From Mucilaginibacter cryoferens (GTDB lineage: Bacteria > Bacteroidota > Bacteroidia > Sphingobacteriales > Sphingobacteriaceae): 64,000 nt of DNA. Shown in pieces: positions 1 to 64,000 of this stretch. Made by a program: the position numbers and the translations under genes. Location of the stretch: positions 80,980-144,979 of the forward strand of contig NZ_JACHCR010000002.1 of the NCBI RefSeq assembly GCF_014205845.1, given 5' to 3'. The first letter of the stretch is position 1, and each line of letters opens with the position of its first letter. The notes under the pieces were generated by a model. That model was given only the letters and a program-made list of their open reading frames with translations. It was not told where the DNA came from and did no database searches.

Positions 1-2
1 CC

Positions 3-347
3 ATGAAAAATTATGAAACTTTAGTGGATGCCACCAACGACCTTTTAAAAAGGGGATACACGGCCAATCTTACCTTAGATGGCGATACTATAAACGATAA
101 CAAACAAGGCATTCATATGGGTGGCGATGACTTTGAAATTGACGAATTTTATAGGTTTGAAGGTGCCAGTAACCCCGATGATACCTCCATAATTTATGCC
201 GTATCATCAACCAGGTATAAGTTGAAAGGTATTTTAATAAACGCCTACGGCGCTTATGCAGATAATAGCTCATCGGCTATTGTGGCCAAGCTGCACCATG
301 GCCAGGTAAGCCATCATTTGCACAGGGAAGATAAGCCAGACGCGTAG
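3..347 (+). CDS. small conserved hypothetical protein
   Basis: A 114-residue soluble protein with no signal peptide or membrane segment. It starts at an ATG two bases from the window edge, so an upstream start cannot be excluded, but the N-terminus MKNYETLVDATNDLLKRGY looks like a natural beginning. It is rich in Asp/Asn and ends in a His-rich stretch (HHGQVSHHLHRED, residues 98-110). From memory, short Bacteroidota proteins of this type are often labelled phosphoribosylpyrophosphate synthetase, but at this length it cannot hold that enzyme's two domains and the label should not be trusted. No function is assigned. Confidence 0.7.
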   Translation: MKNYETLVDATNDLLKRGYTANLTLDGDTINDNKQGIHMGGDDFEIDEFYRFEGASNPDDTSIIYAVSSTRYKLKGILINAYGAYADNSSSAIVAKLHHGQVSHHLHREDKPDA

Positions 348-355
348 TTTATTTA

Positions 356-470
356 GATGTGCAGATTTTAAATTTCAGATGTGCAGATGATTGATTTGAT
401 AATGGTTTATTTCATCATTTGAAATCTGCACATCGTTTTTAAATCATTTGCACATCTGAAATCTGCATAT
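356..470. repeat. nested intergenic inverted repeat
   Basis: The gap between two converging genes is filled by copies of a word close to ATTTCAGATGTGCAGAT in both orientations. GATGTGCAGATTT (356-368) pairs perfectly with AAATCTGCACATC (422-434), and ATTTCAGATGTGCA (372-385) pairs with the stretch around 449-462. It would fold into a bidirectional stem-loop and probably acts as the shared terminator. Its word structure suggests an interspersed repeat family of the genome. Confidence 0.6.
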
Positions 471-481
471 CTTTTTTCAAT

Positions 482-1030
482 TTACAATTCTTTCAATATC
501 TTCTTCCCTCCCGATTGTATCGCTGCGCTGCCATTACGCATTAAAAACTGCATCTGGTTGCCAAGTTCTTCTTTTACCCAGGGAAAGGTGTCTTTAAGAT
601 TAAACAGTGCATAGCCTGCAAATATCTTCACTGCAACCTTAGTACCGGGGTTTATCATCCAATCAAACAATTGTTCAACAACCGGTTCCAAATTAATTTC
701 TTTCAGTTTTAGCTGTATGGATGATAGTGCTTTGGCATCTGTTATGTGCATTGTTATTTTTGCATAATGCCGCATGCAACCCTGGTGTTTTACTTCTTTA
801 AACCGCGAGATCATGTAGTATAGGTCTGGCAGATAACTTTCCGCATCTTTTAAAAATACATTTTCCAGTAACCAGGCCGCGCGGAAAGCGACAGCTTTAT
901 TGGTGTGAAATGTAATATCTATTAAATCGCGCAGTGCAAATTGTTGCTCCTTCAATATCCGGCTCAGTTCAAGCACCTTTAATTTGCCAATGGTATTGGC
1001 TATTTGCCCAATGAGTTCTGCCTGCGTCAT
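482..1030 (-). CDS. HEAT-repeat-like conserved protein
   Basis: A 182-residue, predominantly helical cytoplasmic protein with no signal peptide. Helical pairs such as those around residues 28-60 (ALRDLIDITFHTNKAVAFRA) and 125-170 (KVAVKIFAGYALFNLKD...) resemble HEAT/ARM repeats, a fold used for protein-protein contacts. No catalytic motif is visible. It is transcribed away from the M16 peptidase genes, with a 116-bp divergent spacer. The fold assignment is an inference from helix periodicity; the function is unknown. Confidence 0.6.
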   Translation of the reverse strand: MTQAELIGQIANTIGKLKVLELSRILKEQQFALRDLIDITFHTNKAVAFRAAWLLENVFLKDAESYLPDLYYMISRFKEVKHQGCMRHYAKITMHITDAKALSSIQLKLKEINLEPVVEQLFDWMINPGTKVAVKIFAGYALFNLKDTFPWVKEELGNQMQFLMRNGSAAIQSGGKKILKEL

Positions 1031-1116
1031 AGTTAAAGTTAATAAGGAATTTTTTTATTTTCTTGATTCTTAACTCTTGATTCTTGCATCTTTCCGCCCA
1101 TTGTCGGCAAAAGTTT

Positions 1117-1124
1117 TACATTTG
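1117..1124 (+). promoter_or_regulatory. candidate Bacteroidota -7 box for M16 operon
   Basis: TACATTTG matches the Bacteroidota -7 consensus TAnnTTTG, 22 bp before the ATG of the first M16 gene. An upstream TTG at 1101-1103 is closer than the usual -33 spacing, so only the -7 half is supported. Confidence 0.35.
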
Positions 1125-1146
1125 CTTTGTTTAAACGTAACTATTC

Positions 1147-2427
1147 ATGGTTAAATTCAACCGATTTACACTGGATAATGGCCTTAGGGTTATTGTTCAC
1201 GAAGATAATACTACGCCTATGGCAGTGCTCAACATTCTATACGATGTTGGCGCACGTGACGAAGACCCCGGGCAAACCGGCTTTGCCCACTTATTTGAGC
1301 ACCTGATGTTTGGTGGCTCTGTAAATATCCCAAGCTATGATGAACCTCTGCAAAGGGTAGGCGGCGAAAACAATGCTTTTACCAGCAACGATATCACCAA
1401 CTATTACATCACCCTGCCGTCGGCCAATATAGAGACCGCCTTTTGGCTCGAAAGTGATCGTATGCTAAGTCTTGCCTTTAGCGAGAAAAGTCTGGAGGTG
1501 CAGCGCAACGTGGTAATAGAGGAGTTTAAGCAGCGTTACCTTAACCAGCCTTACGGCGATGTTTGGTTAAAACTGCGCCCGCTGGTTTATAAGGAGCATT
1601 CGTACCGTTGGGCAACCATAGGTAAAACTATTAAGCATATTGAGGATGCTAAAATTGAGGATGTAAAGGCGTTCTTTAAAAAGCACTACAATCCGCAAAA
1701 TGCCATTATGGTAGTAGGCGGTAATATCACTACCGAAGAAGTAAAACAACTCTCCGAAAAATGGTTTGGATCTATCCCGGCAGGTGAAAAATACACCCGT
1801 AACTTGCCACAGGAGCCCGAGCAACACGAAGAGCGCCGCGAAACAGTAACCGCCAAAGTGCCCTTGAATGATGTATATATCGCTTTCCAGATGGGAGCCC
1901 GCCTGGATGACGATTATTACCCGGTTGAGTTATTGAGCGATATTCTTTCGCGCGGTCATTCATCACGCCTTTACCGCAGTTTGGTGCAGGATAAACAGAT
2001 TTTTAGCGAAGTGCATGCCTATATTACCAGCAGCCTGGATAAGGGTATGTTTGTGTTGGAGGGTAAGCCGCTGGAAAACATCAGCATTGAACAAGCCGAA
2101 GCTGCCCTTTGGGAAGAGTTGGAAAAAGTAAAAGATACCGAAATTCCGGCCGATGAGCTTACCAAGGTACAAAACAAAACCGAATCTACCATGGTGTTTT
2201 CCGAAATGTCGTTGCTGGATAAAGCCATGAACCTGGCCTCGTTTGAGCTTTTGGGCGATGCCGACCTGCTAAACCAGGAAACCGCCAAATACCTGGCAGT
2301 TACTGCTGCGCAGATAAAACAAGCTGCCAACAAGATATTCAGAAAAGATAATTCGTCAACACTGATTTATCTTGCCGAGCAAGCAGAGATAATGTCTGAA
2401 TCAGCGTTTTCAGAATTAGAGAATTAA
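1147..2427 (+). CDS. M16 family zinc metallopeptidase, active subunit
   Basis: A 426-residue M16 (pitrilysin/processing-peptidase) protein. The inverted zinc motif HxxEH is present as H48-L-F-E51-H52, and the third ligand is in the VVIEEFKQ segment (E125 or E126), the expected distance downstream. The second M16 domain occupies roughly residues 170-426. These enzymes cut short, unfolded peptides within a clamshell chamber. No signal peptide is evident, so a cytoplasmic location is likely. The next gene, 63 bp downstream, is an M16 homologue without the zinc motif, so the two probably form a heterodimer, as in two-chain bacterial M16B pairs. The starting ATG is well supported because the family's N-terminal strand (RFTLDNGLRVIV) begins at residue 6. 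Confidence 0.93.
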   Translation: MVKFNRFTLDNGLRVIVHEDNTTPMAVLNILYDVGARDEDPGQTGFAHLFEHLMFGGSVNIPSYDEPLQRVGGENNAFTSNDITNYYITLPSANIETAFWLESDRMLSLAFSEKSLEVQRNVVIEEFKQRYLNQPYGDVWLKLRPLVYKEHSYRWATIGKTIKHIEDAKIEDVKAFFKKHYNPQNAIMVVGGNITTEEVKQLSEKWFGSIPAGEKYTRNLPQEPEQHEERRETVTAKVPLNDVYIAFQMGARLDDDYYPVELLSDILSRGHSSRLYRSLVQDKQIFSEVHAYITSSLDKGMFVLEGKPLENISIEQAEAALWEELEKVKDTEIPADELTKVQNKTESTMVFSEMSLLDKAMNLASFELLGDADLLNQETAKYLAVTAAQIKQAANKIFRKDNSSTLIYLAEQAEIMSESAFSELEN

Positions 2428-2447
2428 CAGAATCAAAAGTAAATGGA

Positions 2448-2474
2448 CAGGATTCTGAAAATTATTGAATCCTG
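2448..2474. repeat. short inverted repeat between M16 genes
   Basis: CAGGATTC (2448-2455) pairs with GAATCCTG (2467-2474) across an 11-nt loop, with nearby AGAATT/AATTCTG words extending the symmetry. No T-tract follows, so it is more likely a small interspersed palindrome or mRNA-processing hairpin than a terminator. Confidence 0.5.
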
Positions 2475-2490
2475 TAAATTCTGAGCACCA

Positions 2491-3774
2491 ATGACCACAA
2501 TAGACAGAACATTAGCCCCCGATTTTAAGGCTATAGATAATATAACGCTGATAAGGCCCGAGCATAAAAAGCTGGATAACGGTTGCAATATTTATTGCTT
2601 TAACTCCGGCGACCAGGAGTTGGTACGTATAGAGTGGATTTTTTGTAATCTGCGTTTTAACGTTAATAAGCCACTGTTAAACATGGCGGTTAATACCATG
2701 CTTACCGAGGGTACCACTACTTTAACGGCCGCCCAAATTGCCGATAAGGTAGATTTTTATGGCGCTTTTTTGCAAGTGGACTACGGGTACGAGTACTCGC
2801 AGGTAACCCTGTACAGCCTAAACAAACACCTGCACCATACGCTGCCCGTTATTGTTGATATTTTAACCAATTCTACCTTCCCCGAAAAGGAACTCGAAAC
2901 GTTTAAGCGTAACCAACAGCAAAAATTGCAGGTTAGTTTGCAAAAGAACGATATAGTTGGTCGCCGTAATTTTAACAAGGCTATATATGGCGATACCATT
3001 TATGGCGTTGGAGCAAGCTTTGATAATTACAAGGCTTTGCAGCGCGATGAGCTAATTGCTCACTACAGGGAGCAATACCAGCCATCAAATTGTACCATTG
3101 TAATTGCCGGTAAAATAGAACCGGGAACATTAACACTTATCAACGATACCTTTGATAAAAACTGGACTAACGGCAATACCCCTGCCGATATTACCCAGCC
3201 AGAAATTGTACCAGCTAAAGAATTGTTTTATTTAACCGAAAAGGCAGATGCACTACAATCGGCCATTAGGATAGGCAGGCCAATAGTAAACCGTAACCAT
3301 CCCGATTTTCAGCCATTACAGGTTTTAAACACTGTTCTGGGCGGATATTTCGGATCGAGGCTGATGGCTAATATTCGCGAGGATAAAGGTTATACCTATG
3401 GTATAGGCTCGGGCTTAGGCTCATTTAAGCAAGGTGGTTCGTTCTCTATAGCTACCGAAGTAGGGGCTGATGTTTGTAAAGCCGCCCTGGCCGAAGTTGA
3501 AAAGGAGATCAATATCCTTAAAACAGAACTGATACCAGATGAAGAGCTATCGCTGGTGCGTAACTACATGCTGGGCTCGCTGTTAGGCAGCCTGGAGAAC
3601 GTTTTCTCGCATGCCGATAAGTTTAAAAGCATCTATTTTGCTGGTTTAGATTATGATTATTACGACAGGTATGCTGCTACGGTAAAAAGTGTAGGCGCTG
3701 CAAGGTTGCAGGAATTGGCCAATCAGTATTTAAACTTTGATGAGTTTTATAAAGTGATTGTAGGGAAATATTAA
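2491..3774 (+). CDS. M16 family peptidase-like protein, non-catalytic partner
   Basis: A 427-residue M16 homologue. The region where HxxEH should sit reads LLNMAVNTMLTEG, so the zinc site is absent. It keeps the C-terminal-domain signature with the substrate-binding Arg and Tyr (RLMANIREDKGYTYGIGSG, about residues 290-308), which M16 heterodimers supply from the inactive subunit. It is therefore best read as the partner of the upstream M16 gene. No signal peptide. Translation probably starts at the ATG at 2491; the preceding spacer holds a palindrome rather than a promoter, supporting co-transcription. Confidence 0.9.
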   Translation: MTTIDRTLAPDFKAIDNITLIRPEHKKLDNGCNIYCFNSGDQELVRIEWIFCNLRFNVNKPLLNMAVNTMLTEGTTTLTAAQIADKVDFYGAFLQVDYGYEYSQVTLYSLNKHLHHTLPVIVDILTNSTFPEKELETFKRNQQQKLQVSLQKNDIVGRRNFNKAIYGDTIYGVGASFDNYKALQRDELIAHYREQYQPSNCTIVIAGKIEPGTLTLINDTFDKNWTNGNTPADITQPEIVPAKELFYLTEKADALQSAIRIGRPIVNRNHPDFQPLQVLNTVLGGYFGSRLMANIREDKGYTYGIGSGLGSFKQGGSFSIATEVGADVCKAALAEVEKEINILKTELIPDEELSLVRNYMLGSLLGSLENVFSHADKFKSIYFAGLDYDYYDRYAATVKSVGAARLQELANQYLNFDEFYKVIVGKY

Positions 3775-3777
3775 TTT

Positions 3778-3916
3778 TTGATTTCGGATTTCGGAATTGA
3801 GACTTTGGATTTTTATTTCTAAATCCGAAATTGAACATCCGAAATCCGAACTTTCTCCAATTATCACAGTAAGGCAATTTTTAAATAATTTCGGAATCGA
3901 ACATTCGAAATCTCAA
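3778..3916. repeat. ATCCGAAAT-type intergenic inverted repeats
   Basis: The spacer holds several copies of a word near ATTTCGGATTTCGGAAT and its complement ATCCGAAATCCGAA (for example about 3780-3797 against 3822-3850, and again near 3890-3910). It can fold into one or more stem-loops and probably terminates the M16 operon. Short open frames across it are artefacts of the repeat. Confidence 0.5.
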
Positions 3917-3925
3917 ATAATTTAT

Positions 3926-3933
3926 TACCTTTG
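3926..3933 (+). promoter_or_regulatory. candidate -7 promoter box of guaB
   Basis: TACCTTTG fits the TAnnTTTG -7 consensus and lies 35 bp before the guaB ATG, giving a short plausible 5' leader. No clear TTG is seen at the ideal -33 spacing. Confidence 0.5.
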
Positions 3934-3959
3934 CCCGGCAAATAATAACTCCAAAATAA

Positions 3960-5444
<1,485 letters not shown>

Positions 5445-5489
5445 TTTTAGGTGGAGTAGGTGAGTGGTTTAAACAGATAAAGTATAACA

Positions 5490-5542
5490 AAGCCTGTTAG
5501 GTTACAAGTTTTTTACTTTTAACCTAACAGGCTTTTATTTTT
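5490..5542 (+). terminator. intrinsic terminator after guaB
   Basis: A perfect 15-bp stem (5490-5504 with 5520-5534; AAGCCTGTTAGGTTA and its complement) with a 15-nt loop, followed by TTATTTTT. It sits between convergent genes and can also serve the minus-strand gene ending at 5552. Confidence 0.9.
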
Positions 5543-5551
5543 ATAGGTGTT

Positions 5552-6319
5552 TTATTGCCCGTTAACTGATGTTGACTTTGGAATTAGGCTATTGGAGGTT
5601 ATTATTTTTATGGCCTGGTCCATTGCAAAACCTTCTTTTAAAAGCGCATCGTAATATTTTTTGTTCAGTTTAGCGATCTCTGCTATTTTACCAGGCTGCT
5701 GATAGTACGCCAATTGCGCATCCAGAATACTTTTGGCCATAGAAGCATACATGGGTACTACCGAGCTCATGGCACTTGCCATGTCATTAGCGCCGTTTAA
5801 AGATTGTCCGGGTCCATTAACCGGTGGGGGAGGCAGTAACACAACATCTGTTACCTTTACACGCTGTTCTCCGGGCGATGAGTGTATAAGATCTACGTTG
5901 TAGAAATTTAAAAATGTTACGCCATCGGTTCTTTTGCCGGCGCGTTCAATAATGTCGATGCTTTTTGTATTGGCAGGTATCTTTTTAAAATATATCTTAA
6001 ACGATAGTTTATCTCCTGCTTTTTTAAAAATATACCGGGTTTCGGGTGCTACGGCAACGTTTTCAGATTTTACATAGTCATAGTGCTTATTGTCAACATC
6101 GGTTTGAATATAGATTTCCTTATTCAATATGAGCCAGGCATTATCGGTGGTGGCATACTGGTCTAAACTTACAATAGTATATTGCTTATCGGTTTCAATT
6201 TTGGTTATAATGCTGGCTGCACTTTCTGTAACTTCTACCTGGGGATTTACAACGTTTTGAGCGAAAGAGGTGAGGCCGGTTGCAGCTAGTACGACAGTCA
6301 GGAATAAGGCTTTTTTCAT
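5552..6319 (-). CDS. secreted hypothetical protein
   Basis: A 255-residue protein with a clear signal peptide (MKKALFLTVVLAATGLTSFAQ, cleavage after residue 20 or 21). The mature part has a beta-rich segment (about residues 40-165) with KTRYIF/FKIYFKK-like strands, then a proline run (PPPPVNGPG, about 167-175), and a helical C-terminal third. No catalytic or binding motif is recognised. It is monocistronic between a terminator and the divergent LOG gene. Likely periplasmic or surface; function unknown. Confidence 0.75.
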   Translation of the reverse strand: MKKALFLTVVLAATGLTSFAQNVVNPQVEVTESAASIITKIETDKQYTIVSLDQYATTDNAWLILNKEIYIQTDVDNKHYDYVKSENVAVAPETRYIFKKAGDKLSFKIYFKKIPANTKSIDIIERAGKRTDGVTFLNFYNVDLIHSSPGEQRVKVTDVVLLPPPPVNGPGQSLNGANDMASAMSSVVPMYASMAKSILDAQLAYYQQPGKIAEIAKLNKKYYDALLKEGFAMDQAIKIITSNSLIPKSTSVNGQ

Positions 6320-6443
6320 ATGGCATTTGGTTTAAAAGGTTAGGATAAATGTATATCTACAATAATACCTTTTAAATGGATAAACCGGTTAACTTAATGG
6401 ATAATAATATCGGTTTTTGCTGCGAAATGATTACCTGTAAAAT

Positions 6444-6451
6444 TATATTTG
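6444..6451 (+). promoter_or_regulatory. candidate -7 box directly before the LOG gene
   Basis: TATATTTG matches TAnnTTTG and ends only 4 bp before the ATG at 6456, so if used, the transcript would begin at or next to the start codon (leaderless). A TTTTG run at 6415-6419 is a slightly distant -33 candidate. Confidence 0.35.
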
Positions 6452-6455
6452 CGGT

Positions 6456-7034
6456 ATGAAAGCTATCTGCGTATTCTGTGGTGCCAACTTTAATGGCGAT
6501 CCTTTATTGAAACAGGCTATTGAACAATTGGCAGAAGTAATGGTAAGCCGGGAGATAACCCTGGTTTACGGCGGTGGTAAAGTTGGCGTAATGGGGCTTA
6601 TTGCTGATGCTGTTTTAAGCAGAGGAGGTAAAGCAATAGGGGTGATCCCTCAGTTTTTGCTGGATAAAGAAGTTGGCCACACCGGTTTAACCCAGCTGCA
6701 CATTGTACAAAACATGCACCAGCGCAAGCAAATGATGAGCGATCTGTGCGATGGCATTATAACCCTGCCCGGCGGACTGGGTACCCTCGAAGAGTTTTTT
6801 GAAGTACTCACCTGGTTGCAATTAGGTTTACATACCCACCCAATAGGTTTACTAAATACCGGTGGCTATTACGATTCTTTATTGAAACAACTGGATGTAA
6901 TGGTAGACCAAAAATTTTTGAAACCCACCAACCGCGAGCTGGTAATAACCTCCGGCGACCCCATAGAACTGGTAAGCCTGATGGACGGCTTCAACGCCAC
7001 CCCGGCCGAAGTGTGGTTTAAAGACAGATTTTAG
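6456..7034 (+). CDS. LOG family nucleoside-monophosphate phosphoribohydrolase
   Basis: A 192-residue Rossmann-like LOG/TIGR00730 protein. These enzymes hydrolyse the N-glycosidic bond of (cytokinin) riboside 5'-monophosphates to release free base and ribose 5-phosphate; many bacterial members act more generally on AMP. The diagnostic PGGxGTxxE motif is at residues 105-113 (PGGLGTLEE), and the N-terminal CVFCGAN and LVYGGGKVGVMG loops bind phosphate. Length is typical. Cytoplasmic, monocistronic. Formerly such proteins were mislabelled lysine decarboxylases. Whether this one has cytokinin-activating activity cannot be told from sequence. Confidence 0.93.
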   Translation: MKAICVFCGANFNGDPLLKQAIEQLAEVMVSREITLVYGGGKVGVMGLIADAVLSRGGKAIGVIPQFLLDKEVGHTGLTQLHIVQNMHQRKQMMSDLCDGIITLPGGLGTLEEFFEVLTWLQLGLHTHPIGLLNTGGYYDSLLKQLDVMVDQKFLKPTNRELVITSGDPIELVSLMDGFNATPAEVWFKDRF

Positions 7035-7039
7035 GAGGA

Positions 7040-7350
7040 AGGATTTTTGGAGCAAGGAATAAGGATTTTGGGAGTAAGGTTTTTTGGATGTTCGGACTAT
7101 CGGACAAGGAGATCTTTTAACTACGATATATAAAAAGGCGATTGATAGCAATCGCCTCCTTTTATTTCCGGATGGTGTCAAAAAATGAGATCCCTGGGAT
7201 CAGATATGCAACAATCATGTTTCTCTTTGAATCCACTCGTAAACTTGCCCCTTTTGTTGAAAAGACTGAACGTCCGAATATCCAAACATCCGAACGTTCA
7301 ATCGTCCCAAGGTCCTTATTCCTTGCTACTACAAAAAACCTTACTCCCTA
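7040..7350. repeat. facing copies of an intergenic repeat
   Basis: Two copies of one repeat face each other across the space between the LOG and protease genes. The left copy (about 7040-7105) reads GCAAGGAATAAGGA ... GGGAGTAAGGTTTTTTG ... ATGTTCGGA; the right copy (about 7260-7350) is the reverse complement with the same words. Short frames inside (7142-7439) are repeat artefacts. Confidence 0.55.
7136..7166 (+). terminator. intrinsic terminator after LOG gene
   Basis: AGGCGATTG (7136-7144) pairs with CAATCGCCT (7149-7157) over a tetraloop, followed by CCTTTTATTT. It lies between the two facing repeat copies. Confidence 0.75.
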
Positions 7351-7352
7351 AA

Positions 7353-8129
7353 CTAATTAACCTGGCTAATGGTCCAAAAATCGTCGGCAAGGTCGGTGCT
7401 GGTAATATAATCGTATGGCATATAAAAATAACCTTGTAAACCCCAGGCGCTACCCCAGCTGTTGCGGATAATGAAAGCGTTTTTGCTATCGTCGTAACCG
7501 GCAGCCATAACGGCATGGCCACCTAAAACGCTTTCTGTTTTTGCGGGCATATTGAGTACCCCGCTTTGGGCAACAGCACTGCTTTCAAAGCTTTGGTAAA
7601 CGGTAAAACCAAAAACAAAGGGATTGCCGGATGCCAGGCACGATTTTAACTCGTTGATGTTCATGTTGTTTAGCCTGGTATACTGTATAGCAAGATTTTT
7701 CTTAGCTGCTGTATATAAAGTTTTGGTAGGTTTTTTGGCAAATTTGGTAATATCATAAGGCCAAAGGGTTTCGTCGCAAACACCCAGGGTTGACACCGTT
7801 TTTACACCATCGCGCAGCTGTGCGCCGCTATCCTGGCTTACATGGCCTTCCAATGCGCGTTCGTTATAATAAATAAACAGGCGCGAAGGGTTAAATACAG
7901 CCAGTTTCTGCCTCATAAGCTCAAACTGAAATGCGCCGCCTATGGCGTTGGCTGTGCATGAGCCCAGCTGTCCCTGGTCATAAACCGGGGGGCATTGTGG
8001 TCGTAAATCTACCAATGGCGGTAAAGCAACGGCTAAAGCCAGTGGACTAACTATCGAATATCTTAAATCGCGGTGATCGGGCAGGTCGGGGGTCCAGCCG
8101 TAGTGTTTGGTTTGCTGAATCATTGTCAT
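7353..8129 (-). CDS. papain-like (C1A) cysteine protease
   Basis: A 258-residue peptidase C1A domain. The catalytic cysteine is C58 in DQGQLGSCTA, the histidine H205 in GGHAVMAAGYD, and the asparagine N223 in RNSWGSAWG; the oxyanion glutamine is Q52 or Q54. It has no signal peptide, transmembrane segment or classical inhibitory propeptide: only about 40 residues precede the mature-like domain (beginning near VDLRPQCPPV). So it appears cytoplasmic or is exported by a route not visible here. Stand-alone C1 proteases of this layout occur in several bacterial phyla; substrate unknown. Monocistronic, its 3' end lying against the facing repeat. Confidence 0.9.
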   Translation of the reverse strand: MTMIQQTKHYGWTPDLPDHRDLRYSIVSPLALAVALPPLVDLRPQCPPVYDQGQLGSCTANAIGGAFQFELMRQKLAVFNPSRLFIYYNERALEGHVSQDSGAQLRDGVKTVSTLGVCDETLWPYDITKFAKKPTKTLYTAAKKNLAIQYTRLNNMNINELKSCLASGNPFVFGFTVYQSFESSAVAQSGVLNMPAKTESVLGGHAVMAAGYDDSKNAFIIRNSWGSAWGLQGYFYMPYDYITSTDLADDFWTISQVN

Positions 8130-8451
8130 AATAAAGGAGGCTAAGTATTTGTTTGGTAAAGCTATATTGTTTGAGGTTAATACGTATACGTGTTTTTACG
8201 TTAATTAAAACGTATTGCTACTGTATTATATTTAGCTAAAAGTAGAATGGATAAAGCCTAAAGCTAATGGATTGATTTTTAGCATTATTACTTTGGATTA
8301 CGTGAGATTTATTAACAGATGCTATATATTACAGGTAGAAGCACCAGCAACCTGCCGATTAAAATTTAAGCTGCCAACAGAAAACTGCAAACTAAAAATT
8401 AGCTTTGCCAAAGTAATTATCCCTAAATTACGTTTCCTATATAAACCAATT
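8130..8451. other. divergent intergenic spacer with palindrome
   Basis: This 322-bp spacer separates the protease from the carboxylase gene. AATACGT (8179-8185) and ACGTATT (8210-8216) form an inverted repeat with further TACGTATACGT symmetry between, a possible operator. The stretch at about 8340-8400 (CTGCCAACAGAAAACTGCAAACT) looks like an interspersed repeat remnant. It reads open in frame with the downstream gene but does not look coding. Confidence 0.45.
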
Positions 8452-10080
8452 ATGGATCTGGCATTCAATATAAATGAAGATATAAACAAACAGCTTGTTT
8501 ATGAGCTTAATACCCGGCTAAAAAAAGTATACCTGGGTGGCGGCGAAAAGGCTGCGGCAAAGCAAAAAGAAAAAGGCAAAATGCTGGCCCGCGAACGGGT
8601 GGCTTATTTGGTAGATAAGGATAAGCCCTGGTTAGAGATTGGTGCTTTTACTGCCGATGGCATGTATGCCGAGCACGGCGGCTGCCCATCGGGCGGGGTT
8701 GTTTGCGGTATAGGTTATGTATCTGGCAGGCAATGTGTAGTTGTTGCCAACGATGCCACCGTAAAGGCCGGCGCATGGTTCCCCATAACGGCTAAAAAGA
8801 ACCTGCGCGCCCAGGAGATAGCGATGGAAAATCGTCTGCCTATTATTTACCTGGTAGATTCGGCCGGGGTATATCTGCCTTTGCAGGACGAGATATTTCC
8901 CGATAAAGAACATTTTGGCCGCATCTTTCGCAACAACGCCATGATGAGCAGCATGGGTATTGTACAGATCTCGGCCATCATGGGATCGTGTGTGGCAGGT
9001 GGCGCTTATTTGCCTATTATGAGCGATGAGGCTATGATTGTGGAAGGAACAGGATCGGTTTTCCTGGCGGGATCATACCTGGTAAAATCGGCCATTGGCG
9101 AAGATGTGGATAACGAAACCCTGGGTGGCGCTACCACCCATTGCGAAATATCTGGCGTTACAGATTATAAACAACCTAATGATCAGGCTTGTTTAGATTC
9201 TATCCGCAACATCATGAGCATGACGGGCGACTATAATAAGGCCGGGTTCGACAGGATAAAACCCGTTACTCCTAAATTAGATCCCAAAGATATTTACGGT
9301 ATTTTACCCGATAACCGCGAGAAGGCTTACGACATGCGCGAGATCATCCTCAGGTTATTAGACGATTCTGCTTTGGAGGAATACAAAGAGGGTTATGGCC
9401 AATCCATCATCTGTGGCCTGGGCAGGATTGATGGCTGGGCGGTGGGTATAGTAGCCAACCAGCGCAAAGTTATCAAATCTAAAAAAGGCGAGATGCAGTT
9501 TGGGGGCGTTATATACTCTGATTCGGCCGATAAAGCAACCCGCTTTATTATGAACTGTAACCAAAAGAAAATTCCGCTGGTGTTTTTGCAGGATGTAACC
9601 GGCTTTATGGTAGGTAGCCGCAGCGAACAGGGGGGTATTATTAAAGACGGCGCCAAAATGGTAAACGCGGTAGCCAATTCGGTTGTGCCTAAATTTACCA
9701 TTGTAATAGGCAACTCATACGGTGCTGGCAACTATGCCATGTGCGGTAAAGCTTACGACCCAAGGTTAATTTATGCCTGGCCATCGGCCAAAATAGCCGT
9801 TATGGGTGGCGCGCAGGCGGCAAAGGTATTGGTACAAATGCAGTCGGCCGGGTTAAAAGCCAAAGGCGAAGAAGTAGATGCGGTAAAAGAGCAGGAACTG
9901 CTAAAGCAAACTACCGACAGGTATAATAGCCAAACCACTCCATACTATGCAGCCGCAAGGCTTTGGGTTGATGGTATTATAGATCCGCTGGAAACCCGTA
10001 AGGTGATATCTATCGGGATTGAAGCGGCTAACCATGCGCCGATAGAAAAAGCATTTAATGTGGGAGTGATACAAACTTAG
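8452..10080 (+). CDS. acyl-CoA carboxylase carboxyltransferase (beta) subunit
   Basis: A 542-residue biotin-dependent carboxyltransferase with two crotonase-like halves (about 25-270 and 290-540). Family hallmarks include KGKMLARERV near the start, the acyl-CoA oxyanion segments SGGVVCGIGYVSGR and GSCVAGGAYLP, and the C-terminal GNSYGAGNYAMCGKAYDPR. It transfers CO2 from carboxybiotin to an acyl-CoA such as propionyl- or methylcrotonyl-CoA. The open frame extends upstream to 8272, but those 60 codons translate repeat-like sequence (CRLKFKLPTENCKLKIS); the ATG at 8452 gives the normal family N-terminus. No biotin carboxylase or biotin carrier gene is adjacent, so the partners lie elsewhere. 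The DVTGFMVG segment fits methylcrotonyl/geranyl-type subunits at least as well as propionyl; substrate not settled. Confidence 0.92.
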   Translation: MDLAFNINEDINKQLVYELNTRLKKVYLGGGEKAAAKQKEKGKMLARERVAYLVDKDKPWLEIGAFTADGMYAEHGGCPSGGVVCGIGYVSGRQCVVVANDATVKAGAWFPITAKKNLRAQEIAMENRLPIIYLVDSAGVYLPLQDEIFPDKEHFGRIFRNNAMMSSMGIVQISAIMGSCVAGGAYLPIMSDEAMIVEGTGSVFLAGSYLVKSAIGEDVDNETLGGATTHCEISGVTDYKQPNDQACLDSIRNIMSMTGDYNKAGFDRIKPVTPKLDPKDIYGILPDNREKAYDMREIILRLLDDSALEEYKEGYGQSIICGLGRIDGWAVGIVANQRKVIKSKKGEMQFGGVIYSDSADKATRFIMNCNQKKIPLVFLQDVTGFMVGSRSEQGGIIKDGAKMVNAVANSVVPKFTIVIGNSYGAGNYAMCGKAYDPRLIYAWPSAKIAVMGGAQAAKVLVQMQSAGLKAKGEEVDAVKEQELLKQTTDRYNSQTTPYYAAARLWVDGIIDPLETRKVISIGIEAANHAPIEKAFNVGVIQT

Positions 10081-10136
10081 CTTTGAAGTCAAAATTCAAA
10101 ATTAAAAAGTCAAAAAAGTACGCTGTCAATCTGCCT

Positions 10137-10170
10137 CCCGCTAGGTTAGCGTAGCGTAACTCGTGGGTAA
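10137..10170. repeat. REP-like palindrome, copy 1
   Basis: CCCGCTAGG then TTAGCGTAGCGTAACTCG (10146-10163) then TGGGTAA. The 18-bp core is identical to that at 10881-10898 and outer CCCGC/GTGGG-type arms can pair. It follows the carboxylase gene. Confidence 0.6.
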
Positions 10171-10339
10171 ACCTGGAGTAAGCTTTCAGCTTACGTACAA
10201 CAATAATAAAGATCGACTAAAAGCAGCAATCATATTCTCTACGAGTGATAAGCTCGAGGAAAATATCCCTGAATTAGTAAGCTATATACAAGTTGGGAGT
10301 GGTTTTTATTTGGAATATTTATTTGTAATCGGTAGGTTG

Positions 10340-10729
10340 TTATGTTTTAGGCCGTCCAAAAAACAAAATATAACCATCGGCATCAGCTACTTCAAAACCG
10401 CGCAGCCCGTCGTCATCGTCCCGGAGGGATTGGTGAAATGTTAAACCACCAGCACTGTATTCCTCAAATAAGGCATCCGGTTCTGCAGCGTAAATAAATG
10501 CATCCAATCGGGCCCATGGATGCCGGGTATTATTGGGTATCGGTTTTATGTCATCGGCAATAGCCTTCAACATAATGGAGATATGCTCGCGGCCCACAAT
10601 GGCAAAAAACGGGTTATCGTCGGGGGCAATATACCGTACTTCAAATCCAAGTTTATTTATATAAAATGATACCGAGTCTTTTATGTTTGAAACAATAAAA
10701 GAAGGCGAAATATAGGTGAGATTTGCCAT
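10340..10729 (-). CDS. VOC (glyoxalase/bleomycin-resistance) family protein
   Basis: A 129-residue vicinal-oxygen-chelate protein. The N-terminal strand-helix (SPSFIVSNIKDSVSFYINKLGFEVRYI, written here as SPSFIVSNIKDSV then SFYINKLGFEV) and the C-terminal GFEVADADGYILFFGRP are typical of the fold; the usual metal or substrate residues His/Glu are only partly kept (REHISIM, GFEVADADGY). Such proteins act as lyases, dioxygenases or drug-binding proteins, and the specific role is unclear. Monocistronic, flanked on both sides by REP-like palindromes (10137-10170 and 10869-10905). Length and start are normal for the family. Confidence 0.85.
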   Translation of the reverse strand: MANLTYISPSFIVSNIKDSVSFYINKLGFEVRYIAPDDNPFFAIVGREHISIMLKAIADDIKPIPNNTRHPWARLDAFIYAAEPDALFEEYSAGGLTFHQSLRDDDDGLRGFEVADADGYILFFGRPKT

Positions 10730-10868
10730 TGTTTACGTTTTGATGATGAGAAAAGCAGCCATATAACCCCGGGCTATTACAAATATCAGTAGTTCAAATA
10801 AAGAAAGCAAATTGCAAATCTTTGTGCACAGTACTATTGGTCTGTTAACGAATAAAGCTTAAACTTTA

Positions 10869-10905
10869 ACTCTCGCGGGATTAGCGTAGCGTAACTCGCG
10901 AGTAA
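10869..10905. repeat. REP-like palindrome, copy 2
   Basis: ACTCTCGCGGGA, then the TTAGCGTAGCGTAACTCG core (10881-10898), then CGAGTAA. ACTC.CGCG and CGCGAGT arms form a hairpin. It lies upstream of the broken dipeptidase. Confidence 0.6.
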
Positions 10906-10993
10906 GGCAGCTGAAAGCCGCAACTATATTACCCACGAACTGCAAGCTCAAAAAAAATATAAAAAACCGACCTTAAAATTTATATCTTGATGC

Positions 10994-12166
10994 ATGAAAA
11001 AACTGCTACTCCTTTTATCGCTGTTTTCACTAAAGCTATCTGCGCAAAACGCTTAACAGATTCATCAGAAAGCCATTTTGATAGATACCCATAACGATGT
11101 GTTATCTAACGAGCTGATCACTAAATTTGATTTAGGCAAACGGCAAACCGAGGGTAACTTCGATCTGGTACGCGCCAAAGAAGGCGGTTTGGATGCTCAG
11201 ATATTTTCTATCTGGTGTGGAGAAAACTATGGTAAGGGTACCGCCTTTGCTTTCGCAAACCGCGAGATAGATTCGTTATATGCCCTTATTAAACGTTATC
11301 CCGATAAAATAACTTTGGTACACAACAGCGCCGAATTAAAAAAAGCGGTTGATCAAAAAAAGTTGGCAGCGCTGATAGGTGTGGAGGGCGGCCACATGAT
11401 TGAAGACCGGATGGATTATATTGACAGCCTGGCCAAACGGGGCATGAATTATTTAACCCTCACCTGGAACAACAGCACCTCATGGGCAACCTCGGCCCGC
11501 GATGAGGTGACCCAAAAAGGCAGTCTTAAATTTTTAGGATTGACAGATTATGGTAAGCAGATAGTAAAGCACCTGAATCAATTGGGCGTTATGGTTGATG
11601 TATCGCACGTAGGCGAGCGCACTTTTTACGATGTGCTGGCTACTACCACCAAGCCTGTAATAGCATCGCATAGCTGCGCCTGGAGCATAGACCCCAACAG
11701 GCGTAATTTAAAAGACGACCAACTTAAAGCCCTTGCCAAAAATGGGGGAGTAGTTTGTGTTAATTTTTACAGCGGGTTTGTAGATAGTAGCTACTCATCA
11801 AAAGTAGCTGTGTTTTTACATCAGCATAAAGCTGAGCTGGATTCGCTTACCAAAATTTATAATGACGGCGACTTGGCCAATATCAGGCTTAATGTGCTGT
11901 ATAAGGCAGAGTCGGATAAAATCAGGCCTCCGCTGAGCTTGCTTATTCATCATATAGATTATATTGTGAAACTGATTGGGGTTGACTACGTAGGCATTGG
12001 ATCAGACTTTGATGGTGCCGAATCGTATCCCCTTGGGCTTGATAGCGTGAGTGACTACCCTAAGATAACCGAAGAATTGTTGAAGCTTAACTATAGCGAA
12101 AAGGATATTGATAAAATTTTAGGTGGTAATGTGATGCGGGTTTTGAAGGCTAATACGGGTAAATGA
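10994..12166 (+). pseudogene. M19 membrane-type dipeptidase interrupted by in-frame TAA
   Basis: Reading from the ATG at 10994 gives an ideal signal peptide (MKKLLLLLSLFSLKLSAQ), then a TAA stop at codon 21 (11054-11056). The same frame then continues without a break into a complete M19 renal-dipeptidase domain (QIHQKAILIDTHNDV...) up to 12166. Counting from the TTG at 11078, metal ligands are H5 and D7 (DTHND), E103 (GVEGGH), H177 (DVSHVG) and H198 (ASHS), with D310 in GSDFDG; all are intact. The enzyme hydrolyses dipeptides, often with D-residues, using two zinc ions. A single substitution (for example from GAA) explains the stop. If translation restarts at TTG 11078 the product would lack a signal peptide and stay in the cytoplasm. 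The untouched domain means the lesion is recent, tolerated, or a sequence error. Confidence 0.85.
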
Positions 12167-12184
12167 TGGTAGCTATATAAGATT

Positions 12185-13216
12185 ATGAAATATTTCCTTT
12201 CTTTTTTTTTAATAATTTCTGCATTGCATTCAAAAGCTCAGTTTTATAAAACTTATCTAACGGCAAATGGAACGTATGCTTCAAATCCCGCGAAGGCGGT
12301 ATCTTATGTATTATATAAAAAACTTGAAACGGATTCTGGCTGGGCGATGTATCAGTATAATATGCAAGATTCAATAATGGTCTCTGGTACTTTTAAAGAT
12401 GAGCATTTAAGTATACAACATGGTAAGTTTATATTTTATAAGCTTATACCTTATAGCAAGCATGTTATTTACAATCAAAACCCTGCCATAAAAGAATCTG
12501 CTGTTGATTTGGGTGGGAATTTTATAGATGAGGAAGGAGTTTACTTAAACGGTAAAAAAAACGGGATTTGGAAAAAATATACCAGGGGTAAAATTACTTC
12601 CGTCACCACTTATGAAAATGATATCGAAAATGGGCTATACCAAACTTATAGCTTTGATACCGGCAAAGTGTTAATACAAGGGACTATTATTAACAATGTA
12701 AGAGAAGGGGGCTGGGATATTCTATCGTATGAAGGCGACACTTTAAGAACGGATATTTTTAAAAATGGTGTACTTGTTAAAACTATCTCTTTTATGAATA
12801 ATGATAAATTTAGATTTGGCAGTGATGATAGTAAGGCTAAATACGATTTGTTGGCATTTGTAAATTCCAGGTTGGCAAATACAAAGTTTAGCAAACATGG
12901 CAAATTACATAGCCAATTTGCGTTTAACTTGACGAGGAAAGGAAAACTCGTAAACCCTTCAATTTTAAAATCTGCAGATAAGGAAATTGATAGCGCAATA
13001 ATAAGCCAGTTAGTTGCTGCGCCTGATTGGTCCCCTAATTTGCGTACTGATGCCACCAAAGTGTTTTTGCTTACTTCTAAACCTATTCCGAACCTCAACG
13101 AGGAGAATAGTTCACAAAAGCAACAGTATATTCCGTTTGAATTAGATATTAATGTTGATAAGAACGGAAGGATCACTATATCATATCCCAAAAATGAGGT
13201 GTTTACATATAATTAG
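12185..13216 (+). CDS. exported MORN-repeat/TonB-C-like protein
   Basis: A 343-residue protein with a signal peptide (MKYFLSFFLIISALHSKAQ). The middle (about residues 110-200) contains YwqK/MORN-type repeats such as GVYLNGKKNGIWKKYTRGK and NGLYQTYSFDTGK, which form beta hairpins. Residues about 230-300 (AFNLTRKGKLVNPSILKSAD, then SAIISQLVAAPDWSPN) resemble the C-terminal domain of TonB-like proteins, a combination common in Bacteroidota. No transmembrane anchor beyond the signal is seen, so it is probably periplasmic. It follows the dipeptidase by 18 bp and could share its transcript. Its A+T content looks higher than its neighbours. Function unknown. Confidence 0.75.
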   Translation: MKYFLSFFLIISALHSKAQFYKTYLTANGTYASNPAKAVSYVLYKKLETDSGWAMYQYNMQDSIMVSGTFKDEHLSIQHGKFIFYKLIPYSKHVIYNQNPAIKESAVDLGGNFIDEEGVYLNGKKNGIWKKYTRGKITSVTTYENDIENGLYQTYSFDTGKVLIQGTIINNVREGGWDILSYEGDTLRTDIFKNGVLVKTISFMNNDKFRFGSDDSKAKYDLLAFVNSRLANTKFSKHGKLHSQFAFNLTRKGKLVNPSILKSADKEIDSAIISQLVAAPDWSPNLRTDATKVFLLTSKPIPNLNEENSSQKQQYIPFELDINVDKNGRITISYPKNEVFTYN

Positions 13217-13379
13217 TATCAAAAATACCTTAGCTCAATTGCTTATGTTCAAATTGTTTAAAAGAAGTTACAGCACTTCTTAGAATTGTAGTTTAGTTTT
13301 CTGCCAGAATGTAATTTTTAAAGAGGTGTAAGCCAGTAAATAGTTACGCTTGGTTGACCCATTCTTTTGACTTTTTTCA

Positions 13380-13387
13380 TAGATTTG
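13380..13387 (+). promoter_or_regulatory. candidate -7 box of trxB
   Basis: TAGATTTG matches TAnnTTTG, 17 bp before the trxB ATG. A TTG at 13354-13356 lies 23 bp upstream, an acceptable -33 spacing. Confidence 0.45.
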
Positions 13388-13404
13388 TGCTTCATTTATA
13401 ACAA

Positions 13405-14361
13405 ATGTCTGAAGAATTAGAACACGTAAAATGCCTGATCATTGGTTCAGGTCCGGCAGGATATACTGCTGCTATATATGCCTCAAGGGCCGATCTTAAA
13501 CCGGTTATGTACACCGGTTTATTAGCCGGAGGGCAACTTACACAAACTACTGATGTAGAAAATTTCCCCGGCTATCCCGAAGGGATCATGGGCCCCGAAA
13601 TGATGGAAGATTTCAGGAAACAGGCCGAACGCCTGGGTACTGAGATTCGTTTTGGTTACGTAAGTTCGGTTGATTTTACCAGTTTGCCGCACAGAGTAGT
13701 AGTTGATGAAGTAAAAACCATTTTGGCCGATACCGTTATCATTTCAACAGGTGCTTCGGCAAAATGGCTGGGTTTACCATCAGAGCAAAAATATAGCGGC
13801 TTTGGCGTTTCTGCCTGTGCTGTTTGCGATGGCTTTTTTTTTAAAGGCCAGGATGTAGCTATTGTTGGCGCCGGCGATACCGCTGCCGAAGAAGCTACTT
13901 ATCTTGCCAAATTGTGCCGTAAGGTTTATATGATTGTTCGTCGCGATGAGTTCCGTGCATCAAAAGCTATGGTTCATCGCGTAAAGAATACCCCAAATAT
14001 CGAGATCCTTTACAATACCGAAACCAAAGAGATTTTGGGCGATGGCCAAAGTGTTAACGCTGTTAAAGTGATCAACAACGAAACCAATGTAGAAACTGAT
14101 CTTGATGTTACCGGGTTTTTTGTAGCGATAGGCCATCACCCCAACACCGATATTTTTAAAGGCTGGTTAAATATGGACGAGACCGGATATATCATCACCC
14201 GTCCCGGATCAACAGAAACCAATGTAGAAGGTGTGTTTTGCTGCGGCGACGCGCAGGATCACATCTACCGCCAGGCTGTTACAGCAGCAGGCACAGGCTG
14301 TATGGCCGCTATTGATGCCGAGCGTTACCTGGCAGCAAAAGAGCATGTAGTAACGGCGTAA
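13405..14361 (+). CDS. trxB: thioredoxin reductase
   Basis: A 318-residue low-molecular-weight flavoprotein that passes electrons from NADPH through FAD to thioredoxin in the cytoplasm. The FAD-binding loop GSGPAGYTAAIYASRA is near residue 13, the redox-active CAVCDG pair at about residues 138-143, the NADPH loop GAGDTAAEEATYL at about 157-169, and the second FAD motif GVFCCGDAQD near residue 275. All expected residues are present and the length is normal. It has its own -7 box, and the downstream region holds a repeat hairpin and a terminator, so it is monocistronic. Confidence 0.97.
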   Translation: MSEELEHVKCLIIGSGPAGYTAAIYASRADLKPVMYTGLLAGGQLTQTTDVENFPGYPEGIMGPEMMEDFRKQAERLGTEIRFGYVSSVDFTSLPHRVVVDEVKTILADTVIISTGASAKWLGLPSEQKYSGFGVSACAVCDGFFFKGQDVAIVGAGDTAAEEATYLAKLCRKVYMIVRRDEFRASKAMVHRVKNTPNIEILYNTETKEILGDGQSVNAVKVINNETNVETDLDVTGFFVAIGHHPNTDIFKGWLNMDETGYIITRPGSTETNVEGVFCCGDAQDHIYRQAVTAAGTGCMAAIDAERYLAAKEHVVTA

Positions 14362-14396
14362 GCCCCACCCAAACCCTCCCCTGAAGGGAGAGGGTT
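14362..14396. repeat. half-copy of the CCTCCCC palindromic element
   Basis: Starting right after the trxB stop, AGCCCCACCCAAACCCTCCCC continues into GAAGGGAGAGGGTTT, so AAACCCTCCC pairs with GGGAGAGGGTTT. The same opening word is seen at 23978 and, more distantly, 53201. Confidence 0.6.
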
Positions 14397-14412
14397 TGAA
14401 TAACATATTAGA

Positions 14413-14441
14413 GAGCCATCTGTTTTACAGGCGGCTTTTTT
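14413..14441 (+). terminator. intrinsic terminator after trxB
   Basis: AGCCATCTGT pairs with ACAGGCGGCT (one internal mismatch) around a TTT loop, followed by a TTTTTT run. Confidence 0.7.
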
Positions 14442-14836
14442 GTTGCACTTGAAATGTTTTTTTCTGCGGAAGTTACCGTTTGTAAACATCCCATTTTTGG
14501 CGAGAGGCCGAAAATTTTGACTTTGGATACCTTACTCTTTTTTCCCTTGCTGTTGCGGTTTTGTTGCGCTTTGTAAATTATGATAATTAGTAATTTGTTG
14601 GTTATTAGATAGGTAATGTATTTTACTGTTTCACTTCTTGCACAACAGCTACAGCTTTTGGAGAATATTAAAAATCTAAAAAATGTGTATAGGTAGTAAT
14701 TTGCCGAATGGGGCGGCTGGCAATGCGCACGGGTTTCTGCGTCATACTATCTACCATGTTTGTTACAAACAAAAACTTCTTATATTTTTTTAAAAAGTTC
14801 TATATTCACAACTTAGTACCAACTTTAAACTAAACT
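14442..14836 (+). other. upstream region of the GH20 gene
   Basis: Nearly 400 bp with no coding signal. The last 80 bp are A+T-rich (TTATATTTTTTTAAAAAG) and probably hold the GH20 promoter, but no clean TAnnTTTG box was found. No other structure is seen. Confidence 0.4.
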
Positions 14837-17140
14837 ATGTTGAAAAAAGCTTCCCTGATGTTGTTTGCGCTGCTTACATCATTTACTATTGTTGTTAATG
14901 CCCAGGATACTAATCCTTATGCCGGTATCATCCCTGCACCGGTATCACTAAAAAAGGCCCCCGGCGAATTTATATTAAGCCAGGAAACTACTATTCAGGC
15001 CGATACGCCATCAAACAAAGCCGTGGTGTTTTTTAAGGAATATTTGGCTAATAACCAGGCTTATAATAAAGCCATCAAATTAAAAAGCGCTGGTACTCTT
15101 TCAAACGTAATTACCCTAACATCTGCCGGTACCGATAATTTGCCTGCCGAGGGGTATCGCTTAACCATTACCCCACAACAAATTACCGTTGCCGGTAAAG
15201 GAGCTGGTTTGTTTTATGGTGTGCAAACCCTTATTCAGTTGTTTCCCGCCGATAGGGCTGCTACCGCTAAACTGCCTTGTGTACAGGTAGAAGATTATCC
15301 CCGTTTTGGCTACCGTGGCGCTATGCTTGATGTTGGCCGCCATTTTTTCTCGGTGCAAATGGTTAAAAAATATATCGATCTGCTGGCCGCTTATAAGCTA
15401 AACAATTTTCACTGGCATCTAACCGAAGACCAGGGCTGGCGTATTGAGATAAAAAAATATCCAAAACTTACCCAAATTAGCAGCATGCGCGCGCAAACCC
15501 TTATTGGTGGCTACCGCGATAAAACGCCGCAACAATTTGATGGTACTCCTTACGGAGGCTTTTACACCCAGGATCAGATTCGTGATGTAGTGAAATATGC
15601 TGCAGAAAGATATATCAACATTATACCGGAAATTGAAATGCCGGGCCACTCGCAAGCCGCCCTTGCTGCCTATCCGGAATTGAGCTGCGACCCTTCTAAA
15701 ACCTACAAAGCCGCCGAAACCTGGGGCGTTTTTAGCGATATTTACTGCCCCTCTGATAAAACATTCGCTTTTATTCAGGATGTTTTAACCGAGGTAATGG
15801 CGTTGTTCCCAAGTAAGTACATTCATATTGGTGGTGATGAGGCCCCTAAGGATGCCTGGAAAAATTCACCGTTTTGCCAGCAGCTCATCAAAAAGTTAAA
15901 ACTGAAAGATGAGAACGAATTGCAAAGCTATTTTATCCAACGGATAGAAAAATTTGTAAATTCTAAAGGTCGTAACATTATTGGATGGGACGAGATTTTA
16001 GAAGGCGGACTTGCCCCAAATGCGGCTGTAATGAGCTGGAGAGGCGAGGAGGGCGGAATTGCCGCTGCCCAGCAAAAACATAACGTAATAATGACCCCCG
16101 GTAGCCACGGTCTTTATATAGACCATGGTCAGGGTAAACCAAGTCAGGAGCCTTTAAGCATTGGCGGTAACGAGCCATTATCGAAAATTTACAGCTACGA
16201 TCCAACCCCAGAGGCTTTAACTGCCGAGCAAAAGAAATACATTATGGGCGTACAGGCTAACTTATGGACAGAGTATGTTGCAACTGATGCTAAAGTAGAA
16301 TTTATGTTGCTGCCGCGATTAATGGCGCTATCAGAAATTGCCTGGTCGCCGTTGGCAAACAAAAATTTTAAGGATTTTAGCGAAGAGCGGTTACCATCGC
16401 ACTTAGCGTGGCTGGATAAAAATAACCTAAATTATCACGTTCCGGTAGCTATTGGCGCTAAAGATACGGTGATGATAGGCTCGCAATTGAGCGTAAGCCT
16501 TAAATCGCCTGTTGACGGTGCAAAAGTTTACTATAGCATTGACGGTTATACCCCTCGCGAAACCGATTTGGAATACCATATCCCGATGACGTATGATGTA
16601 CCGGTTGATCAATACCGCGAGTTACAAACCATTGTAATAACTCCATCTGGCAAGCGTAGCAACGTTACCCGCACGTTGGTTTACAATAAAGCACCTTTTG
16701 CAGCCGTTAATTATGCAGGTAACACAAGCGGACTTAAATACCAATTATTTACAGGCACTTTTGGTAGTACAAGTCAGCTGATAGGCCTGGCGAGTGATAG
16801 CGGGATAGCGAAAACTTTTAAAATCGCAGATTTTAAGGAAAGTAAGGGTAAGTTTGGTGTAATTTACAACGGATTTATTAATATTGATGCTGATGGGAGC
16901 TATGGCTTCTCAACGCTATCGGCCAACGGTTCGGTTTTATTGATCGATGACCAGGTGGTGACTGATAATGAGGGTAAACATAGCGACAATGAGCAATTTG
17001 GAGTAGCTCCTTTACTGAAAGGGTATCACAAATTCACGTTAAGATATGTGGATGCGGGTGGTAACAGAGCCTTTAAAGTGTTTATAACTGCCCCAGGTAA
17101 AACCAAAACCGAGCTAACGCCCGACGTACTGAAAAACTAA
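14837..17140 (+). CDS. GH20 beta-N-acetylhexosaminidase with C-terminal PA14-like domain
   Basis: A 767-residue secreted exo-hexosaminidase. Signal peptide at residues 1-22 (ends VVNAQ). A GH20b domain (about 30-150) precedes the TIM barrel (about 155-510), which has the catalytic Asp-Glu pair D334-E335 in HIGGDEAPK and substrate residues in HWHLTEDQGWRIE and WGVF. The Glu is the acid and the Asp supports anchimeric assistance by the substrate acetamido group. After the barrel come an Ig-like chitobiase-type module (about 540-620) and a PA14-like domain (about 635-755) likely to bind sugar. It removes terminal GlcNAc/GalNAc from chitin fragments, glycoproteins or peptidoglycan. The next gene, 19 bp downstream, encodes a lysozyme-inhibitor-like lipoprotein, so cell-wall glycan could be relevant. 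Confidence 0.95.
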   Translation: MLKKASLMLFALLTSFTIVVNAQDTNPYAGIIPAPVSLKKAPGEFILSQETTIQADTPSNKAVVFFKEYLANNQAYNKAIKLKSAGTLSNVITLTSAGTDNLPAEGYRLTITPQQITVAGKGAGLFYGVQTLIQLFPADRAATAKLPCVQVEDYPRFGYRGAMLDVGRHFFSVQMVKKYIDLLAAYKLNNFHWHLTEDQGWRIEIKKYPKLTQISSMRAQTLIGGYRDKTPQQFDGTPYGGFYTQDQIRDVVKYAAERYINIIPEIEMPGHSQAALAAYPELSCDPSKTYKAAETWGVFSDIYCPSDKTFAFIQDVLTEVMALFPSKYIHIGGDEAPKDAWKNSPFCQQLIKKLKLKDENELQSYFIQRIEKFVNSKGRNIIGWDEILEGGLAPNAAVMSWRGEEGGIAAAQQKHNVIMTPGSHGLYIDHGQGKPSQEPLSIGGNEPLSKIYSYDPTPEALTAEQKKYIMGVQANLWTEYVATDAKVEFMLLPRLMALSEIAWSPLANKNFKDFSEERLPSHLAWLDKNNLNYHVPVAIGAKDTVMIGSQLSVSLKSPVDGAKVYYSIDGYTPRETDLEYHIPMTYDVPVDQYRELQTIVITPSGKRSNVTRTLVYNKAPFAAVNYAGNTSGLKYQLFTGTFGSTSQLIGLASDSGIAKTFKIADFKESKGKFGVIYNGFINIDADGSYGFSTLSANGSVLLIDDQVVTDNEGKHSDNEQFGVAPLLKGYHKFTLRYVDAGGNRAFKVFITAPGKTKTELTPDVLKN

Positions 17141-17159
17141 CAGAAGGATATAACATATA

Positions 17160-17930
17160 ATGATCAGGAGATTTTATTATATAACTTTTTTAATAGCTGC
17201 CGTAGTCTCTATTACAGGCTGCGGCAGTAACAATACAAAACCCGTAGCTACAGCTTCGGTTGCAAAGGCTCCGGAGCTGATGCGCCCTTTTCGCTTTCAT
17301 AAGCTGATAGAGGTTTCGCCGGGGCAAAGTTATGATGTATTGAGCTGGGGGCGTGGCTCACAGGAGGCCGGGGCATTTATGATACTGCACTCCGATTCAT
17401 CGGGTATAAAGTATACCACCACTACCGGGGACCTTGATGGCAAGATTATCGATGTTTACAATGCCGATATGGATTTGGATGGCAACCCCGAAATACTAAT
17501 AGAAACCCAATCAAAGGATACTATTAGCCGCGCCAATATTTATGCCTACGAGTTTAATAACGATAATAGCAAGGCTAATAAACTCGATTTTCCTAAGCTG
17601 AATAACTCCCAGCGTAAAGGTTACCGGGGCGATGATAATTTCTATATCCGCGATGGTAAGCTGATTCGTGAGTTTCCAATTTATAAGGGAACCGGTAAAG
17701 ATGCCAAACCCACTGGGGCCAAACGCCAGCTGCAATATGGTTTAAGCGGCAACGAGTTTACTGTAAAGCAACTAAGCAAGGATTCTGTTGATGTGGCCGA
17801 TAAAACGGCGGTGGTAGTTCCTGTAAAGAAACCGGAGAATAAAAAGAGCACTTCTAAATCGGAAAAGAAAAAGTCGTCGAAATTGAGCAAGAAGAAAAAG
17901 CATAAACACAGAAGGCATAGCGACGAATAA
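17160..17930 (+). CDS. PliI-like lysozyme-inhibitor lipoprotein with Lys-rich tail
   Basis: A 256-residue lipoprotein: the lipobox SITGC puts the acylated cysteine at residue 21. The central domain (about 50-215) resembles periplasmic i-type lysozyme inhibitors (PliI), with a DMDLDGNPEILIETQS strand and the signature stretch GYRGDDNFYIRDGKLIREFP followed by GAKRQLQYGL. The last 35 residues are Lys/Ser/His-rich (KKPENKKSTSKSEKKKSSK and onward), an unusual cationic tail that could bind nucleic acid, LPS or peptidoglycan. It follows GH20 closely enough for one operon. The domain match is from remembered family pattern and was not tested by a search. Confidence 0.65.
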   Translation: MIRRFYYITFLIAAVVSITGCGSNNTKPVATASVAKAPELMRPFRFHKLIEVSPGQSYDVLSWGRGSQEAGAFMILHSDSSGIKYTTTTGDLDGKIIDVYNADMDLDGNPEILIETQSKDTISRANIYAYEFNNDNSKANKLDFPKLNNSQRKGYRGDDNFYIRDGKLIREFPIYKGTGKDAKPTGAKRQLQYGLSGNEFTVKQLSKDSVDVADKTAVVVPVKKPENKKSTSKSEKKKSSKLSKKKKHKHRRHSDE

Positions 17931-17944
17931 ACTATGTTGATTAA

Positions 17945-18115
17945 GGTGTTCGCTTTTTTGGAGATATAAGTGGGGTGTATTTTAGCCGAACACTTATTTA
18001 GTTGAATATTAGTTTGTTAGGTGTTCGCTTTGCTTTATTGCTTGAAATGGATGCTTAATGTATGGTATTGATAGTCAGTATTTTGAATTTTTATAGTATT
18101 TAAGCCCGAACACCC
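17945..18115. repeat. GTGTTCG/CGAACAC intergenic repeats
   Basis: GGTGTTCG at 17945-17952 and about 18020-18027, and CGAACAC at 17987-17993 and about 18107-18113, form two facing pairs in a 268-bp spacer between convergent genes. Confidence 0.45.
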
Positions 18116-18149
18116 GGTTTTAGAAAATCCGAACGCCGGGGCTGGTTAA

Positions 18150-18187
18150 AGAGCTTACGATCTTGAAAATATCGTAAGCTCTTTTGC
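18150..18187. terminator. bidirectional terminator
   Basis: AGAGCTTACGAT (18150-18161) pairs perfectly with ATCGTAAGCTCT (18171-18182) over a 9-nt loop, with TTTT on the plus side. It lies just beyond the minus-strand GH92 stop, where the opposite side offers TTTAACC, and probably serves both directions. Confidence 0.8.
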
Positions 18188-18198
18188 ATTATAAAAAT

Positions 18199-20484
18199 TT
18201 ACTTGCCGGGCCTGTCGGTAAGTTTGGTACCCCATTGCAGGTTGGGCTTTGGGCCCATCACAAACTCGAGTGTGCCTCCGTTTATGATTTCTTGTTGAGT
18301 GATATAGGTATGCGTAAACGGTTTACCATTAAGCGCCGCCGACTGAATATAAATGTTTTTGGGCGAGCTGTTAGGTGCCAGCACCGTAAAGGTTTTATTT
18401 AAGGGGAGTTGCATTACCGATTTTTTCATCACCGGTGTCCCTATCACATAAATACCACCGGCCGGGTTAACCGGGTAAAACCCCATGGCGCTAAAAACAT
18501 ACCAGGCCGACATCTGTCCGCAGTCCTCATTACCTGCATAGCCAGATGAGGAAGTATTATACAATTCGCTGCAAATTTTGGCTACATAAAATTGTGTTTT
18601 CCAGGACTGGCCGGCATAATTATACAAATAAGATATGTGGTGACTTGGCTCGTTGCCATGTGCATATTGCCCAATAAAGCCCGACGCATTGCCATTTACC
18701 TCACCAGGCTTACTGTTGAGGGTAAAGAAAGTGTCGAGTTTGGCCGTAAAATTATCATCTCCACCAGTTAAGGCTATCAGTCCTTTAACATCCTGTGGTA
18801 CATACCAATAATATTGCCAGGCATTGCCTTCGGTATATGGGTTGCCCCCGTTACCTCCGTATTGTAGCGGGTTAAATGGCGAAAGCCATTTGCCATCGGT
18901 GTTTTTAGCCCTAAAAAAGCCGCTTTGCGCATCGTAGAGATTTTTGAAATATTGCGAGCGCTGTATAAAATGTGCGTAGTCGGCAGTTTTATGAAGCTTT
19001 TTGGCCAATTGAGCTACACACCAATCGTCGTATGCCATTTCCAGTGTAAGTGATACCGATTGCGATTGCACATTTTCTGGCATATAGCCATATTTTTCCC
19101 AGGCCTTAAGCGGCGAACCGGGATGGTCTGTAACCGACGAGTTTTTAACCGCCTCGTAAGCCTGGTTAATATCAATGCCCGGTGTTCCCTTAAGCACGGC
19201 ATCAACAATAACCGGAATGGCGTGGTTGCCTATCATACAGTAATTCTCTTGCCCCCACAATTGCCATATGGGCAGGTAACCATAAGCTTTGTACTGGCTT
19301 ATCATACTGTTAGCAAACCCTGCGCTCCGTTCGGGTTGTACAAGCGTATATAGGGGATGCGCTGCGCGATAGGTATCCCACAAAGAGAAAGTGCTGTAAA
19401 ACCCGCCTTTGCTATGGTGTACCGTATAGTCGATAGCTGTATAATCTCCGTTCACATCGGCGTAATTATTGGGTTGGATGAAAGTGTGGTACAATGCAGT
19501 GTAAAATATTTGCTTTTGTTGCTCGGTGCCGTCAACTCTTATTTTCTCCAGTTCCTTTTCCCATTTGGCATCGGCCTGCGCAACGGTTTTATTAAAATCC
19601 CAGCCAGGGATCTCGGTTACCAGGTTTAATCTGGCATTTTGAGTGCTCACGGTAGATAAGGCTACTTTGGCCAGTACAGGGCTGCCGTCTGAAGTATCAA
19701 AATCAAGAACAGCCCGCAGATCGGTACCGTTTAACAGCGCCTGATTAAAGTATTGACTGCCACCATCTACCAGATCATTGTTTTTGATCGCTTTATTAAA
19801 CTCGGCATAAAAATAAACCTTCCTTAACTTTGCCCAGCCGGTTATCACCCTAAAACCTTCAATAGTATGCTCATTCACCATATGAAACTGGGCTGCAATA
19901 ACTTTACAGCCAAAGTTTGGTTTTTTAAGCGAATGGTTAAGATCGATAACTACTTTGGCATTACCATTTTTGGGGAATGTGTATTTATGAAAGCCGGCAT
20001 GCTCTGTAGCTGTAAGTTCTACATTTACATTATAATCATCCAGCTTAACCTGGTAATAACCCGCCCTTGCCGATTCGTTACTATGCGAAAACCTCGACCC
20101 GTAGCCACTGCCAACCTGCTGCGCATTACCCGCCCTGGTTTTTTCATCGCCGGTGTAAGGCATAAACAGTATATCAAAAAGATCGGGCGCGCCCGTGCCA
20201 CTTAAATGGGTGTGACTAAAACCCGCAATAAAGTTATCGTTATGATCGTACCCACAGGCTGCATCCCACTCGGGTTCGTCGCGTGTATCGGGGCTTAGTT
20301 GTACCATGCCAAATGGTACAGTAGCCCCCGGATAATTATTGCCCGATAAGCTGCCTTTTACAGCGCCTGTGCCAATAAAGGGATTTACGTAAGCGGTGAG
20401 TTGTTTTTTTGTTTGAGCTTGGGTTGTAAGCGAAATAACTAAAAGCACGCCAAAAATGCGTACGCTTTTGTAGATATTGATCAT
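18199..20484 (-). CDS. GH92 family alpha-mannosidase
   Basis: A 761-residue secreted enzyme with a signal peptide ending in TTQAQ (about residue 24). The family start YVNPFIGTGAVKG, the motif PGATVPFGMVQLSPDT, GFSHTHLSGTG, and the C-terminal GNEDCGQMSAWYVFSAMGFY are GH92 signatures. GH92 enzymes are calcium-dependent, inverting exo-alpha-mannosidases that trim alpha-1,2, 1,3, 1,4 or 1,6 mannose from N-glycans or fungal mannans. Length is typical. It is downstream of, and in the same direction as, the AraC regulator, with a 124-bp gap, so it may be part of the same regulated locus as the fucose genes. The linkage specificity cannot be read from the sequence. Confidence 0.93.
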   Translation of the reverse strand: MINIYKSVRIFGVLLVISLTTQAQTKKQLTAYVNPFIGTGAVKGSLSGNNYPGATVPFGMVQLSPDTRDEPEWDAACGYDHNDNFIAGFSHTHLSGTGAPDLFDILFMPYTGDEKTRAGNAQQVGSGYGSRFSHSNESARAGYYQVKLDDYNVNVELTATEHAGFHKYTFPKNGNAKVVIDLNHSLKKPNFGCKVIAAQFHMVNEHTIEGFRVITGWAKLRKVYFYAEFNKAIKNNDLVDGGSQYFNQALLNGTDLRAVLDFDTSDGSPVLAKVALSTVSTQNARLNLVTEIPGWDFNKTVAQADAKWEKELEKIRVDGTEQQKQIFYTALYHTFIQPNNYADVNGDYTAIDYTVHHSKGGFYSTFSLWDTYRAAHPLYTLVQPERSAGFANSMISQYKAYGYLPIWQLWGQENYCMIGNHAIPVIVDAVLKGTPGIDINQAYEAVKNSSVTDHPGSPLKAWEKYGYMPENVQSQSVSLTLEMAYDDWCVAQLAKKLHKTADYAHFIQRSQYFKNLYDAQSGFFRAKNTDGKWLSPFNPLQYGGNGGNPYTEGNAWQYYWYVPQDVKGLIALTGGDDNFTAKLDTFFTLNSKPGEVNGNASGFIGQYAHGNEPSHHISYLYNYAGQSWKTQFYVAKICSELYNTSSSGYAGNEDCGQMSAWYVFSAMGFYPVNPAGGIYVIGTPVMKKSVMQLPLNKTFTVLAPNSSPKNIYIQSAALNGKPFTHTYITQQEIINGGTLEFVMGPKPNLQWGTKLTDRPGK

Positions 20485-20608
20485 ATTTTAGGCTGGTATT
20501 TTTATTAAACCCAATAACAGGGTATTTTGAATTTGATAAAAATATGCTTATCCCGCCGGATGTTAAATAGACAATATCTTAAATTGAATGGACAATTTGC
20601 TGAAATAA

Positions 20609-21511
20609 TTACCCGGTATTTTTTGCAGTAACGCGGTACTGCTCTGGCGATGAGCCAATATATTTTTTGAAAATGCGCGAGAAATAATAGGGGTCTTCGT
20701 AACCCAGGTGGGCAGCCACCGCCTTTATTTTATCGCCATTGGCGTATAATAGCTGGCAGGCTTTCTGCATTTTAAGGTGGATAAAATAGTCGATAGGTGG
20801 CATTCCGGTTGCCTTGCGAAAAAGGTTAGAAAAATGCGATACCGATAAATTATGTTTGCCGGCCATATCTTCAACACTTAGTTTTTTGTTGAGGTTATCG
20901 CGCATGTTGTGGATTGTTTTGGTGATAATGTCGCCTTCATCATCCGTATCGTGCTGAATGTGCCGCTCGGGCATTAAAAAAGTAGCTATAATGTGGTACA
21001 GGCAAAAGCAGGCGCTATTGATGTTCTCCAGGCTGTAACCCATTTCCAGCGTTTGATAAATATTATGCCAGATAGTTATAGCATTTTCATTAAACGGAAT
21101 ATGTACCGGCCCCCTGGTAATGCTTAAATTAAGCGATCTGTTAAATTCATCTATCTTATCGCCGGTAAAATGCACCCAATAAATGGTCCAGGGATCATCA
21201 TTATCGGCCCAGTAACGTATATATTTATCGGTTGCCGGTATTAGTATAAACTGATTGCTGTGTACTTCAAAACGTTTGTTATCAACAATGTAATGGCCTT
21301 TGCCTTGCAGGCAATATATTAATATGTTGTCTTCGCAGCCTTTACGGCGCTCGCGATAGTGGAACGATGCTTTAGGAAAATAACCTATATGTGTAATGTA
21401 GATGTGAAAAAGCTCCGGGTCGCGTGTTTTGGCATCACGAAGCACTTTTTGAGGAATGCTGATGAATTTTTCACCCTCAAAACCCTGCCGTCTTTTAAAG
21501 CTGTTGCTCAT
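20609..21511 (-). CDS. AraC family transcriptional regulator
   Basis: A 300-residue regulator. The N-terminal half (about 35-150) is a cupin-like sugar-sensing domain (ILIYCLQGKGHYIVDNKRFEV). The C-terminal half (about 195-295) holds two helix-turn-helix motifs with the AraC signature (KLSVEDMAGKHNLSVSHFSNLFRK and KAVAAHLGYEDPYYFSRIFKK, each shortened here to the key part: SVSHFSNLFRK; LGYEDPYYFSRIFKK). It is divergent from the fucose catabolic operon across 428 bp that contain a large palindrome and a terminator hairpin, making it the likely local activator responding to a sugar such as fucose. No hybrid two-component or ECF sigma regulator is beside the SusC/D genes, so this may be the main regulator. 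Confidence 0.93.
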   Translation of the reverse strand: MSNSFKRRQGFEGEKFISIPQKVLRDAKTRDPELFHIYITHIGYFPKASFHYRERRKGCEDNILIYCLQGKGHYIVDNKRFEVHSNQFILIPATDKYIRYWADNDDPWTIYWVHFTGDKIDEFNRSLNLSITRGPVHIPFNENAITIWHNIYQTLEMGYSLENINSACFCLYHIIATFLMPERHIQHDTDDEGDIITKTIHNMRDNLNKKLSVEDMAGKHNLSVSHFSNLFRKATGMPPIDYFIHLKMQKACQLLYANGDKIKAVAAHLGYEDPYYFSRIFKKYIGSSPEQYRVTAKNTG

Positions 21512-21652
21512 CTAAAAATAATATATGGTGTAATTGGTTTTCAGTTGGATACTACATTTAAGGTAATGTAACATCGCACATAAAGGCTGCTATTATAGGC
21601 AAAACAATTTGCAAATACAATCATTTATACCCAATTGTTAACGGGGCGCAGT

Positions 21653-21698
21653 ATTATTCTGCTAAATACTAATTCATCATTGTGTTTAGCAGAATAAT
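21653..21698. promoter_or_regulatory. 14-bp perfect inverted repeat, candidate operator
   Basis: ATTATTCTGCTAAA (21653-21666) and TTTAGCAGAATAAT (21685-21698), separated by 18 nt, in the divergent AraC/fucose-operon spacer. No T-tract follows on either strand, so it is not a terminator. Its position suits a regulator site. Confidence 0.6.
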
Positions 21699-21822
21699 CC
21701 ATTAAAAAAAATGTTTTAACTATTATAAACTACCAAACAGGGTTTTACTTTTGGTTAATTCATAATAACCAAATATAACCGGGTCTGTTGATCCTGCTTT
21801 TGAAAAATTTGTTGATTATAAC

Positions 21823-21864
21823 TTTACAACAGGCGAACCGAAACCGCCTGTTGTAAACTTTTTT
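21823..21864 (+). terminator. strong terminator hairpin upstream of the fucose operon
   Basis: TTTACAACAGGCG (21823-21835) pairs perfectly with CGCCTGTTGTAAA (21845-21857), 9-nt loop, followed by CTTTTTT. It points toward the SDR gene, whose ATG is 76 bp further on, with no gene before it on this strand. It may be a leader attenuator or the end of a small RNA. Confidence 0.75.
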
Positions 21865-21939
21865 ATAAGGTAAAAGCCTTGAGGTTTAAATATTAAAGCA
21901 TGGTGTGCTCTTTTTTCGCCGGCTTCAACTATAACATAT

Positions 21940-22752
21940 ATGCTACTAAAAAACAAAGTGATTTTTTTAACCGGCGGCACCGAAGGTATTGGCTTTGAGT
22001 GCGCTAAAATATACCGCGCCGCGGGGGCTAAGCTCAGTATTATATCTAACTCGGCGCCGAGTATTGAGGCCGCACGATTGAAATTACAATCAGACGAGAT
22101 CTTGTACCTGAACGCCGACGTTGCCTCTGCAACGGATGTACAGCAGGCTATTATTAAAACGGTAAGCTACTTTGGCAAAATTGATGTGATCCATAACAAC
22201 GCCGGTATTAGTAATCCTTCAAAAGCCCTACACGAAACTACTGAAGATGAATGGAATGCCCTTTTTAACGTAAACGTGAAAGGCATTTTTAACACCACCC
22301 GTTTCGGGATTGATGAATTAAAGAAAACACGGGGCAATATATTAAACACAGGCAGTCTTGTGGGCGATATCGGGCAGGAAATTCATGCCGCGTATAGCGC
22401 AACCAAGGGGGCTATCAATACGCTAACCAAATCAATGGCATTAGATTACGCGCCTTACGGCATCAGGGTTAATGCCGTTGCACCTGCCGGTGTATGGACA
22501 CCTATGCTGCGGGTATGGAGCAAGCAGCAACCCGATGCCAACTCTATTGAAAGCTACCTGGATGATATTCATGCGTTGGGTTATTGCCCCGAGGGAGATG
22601 TGGTGGCCGATGTATGTTTGTTTTTAATATCAGACCAGGCCCGTTTTGTAACCGGCTGTATTTTGCCGGTTACCGGTGGTGCCGAGTTAGGCTATCGCAG
22701 GGTTGTAAATCAAACCATTCAATCTATCCCGCAAAAAAACAACCTTATATAA
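21940..22752 (+). CDS. SDR oxidoreductase, probable L-fucose or 2-keto-3-deoxy-L-fuconate dehydrogenase
   Basis: A 270-residue short-chain dehydrogenase. NAD(P) motif TGGTEGIG at residues 11-18, NNAG near residue 89, catalytic Ser in GSLVG, and Y152-x-x-x-K156 (YSATK). It is followed by L-fuconate dehydratase with one base between stop and next ATG, so the two are translationally coupled. In the non-phosphorylated fucose pathway, SDR enzymes perform either the first step (L-fucose to fuconolactone) or the oxidation of 2-keto-3-deoxy-L-fuconate; context fits both. Cytoplasmic. Cofactor preference is not clear: no acidic residue directly after the second strand is evident (LSIISNS), which slightly favours NADP use. 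Confidence 0.88.
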   Translation: MLLKNKVIFLTGGTEGIGFECAKIYRAAGAKLSIISNSAPSIEAARLKLQSDEILYLNADVASATDVQQAIIKTVSYFGKIDVIHNNAGISNPSKALHETTEDEWNALFNVNVKGIFNTTRFGIDELKKTRGNILNTGSLVGDIGQEIHAAYSATKGAINTLTKSMALDYAPYGIRVNAVAPAGVWTPMLRVWSKQQPDANSIESYLDDIHALGYCPEGDVVADVCLFLISDQARFVTGCILPVTGGAELGYRRVVNQTIQSIPQKNNLI

Positions 22753-22753
22753 A

Positions 22754-24001
22754 ATGATCAAAAATATACAAGTTGATGATATTCGTTATAAGCTGGATGG
22801 TGCAGCCGGCAGCGACGCTATACACACCGATCCGGTTTACTCTTACGCCGTAACCCGTTTATTTGATGATAGCGGCCACACAGGTGTTGGCTTTGCTTTT
22901 ACTTTGGGCGAGGGTAACAACCTGGTTTGCAAAGCGGCGCAGTACTATGCTGATAAAATAAAGGGACGGGATATTGAAGATACGATGGCCAATTTTGGCG
23001 ATTTATTTAAGAGTTTATCTAACGATCAGCAATTTCGTTGGCTTGGGCCGCATAAAGGGGTAGTGCATTTGGCGCTTGCTTCGGTTACCAATGCCTGTTA
23101 CGATCTTTGGGCCAAAAAACGAGGTGTTCCGCTTTGGAAATTATTGCTGGATCTATCGCCCGCGCAGATTGTTGCCACGCTCGATCTTTCTTATTTAGAG
23201 GATGAGTTGAACGAATATCAGGCTATAAAAATGCTGGCCTCACAGCAGGCAAGCCGCCCGGTGCGCGAAGGTATACTTACTGCAGGATATCCAGGTTATG
23301 ATACCTCCATAGGCTGGTTCAATTATTCTGATGAGAAAGTTAAGGAAAATTGCAAAATAGCTTTGGCCGAAGGTTTTACAGCTATGAAGTTAAAAGTGGG
23401 TTCGGTTAACCCCGAGCGGGATATCCGCCGGGCGCATATTGTAAGGGAAGTTGCCGGTAACAATGTAAAGGTAATGCTTGATGCCAATCAGCAATGGAAC
23501 CTGCCGCAGGCTATATCTATATGCAATAAGCTAAAGAGTATGAACCCGTATTGGATAGAAGAACCCACCCATCCGGATGATGTACTGGCTCATAAAACCT
23601 TAGCTAACGCGATAGCTCCATTAAAGCTTGCTTTGGGCGAGCATGTGCCCAATAAAATCATCTTTAAAAATTACCTGCAAACGGGTTCTGCATCATTTAT
23701 ACAAGTAGATGCGGTAAGAGTAGGGGGAGTAAGCGAATTTATCACTGTAAGTTTACTGTGTAAAAAATACGGGGTACCCGTTGTGCCGCATGTAGGCGAT
23801 ATGGGCCAGCTGCATCAGCACCTGGTATTATTTAACCATATAGCCATGGGGCACGAGGCTTTGTTTTTAGAACATATCCCTCACCTGCAAAAACATTTTG
23901 TAAACCCGGTAAATATTAGTGGCGGCGTATACCAAACCCCACAGGTACCCGGAAGTAGCTGCGATTTGAAAATACTTGCCCCACCCAACCCTCCCCGGTA
24001 G
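22754..24001 (+). CDS. L-fuconate dehydratase
   Basis: A 415-residue enolase-superfamily acid-sugar dehydratase that converts L-fuconate to 2-keto-3-deoxy-L-fuconate. Catalytic bases are K212/K214 (MKLKVG) and H346 (PHVGDMGQLHQH); magnesium ligands are D243 (DANQQW), E269 (IEEPTHPDD) and E296 (GEH). Residue spacing matches the described Xanthomonas FucD almost exactly (Lys220 and His351 there, a shift of five to six). The GYPGYDTSIGWFNYSDEKV region is typical of fuconate rather than galactarate or mandelate members. The C-terminal residues APPNPPR are encoded by an interspersed repeat that begins at 23978, so the native end has been replaced or extended. Cytoplasmic; second gene of the operon. 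Confidence 0.93.
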   Translation: MIKNIQVDDIRYKLDGAAGSDAIHTDPVYSYAVTRLFDDSGHTGVGFAFTLGEGNNLVCKAAQYYADKIKGRDIEDTMANFGDLFKSLSNDQQFRWLGPHKGVVHLALASVTNACYDLWAKKRGVPLWKLLLDLSPAQIVATLDLSYLEDELNEYQAIKMLASQQASRPVREGILTAGYPGYDTSIGWFNYSDEKVKENCKIALAEGFTAMKLKVGSVNPERDIRRAHIVREVAGNNVKVMLDANQQWNLPQAISICNKLKSMNPYWIEEPTHPDDVLAHKTLANAIAPLKLALGEHVPNKIIFKNYLQTGSASFIQVDAVRVGGVSEFITVSLLCKKYGVPVVPHVGDMGQLHQHLVLFNHIAMGHEALFLEHIPHLQKHFVNPVNISGGVYQTPQVPGSSCDLKILAPPNPPR

Positions 24002-24115
24002 GGAGGGCTTTAAGAAATCTTATGCCTCCATTGTAGATGAAGACATAAAAGAAGATTTATAAATAAAAATTTTAATTAATAAAGTCTCCCCTTTAGGGGG
24101 AGATTTAGAGGAGGC
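23978..24115. repeat. palindromic element inserted over fucD 3' end
   Basis: About 138 bp. The left end reads GCCCCACCCAACCCTCCCC with a CCCTCCCC/GGGAGGG hairpin, and the right end is the inverted counterpart (AGTCTCCCCTTTAGGGGGAG then TTTAGAGGAGGC). The left end is translated as the fucD C-terminus; the right end supplies GAGGAGG (24108-24114) five bases before the symporter ATG. Same family as 53201-53318 and 14362-14396. Confidence 0.65.
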
Positions 24116-24119
24116 ATAC

Positions 24120-25775
24120 ATGATACATACACCAGATCTGATAATTAGTGCCTTATATATAGCTGTGATATTTATCATAGGGTTATGGTCGGGTATACGG
24201 CATCAGCGCAAAACAAGAAATAATAATAACGAGGCTGGTGAGTACTTTCTGGCAGGTAAAAAACTGCGCTGGCCAATGATAGGGCTGGCTTTGTTTGCTA
24301 CCAATATTTCTTGCGTACACTTGGTGAGCCTGGCGCAAAGCGGGTTTGATACCGGCTTGCTTAACGGCGATTTTGAATGGATGGCTGCATTTACACTGAT
24401 ATTGCTGGCTCTATTTTTTGCGCCTTTCTATATCAAATCCGGCGTATCAACATTACCCGATTTTTTGGAGAAACGTTATGACCGTGCCAGTCGCGACTGG
24501 CTGGCTATTATATCTGTAGTATCGGCCGTATTGATCCATATTGCTTTCTCTTTATTAGCAGGTGGTATTGTATTACATACTTTGTTTGGGGTAGATATGT
24601 ATACCAGTGTTATAATTATCTCTGTTATTACTACTATATATACGGTAGTTGGTGGTTTAACCGCTGTAGTGGTAACAGAATCTATTCAAACGGTGGTGCT
24701 TTTAGGTGGTGCCATTATTATGAGTATTGCCGCCTATACCAAAATGGGGGGCTGGGAGCCTATGGTTGAAGTATTGAAACACAGTGGTCAGCTCAATAAA
24801 CTATCTATGCTGCGCCCGCACGGTGATGCCAGCGGGATGCCCTGGTACGCGGTGTTTTTAGGCTACCCGGTATTAGGTATTTGGTATTGGTGTGCCGATC
24901 AAACCATTGTACAGCGTGTTTTAGGTGCAAAGGATGTGAACCATGCAAGGGTTGGGCCGCTATTTTGCGGGTTTATAAAAATATTGCCTGTTTTTATTTT
25001 TGTGATGCCGGGGCTGTTTGCCTATACACTGGCCCAAAGCGGGCATTTGGATATTTCGGCCTTGAAAAGTGTGGTTAACGGTAAGGAGGTGGTGAACAGT
25101 AAAGGTATTTATACCCTCATGATCACCCAGCTTATCCCTCCCGGATTGATAGGGGTATTGGTGGCCGCGTTATTGTCGGGCTTAATGAGCCAGATCTCGG
25201 GAGCGTTAAACTCTATATCAACCATTGTAAGCTACGATATTTACAAACGATACAAGCCCGAGGCTACTGATAAAAAACTGGTGAGTATAGGCAAGATAGC
25301 CGCAGGGATAGCACTCATTGTATCGTTACTGATGCTGCCCCTGCTTAATAGTTACGAGAGTATATTTAACGGGCTCAACGATATTATTGCCCATATAGCA
25401 CCGCCTATAACCTGTGTGTTTTTATTGGGTGTGTTTTGGGATAAAGCATCGGCTATAGCTGCAAAGTATACATTGTGGATAGGCTCGGTAATAGGAGTGG
25501 TGGTATTTATAATAGGTAAAGTTTACCCTGTAAGTGCTATAGGCTCCATACCTTTTATGATGATGGCCTTTTACCTTTTTGTCATCTGCCTGTTTATGCA
25601 AATTGTATTATCCTACGTGTACCCTGTTGTACATACTAAAGAAAGCGCTGCACTTTATTGGAAATCGCCGTGGGAGCCATTACGTGGAGCGGCCTGGAGT
25701 GGCCTGGGCAATTATAAAGTGCTTTCGGTTTTGCTGATAGGCATAATGGTTGTATTGTTTTACATTTTTAGATAA
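24120..25775 (+). CDS. sodium/solute symporter (SSS family), likely fucose transporter
   Basis: A 551-residue inner-membrane carrier with about 14 hydrophobic segments, beginning IISALYIAVIFIIGLWSGI. SSS hallmarks include GEYFLAGKKLRWPMIGLALFATNIS (trimmed: AGKKLRWPMIGLALFATNIS), the GGLTAVVVTESIQ stretch, YWCADQTIVQRVLGAKD, and SGLMSQISGALNSISTIVS with sodium-site Ser residues. Homologues take up sugars with Na+ (SglT type). Placed between fuconate dehydratase and the mutarotase, it most probably imports L-fucose after extracellular fucosidases release it. The start codon has a strong SD (GAGGAGG) contributed by the preceding repeat, unusual for this phylum. Confidence 0.93.
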   Translation: MIHTPDLIISALYIAVIFIIGLWSGIRHQRKTRNNNNEAGEYFLAGKKLRWPMIGLALFATNISCVHLVSLAQSGFDTGLLNGDFEWMAAFTLILLALFFAPFYIKSGVSTLPDFLEKRYDRASRDWLAIISVVSAVLIHIAFSLLAGGIVLHTLFGVDMYTSVIIISVITTIYTVVGGLTAVVVTESIQTVVLLGGAIIMSIAAYTKMGGWEPMVEVLKHSGQLNKLSMLRPHGDASGMPWYAVFLGYPVLGIWYWCADQTIVQRVLGAKDVNHARVGPLFCGFIKILPVFIFVMPGLFAYTLAQSGHLDISALKSVVNGKEVVNSKGIYTLMITQLIPPGLIGVLVAALLSGLMSQISGALNSISTIVSYDIYKRYKPEATDKKLVSIGKIAAGIALIVSLLMLPLLNSYESIFNGLNDIIAHIAPPITCVFLLGVFWDKASAIAAKYTLWIGSVIGVVVFIIGKVYPVSAIGSIPFMMMAFYLFVICLFMQIVLSYVYPVVHTKESAALYWKSPWEPLRGAAWSGLGNYKVLSVLLIGIMVVLFYIFR

Positions 25776-25781
25776 GGGCAT

Positions 25782-26255
25782 ATGTTTGGCAAAATAAATC
25801 CAGTTACGCTAATTTCTGTTATTGCTTTTGTTTGCTGCGCCTACCTCCTGGTTAGTAACGTAAAGCAGCACAATCAGCTAATGCTGCAAAAGAATAGTGC
25901 ATTTAAATTGCCGCCGGTACAGCGTTTTGGTATGGTAACCGGCTTAAAGCCCGAAAAGGTGGCGTACTATAAACAATTACATGCCCACGTATGGCCAGGT
26001 GTGTTAAAAAAAATAAAGGAGTGTAACATTCGTAATTACTCCATCTATATTCAAAAAATAGAAGGCAAGTACTTTTTGTTTAGCTATTTTGAGTATGCCG
26101 GCAATAATATGAAAGCCGATATGGCCAAAATGGCTGCCGATACCACCACCCAACGCTGGTGGAAAGAAACCGATCCTACACAGAACCCGCTTCCGGAAGC
26201 CTTAGCTCAAAAAAAGCAATGGCAAAACATGGAAGAGGTATTTCATACCAACTAG
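25782..26255 (+). CDS. membrane-anchored L-rhamnose/L-fucose mutarotase
   Basis: A 157-residue protein. Residues about 48-150 form a RhaM/DUF718 mutarotase domain (QRFGMVTGLKPEKVAYYKQL, HAHVWPGVLKKIKECNIRNY, then the Trp pair in TTQRWWKETDPTQNP). Such enzymes interconvert alpha and beta anomers of 6-deoxy sugars. Unlike the roughly 105-residue cytoplasmic family members, it has an N-terminal hydrophobic segment (about residues 8-26, VTLISVIAFVCCAYLLVSN) preceded by one Lys, so it is probably anchored in the inner membrane, perhaps facing the periplasm. It starts 6 bp after the symporter stop. Given its neighbours, fucose is the likelier substrate. Confidence 0.88.
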   Translation: MFGKINPVTLISVIAFVCCAYLLVSNVKQHNQLMLQKNSAFKLPPVQRFGMVTGLKPEKVAYYKQLHAHVWPGVLKKIKECNIRNYSIYIQKIEGKYFLFSYFEYAGNNMKADMAKMAADTTTQRWWKETDPTQNPLPEALAQKKQWQNMEEVFHTN

Positions 26256-26273
26256 TGTTAAGTTAATAATACT

Positions 26274-26340
26274 AAGTCGAAAGTCTTAAGTATATAAAAA
26301 AGAAAAATCCGACTTAGGACTTCTGACTAAAGACTGTTGA
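26274..26340. repeat. GACTT-rich palindromic repeat, copy 1
   Basis: AAGTCGAAAGTCTTAAGT is mirrored by GACTTAGGACTTCTGACT across an A-rich loop. Similar GACTT/AAGTC clusters are at 39123-39200 and 50285-50365. It probably ends the fucose catabolic operon. Confidence 0.5.
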
Positions 26341-27038
26341 TTTGATACCTTATTAATATATTTTAAGAAGATGATTGTTGTTTGTGAAAAAGATATACCA
26401 GTTTTTTTTGCTTTGTAAATTAATTGAGCAAGCTGTATGGTTTTGATGCACTAATCAACGGCTGTTTTATTGTTAATGTACGATAATCCATCAGGTCGTA
26501 TTTCGGTGCCTCGTAATTAAGGCATTTATAGGGCGTTGCGTGTGTTGTGTACAATTATTTTTACATCAAAAAAGGTTAAAAAGAGTAGTATAATCCATCT
26601 AATTTAAAGATTTATCCATTTCAAATACTTGCAAGGTAAATTAGTTTTACTAAACCAATAGTAACCAATTAAACTTATTAATATGCAAGAAAATTACTTT
26701 CCGTTAAATCCCATCTGATAGTATTGTTAATTTACCAAAGCCATAAATGGTAATTTAAGCTGATGCCCTTATTAAGTTGTATTACTTAATAGCATGGGTA
26801 AAACGTTGTACCATACAGCTTCGTGATTTTACTTTTCAAAAAATGCTCTTATGAGCCATGGCAACGCTTTGCCGTTTTTTTCGGCAGAAATAAATAAACT
26901 GTAAAATATACATTAATCAACAATCAAAAAACAGCAGGGGGTAAAATATCAGCAAAAGCCTGCTGTGCCAATTAAATCATTAAAATATTACCTCAGTAAT
27001 CTATTTAACCAATTAGTAAACCAATAATTAACCAATTT
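26341..27038 (+). other. long A+T-rich region upstream of susC
   Basis: About 700 bp with no convincing gene. It contains ATTAAGT-TGTATT-ACTTAAT near 26775, a small GGCAA/TTGCC hairpin (26860-26873) followed by a T-run, and the hairpin at 26931-26966. A long leader is common at Bacteroidota SusC/D operons, where antisense RNA or attenuation can act. No confident TAnnTTTG box was found. Confidence 0.45.
26931..26966 (+). promoter_or_regulatory. leader hairpin before susC
   Basis: ACAGCAGG (26931-26938) pairs with CCTGCTGT (26959-26966), 20-nt loop, ending 72 bp before the susC ATG. It has no T-tract. It may shape the leader mRNA. Confidence 0.4.
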
Positions 27039-30000
27039 ATGAGAAAATTTTACGATGTATTCAGGCGCCTTTGGGTGTTAAAAATTCCTTATAACTCATT
27101 AACAGCCGTAGGTGTGCTGCTTTTTGTGTTTATGGGTTTTGGCGTTGTTAACAAAGCGGCGGCGCAAACCAAAGTTACCGTAATAGGTACCGTTGTGGAT
27201 AGCCTTGGTGTACCAATTATTGGTGCCAATATTGCCCCGGTAAATACAAAAGGCAATAGCACCGCTACAGACGGAAACGGTAAATTCCTTTTAGACGTTG
27301 AGGTTGGAGTTGTTTTGAAAATAAGCTATATAGGCTATATTCCTAAACAAATAACCATTACCGCAAGCCAAAAGGTATTTAAAATAATATTAAGCGAAAC
27401 CAAAAGCCAATTTGATGATGTGGTTGTAACGGCTTACGGCCGTAAGCAGGTTAAAGAAGCCATAGTAGGCTCGGTTACCACCGTAAAACCAGGTAATTTA
27501 AAAATACCTGCCAGTAACCTTACCAATGCTTTGGCCGGCCAGGTGGCGGGTGTTATTGCATACACGCCAAGCGGACAGCCAGGGCAGGACAATTCTAAAT
27601 TTTTTATACGGGGTGTAACTACATTTGGCTACAAGCAAGATCCACTGATTTTGATAGATAACGTTGAGTTAACCTCAAATGACCTTGCACGTTTAAATGT
27701 GGATGATATCGAAAGTTTCTCGGTATTAAAGGATGCAAGTGCTACCGCGCTGTACGGCGCAAGAGGCGGTAATGGTGTAATTTTGGTAAAAACCAAAGAG
27801 GGCAAAGCAGGCAAGGCCCAGATCAATTTCAGGGTCGAAAATTCAAGGTCGCAATCAACACAAACGCTTAAGCTGGCCGACCCTGTTACTTACATGAAGC
27901 TTTTTGATGAGGCTACACAAACACGTTACCCACTAAATCCGTTGCCTTACACTCAAAATCAAATCAATAACACGCAAAATACCTTAAACAATGCACCAGG
28001 CAGTAATCAGTACGTTTATCCGGCTACAAACTGGGTTAATATGCTATTTAAACCGCATACCGATAACCAACGCGGTAATTTAAGTATACAAGGCGGTGGC
28101 GGTGTTGCCCGTTATTATGTTGCAGGCTCCTATAATAATGATAATGGTATATTAAGAACCGATATCAGGAACAACAATAATAACAATGTTAATTATAAAA
28201 ATTATCAGCTACGATCAAACGTAAACATTAACGTTACCGCTAAAACCGAATTGATTGTCCGTTTATCAGGCACGTTTAATGAATACAATGGGCCAAGAAG
28301 CACAAATGGAGGTTTAGCAACCGATTTATATAACCTGGCAGTGCATACCAGTCCGGTTGATTTCCCGGCTTATTATCCTGCCGATTCGGCCAATTTAAAA
28401 ACCAAGCATATTTTATTTGGTAATGTACCTGCGGCAGGTGGTGGCGTTGGATCTACCAATTACATTAATCCATACGCGTCTTTACTTTCGGGGCACCAGA
28501 ATTTTTCGGAGTCGAGAATGCTGGCCCAGTTGGAGTTAAATCAAAATCTTGATTTTTTAACCAGCGGGTTAAATTTTCATGCCATATTTAGCACCAACCG
28601 TTATGCATACTTTCAATCAGAGATGTATTATCAGCCTTTTTACTATAATGTAGGCAGCTATGATAAGGCAAGCAATCAATATACCTTAAACTGGATAAAT
28701 TCGCAGCCAGGGCAGGCAACCGAGTATTTAATTTACAACAGAGATATTGGTTCTGATAACCTGCAAACTCAAACTTACCTGCAGGGTGTATTAGATTATA
28801 ACAAAACTTTTGGGAAAGATCATAACGTAAGCGCCGCTTTAATTGGTACCCAGCAACAACAATTATATTCTAACAACAAAGATCCTAACGGTAATTATAC
28901 GCTGCAATACTCATTACCTTACCGTAATGAAACTGTTGCCGGCCGTTTAACCTATTCATTTAAAAGCAGGTACTTTCTTGAAGGAAACTTTGGATACAAT
29001 GGATCTGAACGTTTTTCTGCGAATCACAGGTTTGGATTTTTCCCAACAATTGGCGCATCGTGGATAGTATCCGACGAAAAGTTCTGGGGCAGTCTTTACA
29101 ATGTGATCGACAGGTTTAAACTGCGTGCCAGCTATGGCCTGGTAGGTAACGATCAAATTGGTAGCCAAAGGTTCTTTTATTTATCAGATGTTAATCTTAA
29201 CGGTGGCAACCCGGCCTCGTTTGGTACAACTAACGGTTATACCCGCAATGGTGTAAGCGTAAATAGCTACGAAAACGACGATGTAACCTGGGAAACATCA
29301 AAGCAAACCAACTTAGGTGTAGAGTTTACTGTACTTAAGAAAATTAATGTTATTGCCGAGATCTACAAAAATAATAAGTACAACATTTTGCAAAACCGTT
29401 CTTCTATACCATCAACAATGGGTTTAGAAGCACCAATATCTGCTAACATTGGTAAAGCAGAATCGCAGGGTATTGATATTTCTATTGATGGAAAGCAAAA
29501 CATAGGCCGCGACTTTTCGATGGCTGTAAGAGGTAATTTTACTTATTCAACCAACAAATACACACAATACGAAGCGCCGGATTATCCGGAAGCTTACAGA
29601 GATCAGGTTGGGCAACCAATTAACCGTCAGTATGGTTATGTAGCCGAGAGGTTATTTGTAGATGATAATGAAGCAGCAAACTCGCCTTCACAAATTTTTA
29701 GTACCGGAGGATTTGCCCCCAAAGGAGGCGATATAAAATACCGGGATTTAAATGGCGATGGTAAAATTGATGCTGCCGATCAAACATTTATTGGTTACCC
29801 AACAGTGCCCGAAATTGTATATGGGTTTGGTGTATCCGCTTCTTATAAAAACTTTGATCTTTCGGGCTTTTTCCAGGGCCAGGCTCATGTATCGTTTTTT
29901 ATTGATCCGGCCCGTACCTCTCCTTTTATCAAAAGCCCCGATTCATATTATACAAGTAATACCCAATTGCTGCAGGCTTATGCTGATAACCATTGGTCTA

Positions 30001-30314
30001 CAGATAACCAAAACCTGTATGCACTTTATCCAAGGCTTGGGCCAGATGGTGCTGTTATTGAAAATAACAGGCAAAACAGTACCTGGTGGCTGCGCGATGG
30101 CAGCTTCCTGAGGCTTAAATCTGTTGAGTTTGGTTACACATTGCCAATACGTATAGCTAAATATATAAGGGTTAAAAACTTAAGGGTTTACTTTAATGGC
30201 TTAAACCTGTTTACCTGGAGCCCTTTCAAATTATGGGACCCCGAGCTTGGCGGCAATGGCTTTGCATATCCAATTCAAAAAGTGTTTAACATAGGTTTAA
30301 ATGTCAATTTATAA
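27039..30314 (+). CDS. SusC/RagA-family TonB-dependent outer-membrane receptor
   Basis: A 1091-residue receptor. The signal region is residues 1-43 (ends NKAAAQ). A carboxypeptidase-regulatory-like beta-sandwich (about 46-115) comes next (VTVIGTVVDSLGVPIIGANI), then the SusC motif DDVVVTAYGRKQVKE (about 127-141), the plug (about 142-255, with FFIRGVTTFG and DDIESFSVLKDASATALYGA), and a beta-barrel to the aromatic-rich C-terminus (KVFNIGLNVNL). There is no STN anti-sigma signalling domain. With SusD it imports bound oligosaccharide, powered by TonB. It opens the SusCD operon, SusD being 24 bp downstream. Confidence 0.97.
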   Translation: MRKFYDVFRRLWVLKIPYNSLTAVGVLLFVFMGFGVVNKAAAQTKVTVIGTVVDSLGVPIIGANIAPVNTKGNSTATDGNGKFLLDVEVGVVLKISYIGYIPKQITITASQKVFKIILSETKSQFDDVVVTAYGRKQVKEAIVGSVTTVKPGNLKIPASNLTNALAGQVAGVIAYTPSGQPGQDNSKFFIRGVTTFGYKQDPLILIDNVELTSNDLARLNVDDIESFSVLKDASATALYGARGGNGVILVKTKEGKAGKAQINFRVENSRSQSTQTLKLADPVTYMKLFDEATQTRYPLNPLPYTQNQINNTQNTLNNAPGSNQYVYPATNWVNMLFKPHTDNQRGNLSIQGGGGVARYYVAGSYNNDNGILRTDIRNNNNNNVNYKNYQLRSNVNINVTAKTELIVRLSGTFNEYNGPRSTNGGLATDLYNLAVHTSPVDFPAYYPADSANLKTKHILFGNVPAAGGGVGSTNYINPYASLLSGHQNFSESRMLAQLELNQNLDFLTSGLNFHAIFSTNRYAYFQSEMYYQPFYYNVGSYDKASNQYTLNWINSQPGQATEYLIYNRDIGSDNLQTQTYLQGVLDYNKTFGKDHNVSAALIGTQQQQLYSNNKDPNGNYTLQYSLPYRNETVAGRLTYSFKSRYFLEGNFGYNGSERFSANHRFGFFPTIGASWIVSDEKFWGSLYNVIDRFKLRASYGLVGNDQIGSQRFFYLSDVNLNGGNPASFGTTNGYTRNGVSVNSYENDDVTWETSKQTNLGVEFTVLKKINVIAEIYKNNKYNILQNRSSIPSTMGLEAPISANIGKAESQGIDISIDGKQNIGRDFSMAVRGNFTYSTNKYTQYEAPDYPEAYRDQVGQPINRQYGYVAERLFVDDNEAANSPSQIFSTGGFAPKGGDIKYRDLNGDGKIDAADQTFIGYPTVPEIVYGFGVSASYKNFDLSGFFQGQAHVSFFIDPARTSPFIKSPDSYYTSNTQLLQAYADNHWSTDNQNLYALYPRLGPDGAVIENNRQNSTWWLRDGSFLRLKSVEFGYTLPIRIAKYIRVKNLRVYFNGLNLFTWSPFKLWDPELGGNGFAYPIQKVFNIGLNVNL

Positions 30315-30338
30315 CATTAACTGAATTTAATTCAACAT

Positions 30339-32249
30339 ATGAAATCGTATTATAAATATCTGTTCATGGCAGCGCTCGCAATCTCTTGCGTGTCATGTAA
30401 AAAGTACCTGGATGTTACGCCTGATAACGTAGGTACCATAGATTATGCCTTCAGGAACCGTAACGAAGCAGAAAATTATCTGTTTACCTGCTATGCTACA
30501 TTGCAGCAATTGATATATCCGCAAAACAATCCGGGTTTTACCACCTCGGCCGAAATTGTATTTCCAAACGATCTAACGGATTTTCAGGGTATCGATCCAA
30601 CCGGGTTTAACCTTATAAGGGGTACACAATCCAGCGCTAACCCAGGACTTAATTACTGGGATGGGGCAAATGGAGGTCAGGCCATGTTCAGGTCTATCAG
30701 GAGGTGCAATACCATGCTCGAAAACATTGACAAGCCTGTTGATTTAAGCGCGGATGAAAAGAAAAGGTGGATAGCCGAGGTTAAATTTCTTAAAGCTTAC
30801 TATCATTTCATCTTATTCAGACTTTACGGTGCAGTGCCAATTACTGATGTAAACTTGCCAATTAACAGCTCAACAGCCGAAGTACAGGTTAAAAGATCGC
30901 CGGTTGATTCTGTTGTGAATTATATGGTGAGGTTAATAGACGAAGCAACGCCGGATTTACCAGCTATTATCCAAAATCAAACAAAAGAGCTTGGGCGTAT
31001 AACCCAGCCTATAGCCCTTGCTGTAAAAGCACAGATACTTACCACAGCAGCAAGCCCCTTGTTTAACGGCAACCCCGATTATATAAGCATCAAAAATAAA
31101 GATGGTAAGGCACTTTTTCCTGCGGCCTACGATGCAACAAAATGGGATAAAGCCGCTGTAGCTACACTTGCAGCCATCACCTCTGCCGAAGCAAATGGTA
31201 ATAAGCTGCATACATTTATATCTCCTGCAAATGTTGGCGTGCTTTCAGATTCGCTGAAAACGGTAATGGATCTGCAAACTGCAATAACCGAAAAATGGGA
31301 CCTGAACACCGAGATCATCTGGGCTTTAAATCCATATTTCCCCGGGCAAACCTATTGTGGACCAAGGTTAACAGCTAAGGCAGCTGCAAACCCATCGTTC
31401 CAGGGTACATTTGCTGTGCCAATTGCCGAGCAGGAATTGTTTTATACCAATAACGGCGTACCTATTAATGAAGATAATACATTTGATTATACAAACCGTT
31501 ACGGGCTAAGAACCGGTGATAAAGCAAGCCGGTTTTATATAGGTAACGGCTATACAACCGTTAACGCACACTTTAACCGCGAGCCAAGATTTTATGCCGA
31601 TTTGGGTTTTGATGGTGGGATATGGTTTGGTAATGGCCTTGTGAGCCAGGAGAGTTTGTATTATATACAAGCCCGTGGCAGCGGTGCGTTAGCAGGCCCT
31701 ACCGATAACATCAGGATAAATATTACCGGCTGCTGGCCAAAAAAACTGGTTAACTATTTAACAGTTTATGATGATGGCTACACCATAGCAGATTTCAGGA
31801 TGCCGATAATAAGGCTTGCCGGCTTATACCTCCAATATGCCGAGGTATTAAATGAGCAGGGAAAATCATACGCAGAAGTTGTGCCATGGCTGGATAAGGT
31901 AAGGGCAAGGGCTGGTTTGCCGGGTGTAGTAAACGCATGGTCGAGCTTCTCTAAAAACCCAACTAAATTTACCACACAAGATGGCATGCGCCAGATAATA
32001 CACCAGGAAACCCGTATAGAGCTAGCCTTTGAATGCGAACCAGGCTGGGACCTGCGCCGTTGGAAAGAGCTTCAAGACGTACTTAGCAAGCCATTACAAG
32101 GATGGAGCATTTATGAAGCCGATGCGATAAACTTCTACCGTCCGCATACAGTAGTGGTACCTGTTTTTAACGTAAGGAATTATTTATGGCCAATAACCAA
32201 TGATGATTTGGTAATTAATCCAAATCTTGTTCAAAACTTAAACTGGTAG
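30339..32249 (+). CDS. SusD/RagB-family surface glycan-binding lipoprotein
   Basis: A 636-residue lipoprotein (lipobox ISCVSC, acylated Cys at residue 20). It has the SusD TPR-like helical core (KRWIAEVKFLKAYYHFILFRLYGAVPI, here best marked by FLKAYYHFILFRLYG about residues 148-162) and the C-terminal family signature RIELAFECEPGWDLRRWK (about 567-584). It caps SusC and hands over the oligosaccharide. At 636 residues it is longer than the usual 500-580, with extra loops between about 290 and 440 that may shape specificity. Confidence 0.96.
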   Translation: MKSYYKYLFMAALAISCVSCKKYLDVTPDNVGTIDYAFRNRNEAENYLFTCYATLQQLIYPQNNPGFTTSAEIVFPNDLTDFQGIDPTGFNLIRGTQSSANPGLNYWDGANGGQAMFRSIRRCNTMLENIDKPVDLSADEKKRWIAEVKFLKAYYHFILFRLYGAVPITDVNLPINSSTAEVQVKRSPVDSVVNYMVRLIDEATPDLPAIIQNQTKELGRITQPIALAVKAQILTTAASPLFNGNPDYISIKNKDGKALFPAAYDATKWDKAAVATLAAITSAEANGNKLHTFISPANVGVLSDSLKTVMDLQTAITEKWDLNTEIIWALNPYFPGQTYCGPRLTAKAAANPSFQGTFAVPIAEQELFYTNNGVPINEDNTFDYTNRYGLRTGDKASRFYIGNGYTTVNAHFNREPRFYADLGFDGGIWFGNGLVSQESLYYIQARGSGALAGPTDNIRINITGCWPKKLVNYLTVYDDGYTIADFRMPIIRLAGLYLQYAEVLNEQGKSYAEVVPWLDKVRARAGLPGVVNAWSSFSKNPTKFTTQDGMRQIIHQETRIELAFECEPGWDLRRWKELQDVLSKPLQGWSIYEADAINFYRPHTVVVPVFNVRNYLWPITNDDLVINPNLVQNLNW

Positions 32250-32282
32250 CAGCCAATAATTAACAATCATATAATTGAAAAT

Positions 32283-33524
32283 ATGAAAAATACAAGAAAT
32301 TACTTATTACTGCTTTATATAAGCATGATAGTGGCGATAATAGCCTCATGTAAAGCGGATACTGGAAACCATGTACCCATTTCTGCCGATAAAACAAAGC
32401 CCGGCGTAATTACCAATATTAAAATTGATAATTATAATGGGGGAGCATTTATAACGTATACTTTACCTAACTCGGATAATATACTTTATGTATTAGCCAA
32501 GTACCAGATAAGGAATGGTGTTTCGAGAGAAACCAAATCATCGTACTACACTGATACCGTAAATGTAGAAGGTTTTGCCAAAGAGGCCGACTATGATGTT
32601 ACGCTATACACAGTAAGCAGGGCCGATGTAATGTCAGACCCGGTTAAAGTTACGGTACATCCTACCATACCTCCTTATATTTCAATAAAGGCAAGTACTA
32701 CTGTGCAAACTGATTTTGGTGGGGTTAATGTTCAGGCGTTAAATCCGTTAAAAAAAGAGATAGGTATAATTATAACCGCCTATGATAAATCAACAGGGCT
32801 CATGGAGGTTCAGGATCAGCATTATACTAAAGCTGATACGATCAATTACTCATTAAGGGGGTATAACACCGACCCCCGCCAGTTTGGAATTTATGTAACT
32901 GATAACTTTGGCAATATTTCTGATACGCTTAAGCAAACAATAACCCCGCTGTTTGAGGAACTGCTAGATAAAAGTCAGTTTAGTGTTTACAATTTACCAA
33001 GCGATACGCCGATAGGGTATGGGTGGGTACTTCCTAACTTCTGGGATGGTAAAACTGACGGTAGCTCGGCAGGGTGGCATACCAACCCTGGCAATAATCC
33101 TCCATTTGTGGGTACGTTTAATGTGGGTACCAGCTATAAATTAAGCAGGTTTATTTTGTGGGAAAGACCGGACGACGGATCTGATAAATATGCTTTTGGC
33201 CATGGTAACCCCAGACTATTTACCCTTTGGGGCTCAAACGTAGCATCACCAAAAGATGTTCAGCTACCGGTTTCATCGGCTGTAGGTACAGTGCTTGGCG
33301 ATTGGGTTAATATCGGAAACTTTACTTATCCAAACCCACCGTCGGGTTTACCGCCGCTTGCGCATAACGCTGCAGATAATGCTTTTGTACTGGCTGGTGT
33401 TAACTTCAATATATCATTAGCTGCGCCTCCGGTTCACTTTATCCGTTTTGCAACATCGCAGTCATGGTCTGGCGGTAACTTTGCGCACGCTATGGAAATT
33501 TCACTTTATGGTAAGCCACAATAG
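32283..33524 (+). CDS. DUF4959/DUF5000-type surface lipoprotein
   Basis: A 413-residue lipoprotein with acylated Cys at 23 (IIASC). Two Ig/FN3-like domains (about 30-130 and 135-225; KPGVITNIKIDNYNGGAFIT marks the first) match the DUF4959/DUF5126 pattern found after SusD. The last third (about 245-410; YGWVLPNFWDGKTDGSSAGW, then HFIRFATSQSW) is a galactose-binding-like F5/8-C (DUF5000) fold. Such proteins act as outer-membrane glycan-binding accessory proteins of PULs. It is third in the SusCD operon, 33 bp after susD. Confidence 0.85.
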   Translation: MKNTRNYLLLLYISMIVAIIASCKADTGNHVPISADKTKPGVITNIKIDNYNGGAFITYTLPNSDNILYVLAKYQIRNGVSRETKSSYYTDTVNVEGFAKEADYDVTLYTVSRADVMSDPVKVTVHPTIPPYISIKASTTVQTDFGGVNVQALNPLKKEIGIIITAYDKSTGLMEVQDQHYTKADTINYSLRGYNTDPRQFGIYVTDNFGNISDTLKQTITPLFEELLDKSQFSVYNLPSDTPIGYGWVLPNFWDGKTDGSSAGWHTNPGNNPPFVGTFNVGTSYKLSRFILWERPDDGSDKYAFGHGNPRLFTLWGSNVASPKDVQLPVSSAVGTVLGDWVNIGNFTYPNPPSGLPPLAHNAADNAFVLAGVNFNISLAAPPVHFIRFATSQSWSGGNFAHAMEISLYGKPQ

Positions 33525-33557
33525 GTACATTGTTTATCATCAAAAATTAAAAGAAAC

Positions 33558-34781
33558 ATGAAAAAGCTTATATATATACTCATTGGCTGTATTGCATTGG
33601 CCACGTGGTATGGTTGCTCGAAAACTAACCTGGCAAACGACTACAATAAATTTTATAACGGCCACGAAATTACTTATACCGGAGCCGTAGGCGCGGCAAT
33701 TGTGCAACCGGGTAATTTAGAAATAGGACTTAAATGGAAAGCAAGCAGTGATCCAAGCATTGTTAAGTATGTGGTATATTATAACAACGGTGCCGATTCG
33801 CAGATAGTAAGTGTTACCGGTAAGCCCGATTCTATCAAAACAGTAATCAAAGGACTTGCCGAGTATACTTATTCATTTACCATATACTCGTATGATGTAA
33901 AAGGTAATAAATCTATACCTACAGAGGTTAATAATGCCAAAGTTTATGGTCCGTATTACATTGCTACCTTATTAAACAGAGCCTATAATGCGGTTACGCC
34001 TTATACGGTTAGTACAAATGGTTATGTAACACTTAACTTTATAACACCAGATACCATTAACGTGGGTACAACTATTAAGTATACCAACAGAAACGGACAA
34101 TCGGTAGTAAAGGTGCTTAATGCAGATAGTACCTCAATTACGCTTAAAGATTTTAAATCAGGTACAGATGTTACTTATAACTCTGGTTATATCCCCCAAC
34201 GTACAGCTATCGACACTTTTTATGCTCCTAAAACCGATGTGTTCCCTAAAATATTTGGTTATGCACCATGCGACAAATCACTATTTAAAAAGGTAAAGTT
34301 ACCTAATGACATGAACCCGTATGAAAGTGATACAGATATTGACAGGCTTTGGAACGGTAATACAACTCCACAAGGTTTTCCAAACATATTCCATAGTGAT
34401 GGTGCGCACTCTTTGCCGCAAACGCTTACGTTTGATATGGGTAAGGTATATTCAAAACTAACTCAGGTAGAAGAAATTGGTCGTAACTGCTGCCATAACC
34501 CAGATGATTTTGAGGTGTGGGGAATTGCAGATATTACCAATGCCGCAACAACTTTGCAGCCTAATGATGCAGGGTGGAAAGCCGAAGCTATTTCAAAAGG
34601 CTGGAAACTGTTAAAGGAAGTAAAAAGAAGCGACGACGGACAGGCACCATACAAAGTTGATCTGGATAATACTTCATCACCTGTGCGTTATATCCGTATA
34701 AGAGTGATACATAATTCGGATAACGAAGGAAGTTACACCAACATGACCCAGGTAACCATGTTTTACGATGTGCTTAATTAG
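33558..34781 (+). CDS. DUF4998-type surface lipoprotein with F5/8-C-like domain
   Basis: A 407-residue lipoprotein (candidate acylated Cys at 20, WYGC). The DUF4998 domain (about 25-130) is recognised by NDYNKFYNGHEITYTGAV and IVKYVVYYNNGADSQIV. A middle beta-domain (about 140-225) leads into a discoidin-like C-terminal domain (about 230-405; DIDRLWNGNTT, LTFDMGKVYSKLTQ, VRYIRIRVIHNSDNEG). Like its upstream neighbour it is a probable cell-surface glycan-binding protein. It is the last gene before a terminator. Which sugar it binds cannot be told. Confidence 0.85.
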   Translation: MKKLIYILIGCIALATWYGCSKTNLANDYNKFYNGHEITYTGAVGAAIVQPGNLEIGLKWKASSDPSIVKYVVYYNNGADSQIVSVTGKPDSIKTVIKGLAEYTYSFTIYSYDVKGNKSIPTEVNNAKVYGPYYIATLLNRAYNAVTPYTVSTNGYVTLNFITPDTINVGTTIKYTNRNGQSVVKVLNADSTSITLKDFKSGTDVTYNSGYIPQRTAIDTFYAPKTDVFPKIFGYAPCDKSLFKKVKLPNDMNPYESDTDIDRLWNGNTTPQGFPNIFHSDGAHSLPQTLTFDMGKVYSKLTQVEEIGRNCCHNPDDFEVWGIADITNAATTLQPNDAGWKAEAISKGWKLLKEVKRSDDGQAPYKVDLDNTSSPVRYIRIRVIHNSDNEGSYTNMTQVTMFYDVLN

Positions 34782-34822
34782 TAGTTGTATAATTTGAGTA
34801 GTAATATGTGAATAGAAAAGCT

Positions 34823-34856
34823 CCCGGTTACGCAAGTAACCGGGGTTTTCTTTTTG
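34823..34856 (+). terminator. intrinsic terminator after SusCD lipoprotein operon
   Basis: CCCGGTTAC (34823-34831) pairs with GTAACCGGG (34836-34844), tetraloop, then GTTTTCTTTTT. It separates the transport genes from the GH95/GH110 pair, allowing partial read-through control. Confidence 0.85.
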
Positions 34857-34972
34857 TGGGCTTATTTGCAATTAGCGGGCACATGCTGTAATAACATAAT
34901 AATTTGCTAAGATTGCTGTTTTGTAACGGCTGTTTTATGCAGATATTTAGCTCATCCGATTTTACCTGAAAC

Positions 34973-37258
34973 ATGATCAAAAAGATTTTTTTTATTAGCG
35001 CAATTACATTGCGGGTAGCGCTTACCTGCACCCTTAGCGCCCAAACACGCACACATACATCCAAACCCAATAACCTGATAGTGTGGGATAATAAACCCGC
35101 GAAAGAATGGATGACCGAGGCTTACCCTATGGGGAACGGCCGCTTTGGCGGGATGGTTTTTGGAGGACTTGTGCAAGAACATATCCAGTTTAACGAAATA
35201 AGCCTTTGGACAGGCGATGAAGAGGAGACGGGTTCCTACCAGGCTTTTGGCGATCTGTTTATTGATTTTAAAGGTAAGGATAGTACCCAGGCTGTGCCGG
35301 CAAATTATCGCCGCCAGGTTGATATAAGCAAAGCTGTGCAACAGATCAGCTATAACGATAATGGCGTTAATTACAAACGGGAATACTTTTGCAGCCTGCC
35401 GGATAAAGTAATGGTATTGCATTTTACTGCCGATAAAAGAGGAGCCTATTCGGCAATTATCAGCCTTAAGGATGCGCACGATTCAAAAATTACCGGTAGT
35501 GGTAATTCATTACAGTTTGAGGGCAAGCTGAATAATGGTTTGGCTTACAATGCAGCTATCACCATAAAAACAACAGGCGGTACCGCAACGGTTGAAAGTG
35601 ATGGCAAGGGCGGCTCGCAGTTAAATATTAACCAAGCCGATGGTTTTACCATATTACTTTCGGCTGCAACAGATTACAGCAACAAACGCGAACAGCGCTG
35701 GCGTGGTGAGGCTCCCGGTATTAAGGTGAAGCAAAGCCTGGATGCGGCATCAGCCAAAATATACCAGCAACTACTAAATACCCACGTAGCAGATTATTCG
35801 GCTCTTTTTGGCAGAGTTGCCATAAATTTGGGTACAACACCGCCGCCAATGGCCGCAGAGCCAACCTATAAACGCCTCATCAACTACAAAATAGCGGCCG
35901 ATCCGCAATTAGAAGCATTGCTGTATCAATATGGCAGGTATTTGCTTATCAATTCTTCACGTAAAGGAGGATTACCGGCCAACTTGCAAGGACTTTGGAA
36001 CAACAGTAACAATCCGCCATGGCGAAGTGATTATCACTCCAACATCAACATACAAATGAATTACTGGCTGGCCGAGCCAACCAACTTGTCTGAGTGCCAT
36101 ATTCCGTACCTGGATTATATAAACAGTATGCGCGAGGTGAAAAAGGTAAGCACCCAAAAAGAATATCCCGGCGTACGTGGCTGGACAGTGAAAACCGAGA
36201 ACGGTATTTACGGCGGCAGCAGCTTTTTGTGGAACACGCCCGGCAGCGCCTGGTATGCACAGGGCATTTGGGAACATTATGCTTTTACAAAAGATAAAGC
36301 CTACCTGCAAACTTTTGCTTATCCTATTTTAAAAGAGATTGTAGAGTTTTGGGACGATCATTTAAAGCACCGCCCCGATGGTACACTGGTGTCGCCATTG
36401 GGCTGGTCGCCAGAGCATGGGCCAACAGAGGATGGGGTAACTTATGATCAGGAAATTGTTTATGACCTGTTCACCAATTACATTGCGGCGGCTGATGTTT
36501 TAAACGCAGATAAAAGCTATCGCGATCATGTGGCCGATATGCGTGACCATTTGCTGAAACCCAAAATTGGCAAATGGGGCCAGCTGCAGGAGTGGGAAAC
36601 CGATAGGGACGATCCGAAAGATACACATCGCCACTCGTCGAATCTTTTTGGTTTGCATCCCGGCAAGCGTATCAGCACTATAAAAACACCAGAGTTGGCG
36701 CAAGCAGCAAAGGTGAGTTTATTGGCCCGTGGCGATGTATCAACAGGCTGGTCTATGGCCTGGAAAATGAACTTTTGGGCACGCTTACAGGATGGCGACC
36801 ATGCCTATAAAATTCTGAATAATTTTATCACCCTGGCCGGTGGCTCCGGTGTAAATTACAATGAAGGTGGCGGCGTATACGCTAATCTTTTCTGCGCGCA
36901 TCCGCCGTTTCAGATAGATGGTAATTTTGGCTATACTGCCGGGGTTACAGAAATGCTGCTACAAAGCCAAACCGACGAAATTCAGTTATTACCGGCTTTA
37001 CCAAAAGCCTGGCAAAAAGGTGATGTACAGGGCTTGCACGCCCGTGGTGATTTTGAGATAACAGATATGGAGTGGAAAGACGGTAAAATTACAAAGCTTG
37101 TTATTAAATCATTAGCAGGTGGCGCTTGTAGTTTAAGATCGCCCAATGCTTTGGCAGCTAATGCTGCTAATGTATCGGGTACAAAATTGAATAGCGACTT
37201 TAAATACCAGTTTGACACATTTGCAGGTAAAACTTATGTTTTTAACGGGGTTAACTAA
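34973..37258 (+). CDS. GH95 alpha-L-fucosidase (copy 1)
   Basis: A 761-residue secreted fucosidase with signal peptide ending LSAQ (about 24). The N-terminal beta-sandwich starts NLIVWDNKPAKEWMTEAYPM, and the (alpha/alpha)6 barrel holds GGLPANLQGLWNNSNNPPW then NINIQMNYW, whose Asn pair is catalytic in the family; QEWETDRDDPKDTHRHSSN carries the Glu region, and QIDGNFGYTAGVTEMLLQS the Asp/Asn end. GH95 inverts alpha-1,2-fucosyl (and rarely alpha-galactosyl) linkages. It is followed 4 bp later by the GH110-like gene, so the two are coupled. The enzyme should expose galactose for the downstream galactosidase, or the reverse. Confidence 0.94.
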   Translation: MIKKIFFISAITLRVALTCTLSAQTRTHTSKPNNLIVWDNKPAKEWMTEAYPMGNGRFGGMVFGGLVQEHIQFNEISLWTGDEEETGSYQAFGDLFIDFKGKDSTQAVPANYRRQVDISKAVQQISYNDNGVNYKREYFCSLPDKVMVLHFTADKRGAYSAIISLKDAHDSKITGSGNSLQFEGKLNNGLAYNAAITIKTTGGTATVESDGKGGSQLNINQADGFTILLSAATDYSNKREQRWRGEAPGIKVKQSLDAASAKIYQQLLNTHVADYSALFGRVAINLGTTPPPMAAEPTYKRLINYKIAADPQLEALLYQYGRYLLINSSRKGGLPANLQGLWNNSNNPPWRSDYHSNINIQMNYWLAEPTNLSECHIPYLDYINSMREVKKVSTQKEYPGVRGWTVKTENGIYGGSSFLWNTPGSAWYAQGIWEHYAFTKDKAYLQTFAYPILKEIVEFWDDHLKHRPDGTLVSPLGWSPEHGPTEDGVTYDQEIVYDLFTNYIAAADVLNADKSYRDHVADMRDHLLKPKIGKWGQLQEWETDRDDPKDTHRHSSNLFGLHPGKRISTIKTPELAQAAKVSLLARGDVSTGWSMAWKMNFWARLQDGDHAYKILNNFITLAGGSGVNYNEGGGVYANLFCAHPPFQIDGNFGYTAGVTEMLLQSQTDEIQLLPALPKAWQKGDVQGLHARGDFEITDMEWKDGKITKLVIKSLAGGACSLRSPNALAANAANVSGTKLNSDFKYQFDTFAGKTYVFNGVN

Positions 37259-37262
37259 AAGT

Positions 37263-39116
37263 ATGCGGCGTAACTACAGGTATTTAGTTTTTTTGTTGCT
37301 GGTAGCTGCTTTTCATATAACCTTACCTGCTTGCGCTGCTATACAATATACCGGTGTTAACGGGCGAATTATATCTCCCGGAAACACCGGCTATTATGTT
37401 GATGCCGCAAAAGGTGATGATGCCAATACAGGAACAAGTAGGTACAAAGCCTGGAAAACGCTAAAACAAGTAAACAGCAGGATTTTTTCGGCCGGCGACA
37501 GGATTACAATTATTGGCCCTGCGGAGTTTAAAGAATCCTTATTCCTGGTGGCTCGGGGCAATAGTGAAAAACATATTAAGCTCACTTTTTTAAAGGGGAC
37601 TTATGATTTTTATACTGAAACAAGCTTTAAAAGGCAGTTTTTTATATCGAACACCAATGATGATGCCTATACGCCAAAGGCAATAGCAATATATATAGAT
37701 AGTTCCCGGTATGTAGATATCGAAGCCGGGGGCGCGAAAATGGTGATGCGTGGTAAGATGATAGAAACCTGTATCGATCATAGCGAAAATATCATTATCC
37801 ATGGCGCTACCTATGATTATCATCGCCCAACGGTATCCGAATTACAGGTGCTTAAAACCGGGGATAATTTCGCGGAGCTAAAGATCCATCCCGATTCTAA
37901 ATACAGCATCAAAGATAGTATGCTTACGTGGGAAGGAGAGAGCTGGCGTTATAACTCCATTTCGTTATGGCAGGTGTTTAACCCGGCAACAGGTAACTTA
38001 CAACGTACCAACATCAATATGGATGGGCTTAAATATGCAGAAACCGGCAACAACCTGGTGAGGGTATATTTTAAAAGCAACCCCGGTTTTAAAACCGGCC
38101 TTATTTATCAAAACAGGGATATAACCCGAGATTGTACCGGAATATTTTTGTTGCGCAGTAAAAATTTACGGTTAAAAAATGTGCATATCAATTTTATGCA
38201 CGGTATGGGCGTGGTAAGCCAGTTTTGCCAAAACATTACTATTGATTCGGTTTTTGTACGGCCAGCCTTAAACTCTGGCCGTACCTCTGCCGCTTGGGCC
38301 GACGTTTTACATTTTTCGGGTTGCAGGGGCAAAATAGTTATTACAAATTCATATTTATCGGGGGCAAATGATGATGCCGTTAATATACACGGCACTTATT
38401 TACGTATTATAAATAAGCCACTGGCTAATCAGCTATTGGTTAGGTTTATGCATAACCAAACCTTCGGTTTCGAGGCTTTTGAGCAGGGAGATAGTATTGC
38501 ACTTATTCATGCTAAAAGCCTGTTACAATATGGTACTAATGTGGTATCCCGGGTTGAAAAGATAAATGACAAAGATGTTCTGCTAACCTTTAAAAAGCCC
38601 GTAACAGAAACTATGGAACTAAATGACGTTATAGAAAATGTTACCTGGACGCCCGAGGTGTATATTGCTCACGATACTATTGCCCGCATCCCTACACGGG
38701 GTGTTTTAGTTACTACCCGCCGCAAGGCAATTATCGAAAAGAATGTATTTGAGGGTACCAATAATAGTGCGATAAGCATAGCCGATGATGCCGCAAGCTG
38801 GTATGAGTCTGGTATGATTAGTAACCTGCTTATCAGGTACAATAAATTTAATTTATGCGGAGAGCCTGCTATCGTGATAGCTCCCGAAAACACCCAAAGC
38901 AGTACACAAAAGGTACATAACCATATTGTGATCACTCAAAACATTTTTAATCTATCATCGCCTGTAGCTATAGCTGCAAAAAGTTCTGCAGATATCAGCG
39001 TAGTAAATAACTATTTTAACTTACCCGGTGTAGCCGTAAAAGAAACCGACATAGTGAAATTTGAGGATTGTGCGGATATTCATTTATCCGGCAACAAAAT
39101 TTCGGTAAAAAAGTAA
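37263..39116 (+). CDS. GH110-like right-handed beta-helix alpha-1,3-galactosidase
   Basis: A 617-residue secreted protein. Translation is set at the ATG 37263 (MRRNYRYLVFLLLVAAFHIT, signal to about residue 28); the frame is open 17 codons further upstream but overlaps the GH95 end without a signal sequence. The body is a parallel beta-helix. The segment ADVLHFSGCRGKI (about 346-358) followed by GANDDAVNIHGTY with Asp370-Asp371 matches the GH110 active-site region, as does DCTGIFLLRSKNLRLKNV. GH110 enzymes cut alpha-1,3-linked galactose, including blood-group-B-type Gal-alpha-1,3-(Fuc-alpha-1,2)-Gal. Pairing with GH95 supports this. Assignment is from motif memory; other beta-helix families remain possible. 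Confidence 0.78.
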   Translation: MRRNYRYLVFLLLVAAFHITLPACAAIQYTGVNGRIISPGNTGYYVDAAKGDDANTGTSRYKAWKTLKQVNSRIFSAGDRITIIGPAEFKESLFLVARGNSEKHIKLTFLKGTYDFYTETSFKRQFFISNTNDDAYTPKAIAIYIDSSRYVDIEAGGAKMVMRGKMIETCIDHSENIIIHGATYDYHRPTVSELQVLKTGDNFAELKIHPDSKYSIKDSMLTWEGESWRYNSISLWQVFNPATGNLQRTNINMDGLKYAETGNNLVRVYFKSNPGFKTGLIYQNRDITRDCTGIFLLRSKNLRLKNVHINFMHGMGVVSQFCQNITIDSVFVRPALNSGRTSAAWADVLHFSGCRGKIVITNSYLSGANDDAVNIHGTYLRIINKPLANQLLVRFMHNQTFGFEAFEQGDSIALIHAKSLLQYGTNVVSRVEKINDKDVLLTFKKPVTETMELNDVIENVTWTPEVYIAHDTIARIPTRGVLVTTRRKAIIEKNVFEGTNNSAISIADDAASWYESGMISNLLIRYNKFNLCGEPAIVIAPENTQSSTQKVHNHIVITQNIFNLSSPVAIAAKSSADISVVNNYFNLPGVAVKETDIVKFEDCADIHLSGNKISVKK

Positions 39117-39122
39117 CTGGTG

Positions 39123-39200
39123 TTAAGTCAGTAGTCATTAGCTGGAAGTCATAAGTTGGATTTTTTTTCTTTTCTATATTTGGAACTAAAGACTTGGAGC
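39123..39200. repeat. GACTT-rich repeat, copy 2
   Basis: AAGTCAGTAGTCATTAGCTGGAAGTC and ACTAAAGACTTGG flank a T-rich loop, a degenerate palindrome of the kind at 26274-26340. Confidence 0.4.
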
Positions 39201-39256
39201 CTATTTAAAAACAAATAAACAGATCGTCATTGCTTCGTTGTACTTTCTTATAATGA

Positions 39257-39566
39257 CAGGCTTTTAAAGTATTGATTATCAATATGTAATTTTAAAACAC
39301 AGCACCATCGCCGCCGTCATTGAGGCACGAAGCAATCCCCGACTTACAGAGTAGTTGTTCAAATCCGCCCTGTAAGTAGGGGATTGCTTCGTCGTACCTC
39401 CTCGCAATGACATGGTTGTAAAGTGTTGATTTTCAGCATCTATCTTTTAAATACAAACCCCTCGCCACCGTCATTGAGGTACGAAGCAATCCCCGATTTA
39501 CAGAGTAGCTGTGCAAATCCGCCCTGTAAGTAGGGGATTGCTTCGTCGTACCTCCTCGCAAGGACG
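39257..39566. repeat. two tandem ~154-bp units with long inverted repeats
   Basis: Each unit contains a ~98-bp imperfect palindrome: GTCATTGAGGnACGAAGCAA (39316 and 39470), a TCCCCGAnTTACAG arm, a short loop, then CTGTAAGTAGGGGATTGCTT and CGTCGTACCTCCTCGCAA. The 55-bp spacers are also alike, giving a 154-bp period. A degenerate piece (GTCATTGCTTCGTTGTAC near 39227-39245) precedes them. It splits the PUL into two blocks. Confidence 0.8.
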
Positions 39567-40119
39567 GTTTTTTTTTAAGATGTCATTACTGTTTTTTCTG
39601 GGTTACCCCCGGTTGTCACTCAATGACGGCTGTATAAGGGCTTAATGGAGTGTGTAAAATGTCCTCGAAAACGTTTAAACAGGCTTTTAGTCCAATTAAC
39701 TTTCTATAAACCATTGACGAAAACAGGATACAGACGTTTTTTGGTCTTAGCTGATGTGAAGTGTTTTCTCCATTTCTACATAACAAAATTGATACAAAGC
39801 ATATTGCCGATGTAATAAGTATATCAATGATTTAGCGATAGTATTGGTCATAAATGAGTTATCATAGCATAGTTCATATTTGTTTTATTTTACCATGATA
39901 TATATCAGTGTATTGTCCATCTTTTTAAAAGGTTTATCCATTTTTTAAAAAGTAATAAGCAGATACATTTACGCTAACCAATACAAAACACATCAATTGA
40001 ATGCCGCATTTTTTTAATACATGTGCACAGCCATGCTTTGGAGTTACAGGTAACTTTTTAGTTTATAAAAACATCAATACATATAAACTTAAAAACTAAC
40101 ATTCTAAAGCTGATAACCG
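39567..40119 (+). other. non-coding stretch upstream of the esterase gene
   Basis: About 550 bp, A+T-rich toward the end, with no gene recognised. It must contain the promoter for the second enzyme block. ACCCCCGGTTGTCACTCAAT near 39605 looks like another repeat fragment. No clear -7 box was identified. Confidence 0.4.
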
Positions 40120-42057
40120 ATGCTGAAAACTAAGTACTTAATCATTTTATTGCTTTCAACGGTTGCCTTTTTTAGCGCAAAGGCACAGGATAAAACCATC
40201 CTTTGGAAAGGCTTCGAAAAAGTGCAACTTAAATTGGAGGGGCATGATGCCTATTATGTAAAACCTGCTCACCCATTGCCAGGCAATCCCTGGGTTTGGC
40301 GTACATCTTTTCCAGACTGGCATACCGATATAGACAGCATTTTGCTGGCAAAAGGTTTTTATGTGGCGTTTATTAATGTAGATAACCAATATGGTGCACC
40401 CAGCGCCATGAATTTTTACGATGTATTTTACACTTACCTTACCACGCAACTGGCCTTTGCGCCAAAAGTGGCATTGGAGGCGGTAAGCAGAGGAGGTTTA
40501 TATGCTTATGCCTGGGCCAAGCGCAACCCCGATAAGATTACCTGTATTTATGCCGAAACTCCGGTTTGCGATATTAAAAGCTGGCCGGGTGGTAAGCTGA
40601 AAAGCCCGGGCGATGCCACTTCATGGGCCGAGTTGAAAAAGGTTTACAACTTTACAGAAGAGCAGGCCGTTGCTTTTAATGATAACCCTATTGATAATTT
40701 AGAAGGCCTTGCATCTTTTAGGGTGCCAATTTTGCACACTATTGGCCTGGAGGATAAACTGGCCCCGCCTGCCGAGAATAGCGACGTTTTAGCAAAGCGT
40801 TACATCGCCTTGGGTGGCCCTATCAGCATCCATCCGGTAACACAGGGCCCGATGGAATTGCAGGGGCATCATTTTACGGTTGATCGCCCGGCTTACTATG
40901 CCCAGTTTATCTACAACAACTCGTACCCCGTACAAAAAGTACTGCCCTATACAGATTACGTTAAAACCGCGGGCGGATTAAATAACTTTTATTACGCGGT
41001 AACGGTAAAAAAGAAAGCTACTGTTTCTTTTTTAGGCGGCTCTATCACCTTTAATCCGGGCTGGCGCGATAAAGTATGTAAGTATCTTAAAGAAACCTAT
41101 CCCGAAACCGATTTTCATTTTATCGCCGCGGGTATTCCATCTTTAGGTAGTTTGCCACACGCTTTCAGGCTGCAGAGGGATATTCTGGATTCTGGTAAAA
41201 CAGATCTGTTATTTGTTGAAGCGGCTGTGAACGATAGGGGCACAGATAGCACCACCCAGGTGCGCGCTTTGGAGGGTATAGTAAGGCACGCTAAACTGAG
41301 CAACCCGATGATGGATGTAATTATGATGGCGTTTGTTGATCCTCAAAAAATGGAGAACTACGCCAAAGGCAAGGTATCGCCGGAGTTATTGAACCATCAG
41401 CTGGTAGCTACTCATTACAATCTGCCCTACGTAAACCTGGCGTTGGAGGTAAATGATAAGATAGCAAATAAGGAGCTTACCTGGGCCGACGATTTTAAAG
41501 ATATTCACCCATGGTATCACGGGCAGGAGATATATTTTGAAACCATAAAAGCACTTTTACAGGCTAATATTGCTGCCAATTATAAACAGCCCTTTAAAGC
41601 TGTTTTACCAAAGCCAATTGATAAGGCAAACTATAATAATGGCAGCTATTACAACATCACCAATGCCAAGCTGGACAAAGGCTGGGCCATCGACCCGAAA
41701 TGGAACCCTAAGGATGGACTATCTACCCGCCCCGGTTTTGTTGATGTGCCCATGCTAAATGCTACCGAGCCAGGCAGCCAATTTACGCTGCCGTTTAAAG
41801 GTACTGCCGTGGGCATTGCCGTAGTTGCTGGACCCGATGCGGGTATTATATCCTACGCTATTGATAACGGAGCTTACAAAGAGCTGGATCTGCTAACCGA
41901 GTTTTACAGCTGGATTCATCTAGGCGTTTACCATTTACTGGGCGATAACCTGAGCAACGGTAATCACATTTTAAAAGTTAAAATAAGCGATAAAAAGAAC
42001 ACTGCAAGCAAAGGTAACGCCTGCCGCATAGTTAACTTTTTTGTGAACAACAAGTAA
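40120..42057 (+). CDS. two-domain carbohydrate esterase (alpha/beta-hydrolase + SGNH)
   Basis: A 645-residue secreted protein with signal peptide ending AKAQ (about 23). The N-terminal alpha/beta-hydrolase-like domain (about 25-275) has a candidate nucleophile S123 in AVSRGG, an acid in IGLEDK and a His in LQGHHF. A SGNH/GDSL domain (about 300-485) follows, with S308 in LGGSIT, Gly in AAGIPSLGS, Asn in AVNDRG and D461/H463 in DIHPW. A beta-rich C-terminal module (about 505-640) completes it. Two hydrolase centres on one chain suggest removal of two kinds of acyl substituent, such as O-acetyl groups, before fucosidases act. It heads an enzyme block with GH29, 28 bp downstream. Substrate is inferred. 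Confidence 0.82.
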   Translation: MLKTKYLIILLLSTVAFFSAKAQDKTILWKGFEKVQLKLEGHDAYYVKPAHPLPGNPWVWRTSFPDWHTDIDSILLAKGFYVAFINVDNQYGAPSAMNFYDVFYTYLTTQLAFAPKVALEAVSRGGLYAYAWAKRNPDKITCIYAETPVCDIKSWPGGKLKSPGDATSWAELKKVYNFTEEQAVAFNDNPIDNLEGLASFRVPILHTIGLEDKLAPPAENSDVLAKRYIALGGPISIHPVTQGPMELQGHHFTVDRPAYYAQFIYNNSYPVQKVLPYTDYVKTAGGLNNFYYAVTVKKKATVSFLGGSITFNPGWRDKVCKYLKETYPETDFHFIAAGIPSLGSLPHAFRLQRDILDSGKTDLLFVEAAVNDRGTDSTTQVRALEGIVRHAKLSNPMMDVIMMAFVDPQKMENYAKGKVSPELLNHQLVATHYNLPYVNLALEVNDKIANKELTWADDFKDIHPWYHGQEIYFETIKALLQANIAANYKQPFKAVLPKPIDKANYNNGSYYNITNAKLDKGWAIDPKWNPKDGLSTRPGFVDVPMLNATEPGSQFTLPFKGTAVGIAVVAGPDAGIISYAIDNGAYKELDLLTEFYSWIHLGVYHLLGDNLSNGNHILKVKISDKKNTASKGNACRIVNFFVNNK

Positions 42058-42085
42058 AAAGCACCTAACTAATTTAAACTATACA

Positions 42086-43399
42086 ATGAAAACAAAAACA
42101 GGACTTTTAATAGCTCTTGTATTAAGTACATGCGTTGCTATGGCACAGCAGGCAACAACGGCCGTGCCGGTTAAAACCCCTAAAGCAGTTATGGATCAGT
42201 TTATGGATAAGCGCTTTGGCATGTTTATCCATTTCGGTCCGGTTACGCAACGTGGTACCGAAATTGGCTGGAGCCGGAACGACCAGGTACCCGAAGAGGA
42301 ATATGATAACCTGTATCACGAATTTAATCCCACCTTATTTAATGCTGATGAATGGGTAAAAGCAGCTAAAGATGCCGGCATGAAATATCTTACCATTACA
42401 GCTAAGCACCACGATGGTTTCCTGCTATGGCCAAGCGCGTTTTCTGATTATAATGTATCTAAATCTCCATTTAAAAGAGATATAGTTGGCGAGCTTGCCA
42501 AAGCTTGCAAAAAAGAAGGTATCACCTTTTGCATCTATTGCACCGTGCTGGATTGGCACGATAAAGATTATCCTATTGATAACCCGCATCACCCCGAAAT
42601 AAACGCCCGCAAAGGCGATATGGCCGCTTTTAAAACCCGTATGAAAAACGAACTAAAGGAAGTGATAACCAAATATCATCCCTTTATGCTTTGGTTTGAT
42701 GGTTATTGGGAAACCCCGTGGACAACTGCCGATGGGCAGGAAATTTACAACTACATTAAAAGTGTTGATGTAAATGTAATTACCAATAACCGCCTGGGTA
42801 AAGTAACAGATAAATTAAGCGGCGATGCCGTGGGCGATTTTTTAACCCCTGAACAAACTATAGGTAAACTGAATATGGCTGAACCCTGGGAAAGCTGTAT
42901 CACCATTTGCAATCAATGGGCCTGGAAACCAAACGACCAGATGAAATCACTAAAGCAATGCATCCAAACTTTGGTTACAACGGCATCGGGCAACGGTAAT
43001 TTGTTGTTTAACGTTGGTCCGGCTATGGATGGCCATATAGAAGCCCGGCAGGTGGCCCGCTTAAAAGAAATGGGGAGTTGGTTAAAGCAAAACGGCGAAG
43101 CTATTTATGGTACTAAAGGCGGTCCGTATTTACCAACTGCAGAGTATGGTGCTACACGCAAAGGCAATAAGGTATACATTAATGTTTTTGAGCGGAAAGA
43201 CAGTACCTTGAACATCCCGTTGATTCCCAATGCCCAGGTTCTGAAATCGTATTTCCTTAACGGGAACACGGTGGCTATAAAATCTGATAGCAAAGGCTAT
43301 AAGATAGAGCTGCCTGCTACTTTACCCGATGAAAATTGCTCTGTAATAGTACTAGAACTGGATGTTGACGCTACGGAGATCCCCGTAATAAAATCATAA
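42086..43399 (+). CDS. GH29 alpha-L-fucosidase
   Basis: A 437-residue secreted retaining fucosidase with signal peptide ending AMAQQ (about 21). The TIM barrel has FGMFIHFGPVTQRG near residue 45, the HHDGF motif (TAKHHDGFLLW, about 108-118) and the nucleophile D205 in LWFDGYWE. The C-terminal beta-sandwich is short (about 355-430). The lack of an extra CBM suggests action on short oligosaccharides. GH29 covers alpha-1,2/1,3/1,4/1,6-fucosyl linkages; subfamily cannot be fixed by eye, though WFDGYWE with a compact C-terminus resembles the narrow-specificity (B-like) group. It lies 7 bp before a GH95 gene. Confidence 0.94.
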   Translation: MKTKTGLLIALVLSTCVAMAQQATTAVPVKTPKAVMDQFMDKRFGMFIHFGPVTQRGTEIGWSRNDQVPEEEYDNLYHEFNPTLFNADEWVKAAKDAGMKYLTITAKHHDGFLLWPSAFSDYNVSKSPFKRDIVGELAKACKKEGITFCIYCTVLDWHDKDYPIDNPHHPEINARKGDMAAFKTRMKNELKEVITKYHPFMLWFDGYWETPWTTADGQEIYNYIKSVDVNVITNNRLGKVTDKLSGDAVGDFLTPEQTIGKLNMAEPWESCITICNQWAWKPNDQMKSLKQCIQTLVTTASGNGNLLFNVGPAMDGHIEARQVARLKEMGSWLKQNGEAIYGTKGGPYLPTAEYGATRKGNKVYINVFERKDSTLNIPLIPNAQVLKSYFLNGNTVAIKSDSKGYKIELPATLPDENCSVIVLELDVDATEIPVIKS

Positions 43400-43406
43400 T
43401 ATAAGC

Positions 43407-45743
43407 ATGAATTTAAAGAGTTTTATACCCGCCACAACGGCTCTGTTATTTGTATCTGCCATTTGTTTGGGGCAGCAAAAGCCGCTAACGCTGCATTACG
43501 ATAAACCAGCCTCGCGCTGGGAAGAAACCCTTGCACTAGGTAACGGCCGTTTAGGAATGATGCCAGATGGCGGAGTAAGCAACGAGAAAATTGTACTCAA
43601 TGATATTACTTTATGGTCGGGCTCGGTGCAGGATGCCAATAATTATGATGCTTATAAAAAGCTGCCAGAGATAAAGGCGCTTTTATTAGCCGGTAAAAAT
43701 GTAGAAGCACAGGCACTGATAGATAAAGATTTTGTGTGCAAAGGCCCCGGCTCTGGCGGCAGGCAATGGGGCTGTTTCCAAACCCTCGGCAACCTGAACC
43801 TGAAGTTTGATTACAATGGTGCCGATGCATCAGCATTTACCAATTATCAACGGGAGTTATCACTTGATAATGCCATTGCCAAAAGCACTTACACCGTTAA
43901 TGGTGTTACCTACAGGCGCGAGTACTTTACCAGCTTTGGCGATGATGTGGATATGATTCGTTTAACTGCCGATAAACCGGGGCGGTTGAATTTTAGTATT
44001 GATTTAAACCGGGCCGAGCGCTCTAAAACCAGTACCATTGGCAATACCCTGCAAATGGAAGGCCGGTTGGATAACGGCACAGATGGTAATGGCATGCAAT
44101 ACATTGCCAATGTTAAAGCAAAACTTACAGGTGGCACATTAACTGCAACGGATAATACCCTGGTAATAAAGGGTGCTACAGAGGTTGTTATTTATGTATC
44201 GGCAACAACCGATTTTAAAAGCCCGGGCTTTAAAGCAAAAATGGAGCAAGCCCTGGCTGCTGCAATTACAAAGCCTTACGCTTTGCAAAAACAACAGCAT
44301 ACAGCCAAATTTCAAAAACTGTTTAACAGGGTGAGCATCAATTTAGGTGATGATAACGCTACAGAAACTACAGATCAACGCCTCATCAGTTTTCATAAAT
44401 CACCTGCGGACGATAAGGGGCTACCGGTATTATTTTACCAGTTTGGCCGGTATTTAAGCATTTGCAGCACAAGGATTGGTTTATTACCGCCAAATTTACA
44501 AGGGCTTTGGGCCAATGAGGTACATACACCCTGGAATGGCGACTATCACCTGGATGTGAACGTGCAGATGAACCATTTTCCGGTGGAGGTTTCTAATTTA
44601 TCAGAATTAAATCTGCCATTGGTTGAATTGGTGCGCGGCCTGGTTAAAAATGGCGAACGTACCGCAAAAGCCTACTACGATGCCGACGGGTGGGTAGCCC
44701 ACGTAATTACCAATGTTTGGGGATGGACAGAGCCGGGCGAAAGTGCTTCATGGGGAGTAACCAAAGGTGGTTCGGGCTGGTTGTGCAGCAATATATGGGA
44801 TCATTATGCATTTACCAACGATAAAAGCTTTCTGAAAAGCGTGTATCCTATTTTAAAGGGATCGGCACAGTTTTACAATAGCATTCTGGTTAAAGACCCT
44901 AAAAGCGGCTATATGGTAACAGCTCCATCTTCATCGCCCGAGAATAGTTTTGTGATGCCGGATGGCAGCGGCAACCACGCCAGTATTTGCATAGGTGCAA
45001 CGTTCGATAACCAGATCATGCGCGAACTGTTCACCAACGTAATTACCGCATCGGAAACCTTAGGTGTTGACGCCGCTTTTCGTGCACAGTTAAAAAAACG
45101 GTTAACGGAGATTCCACCAGCCGGTATTATCAGTAAAGATGGCCGCATACAGGAATGGCTGGAAGATTACAAAGAAACCGAGCCACAGCACAGGCATATC
45201 TCACATTTGTATGGCATCTATCCTGCATCAGAGATAACTGCCGATGGCACGCCCGAACTGGCTGCCGCCGCTAAGAAAACCCTGGATGTACGCGGCGATG
45301 ATGGGCCAAGCTGGTCTATTGCCTACAAGTTGCTGTTTTGGGCCAGGCTGCACGATGGTAACCGGGCGTACAAGCTATTTACCGAGATCATGAAACCTAC
45401 CACAAGCACGGGTATTAATTATGGTGCAGGCGGAGGTATTTATCCAAACCTATTATCTGCCGGTCCGCCGTTTCAGATAGATGGCAACTTTGGTACCACG
45501 GCAGGTATTGCCGAAATGCTGATCCAAAGCCATGAGGGCTATATCAACCTTATTCCGGCCATACCTGATAGCTGGAAAGTTTCGGGCGAAGTAAAAGGTT
45601 TACGGGCCCGTGGCAACTTTACAGTTGATTTTAAATGGAAAGATGGAAAGGTAATAAGCTACCGCGTTACATCAACCACCCCTCGTAAAGTGAAAATAAA
45701 AGTTAACGGGGTGATGAAAGAAGTAATGGCACAAAAGGTTTAA
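43407..45743 (+). CDS. GH95 alpha-L-fucosidase (copy 2)
   Basis: A 778-residue secreted GH95 enzyme with signal peptide ending CLGQQ (about 23). Family markers include LTLHYDKPASRWEETLALGN, the LPPNLQGLWANEVHTPW segment with NVQMNHFPVEVSNLSE (catalytic Asn region), RIQEWLEDYKETEPQHRHIS, and QIDGNFGTTAGIAEML. It is clearly a paralogue, not a recent duplicate, of the GH95 at 34973: sequence between the motifs differs widely. In the second copy the Asn motif reads NVQMNHF where the first has NIQMNYW, a difference next to the active site that could change linkage or leaving-group preference. Confidence 0.94.
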   Translation: MNLKSFIPATTALLFVSAICLGQQKPLTLHYDKPASRWEETLALGNGRLGMMPDGGVSNEKIVLNDITLWSGSVQDANNYDAYKKLPEIKALLLAGKNVEAQALIDKDFVCKGPGSGGRQWGCFQTLGNLNLKFDYNGADASAFTNYQRELSLDNAIAKSTYTVNGVTYRREYFTSFGDDVDMIRLTADKPGRLNFSIDLNRAERSKTSTIGNTLQMEGRLDNGTDGNGMQYIANVKAKLTGGTLTATDNTLVIKGATEVVIYVSATTDFKSPGFKAKMEQALAAAITKPYALQKQQHTAKFQKLFNRVSINLGDDNATETTDQRLISFHKSPADDKGLPVLFYQFGRYLSICSTRIGLLPPNLQGLWANEVHTPWNGDYHLDVNVQMNHFPVEVSNLSELNLPLVELVRGLVKNGERTAKAYYDADGWVAHVITNVWGWTEPGESASWGVTKGGSGWLCSNIWDHYAFTNDKSFLKSVYPILKGSAQFYNSILVKDPKSGYMVTAPSSSPENSFVMPDGSGNHASICIGATFDNQIMRELFTNVITASETLGVDAAFRAQLKKRLTEIPPAGIISKDGRIQEWLEDYKETEPQHRHISHLYGIYPASEITADGTPELAAAAKKTLDVRGDDGPSWSIAYKLLFWARLHDGNRAYKLFTEIMKPTTSTGINYGAGGGIYPNLLSAGPPFQIDGNFGTTAGIAEMLIQSHEGYINLIPAIPDSWKVSGEVKGLRARGNFTVDFKWKDGKVISYRVTSTTPRKVKIKVNGVMKEVMAQKV

Positions 45744-45901
45744 GAAGACTTAAAGTATAAAACTATGCGATTTTATGTTTCTGATTTAAGATAGAATTTA
45801 TTTTATATGTCATAGTGACAAATATTTTTAATATCATTGCTCTTCAAAACCAATTCAATTTATAACCTGCAATCAAGTTTGCTATTTTTTAATACAGCTA
45901 A

Positions 45902-47932
45902 ATGAAAATACGCTTCAAAATAATTTTTACCCTATTATTGGTAATGCACACCTTTTTCGGAATTGCATCTGCCCATAAGCAAGCCGTAACTTTTACCGTC
46001 CCGTATGGAAACGGCAATACCATTGTTTATGATTTGAAAGCCGGTTTGTATAATGTTTATCATGGAAAAACCTCCATATACTCCAGCGTAAGCTCAACCT
46101 TTAAAATTAAAGACGAAACCATTTCAACCACCGACAAATTGTACCGCAAGTATACCGTGGTACCGGTAAGTGATGGATTTGGCAAAGGTGAAAAATATGT
46201 GGTTACGCTTACCGGTAATAACCTGCCTAAAATTGAGCAGGTATTTTACGTTTATCCCGGCAAAGATTTTTTTCTTACGCAGATAGTGCTGTCAGGAAAA
46301 AGCCTCGCCAGTAATTCCATTATTCCGTTTTCGGGTAATATACCAACTGTTACAGGCGATGCCCGCAGTGTTTTTGTACCTTTTGATAATGATACTTTCA
46401 TTCGCTACAATGCCAAAGAGTTTAAAGCCCCATTTAGTAATGTAAGTGCCGAGGTTGGTGCCGTTTACGATAATACAACCCGTAATGGCTATATAGCAGG
46501 CTCGGTTGAACACGAGGTTTGGAAAACCGGTATCCGTACTGTTGCAAACACCCAAAGCGGCAACAAAGTAGTGGTTTGGAGCGGGTATACTGAAGAGAGC
46601 GTAACCCGCGATCATATAGAGCACGGTGAGGTTAAGGGTGATGTTGTGAAATCGCCAAAGATATTTATTGGCTATTACAACGACTGGCGCACCGGCATGG
46701 AAGAATATGCCAAAGCCAACCGCATTGCCGAACCTCCTATTGTTTTTAACTGGACAAAACCAACACCGGTGGGTTGGAATAGCTGGGGCGTAATGCAGGA
46801 GAAACTCAATTATGAAAAGGCCACCAAAGTAGCCGATTTTTTTGCCGATAGCCTATCTGCTTTCCGCACAGGTAACACTGCTTTTATCGATCTGGATTCG
46901 TATTGGGATTTTATGCTGAAAGGTGGTTTGGAAGGTGACTACAGCAAGTTAAAGGAGTTTGCCGATTACTGCAAAAGCAAGGGTCTGCAACCCGGAGTGT
47001 ACTGGGCACCATTTACAGATTGGGGCTGGAAAGATGGTCCCGAACGTAAAGTCGCAGGAACTAACTATACCTATGGCGAAACCTGGACAAAGGTGGGCAA
47101 AGGCTATCATGATATTGATGGCGCAAGGGCTGTTGACCCAACGCATCCGGGAACCTTGCAGCACATCGACCTGGTAATTGGCAAGCTGAAAGAATGTGGT
47201 TTTAAAATGATCAAAATAGATTTCTTGGGTCATGCTACTGCCGAATCAACCCATTTTTATGATCCAACGGTAACTACCGGTATGCAGGCCTACCGCAAGG
47301 GTATGGAGTACCTGGTAAACAAGCTGGGCAATCAGATGTTGCTTTACGCTGCCATATCGCCAAGCCTGGCAACCGGCAGATACGTACACACCCGTCGCAT
47401 AGCTTGTGATGCCTTTAAAAGTATTGATAATACCCAATACACTTTAAATAGTGTAAGCTACGGCTGGTGGCAAACCTATTTATATAATTTTGTTGATGCC
47501 GACCACGTAGTGCTCAACAACGAAAGCGAAGGGGCAAATCGCGCCCGCATGCTTTCGGCCATGATAACCGGTACATTTATAACCGGCGATGATTTTTCTG
47601 TACATGGGCAATGGAGCGCGCGGGCTATGGCGTGGTATCAAAACCCCGAAATAATGGCAGTAATAAAAAACGGCAAAGCTTTTAAACCTGTTGAGGGCAA
47701 TACCGGCGAAAATGCATCAGAATTATTTACCCAAAAAATTGGCAATGCTTATTATGTAGCCATATTTAACTACTCGGATAACCCAAAAGAGTTTACGTTG
47801 GATTTTAAAAGACTAGGGCTGCCTGCGCAAAAATATAAAGTGACGGAAGTATTGCAAGGCACCAACACAGCTATAAATGTAAAACTTCCGGCTGCCGATG
47901 CCGCGCTATATAAATTTGAGTTCGCTAAGTAA
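45902..47932 (+). CDS. clan GH-D alpha-galactosidase-like enzyme
   Basis: A 676-residue secreted protein with signal peptide ending IASAH (about 25). An N-terminal beta-domain (about 30-270) precedes a TIM barrel containing PTPVGWNSWGVMQEKL (about 297-312), DLDSYWDF, and MIKIDFLGH, where D440 is in the nucleophile position of GH27/GH36 enzymes. A C-terminal beta-domain follows (about 600-676). This pattern fits alpha-galactosidase or alpha-N-acetylgalactosaminidase; exact family (GH27, GH36 or a neighbour) is uncertain because spacing between domains is unusual. It stands between GH95 and the GH36 gene, in the same direction. Confidence 0.8.
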   Translation: MKIRFKIIFTLLLVMHTFFGIASAHKQAVTFTVPYGNGNTIVYDLKAGLYNVYHGKTSIYSSVSSTFKIKDETISTTDKLYRKYTVVPVSDGFGKGEKYVVTLTGNNLPKIEQVFYVYPGKDFFLTQIVLSGKSLASNSIIPFSGNIPTVTGDARSVFVPFDNDTFIRYNAKEFKAPFSNVSAEVGAVYDNTTRNGYIAGSVEHEVWKTGIRTVANTQSGNKVVVWSGYTEESVTRDHIEHGEVKGDVVKSPKIFIGYYNDWRTGMEEYAKANRIAEPPIVFNWTKPTPVGWNSWGVMQEKLNYEKATKVADFFADSLSAFRTGNTAFIDLDSYWDFMLKGGLEGDYSKLKEFADYCKSKGLQPGVYWAPFTDWGWKDGPERKVAGTNYTYGETWTKVGKGYHDIDGARAVDPTHPGTLQHIDLVIGKLKECGFKMIKIDFLGHATAESTHFYDPTVTTGMQAYRKGMEYLVNKLGNQMLLYAAISPSLATGRYVHTRRIACDAFKSIDNTQYTLNSVSYGWWQTYLYNFVDADHVVLNNESEGANRARMLSAMITGTFITGDDFSVHGQWSARAMAWYQNPEIMAVIKNGKAFKPVEGNTGENASELFTQKIGNAYYVAIFNYSDNPKEFTLDFKRLGLPAQKYKVTEVLQGTNTAINVKLPAADAALYKFEFAK

Positions 47933-47981
47933 AAAACAAAAAAATTAACCTTATTTGTACCTGATAAATAACCTATTAAAA

Positions 47982-50189
47982 TTGAGAAAGACATTTATAA
48001 ACAAAGTACTGCCCTTCGGCGTGGTGCTCATGAGTTCGGTAGCTATGGCGGCCGGTAGTTATGCTCAAACCGTAACCATCCCTGTAGAAACACAAAACAA
48101 TGCCCTGGTGCTGCAAACAGATGGTGATAAAAACCTGAAAATGGTTTACTTCGGCACAAAACTGAACAATACCAAAGAGTATGAACACATCCTGAAAATG
48201 TACAGGCAGGCCGATGATTCGGGTGTTTTAAATGATGCCTATATGCCATCTGGTTCTGCAAGCCTGGCCGAGCCTGCTATCACCATTACACATGCCGATG
48301 GCAACAAATCACTTAACCTGGTTTATGTAAGCCATGCCGTTACCAAAATTGATGATGATGTGAGCCTGTTAACCGTTAAGCTAAAAGACCCTGCTTACCC
48401 GTTTGAAGTAACACTATACTATAAAACCTTTTTTAAGGAGGATGTTACCGAACAATGGTCGGTAATAAAGCATAACGAAAAAGGGGTAGTAACGCTAAAT
48501 AAGTACGCCTCTGCCAATCTTAACCTAAAAGGCAGTGGCTTTTGGTTAAAACAATATCATGGCAACTGGGCCACAGAAATGCAGCCAGAGGAAGCTAAAC
48601 TTACCCATGGTATTAAAACCATCGATAGTAAGTTGGGTACCCGTGCTAATTTGTACGAGCCATCTATGTTTATGGTATCGATGGATAAGCCAGCTACCGA
48701 AGATGAAGGTAAAGTGATGCTGGGCGCTATGGAATGGTCTGGCAATTTTAAGATAGATCTGGAACTGGACGTATCTAATAATTTAAGAGTGATTGCAGGC
48801 ATTAACAACGCCGCCGCAGAATATCACCTTAAGCCTGCCGAAGAATTTACTACCCCGGCATTTTTATACACCTACTCAGATCATGGTAAAGGTGATGCCA
48901 GCCGCAAATTGCAGCGTTGGGCACGCAAATACAAAATTGTTGATGGCGAAGGCGATAGGCTTACCCTTTTAAACAACTGGGAAACCACCGGCTTTGATTT
49001 TAACGAAAGCCGCCTTGCCGAATTAATGAAGGATACAAAAAAATTAGGTGTCGACCTGTTTTTGCTGGATGACGGCTGGTTTGCCAATAAATTCCCTCGT
49101 AATGACGACCATGCAGGATTGGGCGATTGGCAGGAGAACAAACTTAAGCTCCCTAACGGCATTGGCTCTTTAGTGAAAGAGGCAACTGCCGATGGTGTAA
49201 AATTTGGCATCTGGATAGAACCCGAAATGGTGAATCCTAAAAGCGAGCTATATAGCAAACACCCGGATTGGGTTATTAAAGAGCCTAACCGCCCCGAGAA
49301 ATATTTCCGTAACCAGTTGGTGCTGGATCTTACTAATCCAAAGGTGCAGGATTTTGTTTTTGGTATAGTTGATAACCTGTTTACTAAAAACCCTACCCTT
49401 GCCTATATTAAATGGGATTGTAATGCGGTAATCTATAATGCGTATTCGGCATATTTAAAGAAAGATCAGTCGCATCTGTATACCGATTATGTTTTTGGTT
49501 TATACAAGGTTTTAGAGCGTGTAAGGGCCAAATATCCAAAGGTGCCTTTAATGCTATGCTCTGGTGGTGGTGGCCGTGTTGATTATGGCGCCCTTAAATA
49601 CTTTACCGAATTTTGGCCAAGTGATAATACCGAGCCTTTAGAACGCATATTTATTCAATGGGAATATTCGTACTTCTACCCGGCTATTACCAGTTCTAAC
49701 CACGTTACAGATTGGGGTAAACAGCCATTAAAGTTTCGTACAGATGTAGCCATGATGGGTAAATTAGGCTTTGATATTGTGGTAAGCCGTTTAAGTGATC
49801 ACGATCTATCGTACGTTCACGATGCGTTAAAAAACTACGATAACCTAAAAGAAGCTATCTGGCATGGTGATCAATATCGCCTGCAATCTCCCTGGGATAA
49901 CGATGCTGCATCACTGATGTATGTAAACGATGCTAAGTCAAAAGCTGTTGTATTTAACTACCTGGTAAACAATCGTTACAATGCAGGTACCAAAGAGCCT
50001 ATCCGTTTAAAAGGTCTCGATCCACAAAAAAAATACCTGGTTAAAGAGATCAATCTTTACGCCGGGGCAAACTCATCTATAGAAAATAACCTGGTTTTAA
50101 CAGGCGACTTTTTAATGACCGTAGGCATAAATCCTGATGTTAACAGCGGCAGAACAAGCGTTGTTTTGCAACTGGACGAAAGCAAGTAA
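47982..50189 (+). CDS. GH36 alpha-galactosidase, TTG start
   Basis: A secreted alpha-galactosidase of 735 residues if translated from the TTG at 47982, which gives a normal signal peptide (MRKTFINKVLPFGVVLMSSV then AMAAGSYAQ). No ATG starts an adequate signal: the first in-frame ATG (48030) lacks the basic n-region, and the other upstream TTG (47955) adds nine residues. GH36 signatures are FLLDDGWFANKFPRNDD, the nucleophile D479 in YIKWDCNA, CSGGGGRVDYG and acid/base D548 in WPSDNTEP. It hydrolyses terminal alpha-galactosides, usually alpha-1,6. It closes the enzyme block before a strong terminator, 49 bp after the previous gene. Confidence 0.94.
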   Translation: MRKTFINKVLPFGVVLMSSVAMAAGSYAQTVTIPVETQNNALVLQTDGDKNLKMVYFGTKLNNTKEYEHILKMYRQADDSGVLNDAYMPSGSASLAEPAITITHADGNKSLNLVYVSHAVTKIDDDVSLLTVKLKDPAYPFEVTLYYKTFFKEDVTEQWSVIKHNEKGVVTLNKYASANLNLKGSGFWLKQYHGNWATEMQPEEAKLTHGIKTIDSKLGTRANLYEPSMFMVSMDKPATEDEGKVMLGAMEWSGNFKIDLELDVSNNLRVIAGINNAAAEYHLKPAEEFTTPAFLYTYSDHGKGDASRKLQRWARKYKIVDGEGDRLTLLNNWETTGFDFNESRLAELMKDTKKLGVDLFLLDDGWFANKFPRNDDHAGLGDWQENKLKLPNGIGSLVKEATADGVKFGIWIEPEMVNPKSELYSKHPDWVIKEPNRPEKYFRNQLVLDLTNPKVQDFVFGIVDNLFTKNPTLAYIKWDCNAVIYNAYSAYLKKDQSHLYTDYVFGLYKVLERVRAKYPKVPLMLCSGGGGRVDYGALKYFTEFWPSDNTEPLERIFIQWEYSYFYPAITSSNHVTDWGKQPLKFRTDVAMMGKLGFDIVVSRLSDHDLSYVHDALKNYDNLKEAIWHGDQYRLQSPWDNDAASLMYVNDAKSKAVVFNYLVNNRYNAGTKEPIRLKGLDPQKKYLVKEINLYAGANSSIENNLVLTGDFLMTVGINPDVNSGRTSVVLQLDESK

Positions 50190-50205
50190 CAAGGATGTTA
50201 TGTAA

Positions 50206-50250
50206 CAAGGCTGCAACAGTTTTAAATAAACCGTTGCAGCCTTGTATTTT
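50206..50250 (+). terminator. intrinsic terminator after GH36
   Basis: CAAGGCTGCAAC (50206-50217) pairs perfectly with GTTGCAGCCTTG (50233-50244), 15-nt loop, then TATTTTT. It marks the end of the glycoside hydrolase block. Confidence 0.88.
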
Positions 50251-50284
50251 TAGGCAATGAGTTAATTACTGTCAGGTTTACATT

Positions 50285-50365
50285 GAAGTTTTTAGGTCTT
50301 TAGTCGGAAGTCTGCTTTTGTATTGCCGACCCATGACTTTTGGCTCAAGACTTTTGACTTAAAAA
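50285..50365. repeat. GACTT-rich repeat, copy 3
   Basis: TAGGTCTTTAGTCGGAAGTC faces GACTTTTGGCTCAAGACTTT. Third member of the family seen at 26274 and 39123. Confidence 0.4.
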
Positions 50366-50398
50366 TACCTGACCTGCAACCTAACCATCCGCCTTACC

Positions 50399-53200
50399 AT
50401 GAGAAAAATTCTACTGCTACTTTTACTATTCACAATTACGCTTGCCAACCTAACTTATGCCCAAAGTCGCCGGGGAGGCGGAAACGGCAACAACGGTAAT
50501 TTTGGCCAGCAACGCCGGGGGAACGATCAAAAAGGGCCTTTGCCTTTTAGGGAAGTTTATGGTGTTGTTAAAGATACCGCCAATAAAAAAATGGAGGGCG
50601 CAACCGTAAAACTGGTATCGGCCACAGATAGTGTAGTTACCAGTACCAGCCCCACAGGTAAATTTAGGTTTGGCAAAATCAAATCGGCCACATTTGTAAT
50701 TACGGTTAGTAGTATAGGTTTTCAAACCATTGTGCGTAAGCTGCTCAATAACGATGAATCGCGTAGTTTGGAACTCGATCCCTTTGTGTTAAAACCACAA
50801 CAGCACATGTTGGGAGAGGTAGTAGTTAACGGCGAGCCAAGTATCTCCTACAAAACAGATACGGTTGAATATCGCGCCAGCGATTATAAAGTGCGCCCTA
50901 ATTCTACGGTTGATGAACTGATAAAGAAAATGGAAGGCGTTGAGGTTGCCAAGGATGGTACCGTAACCCACCAGGGGCAGGCCATAGTAAAAGCCCGGTT
51001 AAACGGTAAGGACTATGTTGGTGGGGATGTGGCGCAGGCCATTAAAAACCTGCCTGCAGATATTGTAGATAAAATACAAATAATTGACGACTACGGAGAC
51101 CAGGCTGCCCGCACAGGCATTAAGGATGGCGACCCACAAAAAGTACTGAACATTACTACGCGGCCCGATAGATCGGTAGGGAATGTGGGGCGCTTAAATG
51201 CAGGTATTGGCAGTGACGACCGTTATGATAACCGCTTGTTTTTTCAGCGTTTGAATGGTAACGAACAGATAGGGGTAATAGGCAGTTTTGTAAATACTGT
51301 AAATGGAGTTACAGGTAGTAGTGGCGGCGGCAGTGGAGGTACAACAAAAACGGGTGGTCCAAATATCAGCTACCGAGGTTATCTGACCAAAAAAATTCAG
51401 ATCAACACCAGCTACAATTACAATTTCAGGGATGTTAATTCTATTAACCATAGCGACGGGCAGCAGTTTAGCACGCTGGGTACAACCAATTTTATCCGTA
51501 ATAATAATGCGCAAAACAACAATAAAACCCACAATGTAAATTTGGAGCTGGAGTATAATATAGATAGCGCCAATTATTTAAAGGTAACGCCAAGCTTTAG
51601 TTATTCTGGTGCAAGTTCATCCAATACTTCTCAAAATTTTAAAACAGGGCTTATTCACCAGGATATTGCCGGTGTAACCAACAGTAACAATACCGTACCA
51701 ACCTATGGCGGCGTAGTATTTTATCAGCACTTGTTTAAAAAGCCTAAGCGTAATATATCTTTACAGGTAAGCTACACCCGGGCCGATAATGAAACAGTTA
51801 ATGAGCAGGATAATAATATTATCTATTACCAGGATTCTACCAATCACGTATTAAAAGACTCCCTGGTGCACCGCTACATTAGCCGTAGCAACCTGAGCAA
51901 AAATTTTAGAACAAGTTTTACTTATGTCGAACCGCTATCTGATGTATCCCAACTGGAGTTTAACGCCCAGCTAAACTCGCGTAGTTACGATAATCAGGCT
52001 TATACCTATAATATCGATTCGGCAGGCCGCAGGAGCCTGGTAGATTCGTTGAGCAATGTTTTTAAATATTCGTTTACAGAAACCCGCCTGGCATTAAACT
52101 ATCGTATCAATCAAAAAAAGTATAATGTTTCGTTAGGAGTTACCGCTGTGCCAACAGTGTTAGATGGTACAAAAGTTAGTGGCGGCATTGTGAGCACTCA
52201 CCGCGATAACTTTAATTTAATCCCGATAGCGCGGTTTCAGTATGTGTGGTCAAAGCAGGAGCGTTTTTCGGTTAACTATTCGGGGAGCCCTCAGGAGCCA
52301 ACATTTAACCAGATCCAGCCGGTACGTGACGAATCCAATCCGCAAAACCCTATTGTAGGTAATCCCGATCTTAAACCGTCGTTCCGTAATTCCATTAATT
52401 TTCAATACAATAATTACATTGTCGATTCTAAATTCAACGTATCCGGCAACGCTAACGTTAGCTTTATCAAAAATCAAATAGTTACTAATACCGTGCAGAT
52501 TGCCGATACCCTGGGTGCTTTAAAAAATGAAACGCACTACATCAACTTAAATGGCAGTTACACTATAGGTGGTAACTACAACATTTCTAAACAATTTGAT
52601 GATCGTAAATACAATTTGTCGCTTAATGGTACCATCAATTACGGGCACGGGATATCTATGAGTAACAACGTGCAAAACTTTACCACCACCTGGCATTATA
52701 ACGAACGGTTTGGCCCCCAGATAAACCCCAGCGAATCTGTAGAAGTTAACCCTTATATATCATACGATGTAGCCAAATCGTACTTTACGCTGCCTCATTC
52801 GGTAAATACCAATATCCGTACTACGGCGCTGGCTATCGATGGTAAATTTTATTTTTTAACAGGTCGTACAGCAACGTTTGGTTACAGTGCCAATAAAAGC
52901 TTTGTGAAGGGGATATCTCAAAACTTAACCCGTAATCCGTTGGTAATTAATGCCTATGTAGAGCAGCAGTTTTTTAAACGCCGTAACCTTACACTCACTT
53001 TCCAGGTGTTTGATATTTTAAAGCAAAACAATTTTGTTAACCAGGTAACTACCGAAAACTCGGTAACCAACACGCTCAGTAACGCCCAAAGCCGTTATTT
53101 TATGTTTAGCGCCAAATTCAACTTTCAAAAATGGACCGGCAGCCCAATGCGCCATGGCCAACGAATGAAAAGGAGGGGGGATGGAAGTTTTATTGAGTAG
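50399..53200 (+). CDS. outer-membrane beta-barrel (TonB-receptor-like) protein
   Basis: A 933-residue outer-membrane protein with signal peptide ending TYAQ (about 22). A Gly/Asn/Arg-rich low-complexity stretch (about 23-45) comes first, then a carboxypeptidase-regulatory-like domain (about 54-135; VYGVVKDTANKKMEGATVKL), a plug-like region (about 150-260; DELIKKMEGVEVAKDGTVT and PADIVDKIQIIDDYGDQAA) and a long beta-barrel of the OMP_b-brl_3 type. It lacks the SusC motif and is not next to a SusD, so it is not a glycan importer pair. A Gly/Ser-rich loop (SSGGGSGGTTKTGGP) occurs near residue 305. It sits between a PUL terminator and a two-component operon; its substrate is unknown. Confidence 0.88.
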   Translation: MRKILLLLLLFTITLANLTYAQSRRGGGNGNNGNFGQQRRGNDQKGPLPFREVYGVVKDTANKKMEGATVKLVSATDSVVTSTSPTGKFRFGKIKSATFVITVSSIGFQTIVRKLLNNDESRSLELDPFVLKPQQHMLGEVVVNGEPSISYKTDTVEYRASDYKVRPNSTVDELIKKMEGVEVAKDGTVTHQGQAIVKARLNGKDYVGGDVAQAIKNLPADIVDKIQIIDDYGDQAARTGIKDGDPQKVLNITTRPDRSVGNVGRLNAGIGSDDRYDNRLFFQRLNGNEQIGVIGSFVNTVNGVTGSSGGGSGGTTKTGGPNISYRGYLTKKIQINTSYNYNFRDVNSINHSDGQQFSTLGTTNFIRNNNAQNNNKTHNVNLELEYNIDSANYLKVTPSFSYSGASSSNTSQNFKTGLIHQDIAGVTNSNNTVPTYGGVVFYQHLFKKPKRNISLQVSYTRADNETVNEQDNNIIYYQDSTNHVLKDSLVHRYISRSNLSKNFRTSFTYVEPLSDVSQLEFNAQLNSRSYDNQAYTYNIDSAGRRSLVDSLSNVFKYSFTETRLALNYRINQKKYNVSLGVTAVPTVLDGTKVSGGIVSTHRDNFNLIPIARFQYVWSKQERFSVNYSGSPQEPTFNQIQPVRDESNPQNPIVGNPDLKPSFRNSINFQYNNYIVDSKFNVSGNANVSFIKNQIVTNTVQIADTLGALKNETHYINLNGSYTIGGNYNISKQFDDRKYNLSLNGTINYGHGISMSNNVQNFTTTWHYNERFGPQINPSESVEVNPYISYDVAKSYFTLPHSVNTNIRTTALAIDGKFYFLTGRTATFGYSANKSFVKGISQNLTRNPLVINAYVEQQFFKRRNLTLTFQVFDILKQNNFVNQVTTENSVTNTLSNAQSRYFMFSAKFNFQKWTGSPMRHGQRMKRRGDGSFIE

Positions 53201-53318
53201 AAGCCTCACCTAAATCCTCTCCAAAGGAGAGGACTTTAAAAGAAGAGTTTCAGATTAAAAGGGCTTTTAAACAAGCAAATCAAGAACCCTCGCCTTTGGA
53301 GAGGGCAGGGTGAGGCTT
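53201..53318. repeat. 118-bp palindromic element between convergent genes
   Basis: Starts immediately after one stop codon with AAGCCTCACC (53201-53210) and ends with GGTGAGGCTT (53309-53318), whose last base belongs to the stop codon of the opposite gene. Internal hairpins CCTCTCC-AAA-GGAGAGG and CCTCGCCTTTGGAGAGG are present. A member of the family at 14362 and 23978; likely a bidirectional terminator. Confidence 0.75.
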
Positions 53319-53971
53319 TATATCTTTATCAACTCTTGTTTCAGCGCTGCTATTACCAGGCCGGTTCTTGATTTGGTTTCAAATTTTTGAAACAATGCTT
53401 CGCGATAGTTATCGATAGTGTGCGGGCTAAGGATCATGGTATCGGCTATTTGCTTATACGTTAAATCGCTGCAGCATAGCTCCAGAAATTTTAGTTCATT
53501 GGCGTTAAGTTCAACCTGCGCGGTTTTTGTGGGCTGATTGTTTTGGATGTTGCGGAGTAATTTGCCGCTTACCAGTTCGTTAATATAAAAAGATTGTTTG
53601 GCAATACCGGTAATAGCGTCGATAAGATCTGATGACCTGGATTGTTTAAGCATATAGCCGCCGGCACCGCTTTTTAGCATGCCAATAATAGGCTTATCCT
53701 CCTCAAACATGCTTAACGCAAGTACTTTAATTTGTGGGTAGTTTGCTTTAATCCACCGGGTACTTTCATAGCCATCCATCAGTGGCATGGTAATATCCAT
53801 CAATATTACTTCGGGAAGGGGATGTTTAGTGATCTTTTGGATCATATCCTGGCCGTTCTCGGCATCAAACAGTACGTTTATCTTTTCAGAGTCGGTAAGC
53901 AAACTTGCCAACCCTTGTCTGAACAAGGTATGATCATCAACAATAGCGATATCAATTTTTTCGGGGATCAT
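53318..53971 (-). CDS. NarL/FixJ-family response regulator
   Basis: A 217-residue regulator. The receiver domain (1-125) has the acidic pair D12-D13, phospho-acceptor D59 (VILMDITMPLMDG) and the conserved Lys in GYMLKQS. A LuxR/GerE helix-turn-helix fills residues about 148-210 (NANELKFLELCCSDLTYKQI and LSPHTIDNYREALFQKF). It is activated by the histidine kinase encoded 8 bp upstream on the same transcript. Cytoplasmic DNA-binding protein; target genes are not identifiable. Confidence 0.96.
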   Translation of the reverse strand: MIPEKIDIAIVDDHTLFRQGLASLLTDSEKINVLFDAENGQDMIQKITKHPLPEVILMDITMPLMDGYESTRWIKANYPQIKVLALSMFEEDKPIIGMLKSGAGGYMLKQSRSSDLIDAITGIAKQSFYINELVSGKLLRNIQNNQPTKTAQVELNANELKFLELCCSDLTYKQIADTMILSPHTIDNYREALFQKFETKSRTGLVIAALKQELIKI

Positions 53972-53979
53972 TAAAATAT

Positions 53980-54768
53980 CTAATAGGGTATGTTTACAAC
54001 TATTTCCGATCCGCTTCCTGGTGTTGAATGGATAGATGTGGTACCCCCTATCATAGTGGCACGTTTTACAATGTTGTGAAGCCCCATGCCCGATCTTTTT
54101 CTCAGTGCCTCGTCAACATCAAACCCTTGTCCGTTATCCCGGATCGTTAACTTAAACGAATTTTCAATCTGCGCTAAAGTTATAAATATTTCTGTAGCCT
54201 TAGCATGCTGAATGATGTTATTTATGATCTCTTGGAACAGACGGAAAATGATGGTTTCTTTACTGTTGTCACCGCCAAAAGCAACAAAATTTTGCTTATC
54301 GAGGTTAATAGTAAACTTGTCTGATCGTTGAAGCCACTCCAACTCAAATTCTATGGCTGCAGCAAGGCCACGGTTCACCAACTCTTCGCCGTGCAACAGG
54401 CGCGAGAGGGCTTTTACCTCTTTTACAGATCGCATAGTCAGATCTTCAACAAAGGCAAGTTTTTCGGCAGATTTATCTTTGTTGGTTAGATCGATAGAGC
54501 TTAGGGTGATGGAAGTAATACTCAATAATTGGCCAATGTTATCGTGCAGATCATAGGCAATGGTTTTAAGGGTTTGCTCTTGTACCTCTATTTGCGTTTT
54601 AAGCAGTTCGTTTTCAAAGGTTTTTTGCAGCAACAGTTTCTCTTCCTGGTGTTTCTTTTTTTTGCGGTTGTATGAAACTACATAGATGATCAGAAACAGA
54701 GGTGCGATTAGGAAAATGAGGGAAGTTAACCCTATCAGGAAAATGATTTCCTCCGAAGATATCTGCAT
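53980..54768 (-). CDS. sensor histidine kinase (HisKA_3 type)
   Basis: A 262-residue kinase. The ATG at 54768 (MQISSEEIIF) is preferred over an upstream TTG. One transmembrane helix (about residues 8-31) leads into a coiled-coil-like linker, the phospho-acceptor H75 in AYDLHDNIGQ, and an HATPase_c domain with EIINNIIQHAKA (N box), DNGQGFD and GMGLHNI. With only a short extracytoplasmic part it likely senses through its membrane partner. It overlaps the preceding membrane-protein gene by 34 bp and is 8 bp from the response regulator, so all are one operon. Confidence 0.93.
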   Translation of the reverse strand: MQISSEEIIFLIGLTSLIFLIAPLFLIIYVVSYNRKKKKHQEEKLLLQKTFENELLKTQIEVQEQTLKTIAYDLHDNIGQLLSITSITLSSIDLTNKDKSAEKLAFVEDLTMRSVKEVKALSRLLHGEELVNRGLAAAIEFELEWLQRSDKFTINLDKQNFVAFGGDNSKETIIFRLFQEIINNIIQHAKATEIFITLAQIENSFKLTIRDNGQGFDVDEALRKRSGMGLHNIVKRATMIGGTTSIHSTPGSGSEIVVNIPY

Positions 54769-55391
54769 AAAAAAGCGTATGACCAAAAGGCGTACAATAT
54801 AATATCCAGTAAGTTAAAAATAAAATACCGGATAGAGTGGCCATACGTTATTGGTTTTGATTTGGCCAGATAATCGAAAAATATGTTGCAGGTGGTGCTG
54901 CCAAAATAAAAGAACAATGCGCCGCTAACCCACCAAAAAGGTGCCGAAAGTATAAGCCGTTCAAAGTTCTCGTCCATTAATTTGAGGTAATAATAGTAAA
55001 GACTGGCAAACACAAACACTACCGACATGATGGTGGCCGTTGTTGATACAAAACTCTTAAAATGGTTTATAAACAACTCTGTAATGTACATTGCTATAAA
55101 AATGCAATACCAGGTAACTAACCAGTTTAATTTATGCTTATAGGGCTTATACAGATAGTAAAAGATGTAACTGGTTACGCCACATTCAAATAATAAAAAC
55201 ACGTTGTATAGTTGATAGTTTGATATATGGGCAACGTGGCTCATATATATACCCGCAACTTCGGTAATACAGGTTAAAAGCAGGTATGCTTTAAATAGCT
55301 TCCAGGCGGGCTCCTTATCGTTTGATAAAAAGATAAGTGCCGCCAGGAAGCATATAAATTCGCACACGGTATTTATAGTAATAAACATCAT
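54735..55391 (-). CDS. multi-pass membrane protein beside the sensor kinase
   Basis: A 218-residue inner-membrane protein with about six or seven hydrophobic segments (for example INTVCEFICFLAALIFL, YQLYNVFLLFECGVTSYIFY, IMSVVFVFASLYYYYL, WVSGALFFYFG). Its end overlaps the kinase start, which suggests translational coupling and a joint role in sensing. A highly charged C-terminus (RYLRRKSFS) faces the cytoplasm. No enzyme motif is seen. Homologous small membrane proteins precede NarL-type kinases in related bacteria from recall; the ligand is unknown. Confidence 0.8.
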   Translation of the reverse strand: MMFITINTVCEFICFLAALIFLSNDKEPAWKLFKAYLLLTCITEVAGIYMSHVAHISNYQLYNVFLLFECGVTSYIFYYLYKPYKHKLNWLVTWYCIFIAMYITELFINHFKSFVSTTATIMSVVFVFASLYYYYLKLMDENFERLILSAPFWWVSGALFFYFGSTTCNIFFDYLAKSKPITYGHSIRYFIFNLLDIILYAFWSYAFLCRYLRRKSFS

Positions 55392-55409
55392 GCTGTTTAT
55401 GGGTTTATT

Positions 55410-55997
55410 TTATTGTACCAAAGTAGCCCCAATACTTTTACAGGTAACGGGTGGCGGGCACTGCTCGCCGCGGTTTTCTGGCGGCATGCCAACTATAAAT
55501 CCTTTAGAGTTTACTGCAGTATTGCCGGTAAGGCTTGTCCCGTAATAATCCCAGTGGTATTTTGAACCATCTTTGGTAGTATCTTTTGTTGATACCATTA
55601 CTAATGTATTATAACCCCAATATTCTCGGGCTGGTTTATGTCCCTTAAATTTTTCGGTATATACAGTGTCATAAGTAGCCAGGTAAAAGCGTACTCCATC
55701 TCCACCTTCGGCCCTTATTTTTTTAACTACGGCTTCCAACCGGTCAATGCTAAACCATATAGCCCGGGTATTAGGTAATTTCCTTTTCTTTTCCACAGCG
55801 TTTGCATCGGTTACAGTCGAATCTACCGTGCCTGCATGTTTTTCGTAATTTTTAACATACTTAAGCGCAAGTTGATAACTTAACGTATCCGCGTCGGCGC
55901 CGGGAGGGAGTGTAAGATCGGCGTGTTGGTTTTGCTGGCAGGCACTTAGGCTTGTGGCAGCTATTGCCAATGCGAACAAGGTTTTTTTTAGGGTCAT
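55410..55997 (-). CDS. lipoprotein of unknown function
   Basis: A 195-residue lipoprotein with lipobox SLSAC (acylated Cys at 20). The mature domain (about 40-190) has an alpha/beta look, with an AIWFSIDRLEAVVKKIRAEG helix region, a strand VRFYLATYDTVY and a CPPPVTCKS ending with two cysteines that could form a disulphide. It is 18 bp upstream of the membrane protein and is the first gene of the four-gene operon (lipoprotein, membrane protein, kinase, regulator), hence a possible outer sensor input or an unrelated co-transcribed gene. No family recognised. Confidence 0.7.
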   Translation of the reverse strand: MTLKKTLFALAIAATSLSACQQNQHADLTLPPGADADTLSYQLALKYVKNYEKHAGTVDSTVTDANAVEKKRKLPNTRAIWFSIDRLEAVVKKIRAEGGDGVRFYLATYDTVYTEKFKGHKPAREYWGYNTLVMVSTKDTTKDGSKYHWDYYGTSLTGNTAVNSKGFIVGMPPENRGEQCPPPVTCKSIGATLVQ

Positions 55998-56440
55998 GAT
56001 AATTGTAATTTAAGTTTTATCGAAAGTGCTTATTTATATGTACAAACACAATTTATATCACGCCTTTTTTTACCCTTAAAATCCCCCCTTAAAAAAGCTG
56101 ATTATACCCTGTTACAGGTTTTAGTTAAAACAGATATTTGGAATGTAGATACAAAAAAAATAAAGCGTGCTTTTTAAAATATATTCCCCCTGTTAAATGT
56201 AACTGGTTCGTAATAATTGCAATATATAATGATAATAACGCGGTGATATTGGAAATTAAATTAACCAGTAGTGTGTTTTTATTAACATGTTGATAATTAG
56301 GCAAATGTTTGCAATTTTGGCTTGTATTCATTTGCAACGAGCCATGTTTTTATTGTACAATAATGATATATATTTACCCAGCAATTTAATAATTGTAAAC
56401 CTAAAGATAACCTAAAACTAAAACCTAAAATTCACTCACT
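55998..56440. other. divergent A+T-rich spacer
   Basis: 443 bp between the minus-strand lipoprotein operon and the tail-collar gene. It is A+T-rich, especially 56150-56300, and probably holds both promoters. No clean TAnnTTTG box or long inverted repeat was found. Confidence 0.4.
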
Positions 56441-56989
56441 ATGGAACCTTACATTGGCGAAATCAAAATGTTTGCCGGTACTTTTGCACCACTAGGCTGG
56501 TTTTTTTGCGATGGCACATTATTGCCAATTTCTCAGTACAATGCATTTTTTGCTTTAATAGGCACTACCTATGGCGGCGATGGCGTACAAACTTTCCAAT
56601 TGCCAGATCTTCGTGGCCGCGCTCCTGTGCACTCCGGTAACGGACAGGGAAGGAGCGTATCTCGTTATGAGCTTGGGCAAGTTGCGGGTGTAGAAAGTAC
56701 TACTATTACAGCTCAGCAATTACCGTCTCACTCGCATTTGGTTAATGCAGCTTCGGTAACAGGTACTTCGTTGGCGCCCGCTGGTGGTCTTTTGGGTGGA
56801 GCTCCCGGCGACCCTGTTACTGGCGCCGGCGCAACTATATACACCGACCCCACTGTAAAATCCGATGTAACGTTGAGCCCCACTACTATTGCGCCATCAG
56901 GCGGTAATCAGCCACTTAATATTGTACAACCGGTGTTAGCGGTGAACTTTATTATAGCGTGGCAGGGTATTTGGCCTCAAAGACCATAA
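56441..56989 (+). CDS. tail-collar-domain (MdpB-like) protein
   Basis: A 182-residue protein of the phage tail-collar/microcystin-dependent (MdpB) family. The N-terminal YIGEIKMFAGTFAPLGWFFC, the LPISQYNAFFALIGTTYGGD stretch and LPDLRGRAPVHSG (about 55-67) are diagnostic; the collar repeat ends with QLPSHSH (about 104-110), a possible metal-binding His pair. It has no signal peptide. Such proteins occur in tandem in Bacteroidota outside prophages and are thought to form trimeric beta-rich tips. No other phage gene is nearby. It begins a plus-strand cluster with the formyltransferase-like gene (42 bp later) and the giant repeat protein. Confidence 0.9.
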   Translation: MEPYIGEIKMFAGTFAPLGWFFCDGTLLPISQYNAFFALIGTTYGGDGVQTFQLPDLRGRAPVHSGNGQGRSVSRYELGQVAGVESTTITAQQLPSHSHLVNAASVTGTSLAPAGGLLGGAPGDPVTGAGATIYTDPTVKSDVTLSPTTIAPSGGNQPLNIVQPVLAVNFIIAWQGIWPQRP

Positions 56990-57031
56990 TTATCAAATGA
57001 ATAAGGCTTTAATGAATTTTGATACAGGCCA

Positions 57032-57943
57032 ATGAAAATGGGCATCGTATCAAATTCAAAAATATGTATACCCCTGCTTTCGCACTTGAACAGTATTAAA
57101 GCAGGGGTTATGTTATACTTCGGCAAATCGCCCGATGCTGATATCTACGTGAACGACCTTGCCGCCTTTTGCAGGATGAACCATATTCAATTTCATGCAG
57201 AAGATGAGAAAAAAGAGCTTTATAACTGGCAGCAATTGAATGAGCCGGATATTATTTTTATAACAGGTTGCAGCAACAAAATTGATGTAAAGGAATTAAG
57301 CGGCGTGCCAAAGGGAATATATAATATACACTTTGGTAAACTGCCACAATACCGGGGGCCATCGCCGTTTTTTTGGCAATTAAAAAACGGAGAAGCTAAA
57401 TTGGGTATAACTATACACCAATTAACCAATAGGCTGGATAGCGGGGCTGTTGTTTGGGCTCAAGATATTAAAAACGAAGAATTTTATAACTACAATTATA
57501 TAAACCAGGTATTTAGCTAGGTGCAGGGGGTATTGCAGATACTTACAAATTTAAACAGCGCGCACACATCAAATAGTAAAATACAAGATGAAACCGAAGC
57601 CCGGTATTACAAAAGACTCCAACTGGCCGATGTAATGATAAATTGGGATACAATGCAAGTAAAAGAAATACTGGACCTGGTAAAGGCCTGCACATCGTGG
57701 AATAATGGGGCAAGCGCTTTAATAAACGGGTACGAACTAAAAATATTAGATGCCGAAATAGTTTTAGCAGCAGCAGTAAATAGTAAACCCAGCACAAATA
57801 GCATAGCTAACAATAAATTTAATGTGGCCTGTATAAATAACAAAGTACTAAGCATTAACTTTTTCAATATAAATAGTACTTGCATACCGGCCCGGTATGC
57901 AGGTTTTTACGGTTTAAAAACAGGGCAGTCATTTATTAACTAA
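57032..57943 (+). pseudogene. formyltransferase-like gene interrupted by in-frame TAG
   Basis: Two open stretches (57032-57520 and 57521-57943) are in the same frame, separated only by TAG at 57518-57520, and together form one protein of about 303 codons. The first part is a formyl-transferase N-domain (YNIHFGKLPQYRGPSPFFW, about 93-111, and LDSGAVVWAQD with the catalytic Asp), but the usual N-terminal half is shorter than in Fmt. The second part matches the C-terminal side (YYKRLQLADVMINWDTMQ then WNNGASALINGYEL). It resembles methionyl-tRNA or sugar formyltransferases using 10-formyl-THF. A single substitution explains the stop, although a GGGGG run (57526-57530) beside it could hide compensating indels. 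Either inactivated, split, or read through. Confidence 0.8.
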
Positions 57944-57993
57944 ATATAACGGCATTGCCGAAAAAAATAAACCTGAACGCTTAAAATTTCATT

Positions 57994-60900
57994 ATGAAAG
58001 AACTTCTACTCCTGTTAAAAAATCTATTAACAAAAGATCTTGGATATTTGTCAATAGCCTTAATTTTACTGGTATTGCTTGGTATTAGCAACAAAAGTGG
58101 GGCACAGGTTTATTACATGACCAATGATGCCGTATCCGGAACTGCCTCTACAGTTGACGGTATAAACCGTATGGATTATAGCGGAAGCAATGCCACTTTG
58201 CTGGCCAACTCTTTTACTCCGTCGCCCGGAATTATGGAGGTTGATTTGCCCAATAACCGCGCGTTTGTATATGAAGCGTTTTCTACAAGTCCGCCAAACG
58301 GCCTGTCAATTAAAGTTGTAAACTTGACAACAGGGGCGGTAACGGCCACAATACCTATAACAGGTACCGGTGCAAGGTGTTATGCCATTAAATACGATCC
58401 GATAAATGATTATATATACTATGTTGTGGCAGATAGCTCTCCCACAACTGCAACGGCAGATGACGCACTATACAAGGTGAAGCCCGACGGAACAGGTAAA
58501 ACTACGGTGGTATCCGGTTTTGCTACAAACCCAAACCTGCTGGCGTTAGATATTTTACACAATAAAGCGTATGTGTATAACCAATTGGTTGCAGGGAAAT
58601 TTATATATACAATTAATTTAGCCACCAGTACTGCTACAAAAACCGGTACTATAACCGCAGCAACCACTGGTGTTTTTTCGGTAAATGATATGGCGTATGA
58701 TTATTATACAGATTATATTTACTACCTGTCATCAAATGGCGCAACTAGTACAAATGCTAATGATGCTCTAAATAAAATTCATCCCGATGGCACAGGTTAT
58801 GTGGTTGTCACTGGTGTTGCACAATCGCCTACTTTAATGGCGGTTGATTTTGGAAATAACCGGGCCTTTGTATTTGATAATGTTGCGCCGGCACGTACTA
58901 TATCAACTATTGATCTTACAGCAGGTACAACAACAGTTGTAAAATCATTATCAAATTTAACAGGAAGCGCAACGGTTACTTCACTATGGGTGCCCAAGAG
59001 GGCTATGCTAACCACTGCAGCAGCAGCTTCGATATCTTCAACTGTTGCTACACTCGGGGGGAACATTCTCAGGAGTGATGTAAGCGTAACCGAACGTGGT
59101 GTAGTGTACAGCAGCAGCAATACTACACCAACTATAGGCGGCAGCGGTGTAACCAAAGCAACAAACGGTACGGGTACGGGCAGCTTTTCTCAAAGCATTT
59201 CCGGTCTTAGTGTTTCAACAACCTATTATGCAAGGTCATACGCAATAAGCACTGCAGGTACAGCTTATGGCGATGCAGTTTCTTTTTCAACGCTATCAAA
59301 TGATGCTACGCTTTCGGCGCTTAGTTTAAGCAGTGGTTCCTTAAACCCGGTGTTTTCTTCGGCCACTACTTCTTATACAGCATCAATAGCAAACGCCACA
59401 TCAACAATTACCATTACACCAACACAGAACAATGGTAACGCGAGCATAAAAGTTAACGGCACAACAGTTGGCTCTGGTGGAGCATCGGGTAATATCAGCT
59501 TAAATGTGGGAGATAATGCCCAAAGTATAGTTGTAACTGCGCAGGATGGTACACTCAAAACTTATACCGTAACCGTAAACAGGGCAAAAGCTGCGCAAAC
59601 CATTACTTTTGCTCCAACGGCCTCACAAACATATGGTAATGCAGATTACGCGCCAGGCGCAACATCAAGCAGCGGCTTAACGGTTAGCTACAGCAGTGAT
59701 AATGCGGCGGTGGCAACTATAGTGGGGGGTAACGTTCACATTGTTGCGCCAGGTACAGCCAATATAACGGCCTCACAGGCAGGCGACGCCAATAACCTGG
59801 CCGCAACCAGTGCAGTGCAAGCCTTAACCGTAAATAATGCCGCAATAACGGTAACTGCAAGTGCCGCCAGTAAAATTTATGGCGATGCAGATCCATCGCT
59901 TACTTATTCGGTAACTGCAGGCGCATTGGTGGGCAGCGATGCTTTCAGCGGTTCGTTAACCCGCGATGTTGGTACCAATGCAGGTACTTACAATATTACC
60001 CAGGGAACGCTGGCCCTAAACAATAAATATACACTCACTTTTGTAAGCGGCGTTTTAACCGTTAATAAACGGCCGCTCAGCATTCAGCCTGCACCTGCAA
60101 GCAAATCGTACGGCGACGCCGATCCGGCTGCGTACCCTTATTTTTTTAAAGTGGGTTCGGTAGCAGCCAGCGATGGTATGACGGGCACATTTACGCGGGC
60201 GCCGGGTGAAATTCCAGGTACATATGCTTTAGGTTTAGGAACTAAACGACCTGTTAATGCCACAACTGGCGCCGAGCAGATCAATAACTATGACCTTACT
60301 TTTATACCCGAGTATTTGACCATTAGCAAAAGGGCTATAACCTTGCAGCCTGCGCCAGCCACTAAAGTTTACGGCGATGCTGATCCTACCTTCCCTTATT
60401 ATTTCCGGGCAGGGTCGCTTGCACCCGGCGAAGGTATGACCGGTACATTTGGCCGGCAACTGGGTGAAGATGCTGGTGTTTATACGCTAAACCTCGGTAC
60501 CAAAAGGCCGGTAAATTCTACCACAGGGGTATTTACTGATCAGTATTACACCATATCTTTTTTACCGGAGAATCTTACCATTACCCAAAAAACGGTTAAT
60601 GTAAGCGCCAATACACTAAGTAAAAACTATGGTGATGTTGATCAAACTTTAACTTATGCGGCCGATGCGCTTGGTTTCAGCGATACCTTTAGCGGTACCT
60701 TAACACGTGCCGTTGGGGAAATTGCCGGCACTTATGCCATTAGCCAGGGTAGTCTTGCTTTAAATACCAATAACTATAACCTGAATTTTACAGGTTCGGT
60801 ATTTACAATAAATACCAAAATCATTAACGTTACCGCCAACGCCCAAAGCAAAACTTATGGCGATGCCGACCCTGCTTTAACTTATACTGCTGATGCATTG

Positions 60901-63900
60901 GTCAACGGCGATAGCTTTAACGGTTCGTTAACGCGCCTGGCAGGCGAAGGGGCAGGTAGTTATGCCATCAACCAGGGTAGCCTGGCCTTAAGCAGCAACT
61001 ATACTTTAAACTTTACGGGTAGTAACTTAACTATCGGCCAAAAAGCAATTAATCTAACAGCAAGCACACAAACTAAAGCTTATGGTGATGCCGACCCTGC
61101 TTTAACTTACACTGCCGATGCATTAATAAACAGCGATACCTTTAGCGGGGCGTTAGCGCGCGATGCCGGTGAAACTGCCGGTGTCTACAATATTAACCAG
61201 GGCAGTTTGGTATTAAACGCCAATTATGCTTTAAATTATACGGGTAACACCCTAACCATTGGCAAAGGCGTTTTAACTTATGTGGCAACTCCAGTAAGTA
61301 AAACCTACCTGGCGCCTAACCCAGCCTTTACGGGTACGGTAACCGGGTTTATTAATGGCGAAACACAAAATTCGGCTACAACCGGTACATTAAGTTTTAC
61401 ATCAACGGCTACAGACGCAAGTTTGCAAGGGAGCTATCCTATTAATGGTTCTGGATTAAGCGCTATTAATTATGATTTTGTACAATCAGCGGCAAATACA
61501 TCGGCCTTAACTGTTGTATTATCACCAGATGCCGCGGTGTCTAATATTTCTATCTCCCAGGGCACCTTAAACACCCCATTTGATGCTAATACGTATCAAT
61601 ATACTGCAAATGTAGATCATAGCGTTACATCGTTTGATCTTACCGCTGTTGTTCGCCAGGCTAATGCTACAATGGTTGTTAACGGTGTGGTGTTAACATC
61701 AGGCTCGGCAATTACCTTGCCTTTATCTAGTGGTAACAATTACTTTACCATTGTGGTAACTGCCCAAGATGGCACCACCACACAAAACTATCTGGTGACA
61801 ATGAACAGGGCATTTTCTACAAATAACCTGTTAAGCAGTATCACCATGAGCGGTGTTACGCTCAATCCATCATTTGATTCAAATACGGTAAGTTATACCG
61901 CTTCGGTTGGTAACCTTACAGATGGCACAGATATTAATGTTACCACCGCAGATGTTGATGCTACCGCCAATGTTGGTGGCAACCCCGTGTCTGCAGGTCA
62001 CCCATTTCACCTGCCGTTAATGGTTGGCGGCAATTCTTTTAGCGTTAACGGGGTAGCGCAAAATGGTGATGTTAAGGCTTACAACATAACTATAACCAGA
62101 GCAGCCTCCTCAGATGCCACATTGTCATCGCTTAATACTACTGTTCTGTCGTTTAACGAGCCATTTAGCAGCACCACTTATAATTATACTGCAACTGTGG
62201 CCAACAATATATCGCAGTTTAACTTTGTGCCGGTTGCTACAAATAACGCCGCTACAATTACTGTTAACGGAAATGCAGTAAATTATTTAGGCGTTACGCC
62301 AACACTTAATTATGGCGTTAATACCTATACTATAGTAGTTAAATCTGAGGACGGTACCACAACAAATACTTACACCATTACAGTAACCAGAACGCTGTCG
62401 TCAGATAATAACCTTGCAACACTTAGTATACCGTTTGTTATTTCAATAAATGAGCCGTTTGATCCTAATTTGTTAAATTATACCGCTACACTGGCCGATT
62501 CGACAATAACAGGTTTGCCGCTCACGGCTTATTCAAGCGATGAAAATGCCAGTATGAAAATAAATGGCACCCCGGTAGTAAGGTTTGCAAATTATACAAT
62601 GACTCTACATGGCGGTGTTAATACTTTCAACATAGTAGTTACACCACAGGACAACATTACACCTAAAACATACACACTGGTGCTTACACGTGCCGGGCAG
62701 GCCCCGCCACTGTTTTCGCCTAATGCTACTTTAGCCGCAATTTCAGTTTCGGCTACCGGCTATAGTTATAACTTCAATTTCGCTTTTGATGCGCTCACGC
62801 CTCTCAACGTAGCAAATAAAATTACCGCGGTAAGGCTTCATCCCGTAACTGGAGACAGTGGTGCTACAACTACCGTTAATGGCGTTGCAATAGCTTATGA
62901 CGCCAGCACCGATCTGCTGCCATTAAATATAGGCGATAATACTTTTGATGTAGTTGTAACTGCCGCAGATGGCGTTCACAGTACAACAACTACGCTACAC
63001 GTAAACAGGTTGCCTGCTGCAGATGTTAGTCTGGCTTCTTTAACCATTAACGCAGGTACGCTAAATCCCGTTTTTACAGGTACAATATTTACGTATACCG
63101 CATCGGTGCCTTATAGTTTTAGTAACTTAAGTGTAACACCAGTCGCCAATGCGGCCGGTTCAACAATTACTGTAAACGGCAATGTTATTGATGCGGGCAA
63201 CCCCATTGCAAGTGTGCCGCTTAATCTGGGTCTGCCTAACCGTATAAGGGTTGTAGTAACCGCTGCTGATGGTGTAAATACGCAAACTTATACCGTAAAT
63301 GTAACCCGGTTAGCGCCAGATGTAACGTTATCTGGGCTGAGTATAAGTGCAGGAACGTTGAGCCCTTTATTCAACCCCTCAACTACCAGTTATACAACAA
63401 GTGTAAAAAGTTCAACAATAAGCATCACATCTGTTAGCACAGACCAGAATGCAACTGTGACAATTAACGGAAATATCAATACCACTAATTTGCCATTACA
63501 TGTAGGTGATAATATTTTTTCGGTATTAGTTACAGCCCAGAATGGTACAACAGTGAAGGAGTATACTGTAAAAGTGACCAGGATAGCCCTTTCATCTGAT
63601 GTCACCGTAAAAACTCTTTCTATAAGTTCAGGTAATTTAGTACGAGTTGGCGGCAGCAATACGTTTACGGCCTCGGTTAGTCCGTCGGTAAGCACAGTCT
63701 CTATCACCGCAATGCCAACAGACACAAACGGAACGGTAAAGGTGAATACGATAGCAACGGTTAACGGGGTTGCATCAGCACCGGTAGCATTGCCTGGTTA
63801 TACTACCACCATCCCGGTACTGATAACAGCAGAAGATGGTGTAACAACACGTGCGGTTACAATAATAGTAAGTAAGGGTGGTTCAAATAATGCCAATATA

Positions 63901-64000
63901 AAAACCTTATCAATCAGTTCTGGTTTGTTGACAAGTATTCCCGGTACAGGTGATTATTCAGTATCAGTAAGCCGCTCTACGGGAAGTGTTGCAATTACCT
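57994..64000 (+). CDS. giant secreted MBG/cadherin-like repeat protein, 3' truncated
   Basis: An open frame of at least 2,002 codons that runs off the window end. Start ATG 57994 leads to a hydrophobic export segment (about 16-37) ending SGAQ. Domains in order: about three 100-residue propeller-like units (45-345; YDPINDYIYYV, YDYYTDYIYYL), an FN3-like domain (345-432), one cadherin-like beta-sandwich (433-530), a Big-like unit, at least six MBG units marked by KxYGDADP (about 615-1170), then nine more cadherin-like units (from about 1180) with endings such as VTAQDGTTTQNYLVTMNR. No calcium or catalytic motif was seen. It is probably a long surface fibre or adhesin; the C-terminus, and any T9SS or attachment signal, is outside the window. 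Confidence 0.9.
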   Translation, partial: MKELLLLLKNLLTKDLGYLSIALILLVLLGISNKSGAQVYYMTNDAVSGTASTVDGINRMDYSGSNATLLANSFTPSPGIMEVDLPNNRAFVYEAFSTSPPNGLSIKVVNLTTGAVTATIPITGTGARCYAIKYDPINDYIYYVVADSSPTTATADDALYKVKPDGTGKTTVVSGFATNPNLLALDILHNKAYVYNQLVAGKFIYTINLATSTATKTGTITAATTGVFSVNDMAYDYYTDYIYYLSSNGATSTNANDALNKIHPDGTGYVVVTGVAQSPTLMAVDFGNNRAFVFDNVAPARTISTIDLTAGTTTVVKSLSNLTGSATVTSLWVPKRAMLTTAAAASISSTVATLGGNILRSDVSVTERGVVYSSSNTTPTIGGSGVTKATNGTGTGSFSQSISGLSVSTTYYARSYAISTAGTAYGDAVSFSTLSNDATLSALSLSSGSLNPVFSSATTSYTASIANATSTITITPTQNNGNASIKVNGTTVGSGGASGNISLNVGDNAQSIVVTAQDGTLKTYTVTVNRAKAAQTITFAPTASQTYGNADYAPGATSSSGLTVSYSSDNAAVATIVGGNVHIVAPGTANITASQAGDANNLAATSAVQALTVNNAAITVTASAASKIYGDADPSLTYSVTAGALVGSDAFSGSLTRDVGTNAGTYNITQGTLALNNKYTLTFVSGVLTVNKRPLSIQPAPASKSYGDADPAAYPYFFKVGSVAASDGMTGTFTRAPGEIPGTYALGLGTKRPVNATTGAEQINNYDLTFIPEYLTISKRAITLQPAPATKVYGDADPTFPYYFRAGSLAPGEGMTGTFGRQLGEDAGVYTLNLGTKRPVNSTTGVFTDQYYTISFLPENLTITQKTVNVSANTLSKNYGDVDQTLTYAADALGFSDTFSGTLTRAVGEIAGTYAISQGSLALNTNNYNLNFTGSVFTINTKIINVTANAQSKTYGDADPALTYTADALVNGDSFNGSLTRLAGEGAGSYAINQGSLALSSNYTLNFTGSNLTIGQKAINLTASTQTKAYGDADPALTYTADALINSDTFSGALARDAGETAGVYNINQGSLVLNANYALNYTGNTLTIGKGVLTYVATPVSKTYLAPNPAFTGTVTGFINGETQNSATTGTLSFTSTATDASLQGSYPINGSGLSAINYDFVQSAANTSALTVVLSPDAAVSNISISQGTLNTPFDANTYQYTANVDHSVTSFDLTAVVRQANATMVVNGVVLTSGSAITLPLSSGNNYFTIVVTAQDGTTTQNYLVTMNRAFSTNNLLSSITMSGVTLNPSFDSNTVSYTASVGNLTDGTDINVTTADVDATANVGGNPVSAGHPFHLPLMVGGNSFSVNGVAQNGDVKAYNITITRAASSDATLSSLNTTVLSFNEPFSSTTYNYTATVANNISQFNFVPVATNNAATITVNGNAVNYLGVTPTLNYGVNTYTIVVKSEDGTTTNTYTITVTRTLSSDNNLATLSIPFVISINEPFDPNLLNYTATLADSTITGLPLTAYSSDENASMKINGTPVVRFANYTMTLHGGVNTFNIVVTPQDNITPKTYTLVLTRAGQAPPLFSPNATLAAISVSATGYSYNFNFAFDALTPLNVANKITAVRLHPVTGDSGATTTVNGVAIAYDASTDLLPLNIGDNTFDVVVTAADGVHSTTTTLHVNRLPAADVSLASLTINAGTLNPVFTGTIFTYTASVPYSFSNLSVTPVANAAGSTITVNGNVIDAGNPIASVPLNLGLPNRIRVVVTAADGVNTQTYTVNVTRLAPDVTLSGLSISAGTLSPLFNPSTTSYTTSVKSSTISITSVSTDQNATVTINGNINTTNLPLHVGDNIFSVLVTAQNGTTVKEYTVKVTRIALSSDVTVKTLSISSGNLVRVGGSNTFTASVSPSVSTVSITAMPTDTNGTVKVNTIATVNGVASAPVALPGYTTTIPVLITAEDGVTTRAVTIIVSKGGSNNANIKTLSISSGLLTSIPGTGDYSVSVSRSTGSVAIT
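60837..61267 (+). repeat. near-identical tandem MBG coding repeats
   Basis: Within the giant gene, the TATGGnGATGCCGACCCTGC word starts at 60856 and 61081, a 225-bp (75-codon) period, and the following TTTAACTTAnACTGCnGATGC is also conserved. DNA-level identity is higher here than in other units, suggesting recent duplication or gene conversion. Confidence 0.7.

Follow-up and report, generated by a model that had tools for sequence, protein, structure and literature searches.

An AraC-linked PUL of Mucilaginibacter cryoferens with predicted activity on fucose- and alpha-galactose-bearing glycans

The analysed stretch of DNA ("the window": 64,000 nt of Mucilaginibacter cryoferens contig NZ_JACHCR010000002.1, forward-strand positions 80,980-144,979) carries at positions 21940-50189 a set of genes which is a real unit and a further PUL of a known kind, an adjacent SusC/SusD pair being accompanied by CAZymes. 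On balance, we favour the explanation that this AraC-linked PUL serves the use of an ester-bearing soil heteroglycan with accessible alpha-L-fucose and alpha-D-galactose, and probably mannose, which would be imported and stripped in a stepwise manner. The system-level reading of the locus is considered likely. The enzymatic activities, the binding of AraC, the substrate and the order of steps we infer from gene content, synteny, a direct-repeat box and pocket residues.

Gene content and conservation

All genes that a first-pass annotation had named for this region were found in their assigned places by means of an ORF list and Pfam (Table 1), the Pfam content being SDR, fuconate-dehydratase-type enolase, SSF symporter, RhaM, SusC, SusD, two lipoproteins, GH95 (GH95a), GH110, esterase, GH29, a second GH95 (GH95b), a clan GH-D enzyme (GHD) and GH36. 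Three more Mucilaginibacter genomes share this gene order, which is therefore beyond chance, so that the gathering of import genes, glycosidases and a two-domain esterase, as originally described, is borne out by both Pfam and synteny. Two of the three syntenic genomes contain extra ORFs between RhaM and SusC, which in G351 are an ECF sigma and FecR pair before SusC and in G345 have lengths similar to that pair. A simple lipobox test missed the second PUL lipoprotein and thus provides no proof for the enzymes.

Table 1 Features of the locus and its flank in window coordinates
Feature	Position	Strand	Evidence
GH92, predicted alpha-mannosidase, signal peptide by eye	18199..20484	-	PF07971 1.3e-183; PDB 6f8z 1018.7 bits
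AraC-family regulator	20609..21511	-	PF00165, PF12833, PF02311
Direct-repeat box, weak copy before SDR	21697..21724	+	2 mismatches
SDR dehydrogenase, fucose operon	21940..22752	+	PF13561, PF00106
L-fuconate dehydratase-type enolase (FucD)	22754..24001	+	PDB 4a35 2e-107; 1yey, 2hne about 2e-100
Sodium:solute symporter (SSF)	24120..25775	+	PF00474; TIGR00813 323.7 bits, cut-off 184
RhaM-type mutarotase, N-terminal hydrophobic segment	25782..26255	+	PF05336 1.3e-28; equivalog TIGR02625 below cut-off
Direct-repeat box WTCCATY-N14-WTCCATY before SusC	26593..26620	+	0 mismatches
SusC-like TonB-dependent transporter	27039..30314	+	PF07715, PF13715, PF00593
SusD-like lipoprotein	30339..32249	+	PF07980, PF14322; lipobox-like motif
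PUL lipoprotein 1	32283..33524	+	DUF4959-DUF5126-DUF5000; lipobox-like motif
PUL lipoprotein 2	33558..34781	+	DUF4998-DUF5000; lipobox by eye only
GH95a, FucOB-like, predicted alpha-1,2-fucosidase	34973..37258	+	PF22124; PDB 7znz 3.4e-171
GH110, predicted alpha-1,3-galactosidase, optional	37212..39116	+	PF23764, PF23763; PDB 8yk3 3.1e-77, 9i4f 3.4e-62
Direct-repeat box before esterase	39915..39942	+	1 mismatch
Esterase, alpha/beta-hydrolase-like N-terminal part and SGNH/CE17-like C-terminal part	40120..42057	+	PF13472
GH29, predicted alpha-L-fucosidase	42086..43399	+	PF01120 1.3e-86; PDB 9eu1 1.4e-66
GH95b, core GH95, predicted	43407..45743	+	PF22124; Asp and Gly at AfcA N421 and H760
GHD, divergent clan GH-D enzyme	45902..47932	+	PF17801 only; T. 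maritima GH36 1.6e-6 (profile)
GH36, predicted alpha-galactosidase, AgaB-type	47955..50189	+	PF02065 2e-100; PDB 4fnq 2.2e-105

The enzyme core recurs across many Mucilaginibacter and Pedobacter loci, of which GHD is the hallmark: among 80 named loci, its neighbours include GH95b (46/80), GH36 (45/80), a CE17-like esterase (35/80) and a cluster of SASA-type esterases (22/80; based on the Pfam result of one representative). The fuconate genes are joined to the glycosidase core in several different arrangements, while Flavobacterium loci combine GHD, SASA esterase and GH36 with no gene labelled as a fucosidase, which counts against a fucoglycan reading. The GH92 gene follows araC at a distance of 124 bp, both being encoded on the minus strand, and probably belongs to the gene set, its homologue in Mucilaginibacter sp. 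L196 (68% identity) being positioned inside the operon. The GH92 in the adjacent position of M. lappiensis-type loci shares just 37-38% identity; its neighbours, checked in a single such locus, are unrelated, and genes for 1079 and 505 aa beside it, considered as SusC/D candidates, were rejected upon Pfam assignment to PSCyt/PSD1 and DUF1501.

Predicted fucosidases, galactosidases and esterase

GH95a retains the FucOB pocket residues W378, H383, N385, N387, E541, W655, H693 and D699, each in 16 of 16 sequences, in a comparison that covers eight residues and leaves the ninth, H613, unmapped. FucOB, the Akkermansia GH95 alpha-1,2-fucosidase (7znz), is the best solved relative of GH95a, and GH95b differs from it at two of these positions (N385 to Asp, H693 to Gly; the other six kept), all 57 members of the GH95b group having Asp and Gly where AfcA has Asn421 and His760. 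By sequence, GH95b thus departs from a textbook fucosidase, being without two residues important in characterised alpha-1,2-fucosidases. The best solved relative of GH95b is the alpha-L-galactosidase BACOVA_03438 (4ufc), which retains both Asn residues and has Thr where GH95a and GH95b carry His. Since this His/Thr polymorphism is described as separating fucose-type from L-galactose-type GH95 enzymes (PMC4491172), L-galactose was demoted as a target of either GH95.

The GH110 ORF opens with TTG, the ATG at 37263 being by eye the likelier start. Its D364, D387 and D388 display the spacing of the PdGH110B catalytic residues D321/D344/D345 (PMC7939477); this count applies to the window protein, the pattern being too narrow for relatives. 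GH110 is an optional member of the locus, present at the GH95a-esterase junction in four of 12 loci and absent there in eight. The locus of M. dorajii CECT 7660 contains GH110, whereas M. lappiensis ATCC BAA-1855 has no copy at this junction but has one in another place.

GHD retrieved PF17801 only from Pfam and nothing from NCBIfam, without a match to a GH36 or GH27 catalytic-domain model. Its structural model (AF2 81.4) resembles 8x1b (Foldseek 5.7e-26), and D440 and D503, which are conserved in all of the 44 sequences compared, align with TmGH36 Asp 327 and Asp 387 (derived numbering), which we take to be the catalytic pair. A first motif occurs in 101 of 104 GHD proteins and a stricter second motif in 57. 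On the modelled fold and the aligned Asp pair, with the catalytic-domain models unmatched, GHD is assigned to clan GH-D only, and it may represent a separate family. The adjacent GH36 has a weak match of 61.3 bits to a model for beta-L-arabinopyranosidase, whose cut-off is 1100.

The modelled esterase (AF2 pLDDT 87.8) shares the fold of its C-terminal part with the RiCEX-type acetylmannan esterase 6hfz (Foldseek 1.4e-23, 20% identity), which presumably is a CE17 enzyme and does not have the extra N-terminal part found here. The presence of this esterase is consistent with the proposal of an acylated target glycan.

Candidate operator and fucose catabolism

A direct repeat with a 21-bp period stands 5' of the esterase, GH95b and SusC genes in related loci, and was retrieved from 32 of 206 upstream regions of locus genes as opposed to two of 498 other upstream regions, following removal of 62 duplicate upstreams (same contigs under two locus names). 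This enrichment speaks in favour of a putative AraC regulon that would act through the candidate operator box. Among 24 hand-picked loci, 15 encode an AraC orthologue (at least 55% identity); the box is present in all 15, whereas it occurs in three of the nine others. Against one shared regulon counts that susC is without a box in G351 and G345. Genome-wide, the pattern was not enriched (nine matches versus seven for the reversed control), and a promoter word comparison yielded mainly repeats unlike the candidate operator. A period of 27 was likewise raised (12/206 locus upstreams versus 2/498 others), perhaps reflecting a third half-site. The earlier view of an AraC-linked fucose and alpha-galactose locus agrees with the boxes before SusC, esterase and, weakly, SDR, and with the fucose-type His of both GH95 enzymes.

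For fucose, the locus supplies two enzyme genes, a transporter and a mutarotase. By homology to solved structures, the fuconate dehydratase step of the oxidative L-fucose pathway is present, FucD having a single, weak other match in the genome (1.8e-6). There are two candidate SDRs for the first dehydrogenase step, neither of which reached a cut-off among the 25 families listed for each; the SDR of the locus scores 143.6 bits with NF052481 (L-fucose dehydrogenase; cut-off 300). Candidates for the lactonase and the FAH hydrolase (the last hydrolase) are located on another contig (C1), in a gene run shared with two GH29 genes and one SDR; the lactonase and C-C hydrolase candidates score under the cut-offs of NF052480 (300.9 of 400) and NF053535 (382.1 of 500). 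No match to L-fucose isomerase was found in the genome. The oxidative pathway proposed at first pass is thus retained with regard to SDR, FucD, symporter and mutarotase, but not as a self-contained catabolic operon, the pathway being split between the locus and contig C1.

Substrate, proposed mechanism and relation to known systems

The glycosidase families of the locus act on alpha-linked sugars (one being loosely beta-L-Ara-related), and for this reason a fungal fuco(manno)galactan, i.e. an alpha-1,6-galactan branched with fucose and mannose, fits better than xyloglucan or B-antigen chains. We put it forward tentatively as a possible substrate; of the candidates named earlier, fungal fucogalactan is still the best, and B-antigen-like chains are not supported. 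PMC8829048 describes a mushroom galactan that carries Man/Fuc branches on an alpha-1,6-Gal backbone; its abstract assigns those branches as beta, which counts against this substrate. Among listed search results there was no clear case of esters on mushroom-type galactans, and the literature search retrieved no paper that connects mushroom fucogalactan with fucosidases and galactosidases.

Bacterial exopolysaccharides and O-antigens often contain alpha-linked fucose and galactose. An O-acetylated polymer of this type from soil neighbours is a rather unlikely target: the two esterase types near GHD point to routine acylation, but Pfam identified neither a polysaccharide lyase nor an enzyme family for uronic acids or amino sugars in 21940-50189, and GH92 fits less well. 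Root mucilage, arabinogalactan protein, or side chains of complex xylan or xyloglucan are considered an unlikely source, even though GH95 is among the xyloglucan-locus components of plant-associated Bacteroidota (PMC11892949) and B. ovatus meets corn xylan with a GH95 and an alpha-D-galactosidase (PMC4491172). Endo-glucanase, xylanase, GH31, GH3, GH2 and GH35 are missing from the locus by Pfam, the xyloglucan set (endo-glucanase, GH31, GH3/GH2) from 18199-53200 as a whole, and both GH95 proteins have the fucose-type His that the corn-xylan enzyme does not; among the subset of neighbour proteins put through Pfam, GH2 and GH3 occurred in one related locus (L132) only.

It is improbable that the target is a B-antigen-like or N-glycan-like glycoconjugate, with GH110 acting on alpha-1,3-Gal, GH95 on H-type fucose, and GH92 and GH20 on the core. 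PpaGal, an enzyme from a soil Pedobacter, is among the matches of GH110 (9i4f; PMC12002104), GH95a is closest to FucOB, and a GH20 is encoded upstream (14837-17140); however, GH20 was not seen in the upstream stretches of G360 and G345, the locus has no beta-galactosidase or endoglycosidase family, Pfam identified no beta-hexosidase family in 21940-50189, and the dispensability of GH110 demoted the B-antigen reading. Very improbable is a role of GHD and GH36 on galactoglucomannan or raffinose-type alpha-galactosides with the fucosidases as mere neighbours: the Flavobacterium loci and the resemblance of the esterase to an acetylmannan esterase point that way, but GH95b accompanies GHD in more than half of the named loci, fuconate genes join repeatedly and no mannanase family is present in the locus.

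In the favoured explanation of a fucose- and alpha-galactose-bearing, esterified heteroglycan, AraC would act at the 21-bp-period repeats, and SusC/SusD with the two lipoproteins would bind and import glycan chains, from which the esterase would strip acyl groups. Next, alpha-mannose would be removed by GH92, then fucose by GH29, GH95a and GH95b, the latter perhaps acting on substituted or differently linked fucose, and after that alpha-galactose by GHD, GH36 and, where present, GH110. L-fucose would enter via the SSF symporter, undergo mutarotation, and be oxidised by SDR and FucD and then by the candidate lactonase and FAH hydrolase from contig C1.

GHD and GH95b seem to come from groups without characterised members, and the relatives that have been characterised give no guide to their specificity. 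A bolder and doubtful proposal is that they form a co-inherited pair with new specificities, GHD founding a clan GH-D family and GH95b, without the fucose-O4-contacting His and acid-positioning Asn of known GH95 enzymes, cleaving modified or differently linked fucose, so that the pair would give access to an acylated heteroglycan beyond the reach of the PULs described so far. Fucose-glycan use by soil Bacteroidota, including that of fungal heterogalactans, is little described in the literature listed by our searches, and the locus offers enzymes open to assay, a putative operator, and naturally occurring versions that either contain or lack GH110.

Among known systems, GHD shares the clan GH-D fold with FpGalNase, SpAga and T. 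maritima GH36 at 12-15% identity. The locus GH92 matches BT3130 (6f8z), whose linkage is itself uncertain, over nearly its full length, in a different context. GH110 has family and catalytic Asp set in common with PpaGal and other GH110 alpha-1,3-galactosidases, yet forms a genus clade (at least 46% identity, versus at most 41% with members beyond it) and is, unlike those enzymes, dispensable and situated inside a fucose PUL. Compared with Bacteroidota PULs of the SusC/D type, the locus differs in that no surface endo-enzyme was recognised in it, which counts against our main explanation, and in a gene set that was not met among listed literature search results; it has in common with them the SusC/D pair, the lipoproteins, exported exo-glycosidases by family and a local AraC regulator.

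Gene content and conservation of the locus

All ORFs named in the first-pass annotation were found in the window, their families being confirmed by Pfam; a GH92 gene next to that of the AraC regulator was missing from it. The source genome comprises 6.95 Mb in 64 contigs.

Features of the locus, including the candidate operator (box, WTCCATY-N14-WTCCATY)
Feature	Position	Strand	Remark
GH92	18199-20484	-	Pfam; 124 bp after AraC
AraC	20609-21511	-	Pfam
SDR, FucD-type enolase, SSF symporter, RhaM mutarotase (fuconate operon)	21940-26255	+	Pfam
Box	26593-26620	+	before SusC; period 21 bp
SusC, SusD, two lipoproteins, GH95a, GH110	27039-39116	+	Pfam
Box	39915-39942	+	before esterase; period 21 bp
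Esterase, GH29, GH95b, GHD, GH36	40120-50189	+	Pfam

The locus is a real unit. The GH110 sequence was used as query against 399 genomes of the family, 93 of which yielded a match, and regions were fetched around the best GH110 matches and around those of the divergent clan GH-D enzyme (GHD). The same gene order is present in three genomes (G351, G360 and G345), with identities of 64-68% for GH110 and 63-94% for the remaining locus genes, and with extra ORFs in the RhaM-SusC interval of G351 and G345. In the relatives G387, G213, G385, G294, G270 and G318 the fuconate operon, GH95a (the first GH95 enzyme), esterase, GH29, GH95b (the second), GHD and GH36 form a run without GH110 and with no SusC/D seen between its genes, the RhaM-GH95a junction of G387 being situated at the border of two stretches. 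GH110 separates GH95a from the esterase in four of the 12 distinct loci showing that junction (loci L103 and L104 counted in).

An alignment of GHD was furthermore scanned against one-per-species genomes, and 80 of 249 relatives were kept as loci. GHD is accompanied by GH95b in at least 46 of these 80, by GH36 in at least 45, the esterase in at least 35, an orthologous SusC in at least 25 and GH29 in at least 20, some stretches being cut by contig ends. Many Flavobacterium loci differ, containing GHD, a SASA-type esterase, GH36, GntR, SSF and a SusC-like protein (esterase, SSF and GntR labels from Pfam on one representative each). Across the phylum GHD is rare (5 of 395 sampled genomes).

Several observations concern the surroundings of these genes. 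The 1-kb gap from the GH110 end to the esterase start contains, at 39290-39570, an element of about 100 bases in duplicate; it has palindromic parts (e.g. GGATTGCTTCGTCGTACCTCCTCGCAA) and by eye looks like a dispersed REP-type repeat. The locus is followed, likewise in the three close relatives, by genes for an OMP_b-brl_3 outer-membrane protein and for a response regulator/kinase pair (50399-53200, 53318-54786). A GH20 beta-hexosaminidase gene (14837-17140) lies upstream and also adjoins the locus in G351; it was not seen in the upstream stretches fetched from G360 and G345. In Mucilaginibacter sp. OK283 (L101) the esterase-GH36 block is preceded by genes similar in length to those of window 1147-7034, as if the intervening stretch were missing, judging by gene lengths.

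A candidate operator and its distribution

The box is conserved among related loci, and its binding by the locus AraC is predicted. In the window alone it is unremarkable (12 matches at up to two mismatches versus 5.9 expected, 12 being reached in three of 100 shuffles), and a stricter pattern gave nine matches genome-wide versus seven for the reversed control. Across related loci, at up to one mismatch and with duplicate upstreams removed, it was found in 32 of 206 locus-gene upstreams versus two of 498 others, counts which come from kin sequences and represent no formal probability; other repeat periods gave 0-3 matches, save period 27 (12 versus 2). By gene, matches occur before the esterase (16/32), GH95b (11/25), SusC (3/6), GH29 (1/10) and GH92 (1/5); the upstream region of the SDR gene at 21940 holds a weak copy, and none of 13 SDR upstreams has a box at up to one mismatch. 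Among 24 picked loci, the box (same threshold) is present in all 15 with an AraC orthologue (at least 55% identity) and in three of the nine others, whose stretches may end short of AraC.

A uniform regulon is argued against by the absence of the box before SusC of G351 and G345 and by an ECF-sigma/FecR gene pair located between the mutarotase and the box-less SusC of G351 (L041:6860-9443); control of the import genes seems to vary between relatives, the regulator type having seemingly changed in G351.

Further copies and one other repeat were noted. One exact box (6375-6402, minus strand) precedes a 255-aa minus-strand ORF without Pfam match (5552-6319), possibly a further regulon member, and another (53774-53801) lies within a coding region. 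Near-identical 18-base words (two mismatches) occur in opposite orientation before SusC (26260-26340) and before the outer-membrane gene at 50399 (50190-50398). On contig C8 of the source genome, one of the genome-wide matches precedes a paralogous SusC (66%) by 236 bp, near a GHD paralogue; this paralogous locus (L212/L213) also encodes SusD (60%), lipoproteins, AraC (42%), the GHD paralogue (751 aa), a sugar transporter, an aldose epimerase and a DUF5107 protein.

Predicted enzyme activities and fucose route

All enzyme activities of the locus are predicted. GHD matches only Melibiase_C in Pfam; its profile reaches Thermotoga maritima GH36 at 1.6e-6 with both catalytic Asp of the latter aligned (Asp327 and Asp387, numbered via a 12-residue offset), and its predicted structure (pLDDT 81.4) matches FpGalNase and other GH36 in Foldseek at 12-15% identity. 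The entry of one database relative (P0085) includes alpha/beta-hydrolase domains, and a long GHD paralogue (L078:8947-12066) has CBM35/CBM6 together with a type-9 secretion sorting domain and is probably secreted. The C-terminal part of the esterase (pLDDT 87.8) resembles the two-domain acetylmannan esterase 6hfz in Foldseek, with other matches to alpha/beta-hydrolases. GH36 is AgaB-type, and GH110 has Asp364 and Asp387-388 spaced as the PdGH110B comparison residues Asp321/344/345 (PMC7939477, in part).

GH95a is nearest to the Akkermansia alpha-1,2-fucosidase FucOB, and GH95b to the alpha-L-galactosidase BACOVA_03438. Across 108 aligned GH95 sequences (no pair at least 99% alike), AfcA positions Asn421 and His760 are Asn and His in 16/16 of the GH95a group, Asp and Gly in 57/57 of the GH95b group, and Asn/His in 29 and Asp/Gly in one of 35 others. 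The FucOB equivalents are described as critical or essential by mutation, and a docking model has H693 (= H760) contacting O4 of fucose (PMC10063614); Asn421 is assumed to set the position of the acid (PMC12282258). Both groups retain the fucose-type His (AfcA His419), at whose place BACOVA_03438 has a Thr that contacts L-Gal O6 (PMC4491172, in part); Thr is present in 25 of the 35 others. Hence both enzymes would suit fucose rather than L-galactose, and the Asp/Gly pair suggests an altered GH95b pocket.

The FucD-type enolase matches solved L-fuconate dehydratases, and no L-fucose isomerase (PF07881) was matched in the source genome by a model positive in three of 14 control genomes. Contig C1 carries a series of adjoining genes (L202) that encode two GH29, a galactarate/altronate-type dehydratase, an SDR, an FAH hydrolase (382.1 bits to the 2,4-didehydro-3-deoxy-L-rhamnonate hydrolase model, below its cut-off of 500) and an amidohydrolase (300.9 bits to the L-fucono-1,5-lactonase model, below its cut-off of 400). 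Taken together, the L-fucose route looks oxidative and divided between two loci.

Candidate substrate and comparison with described systems

The GH92, GH95, GH110, GH29, GH-D and GH36 families act mostly on alpha-linkages, clan GH-D also including beta-L-arabinopyranosidases, and no beta-hexosidase family was found in 18199-50189, which argues against xyloglucan, N-glycans and B-antigen-like chains (a candidate in the first-pass annotation) as the whole substrate. Flammulina carries alpha-1,2-Fuc and Man-alpha-1,3-Fuc branches. A fungal fuco(manno)galactan is tentatively proposed as the substrate, the odds falling a little short of even. One described mushroom galactan has an alpha-1,6-Gal backbone with Man/Fuc branches, which are given as beta (PMC8829048). 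Mucilaginibacter accounted for 7% of the isolates in a study of deadwood, the sequenced strain having three chitin-related genes (PMC8247643, in part). GH92 lies within the operon of Mucilaginibacter sp. L196 (L131; 68% identity), adjoins GH95b in L135 (70%) and scores 1018.7 bits against BT3130, a GH92 whose linkage is termed uncertain, likely alpha-1,3, and which is strongly active on yeast mannan (PMC5930347, in part).

Within the portions consulted of the open-licence literature, PMC11892949 included, no locus with this gene set was found; the kind of PUL is already known, and two of its core enzymes, GHD and GH95b, belong to apparently uncharacterised groups.
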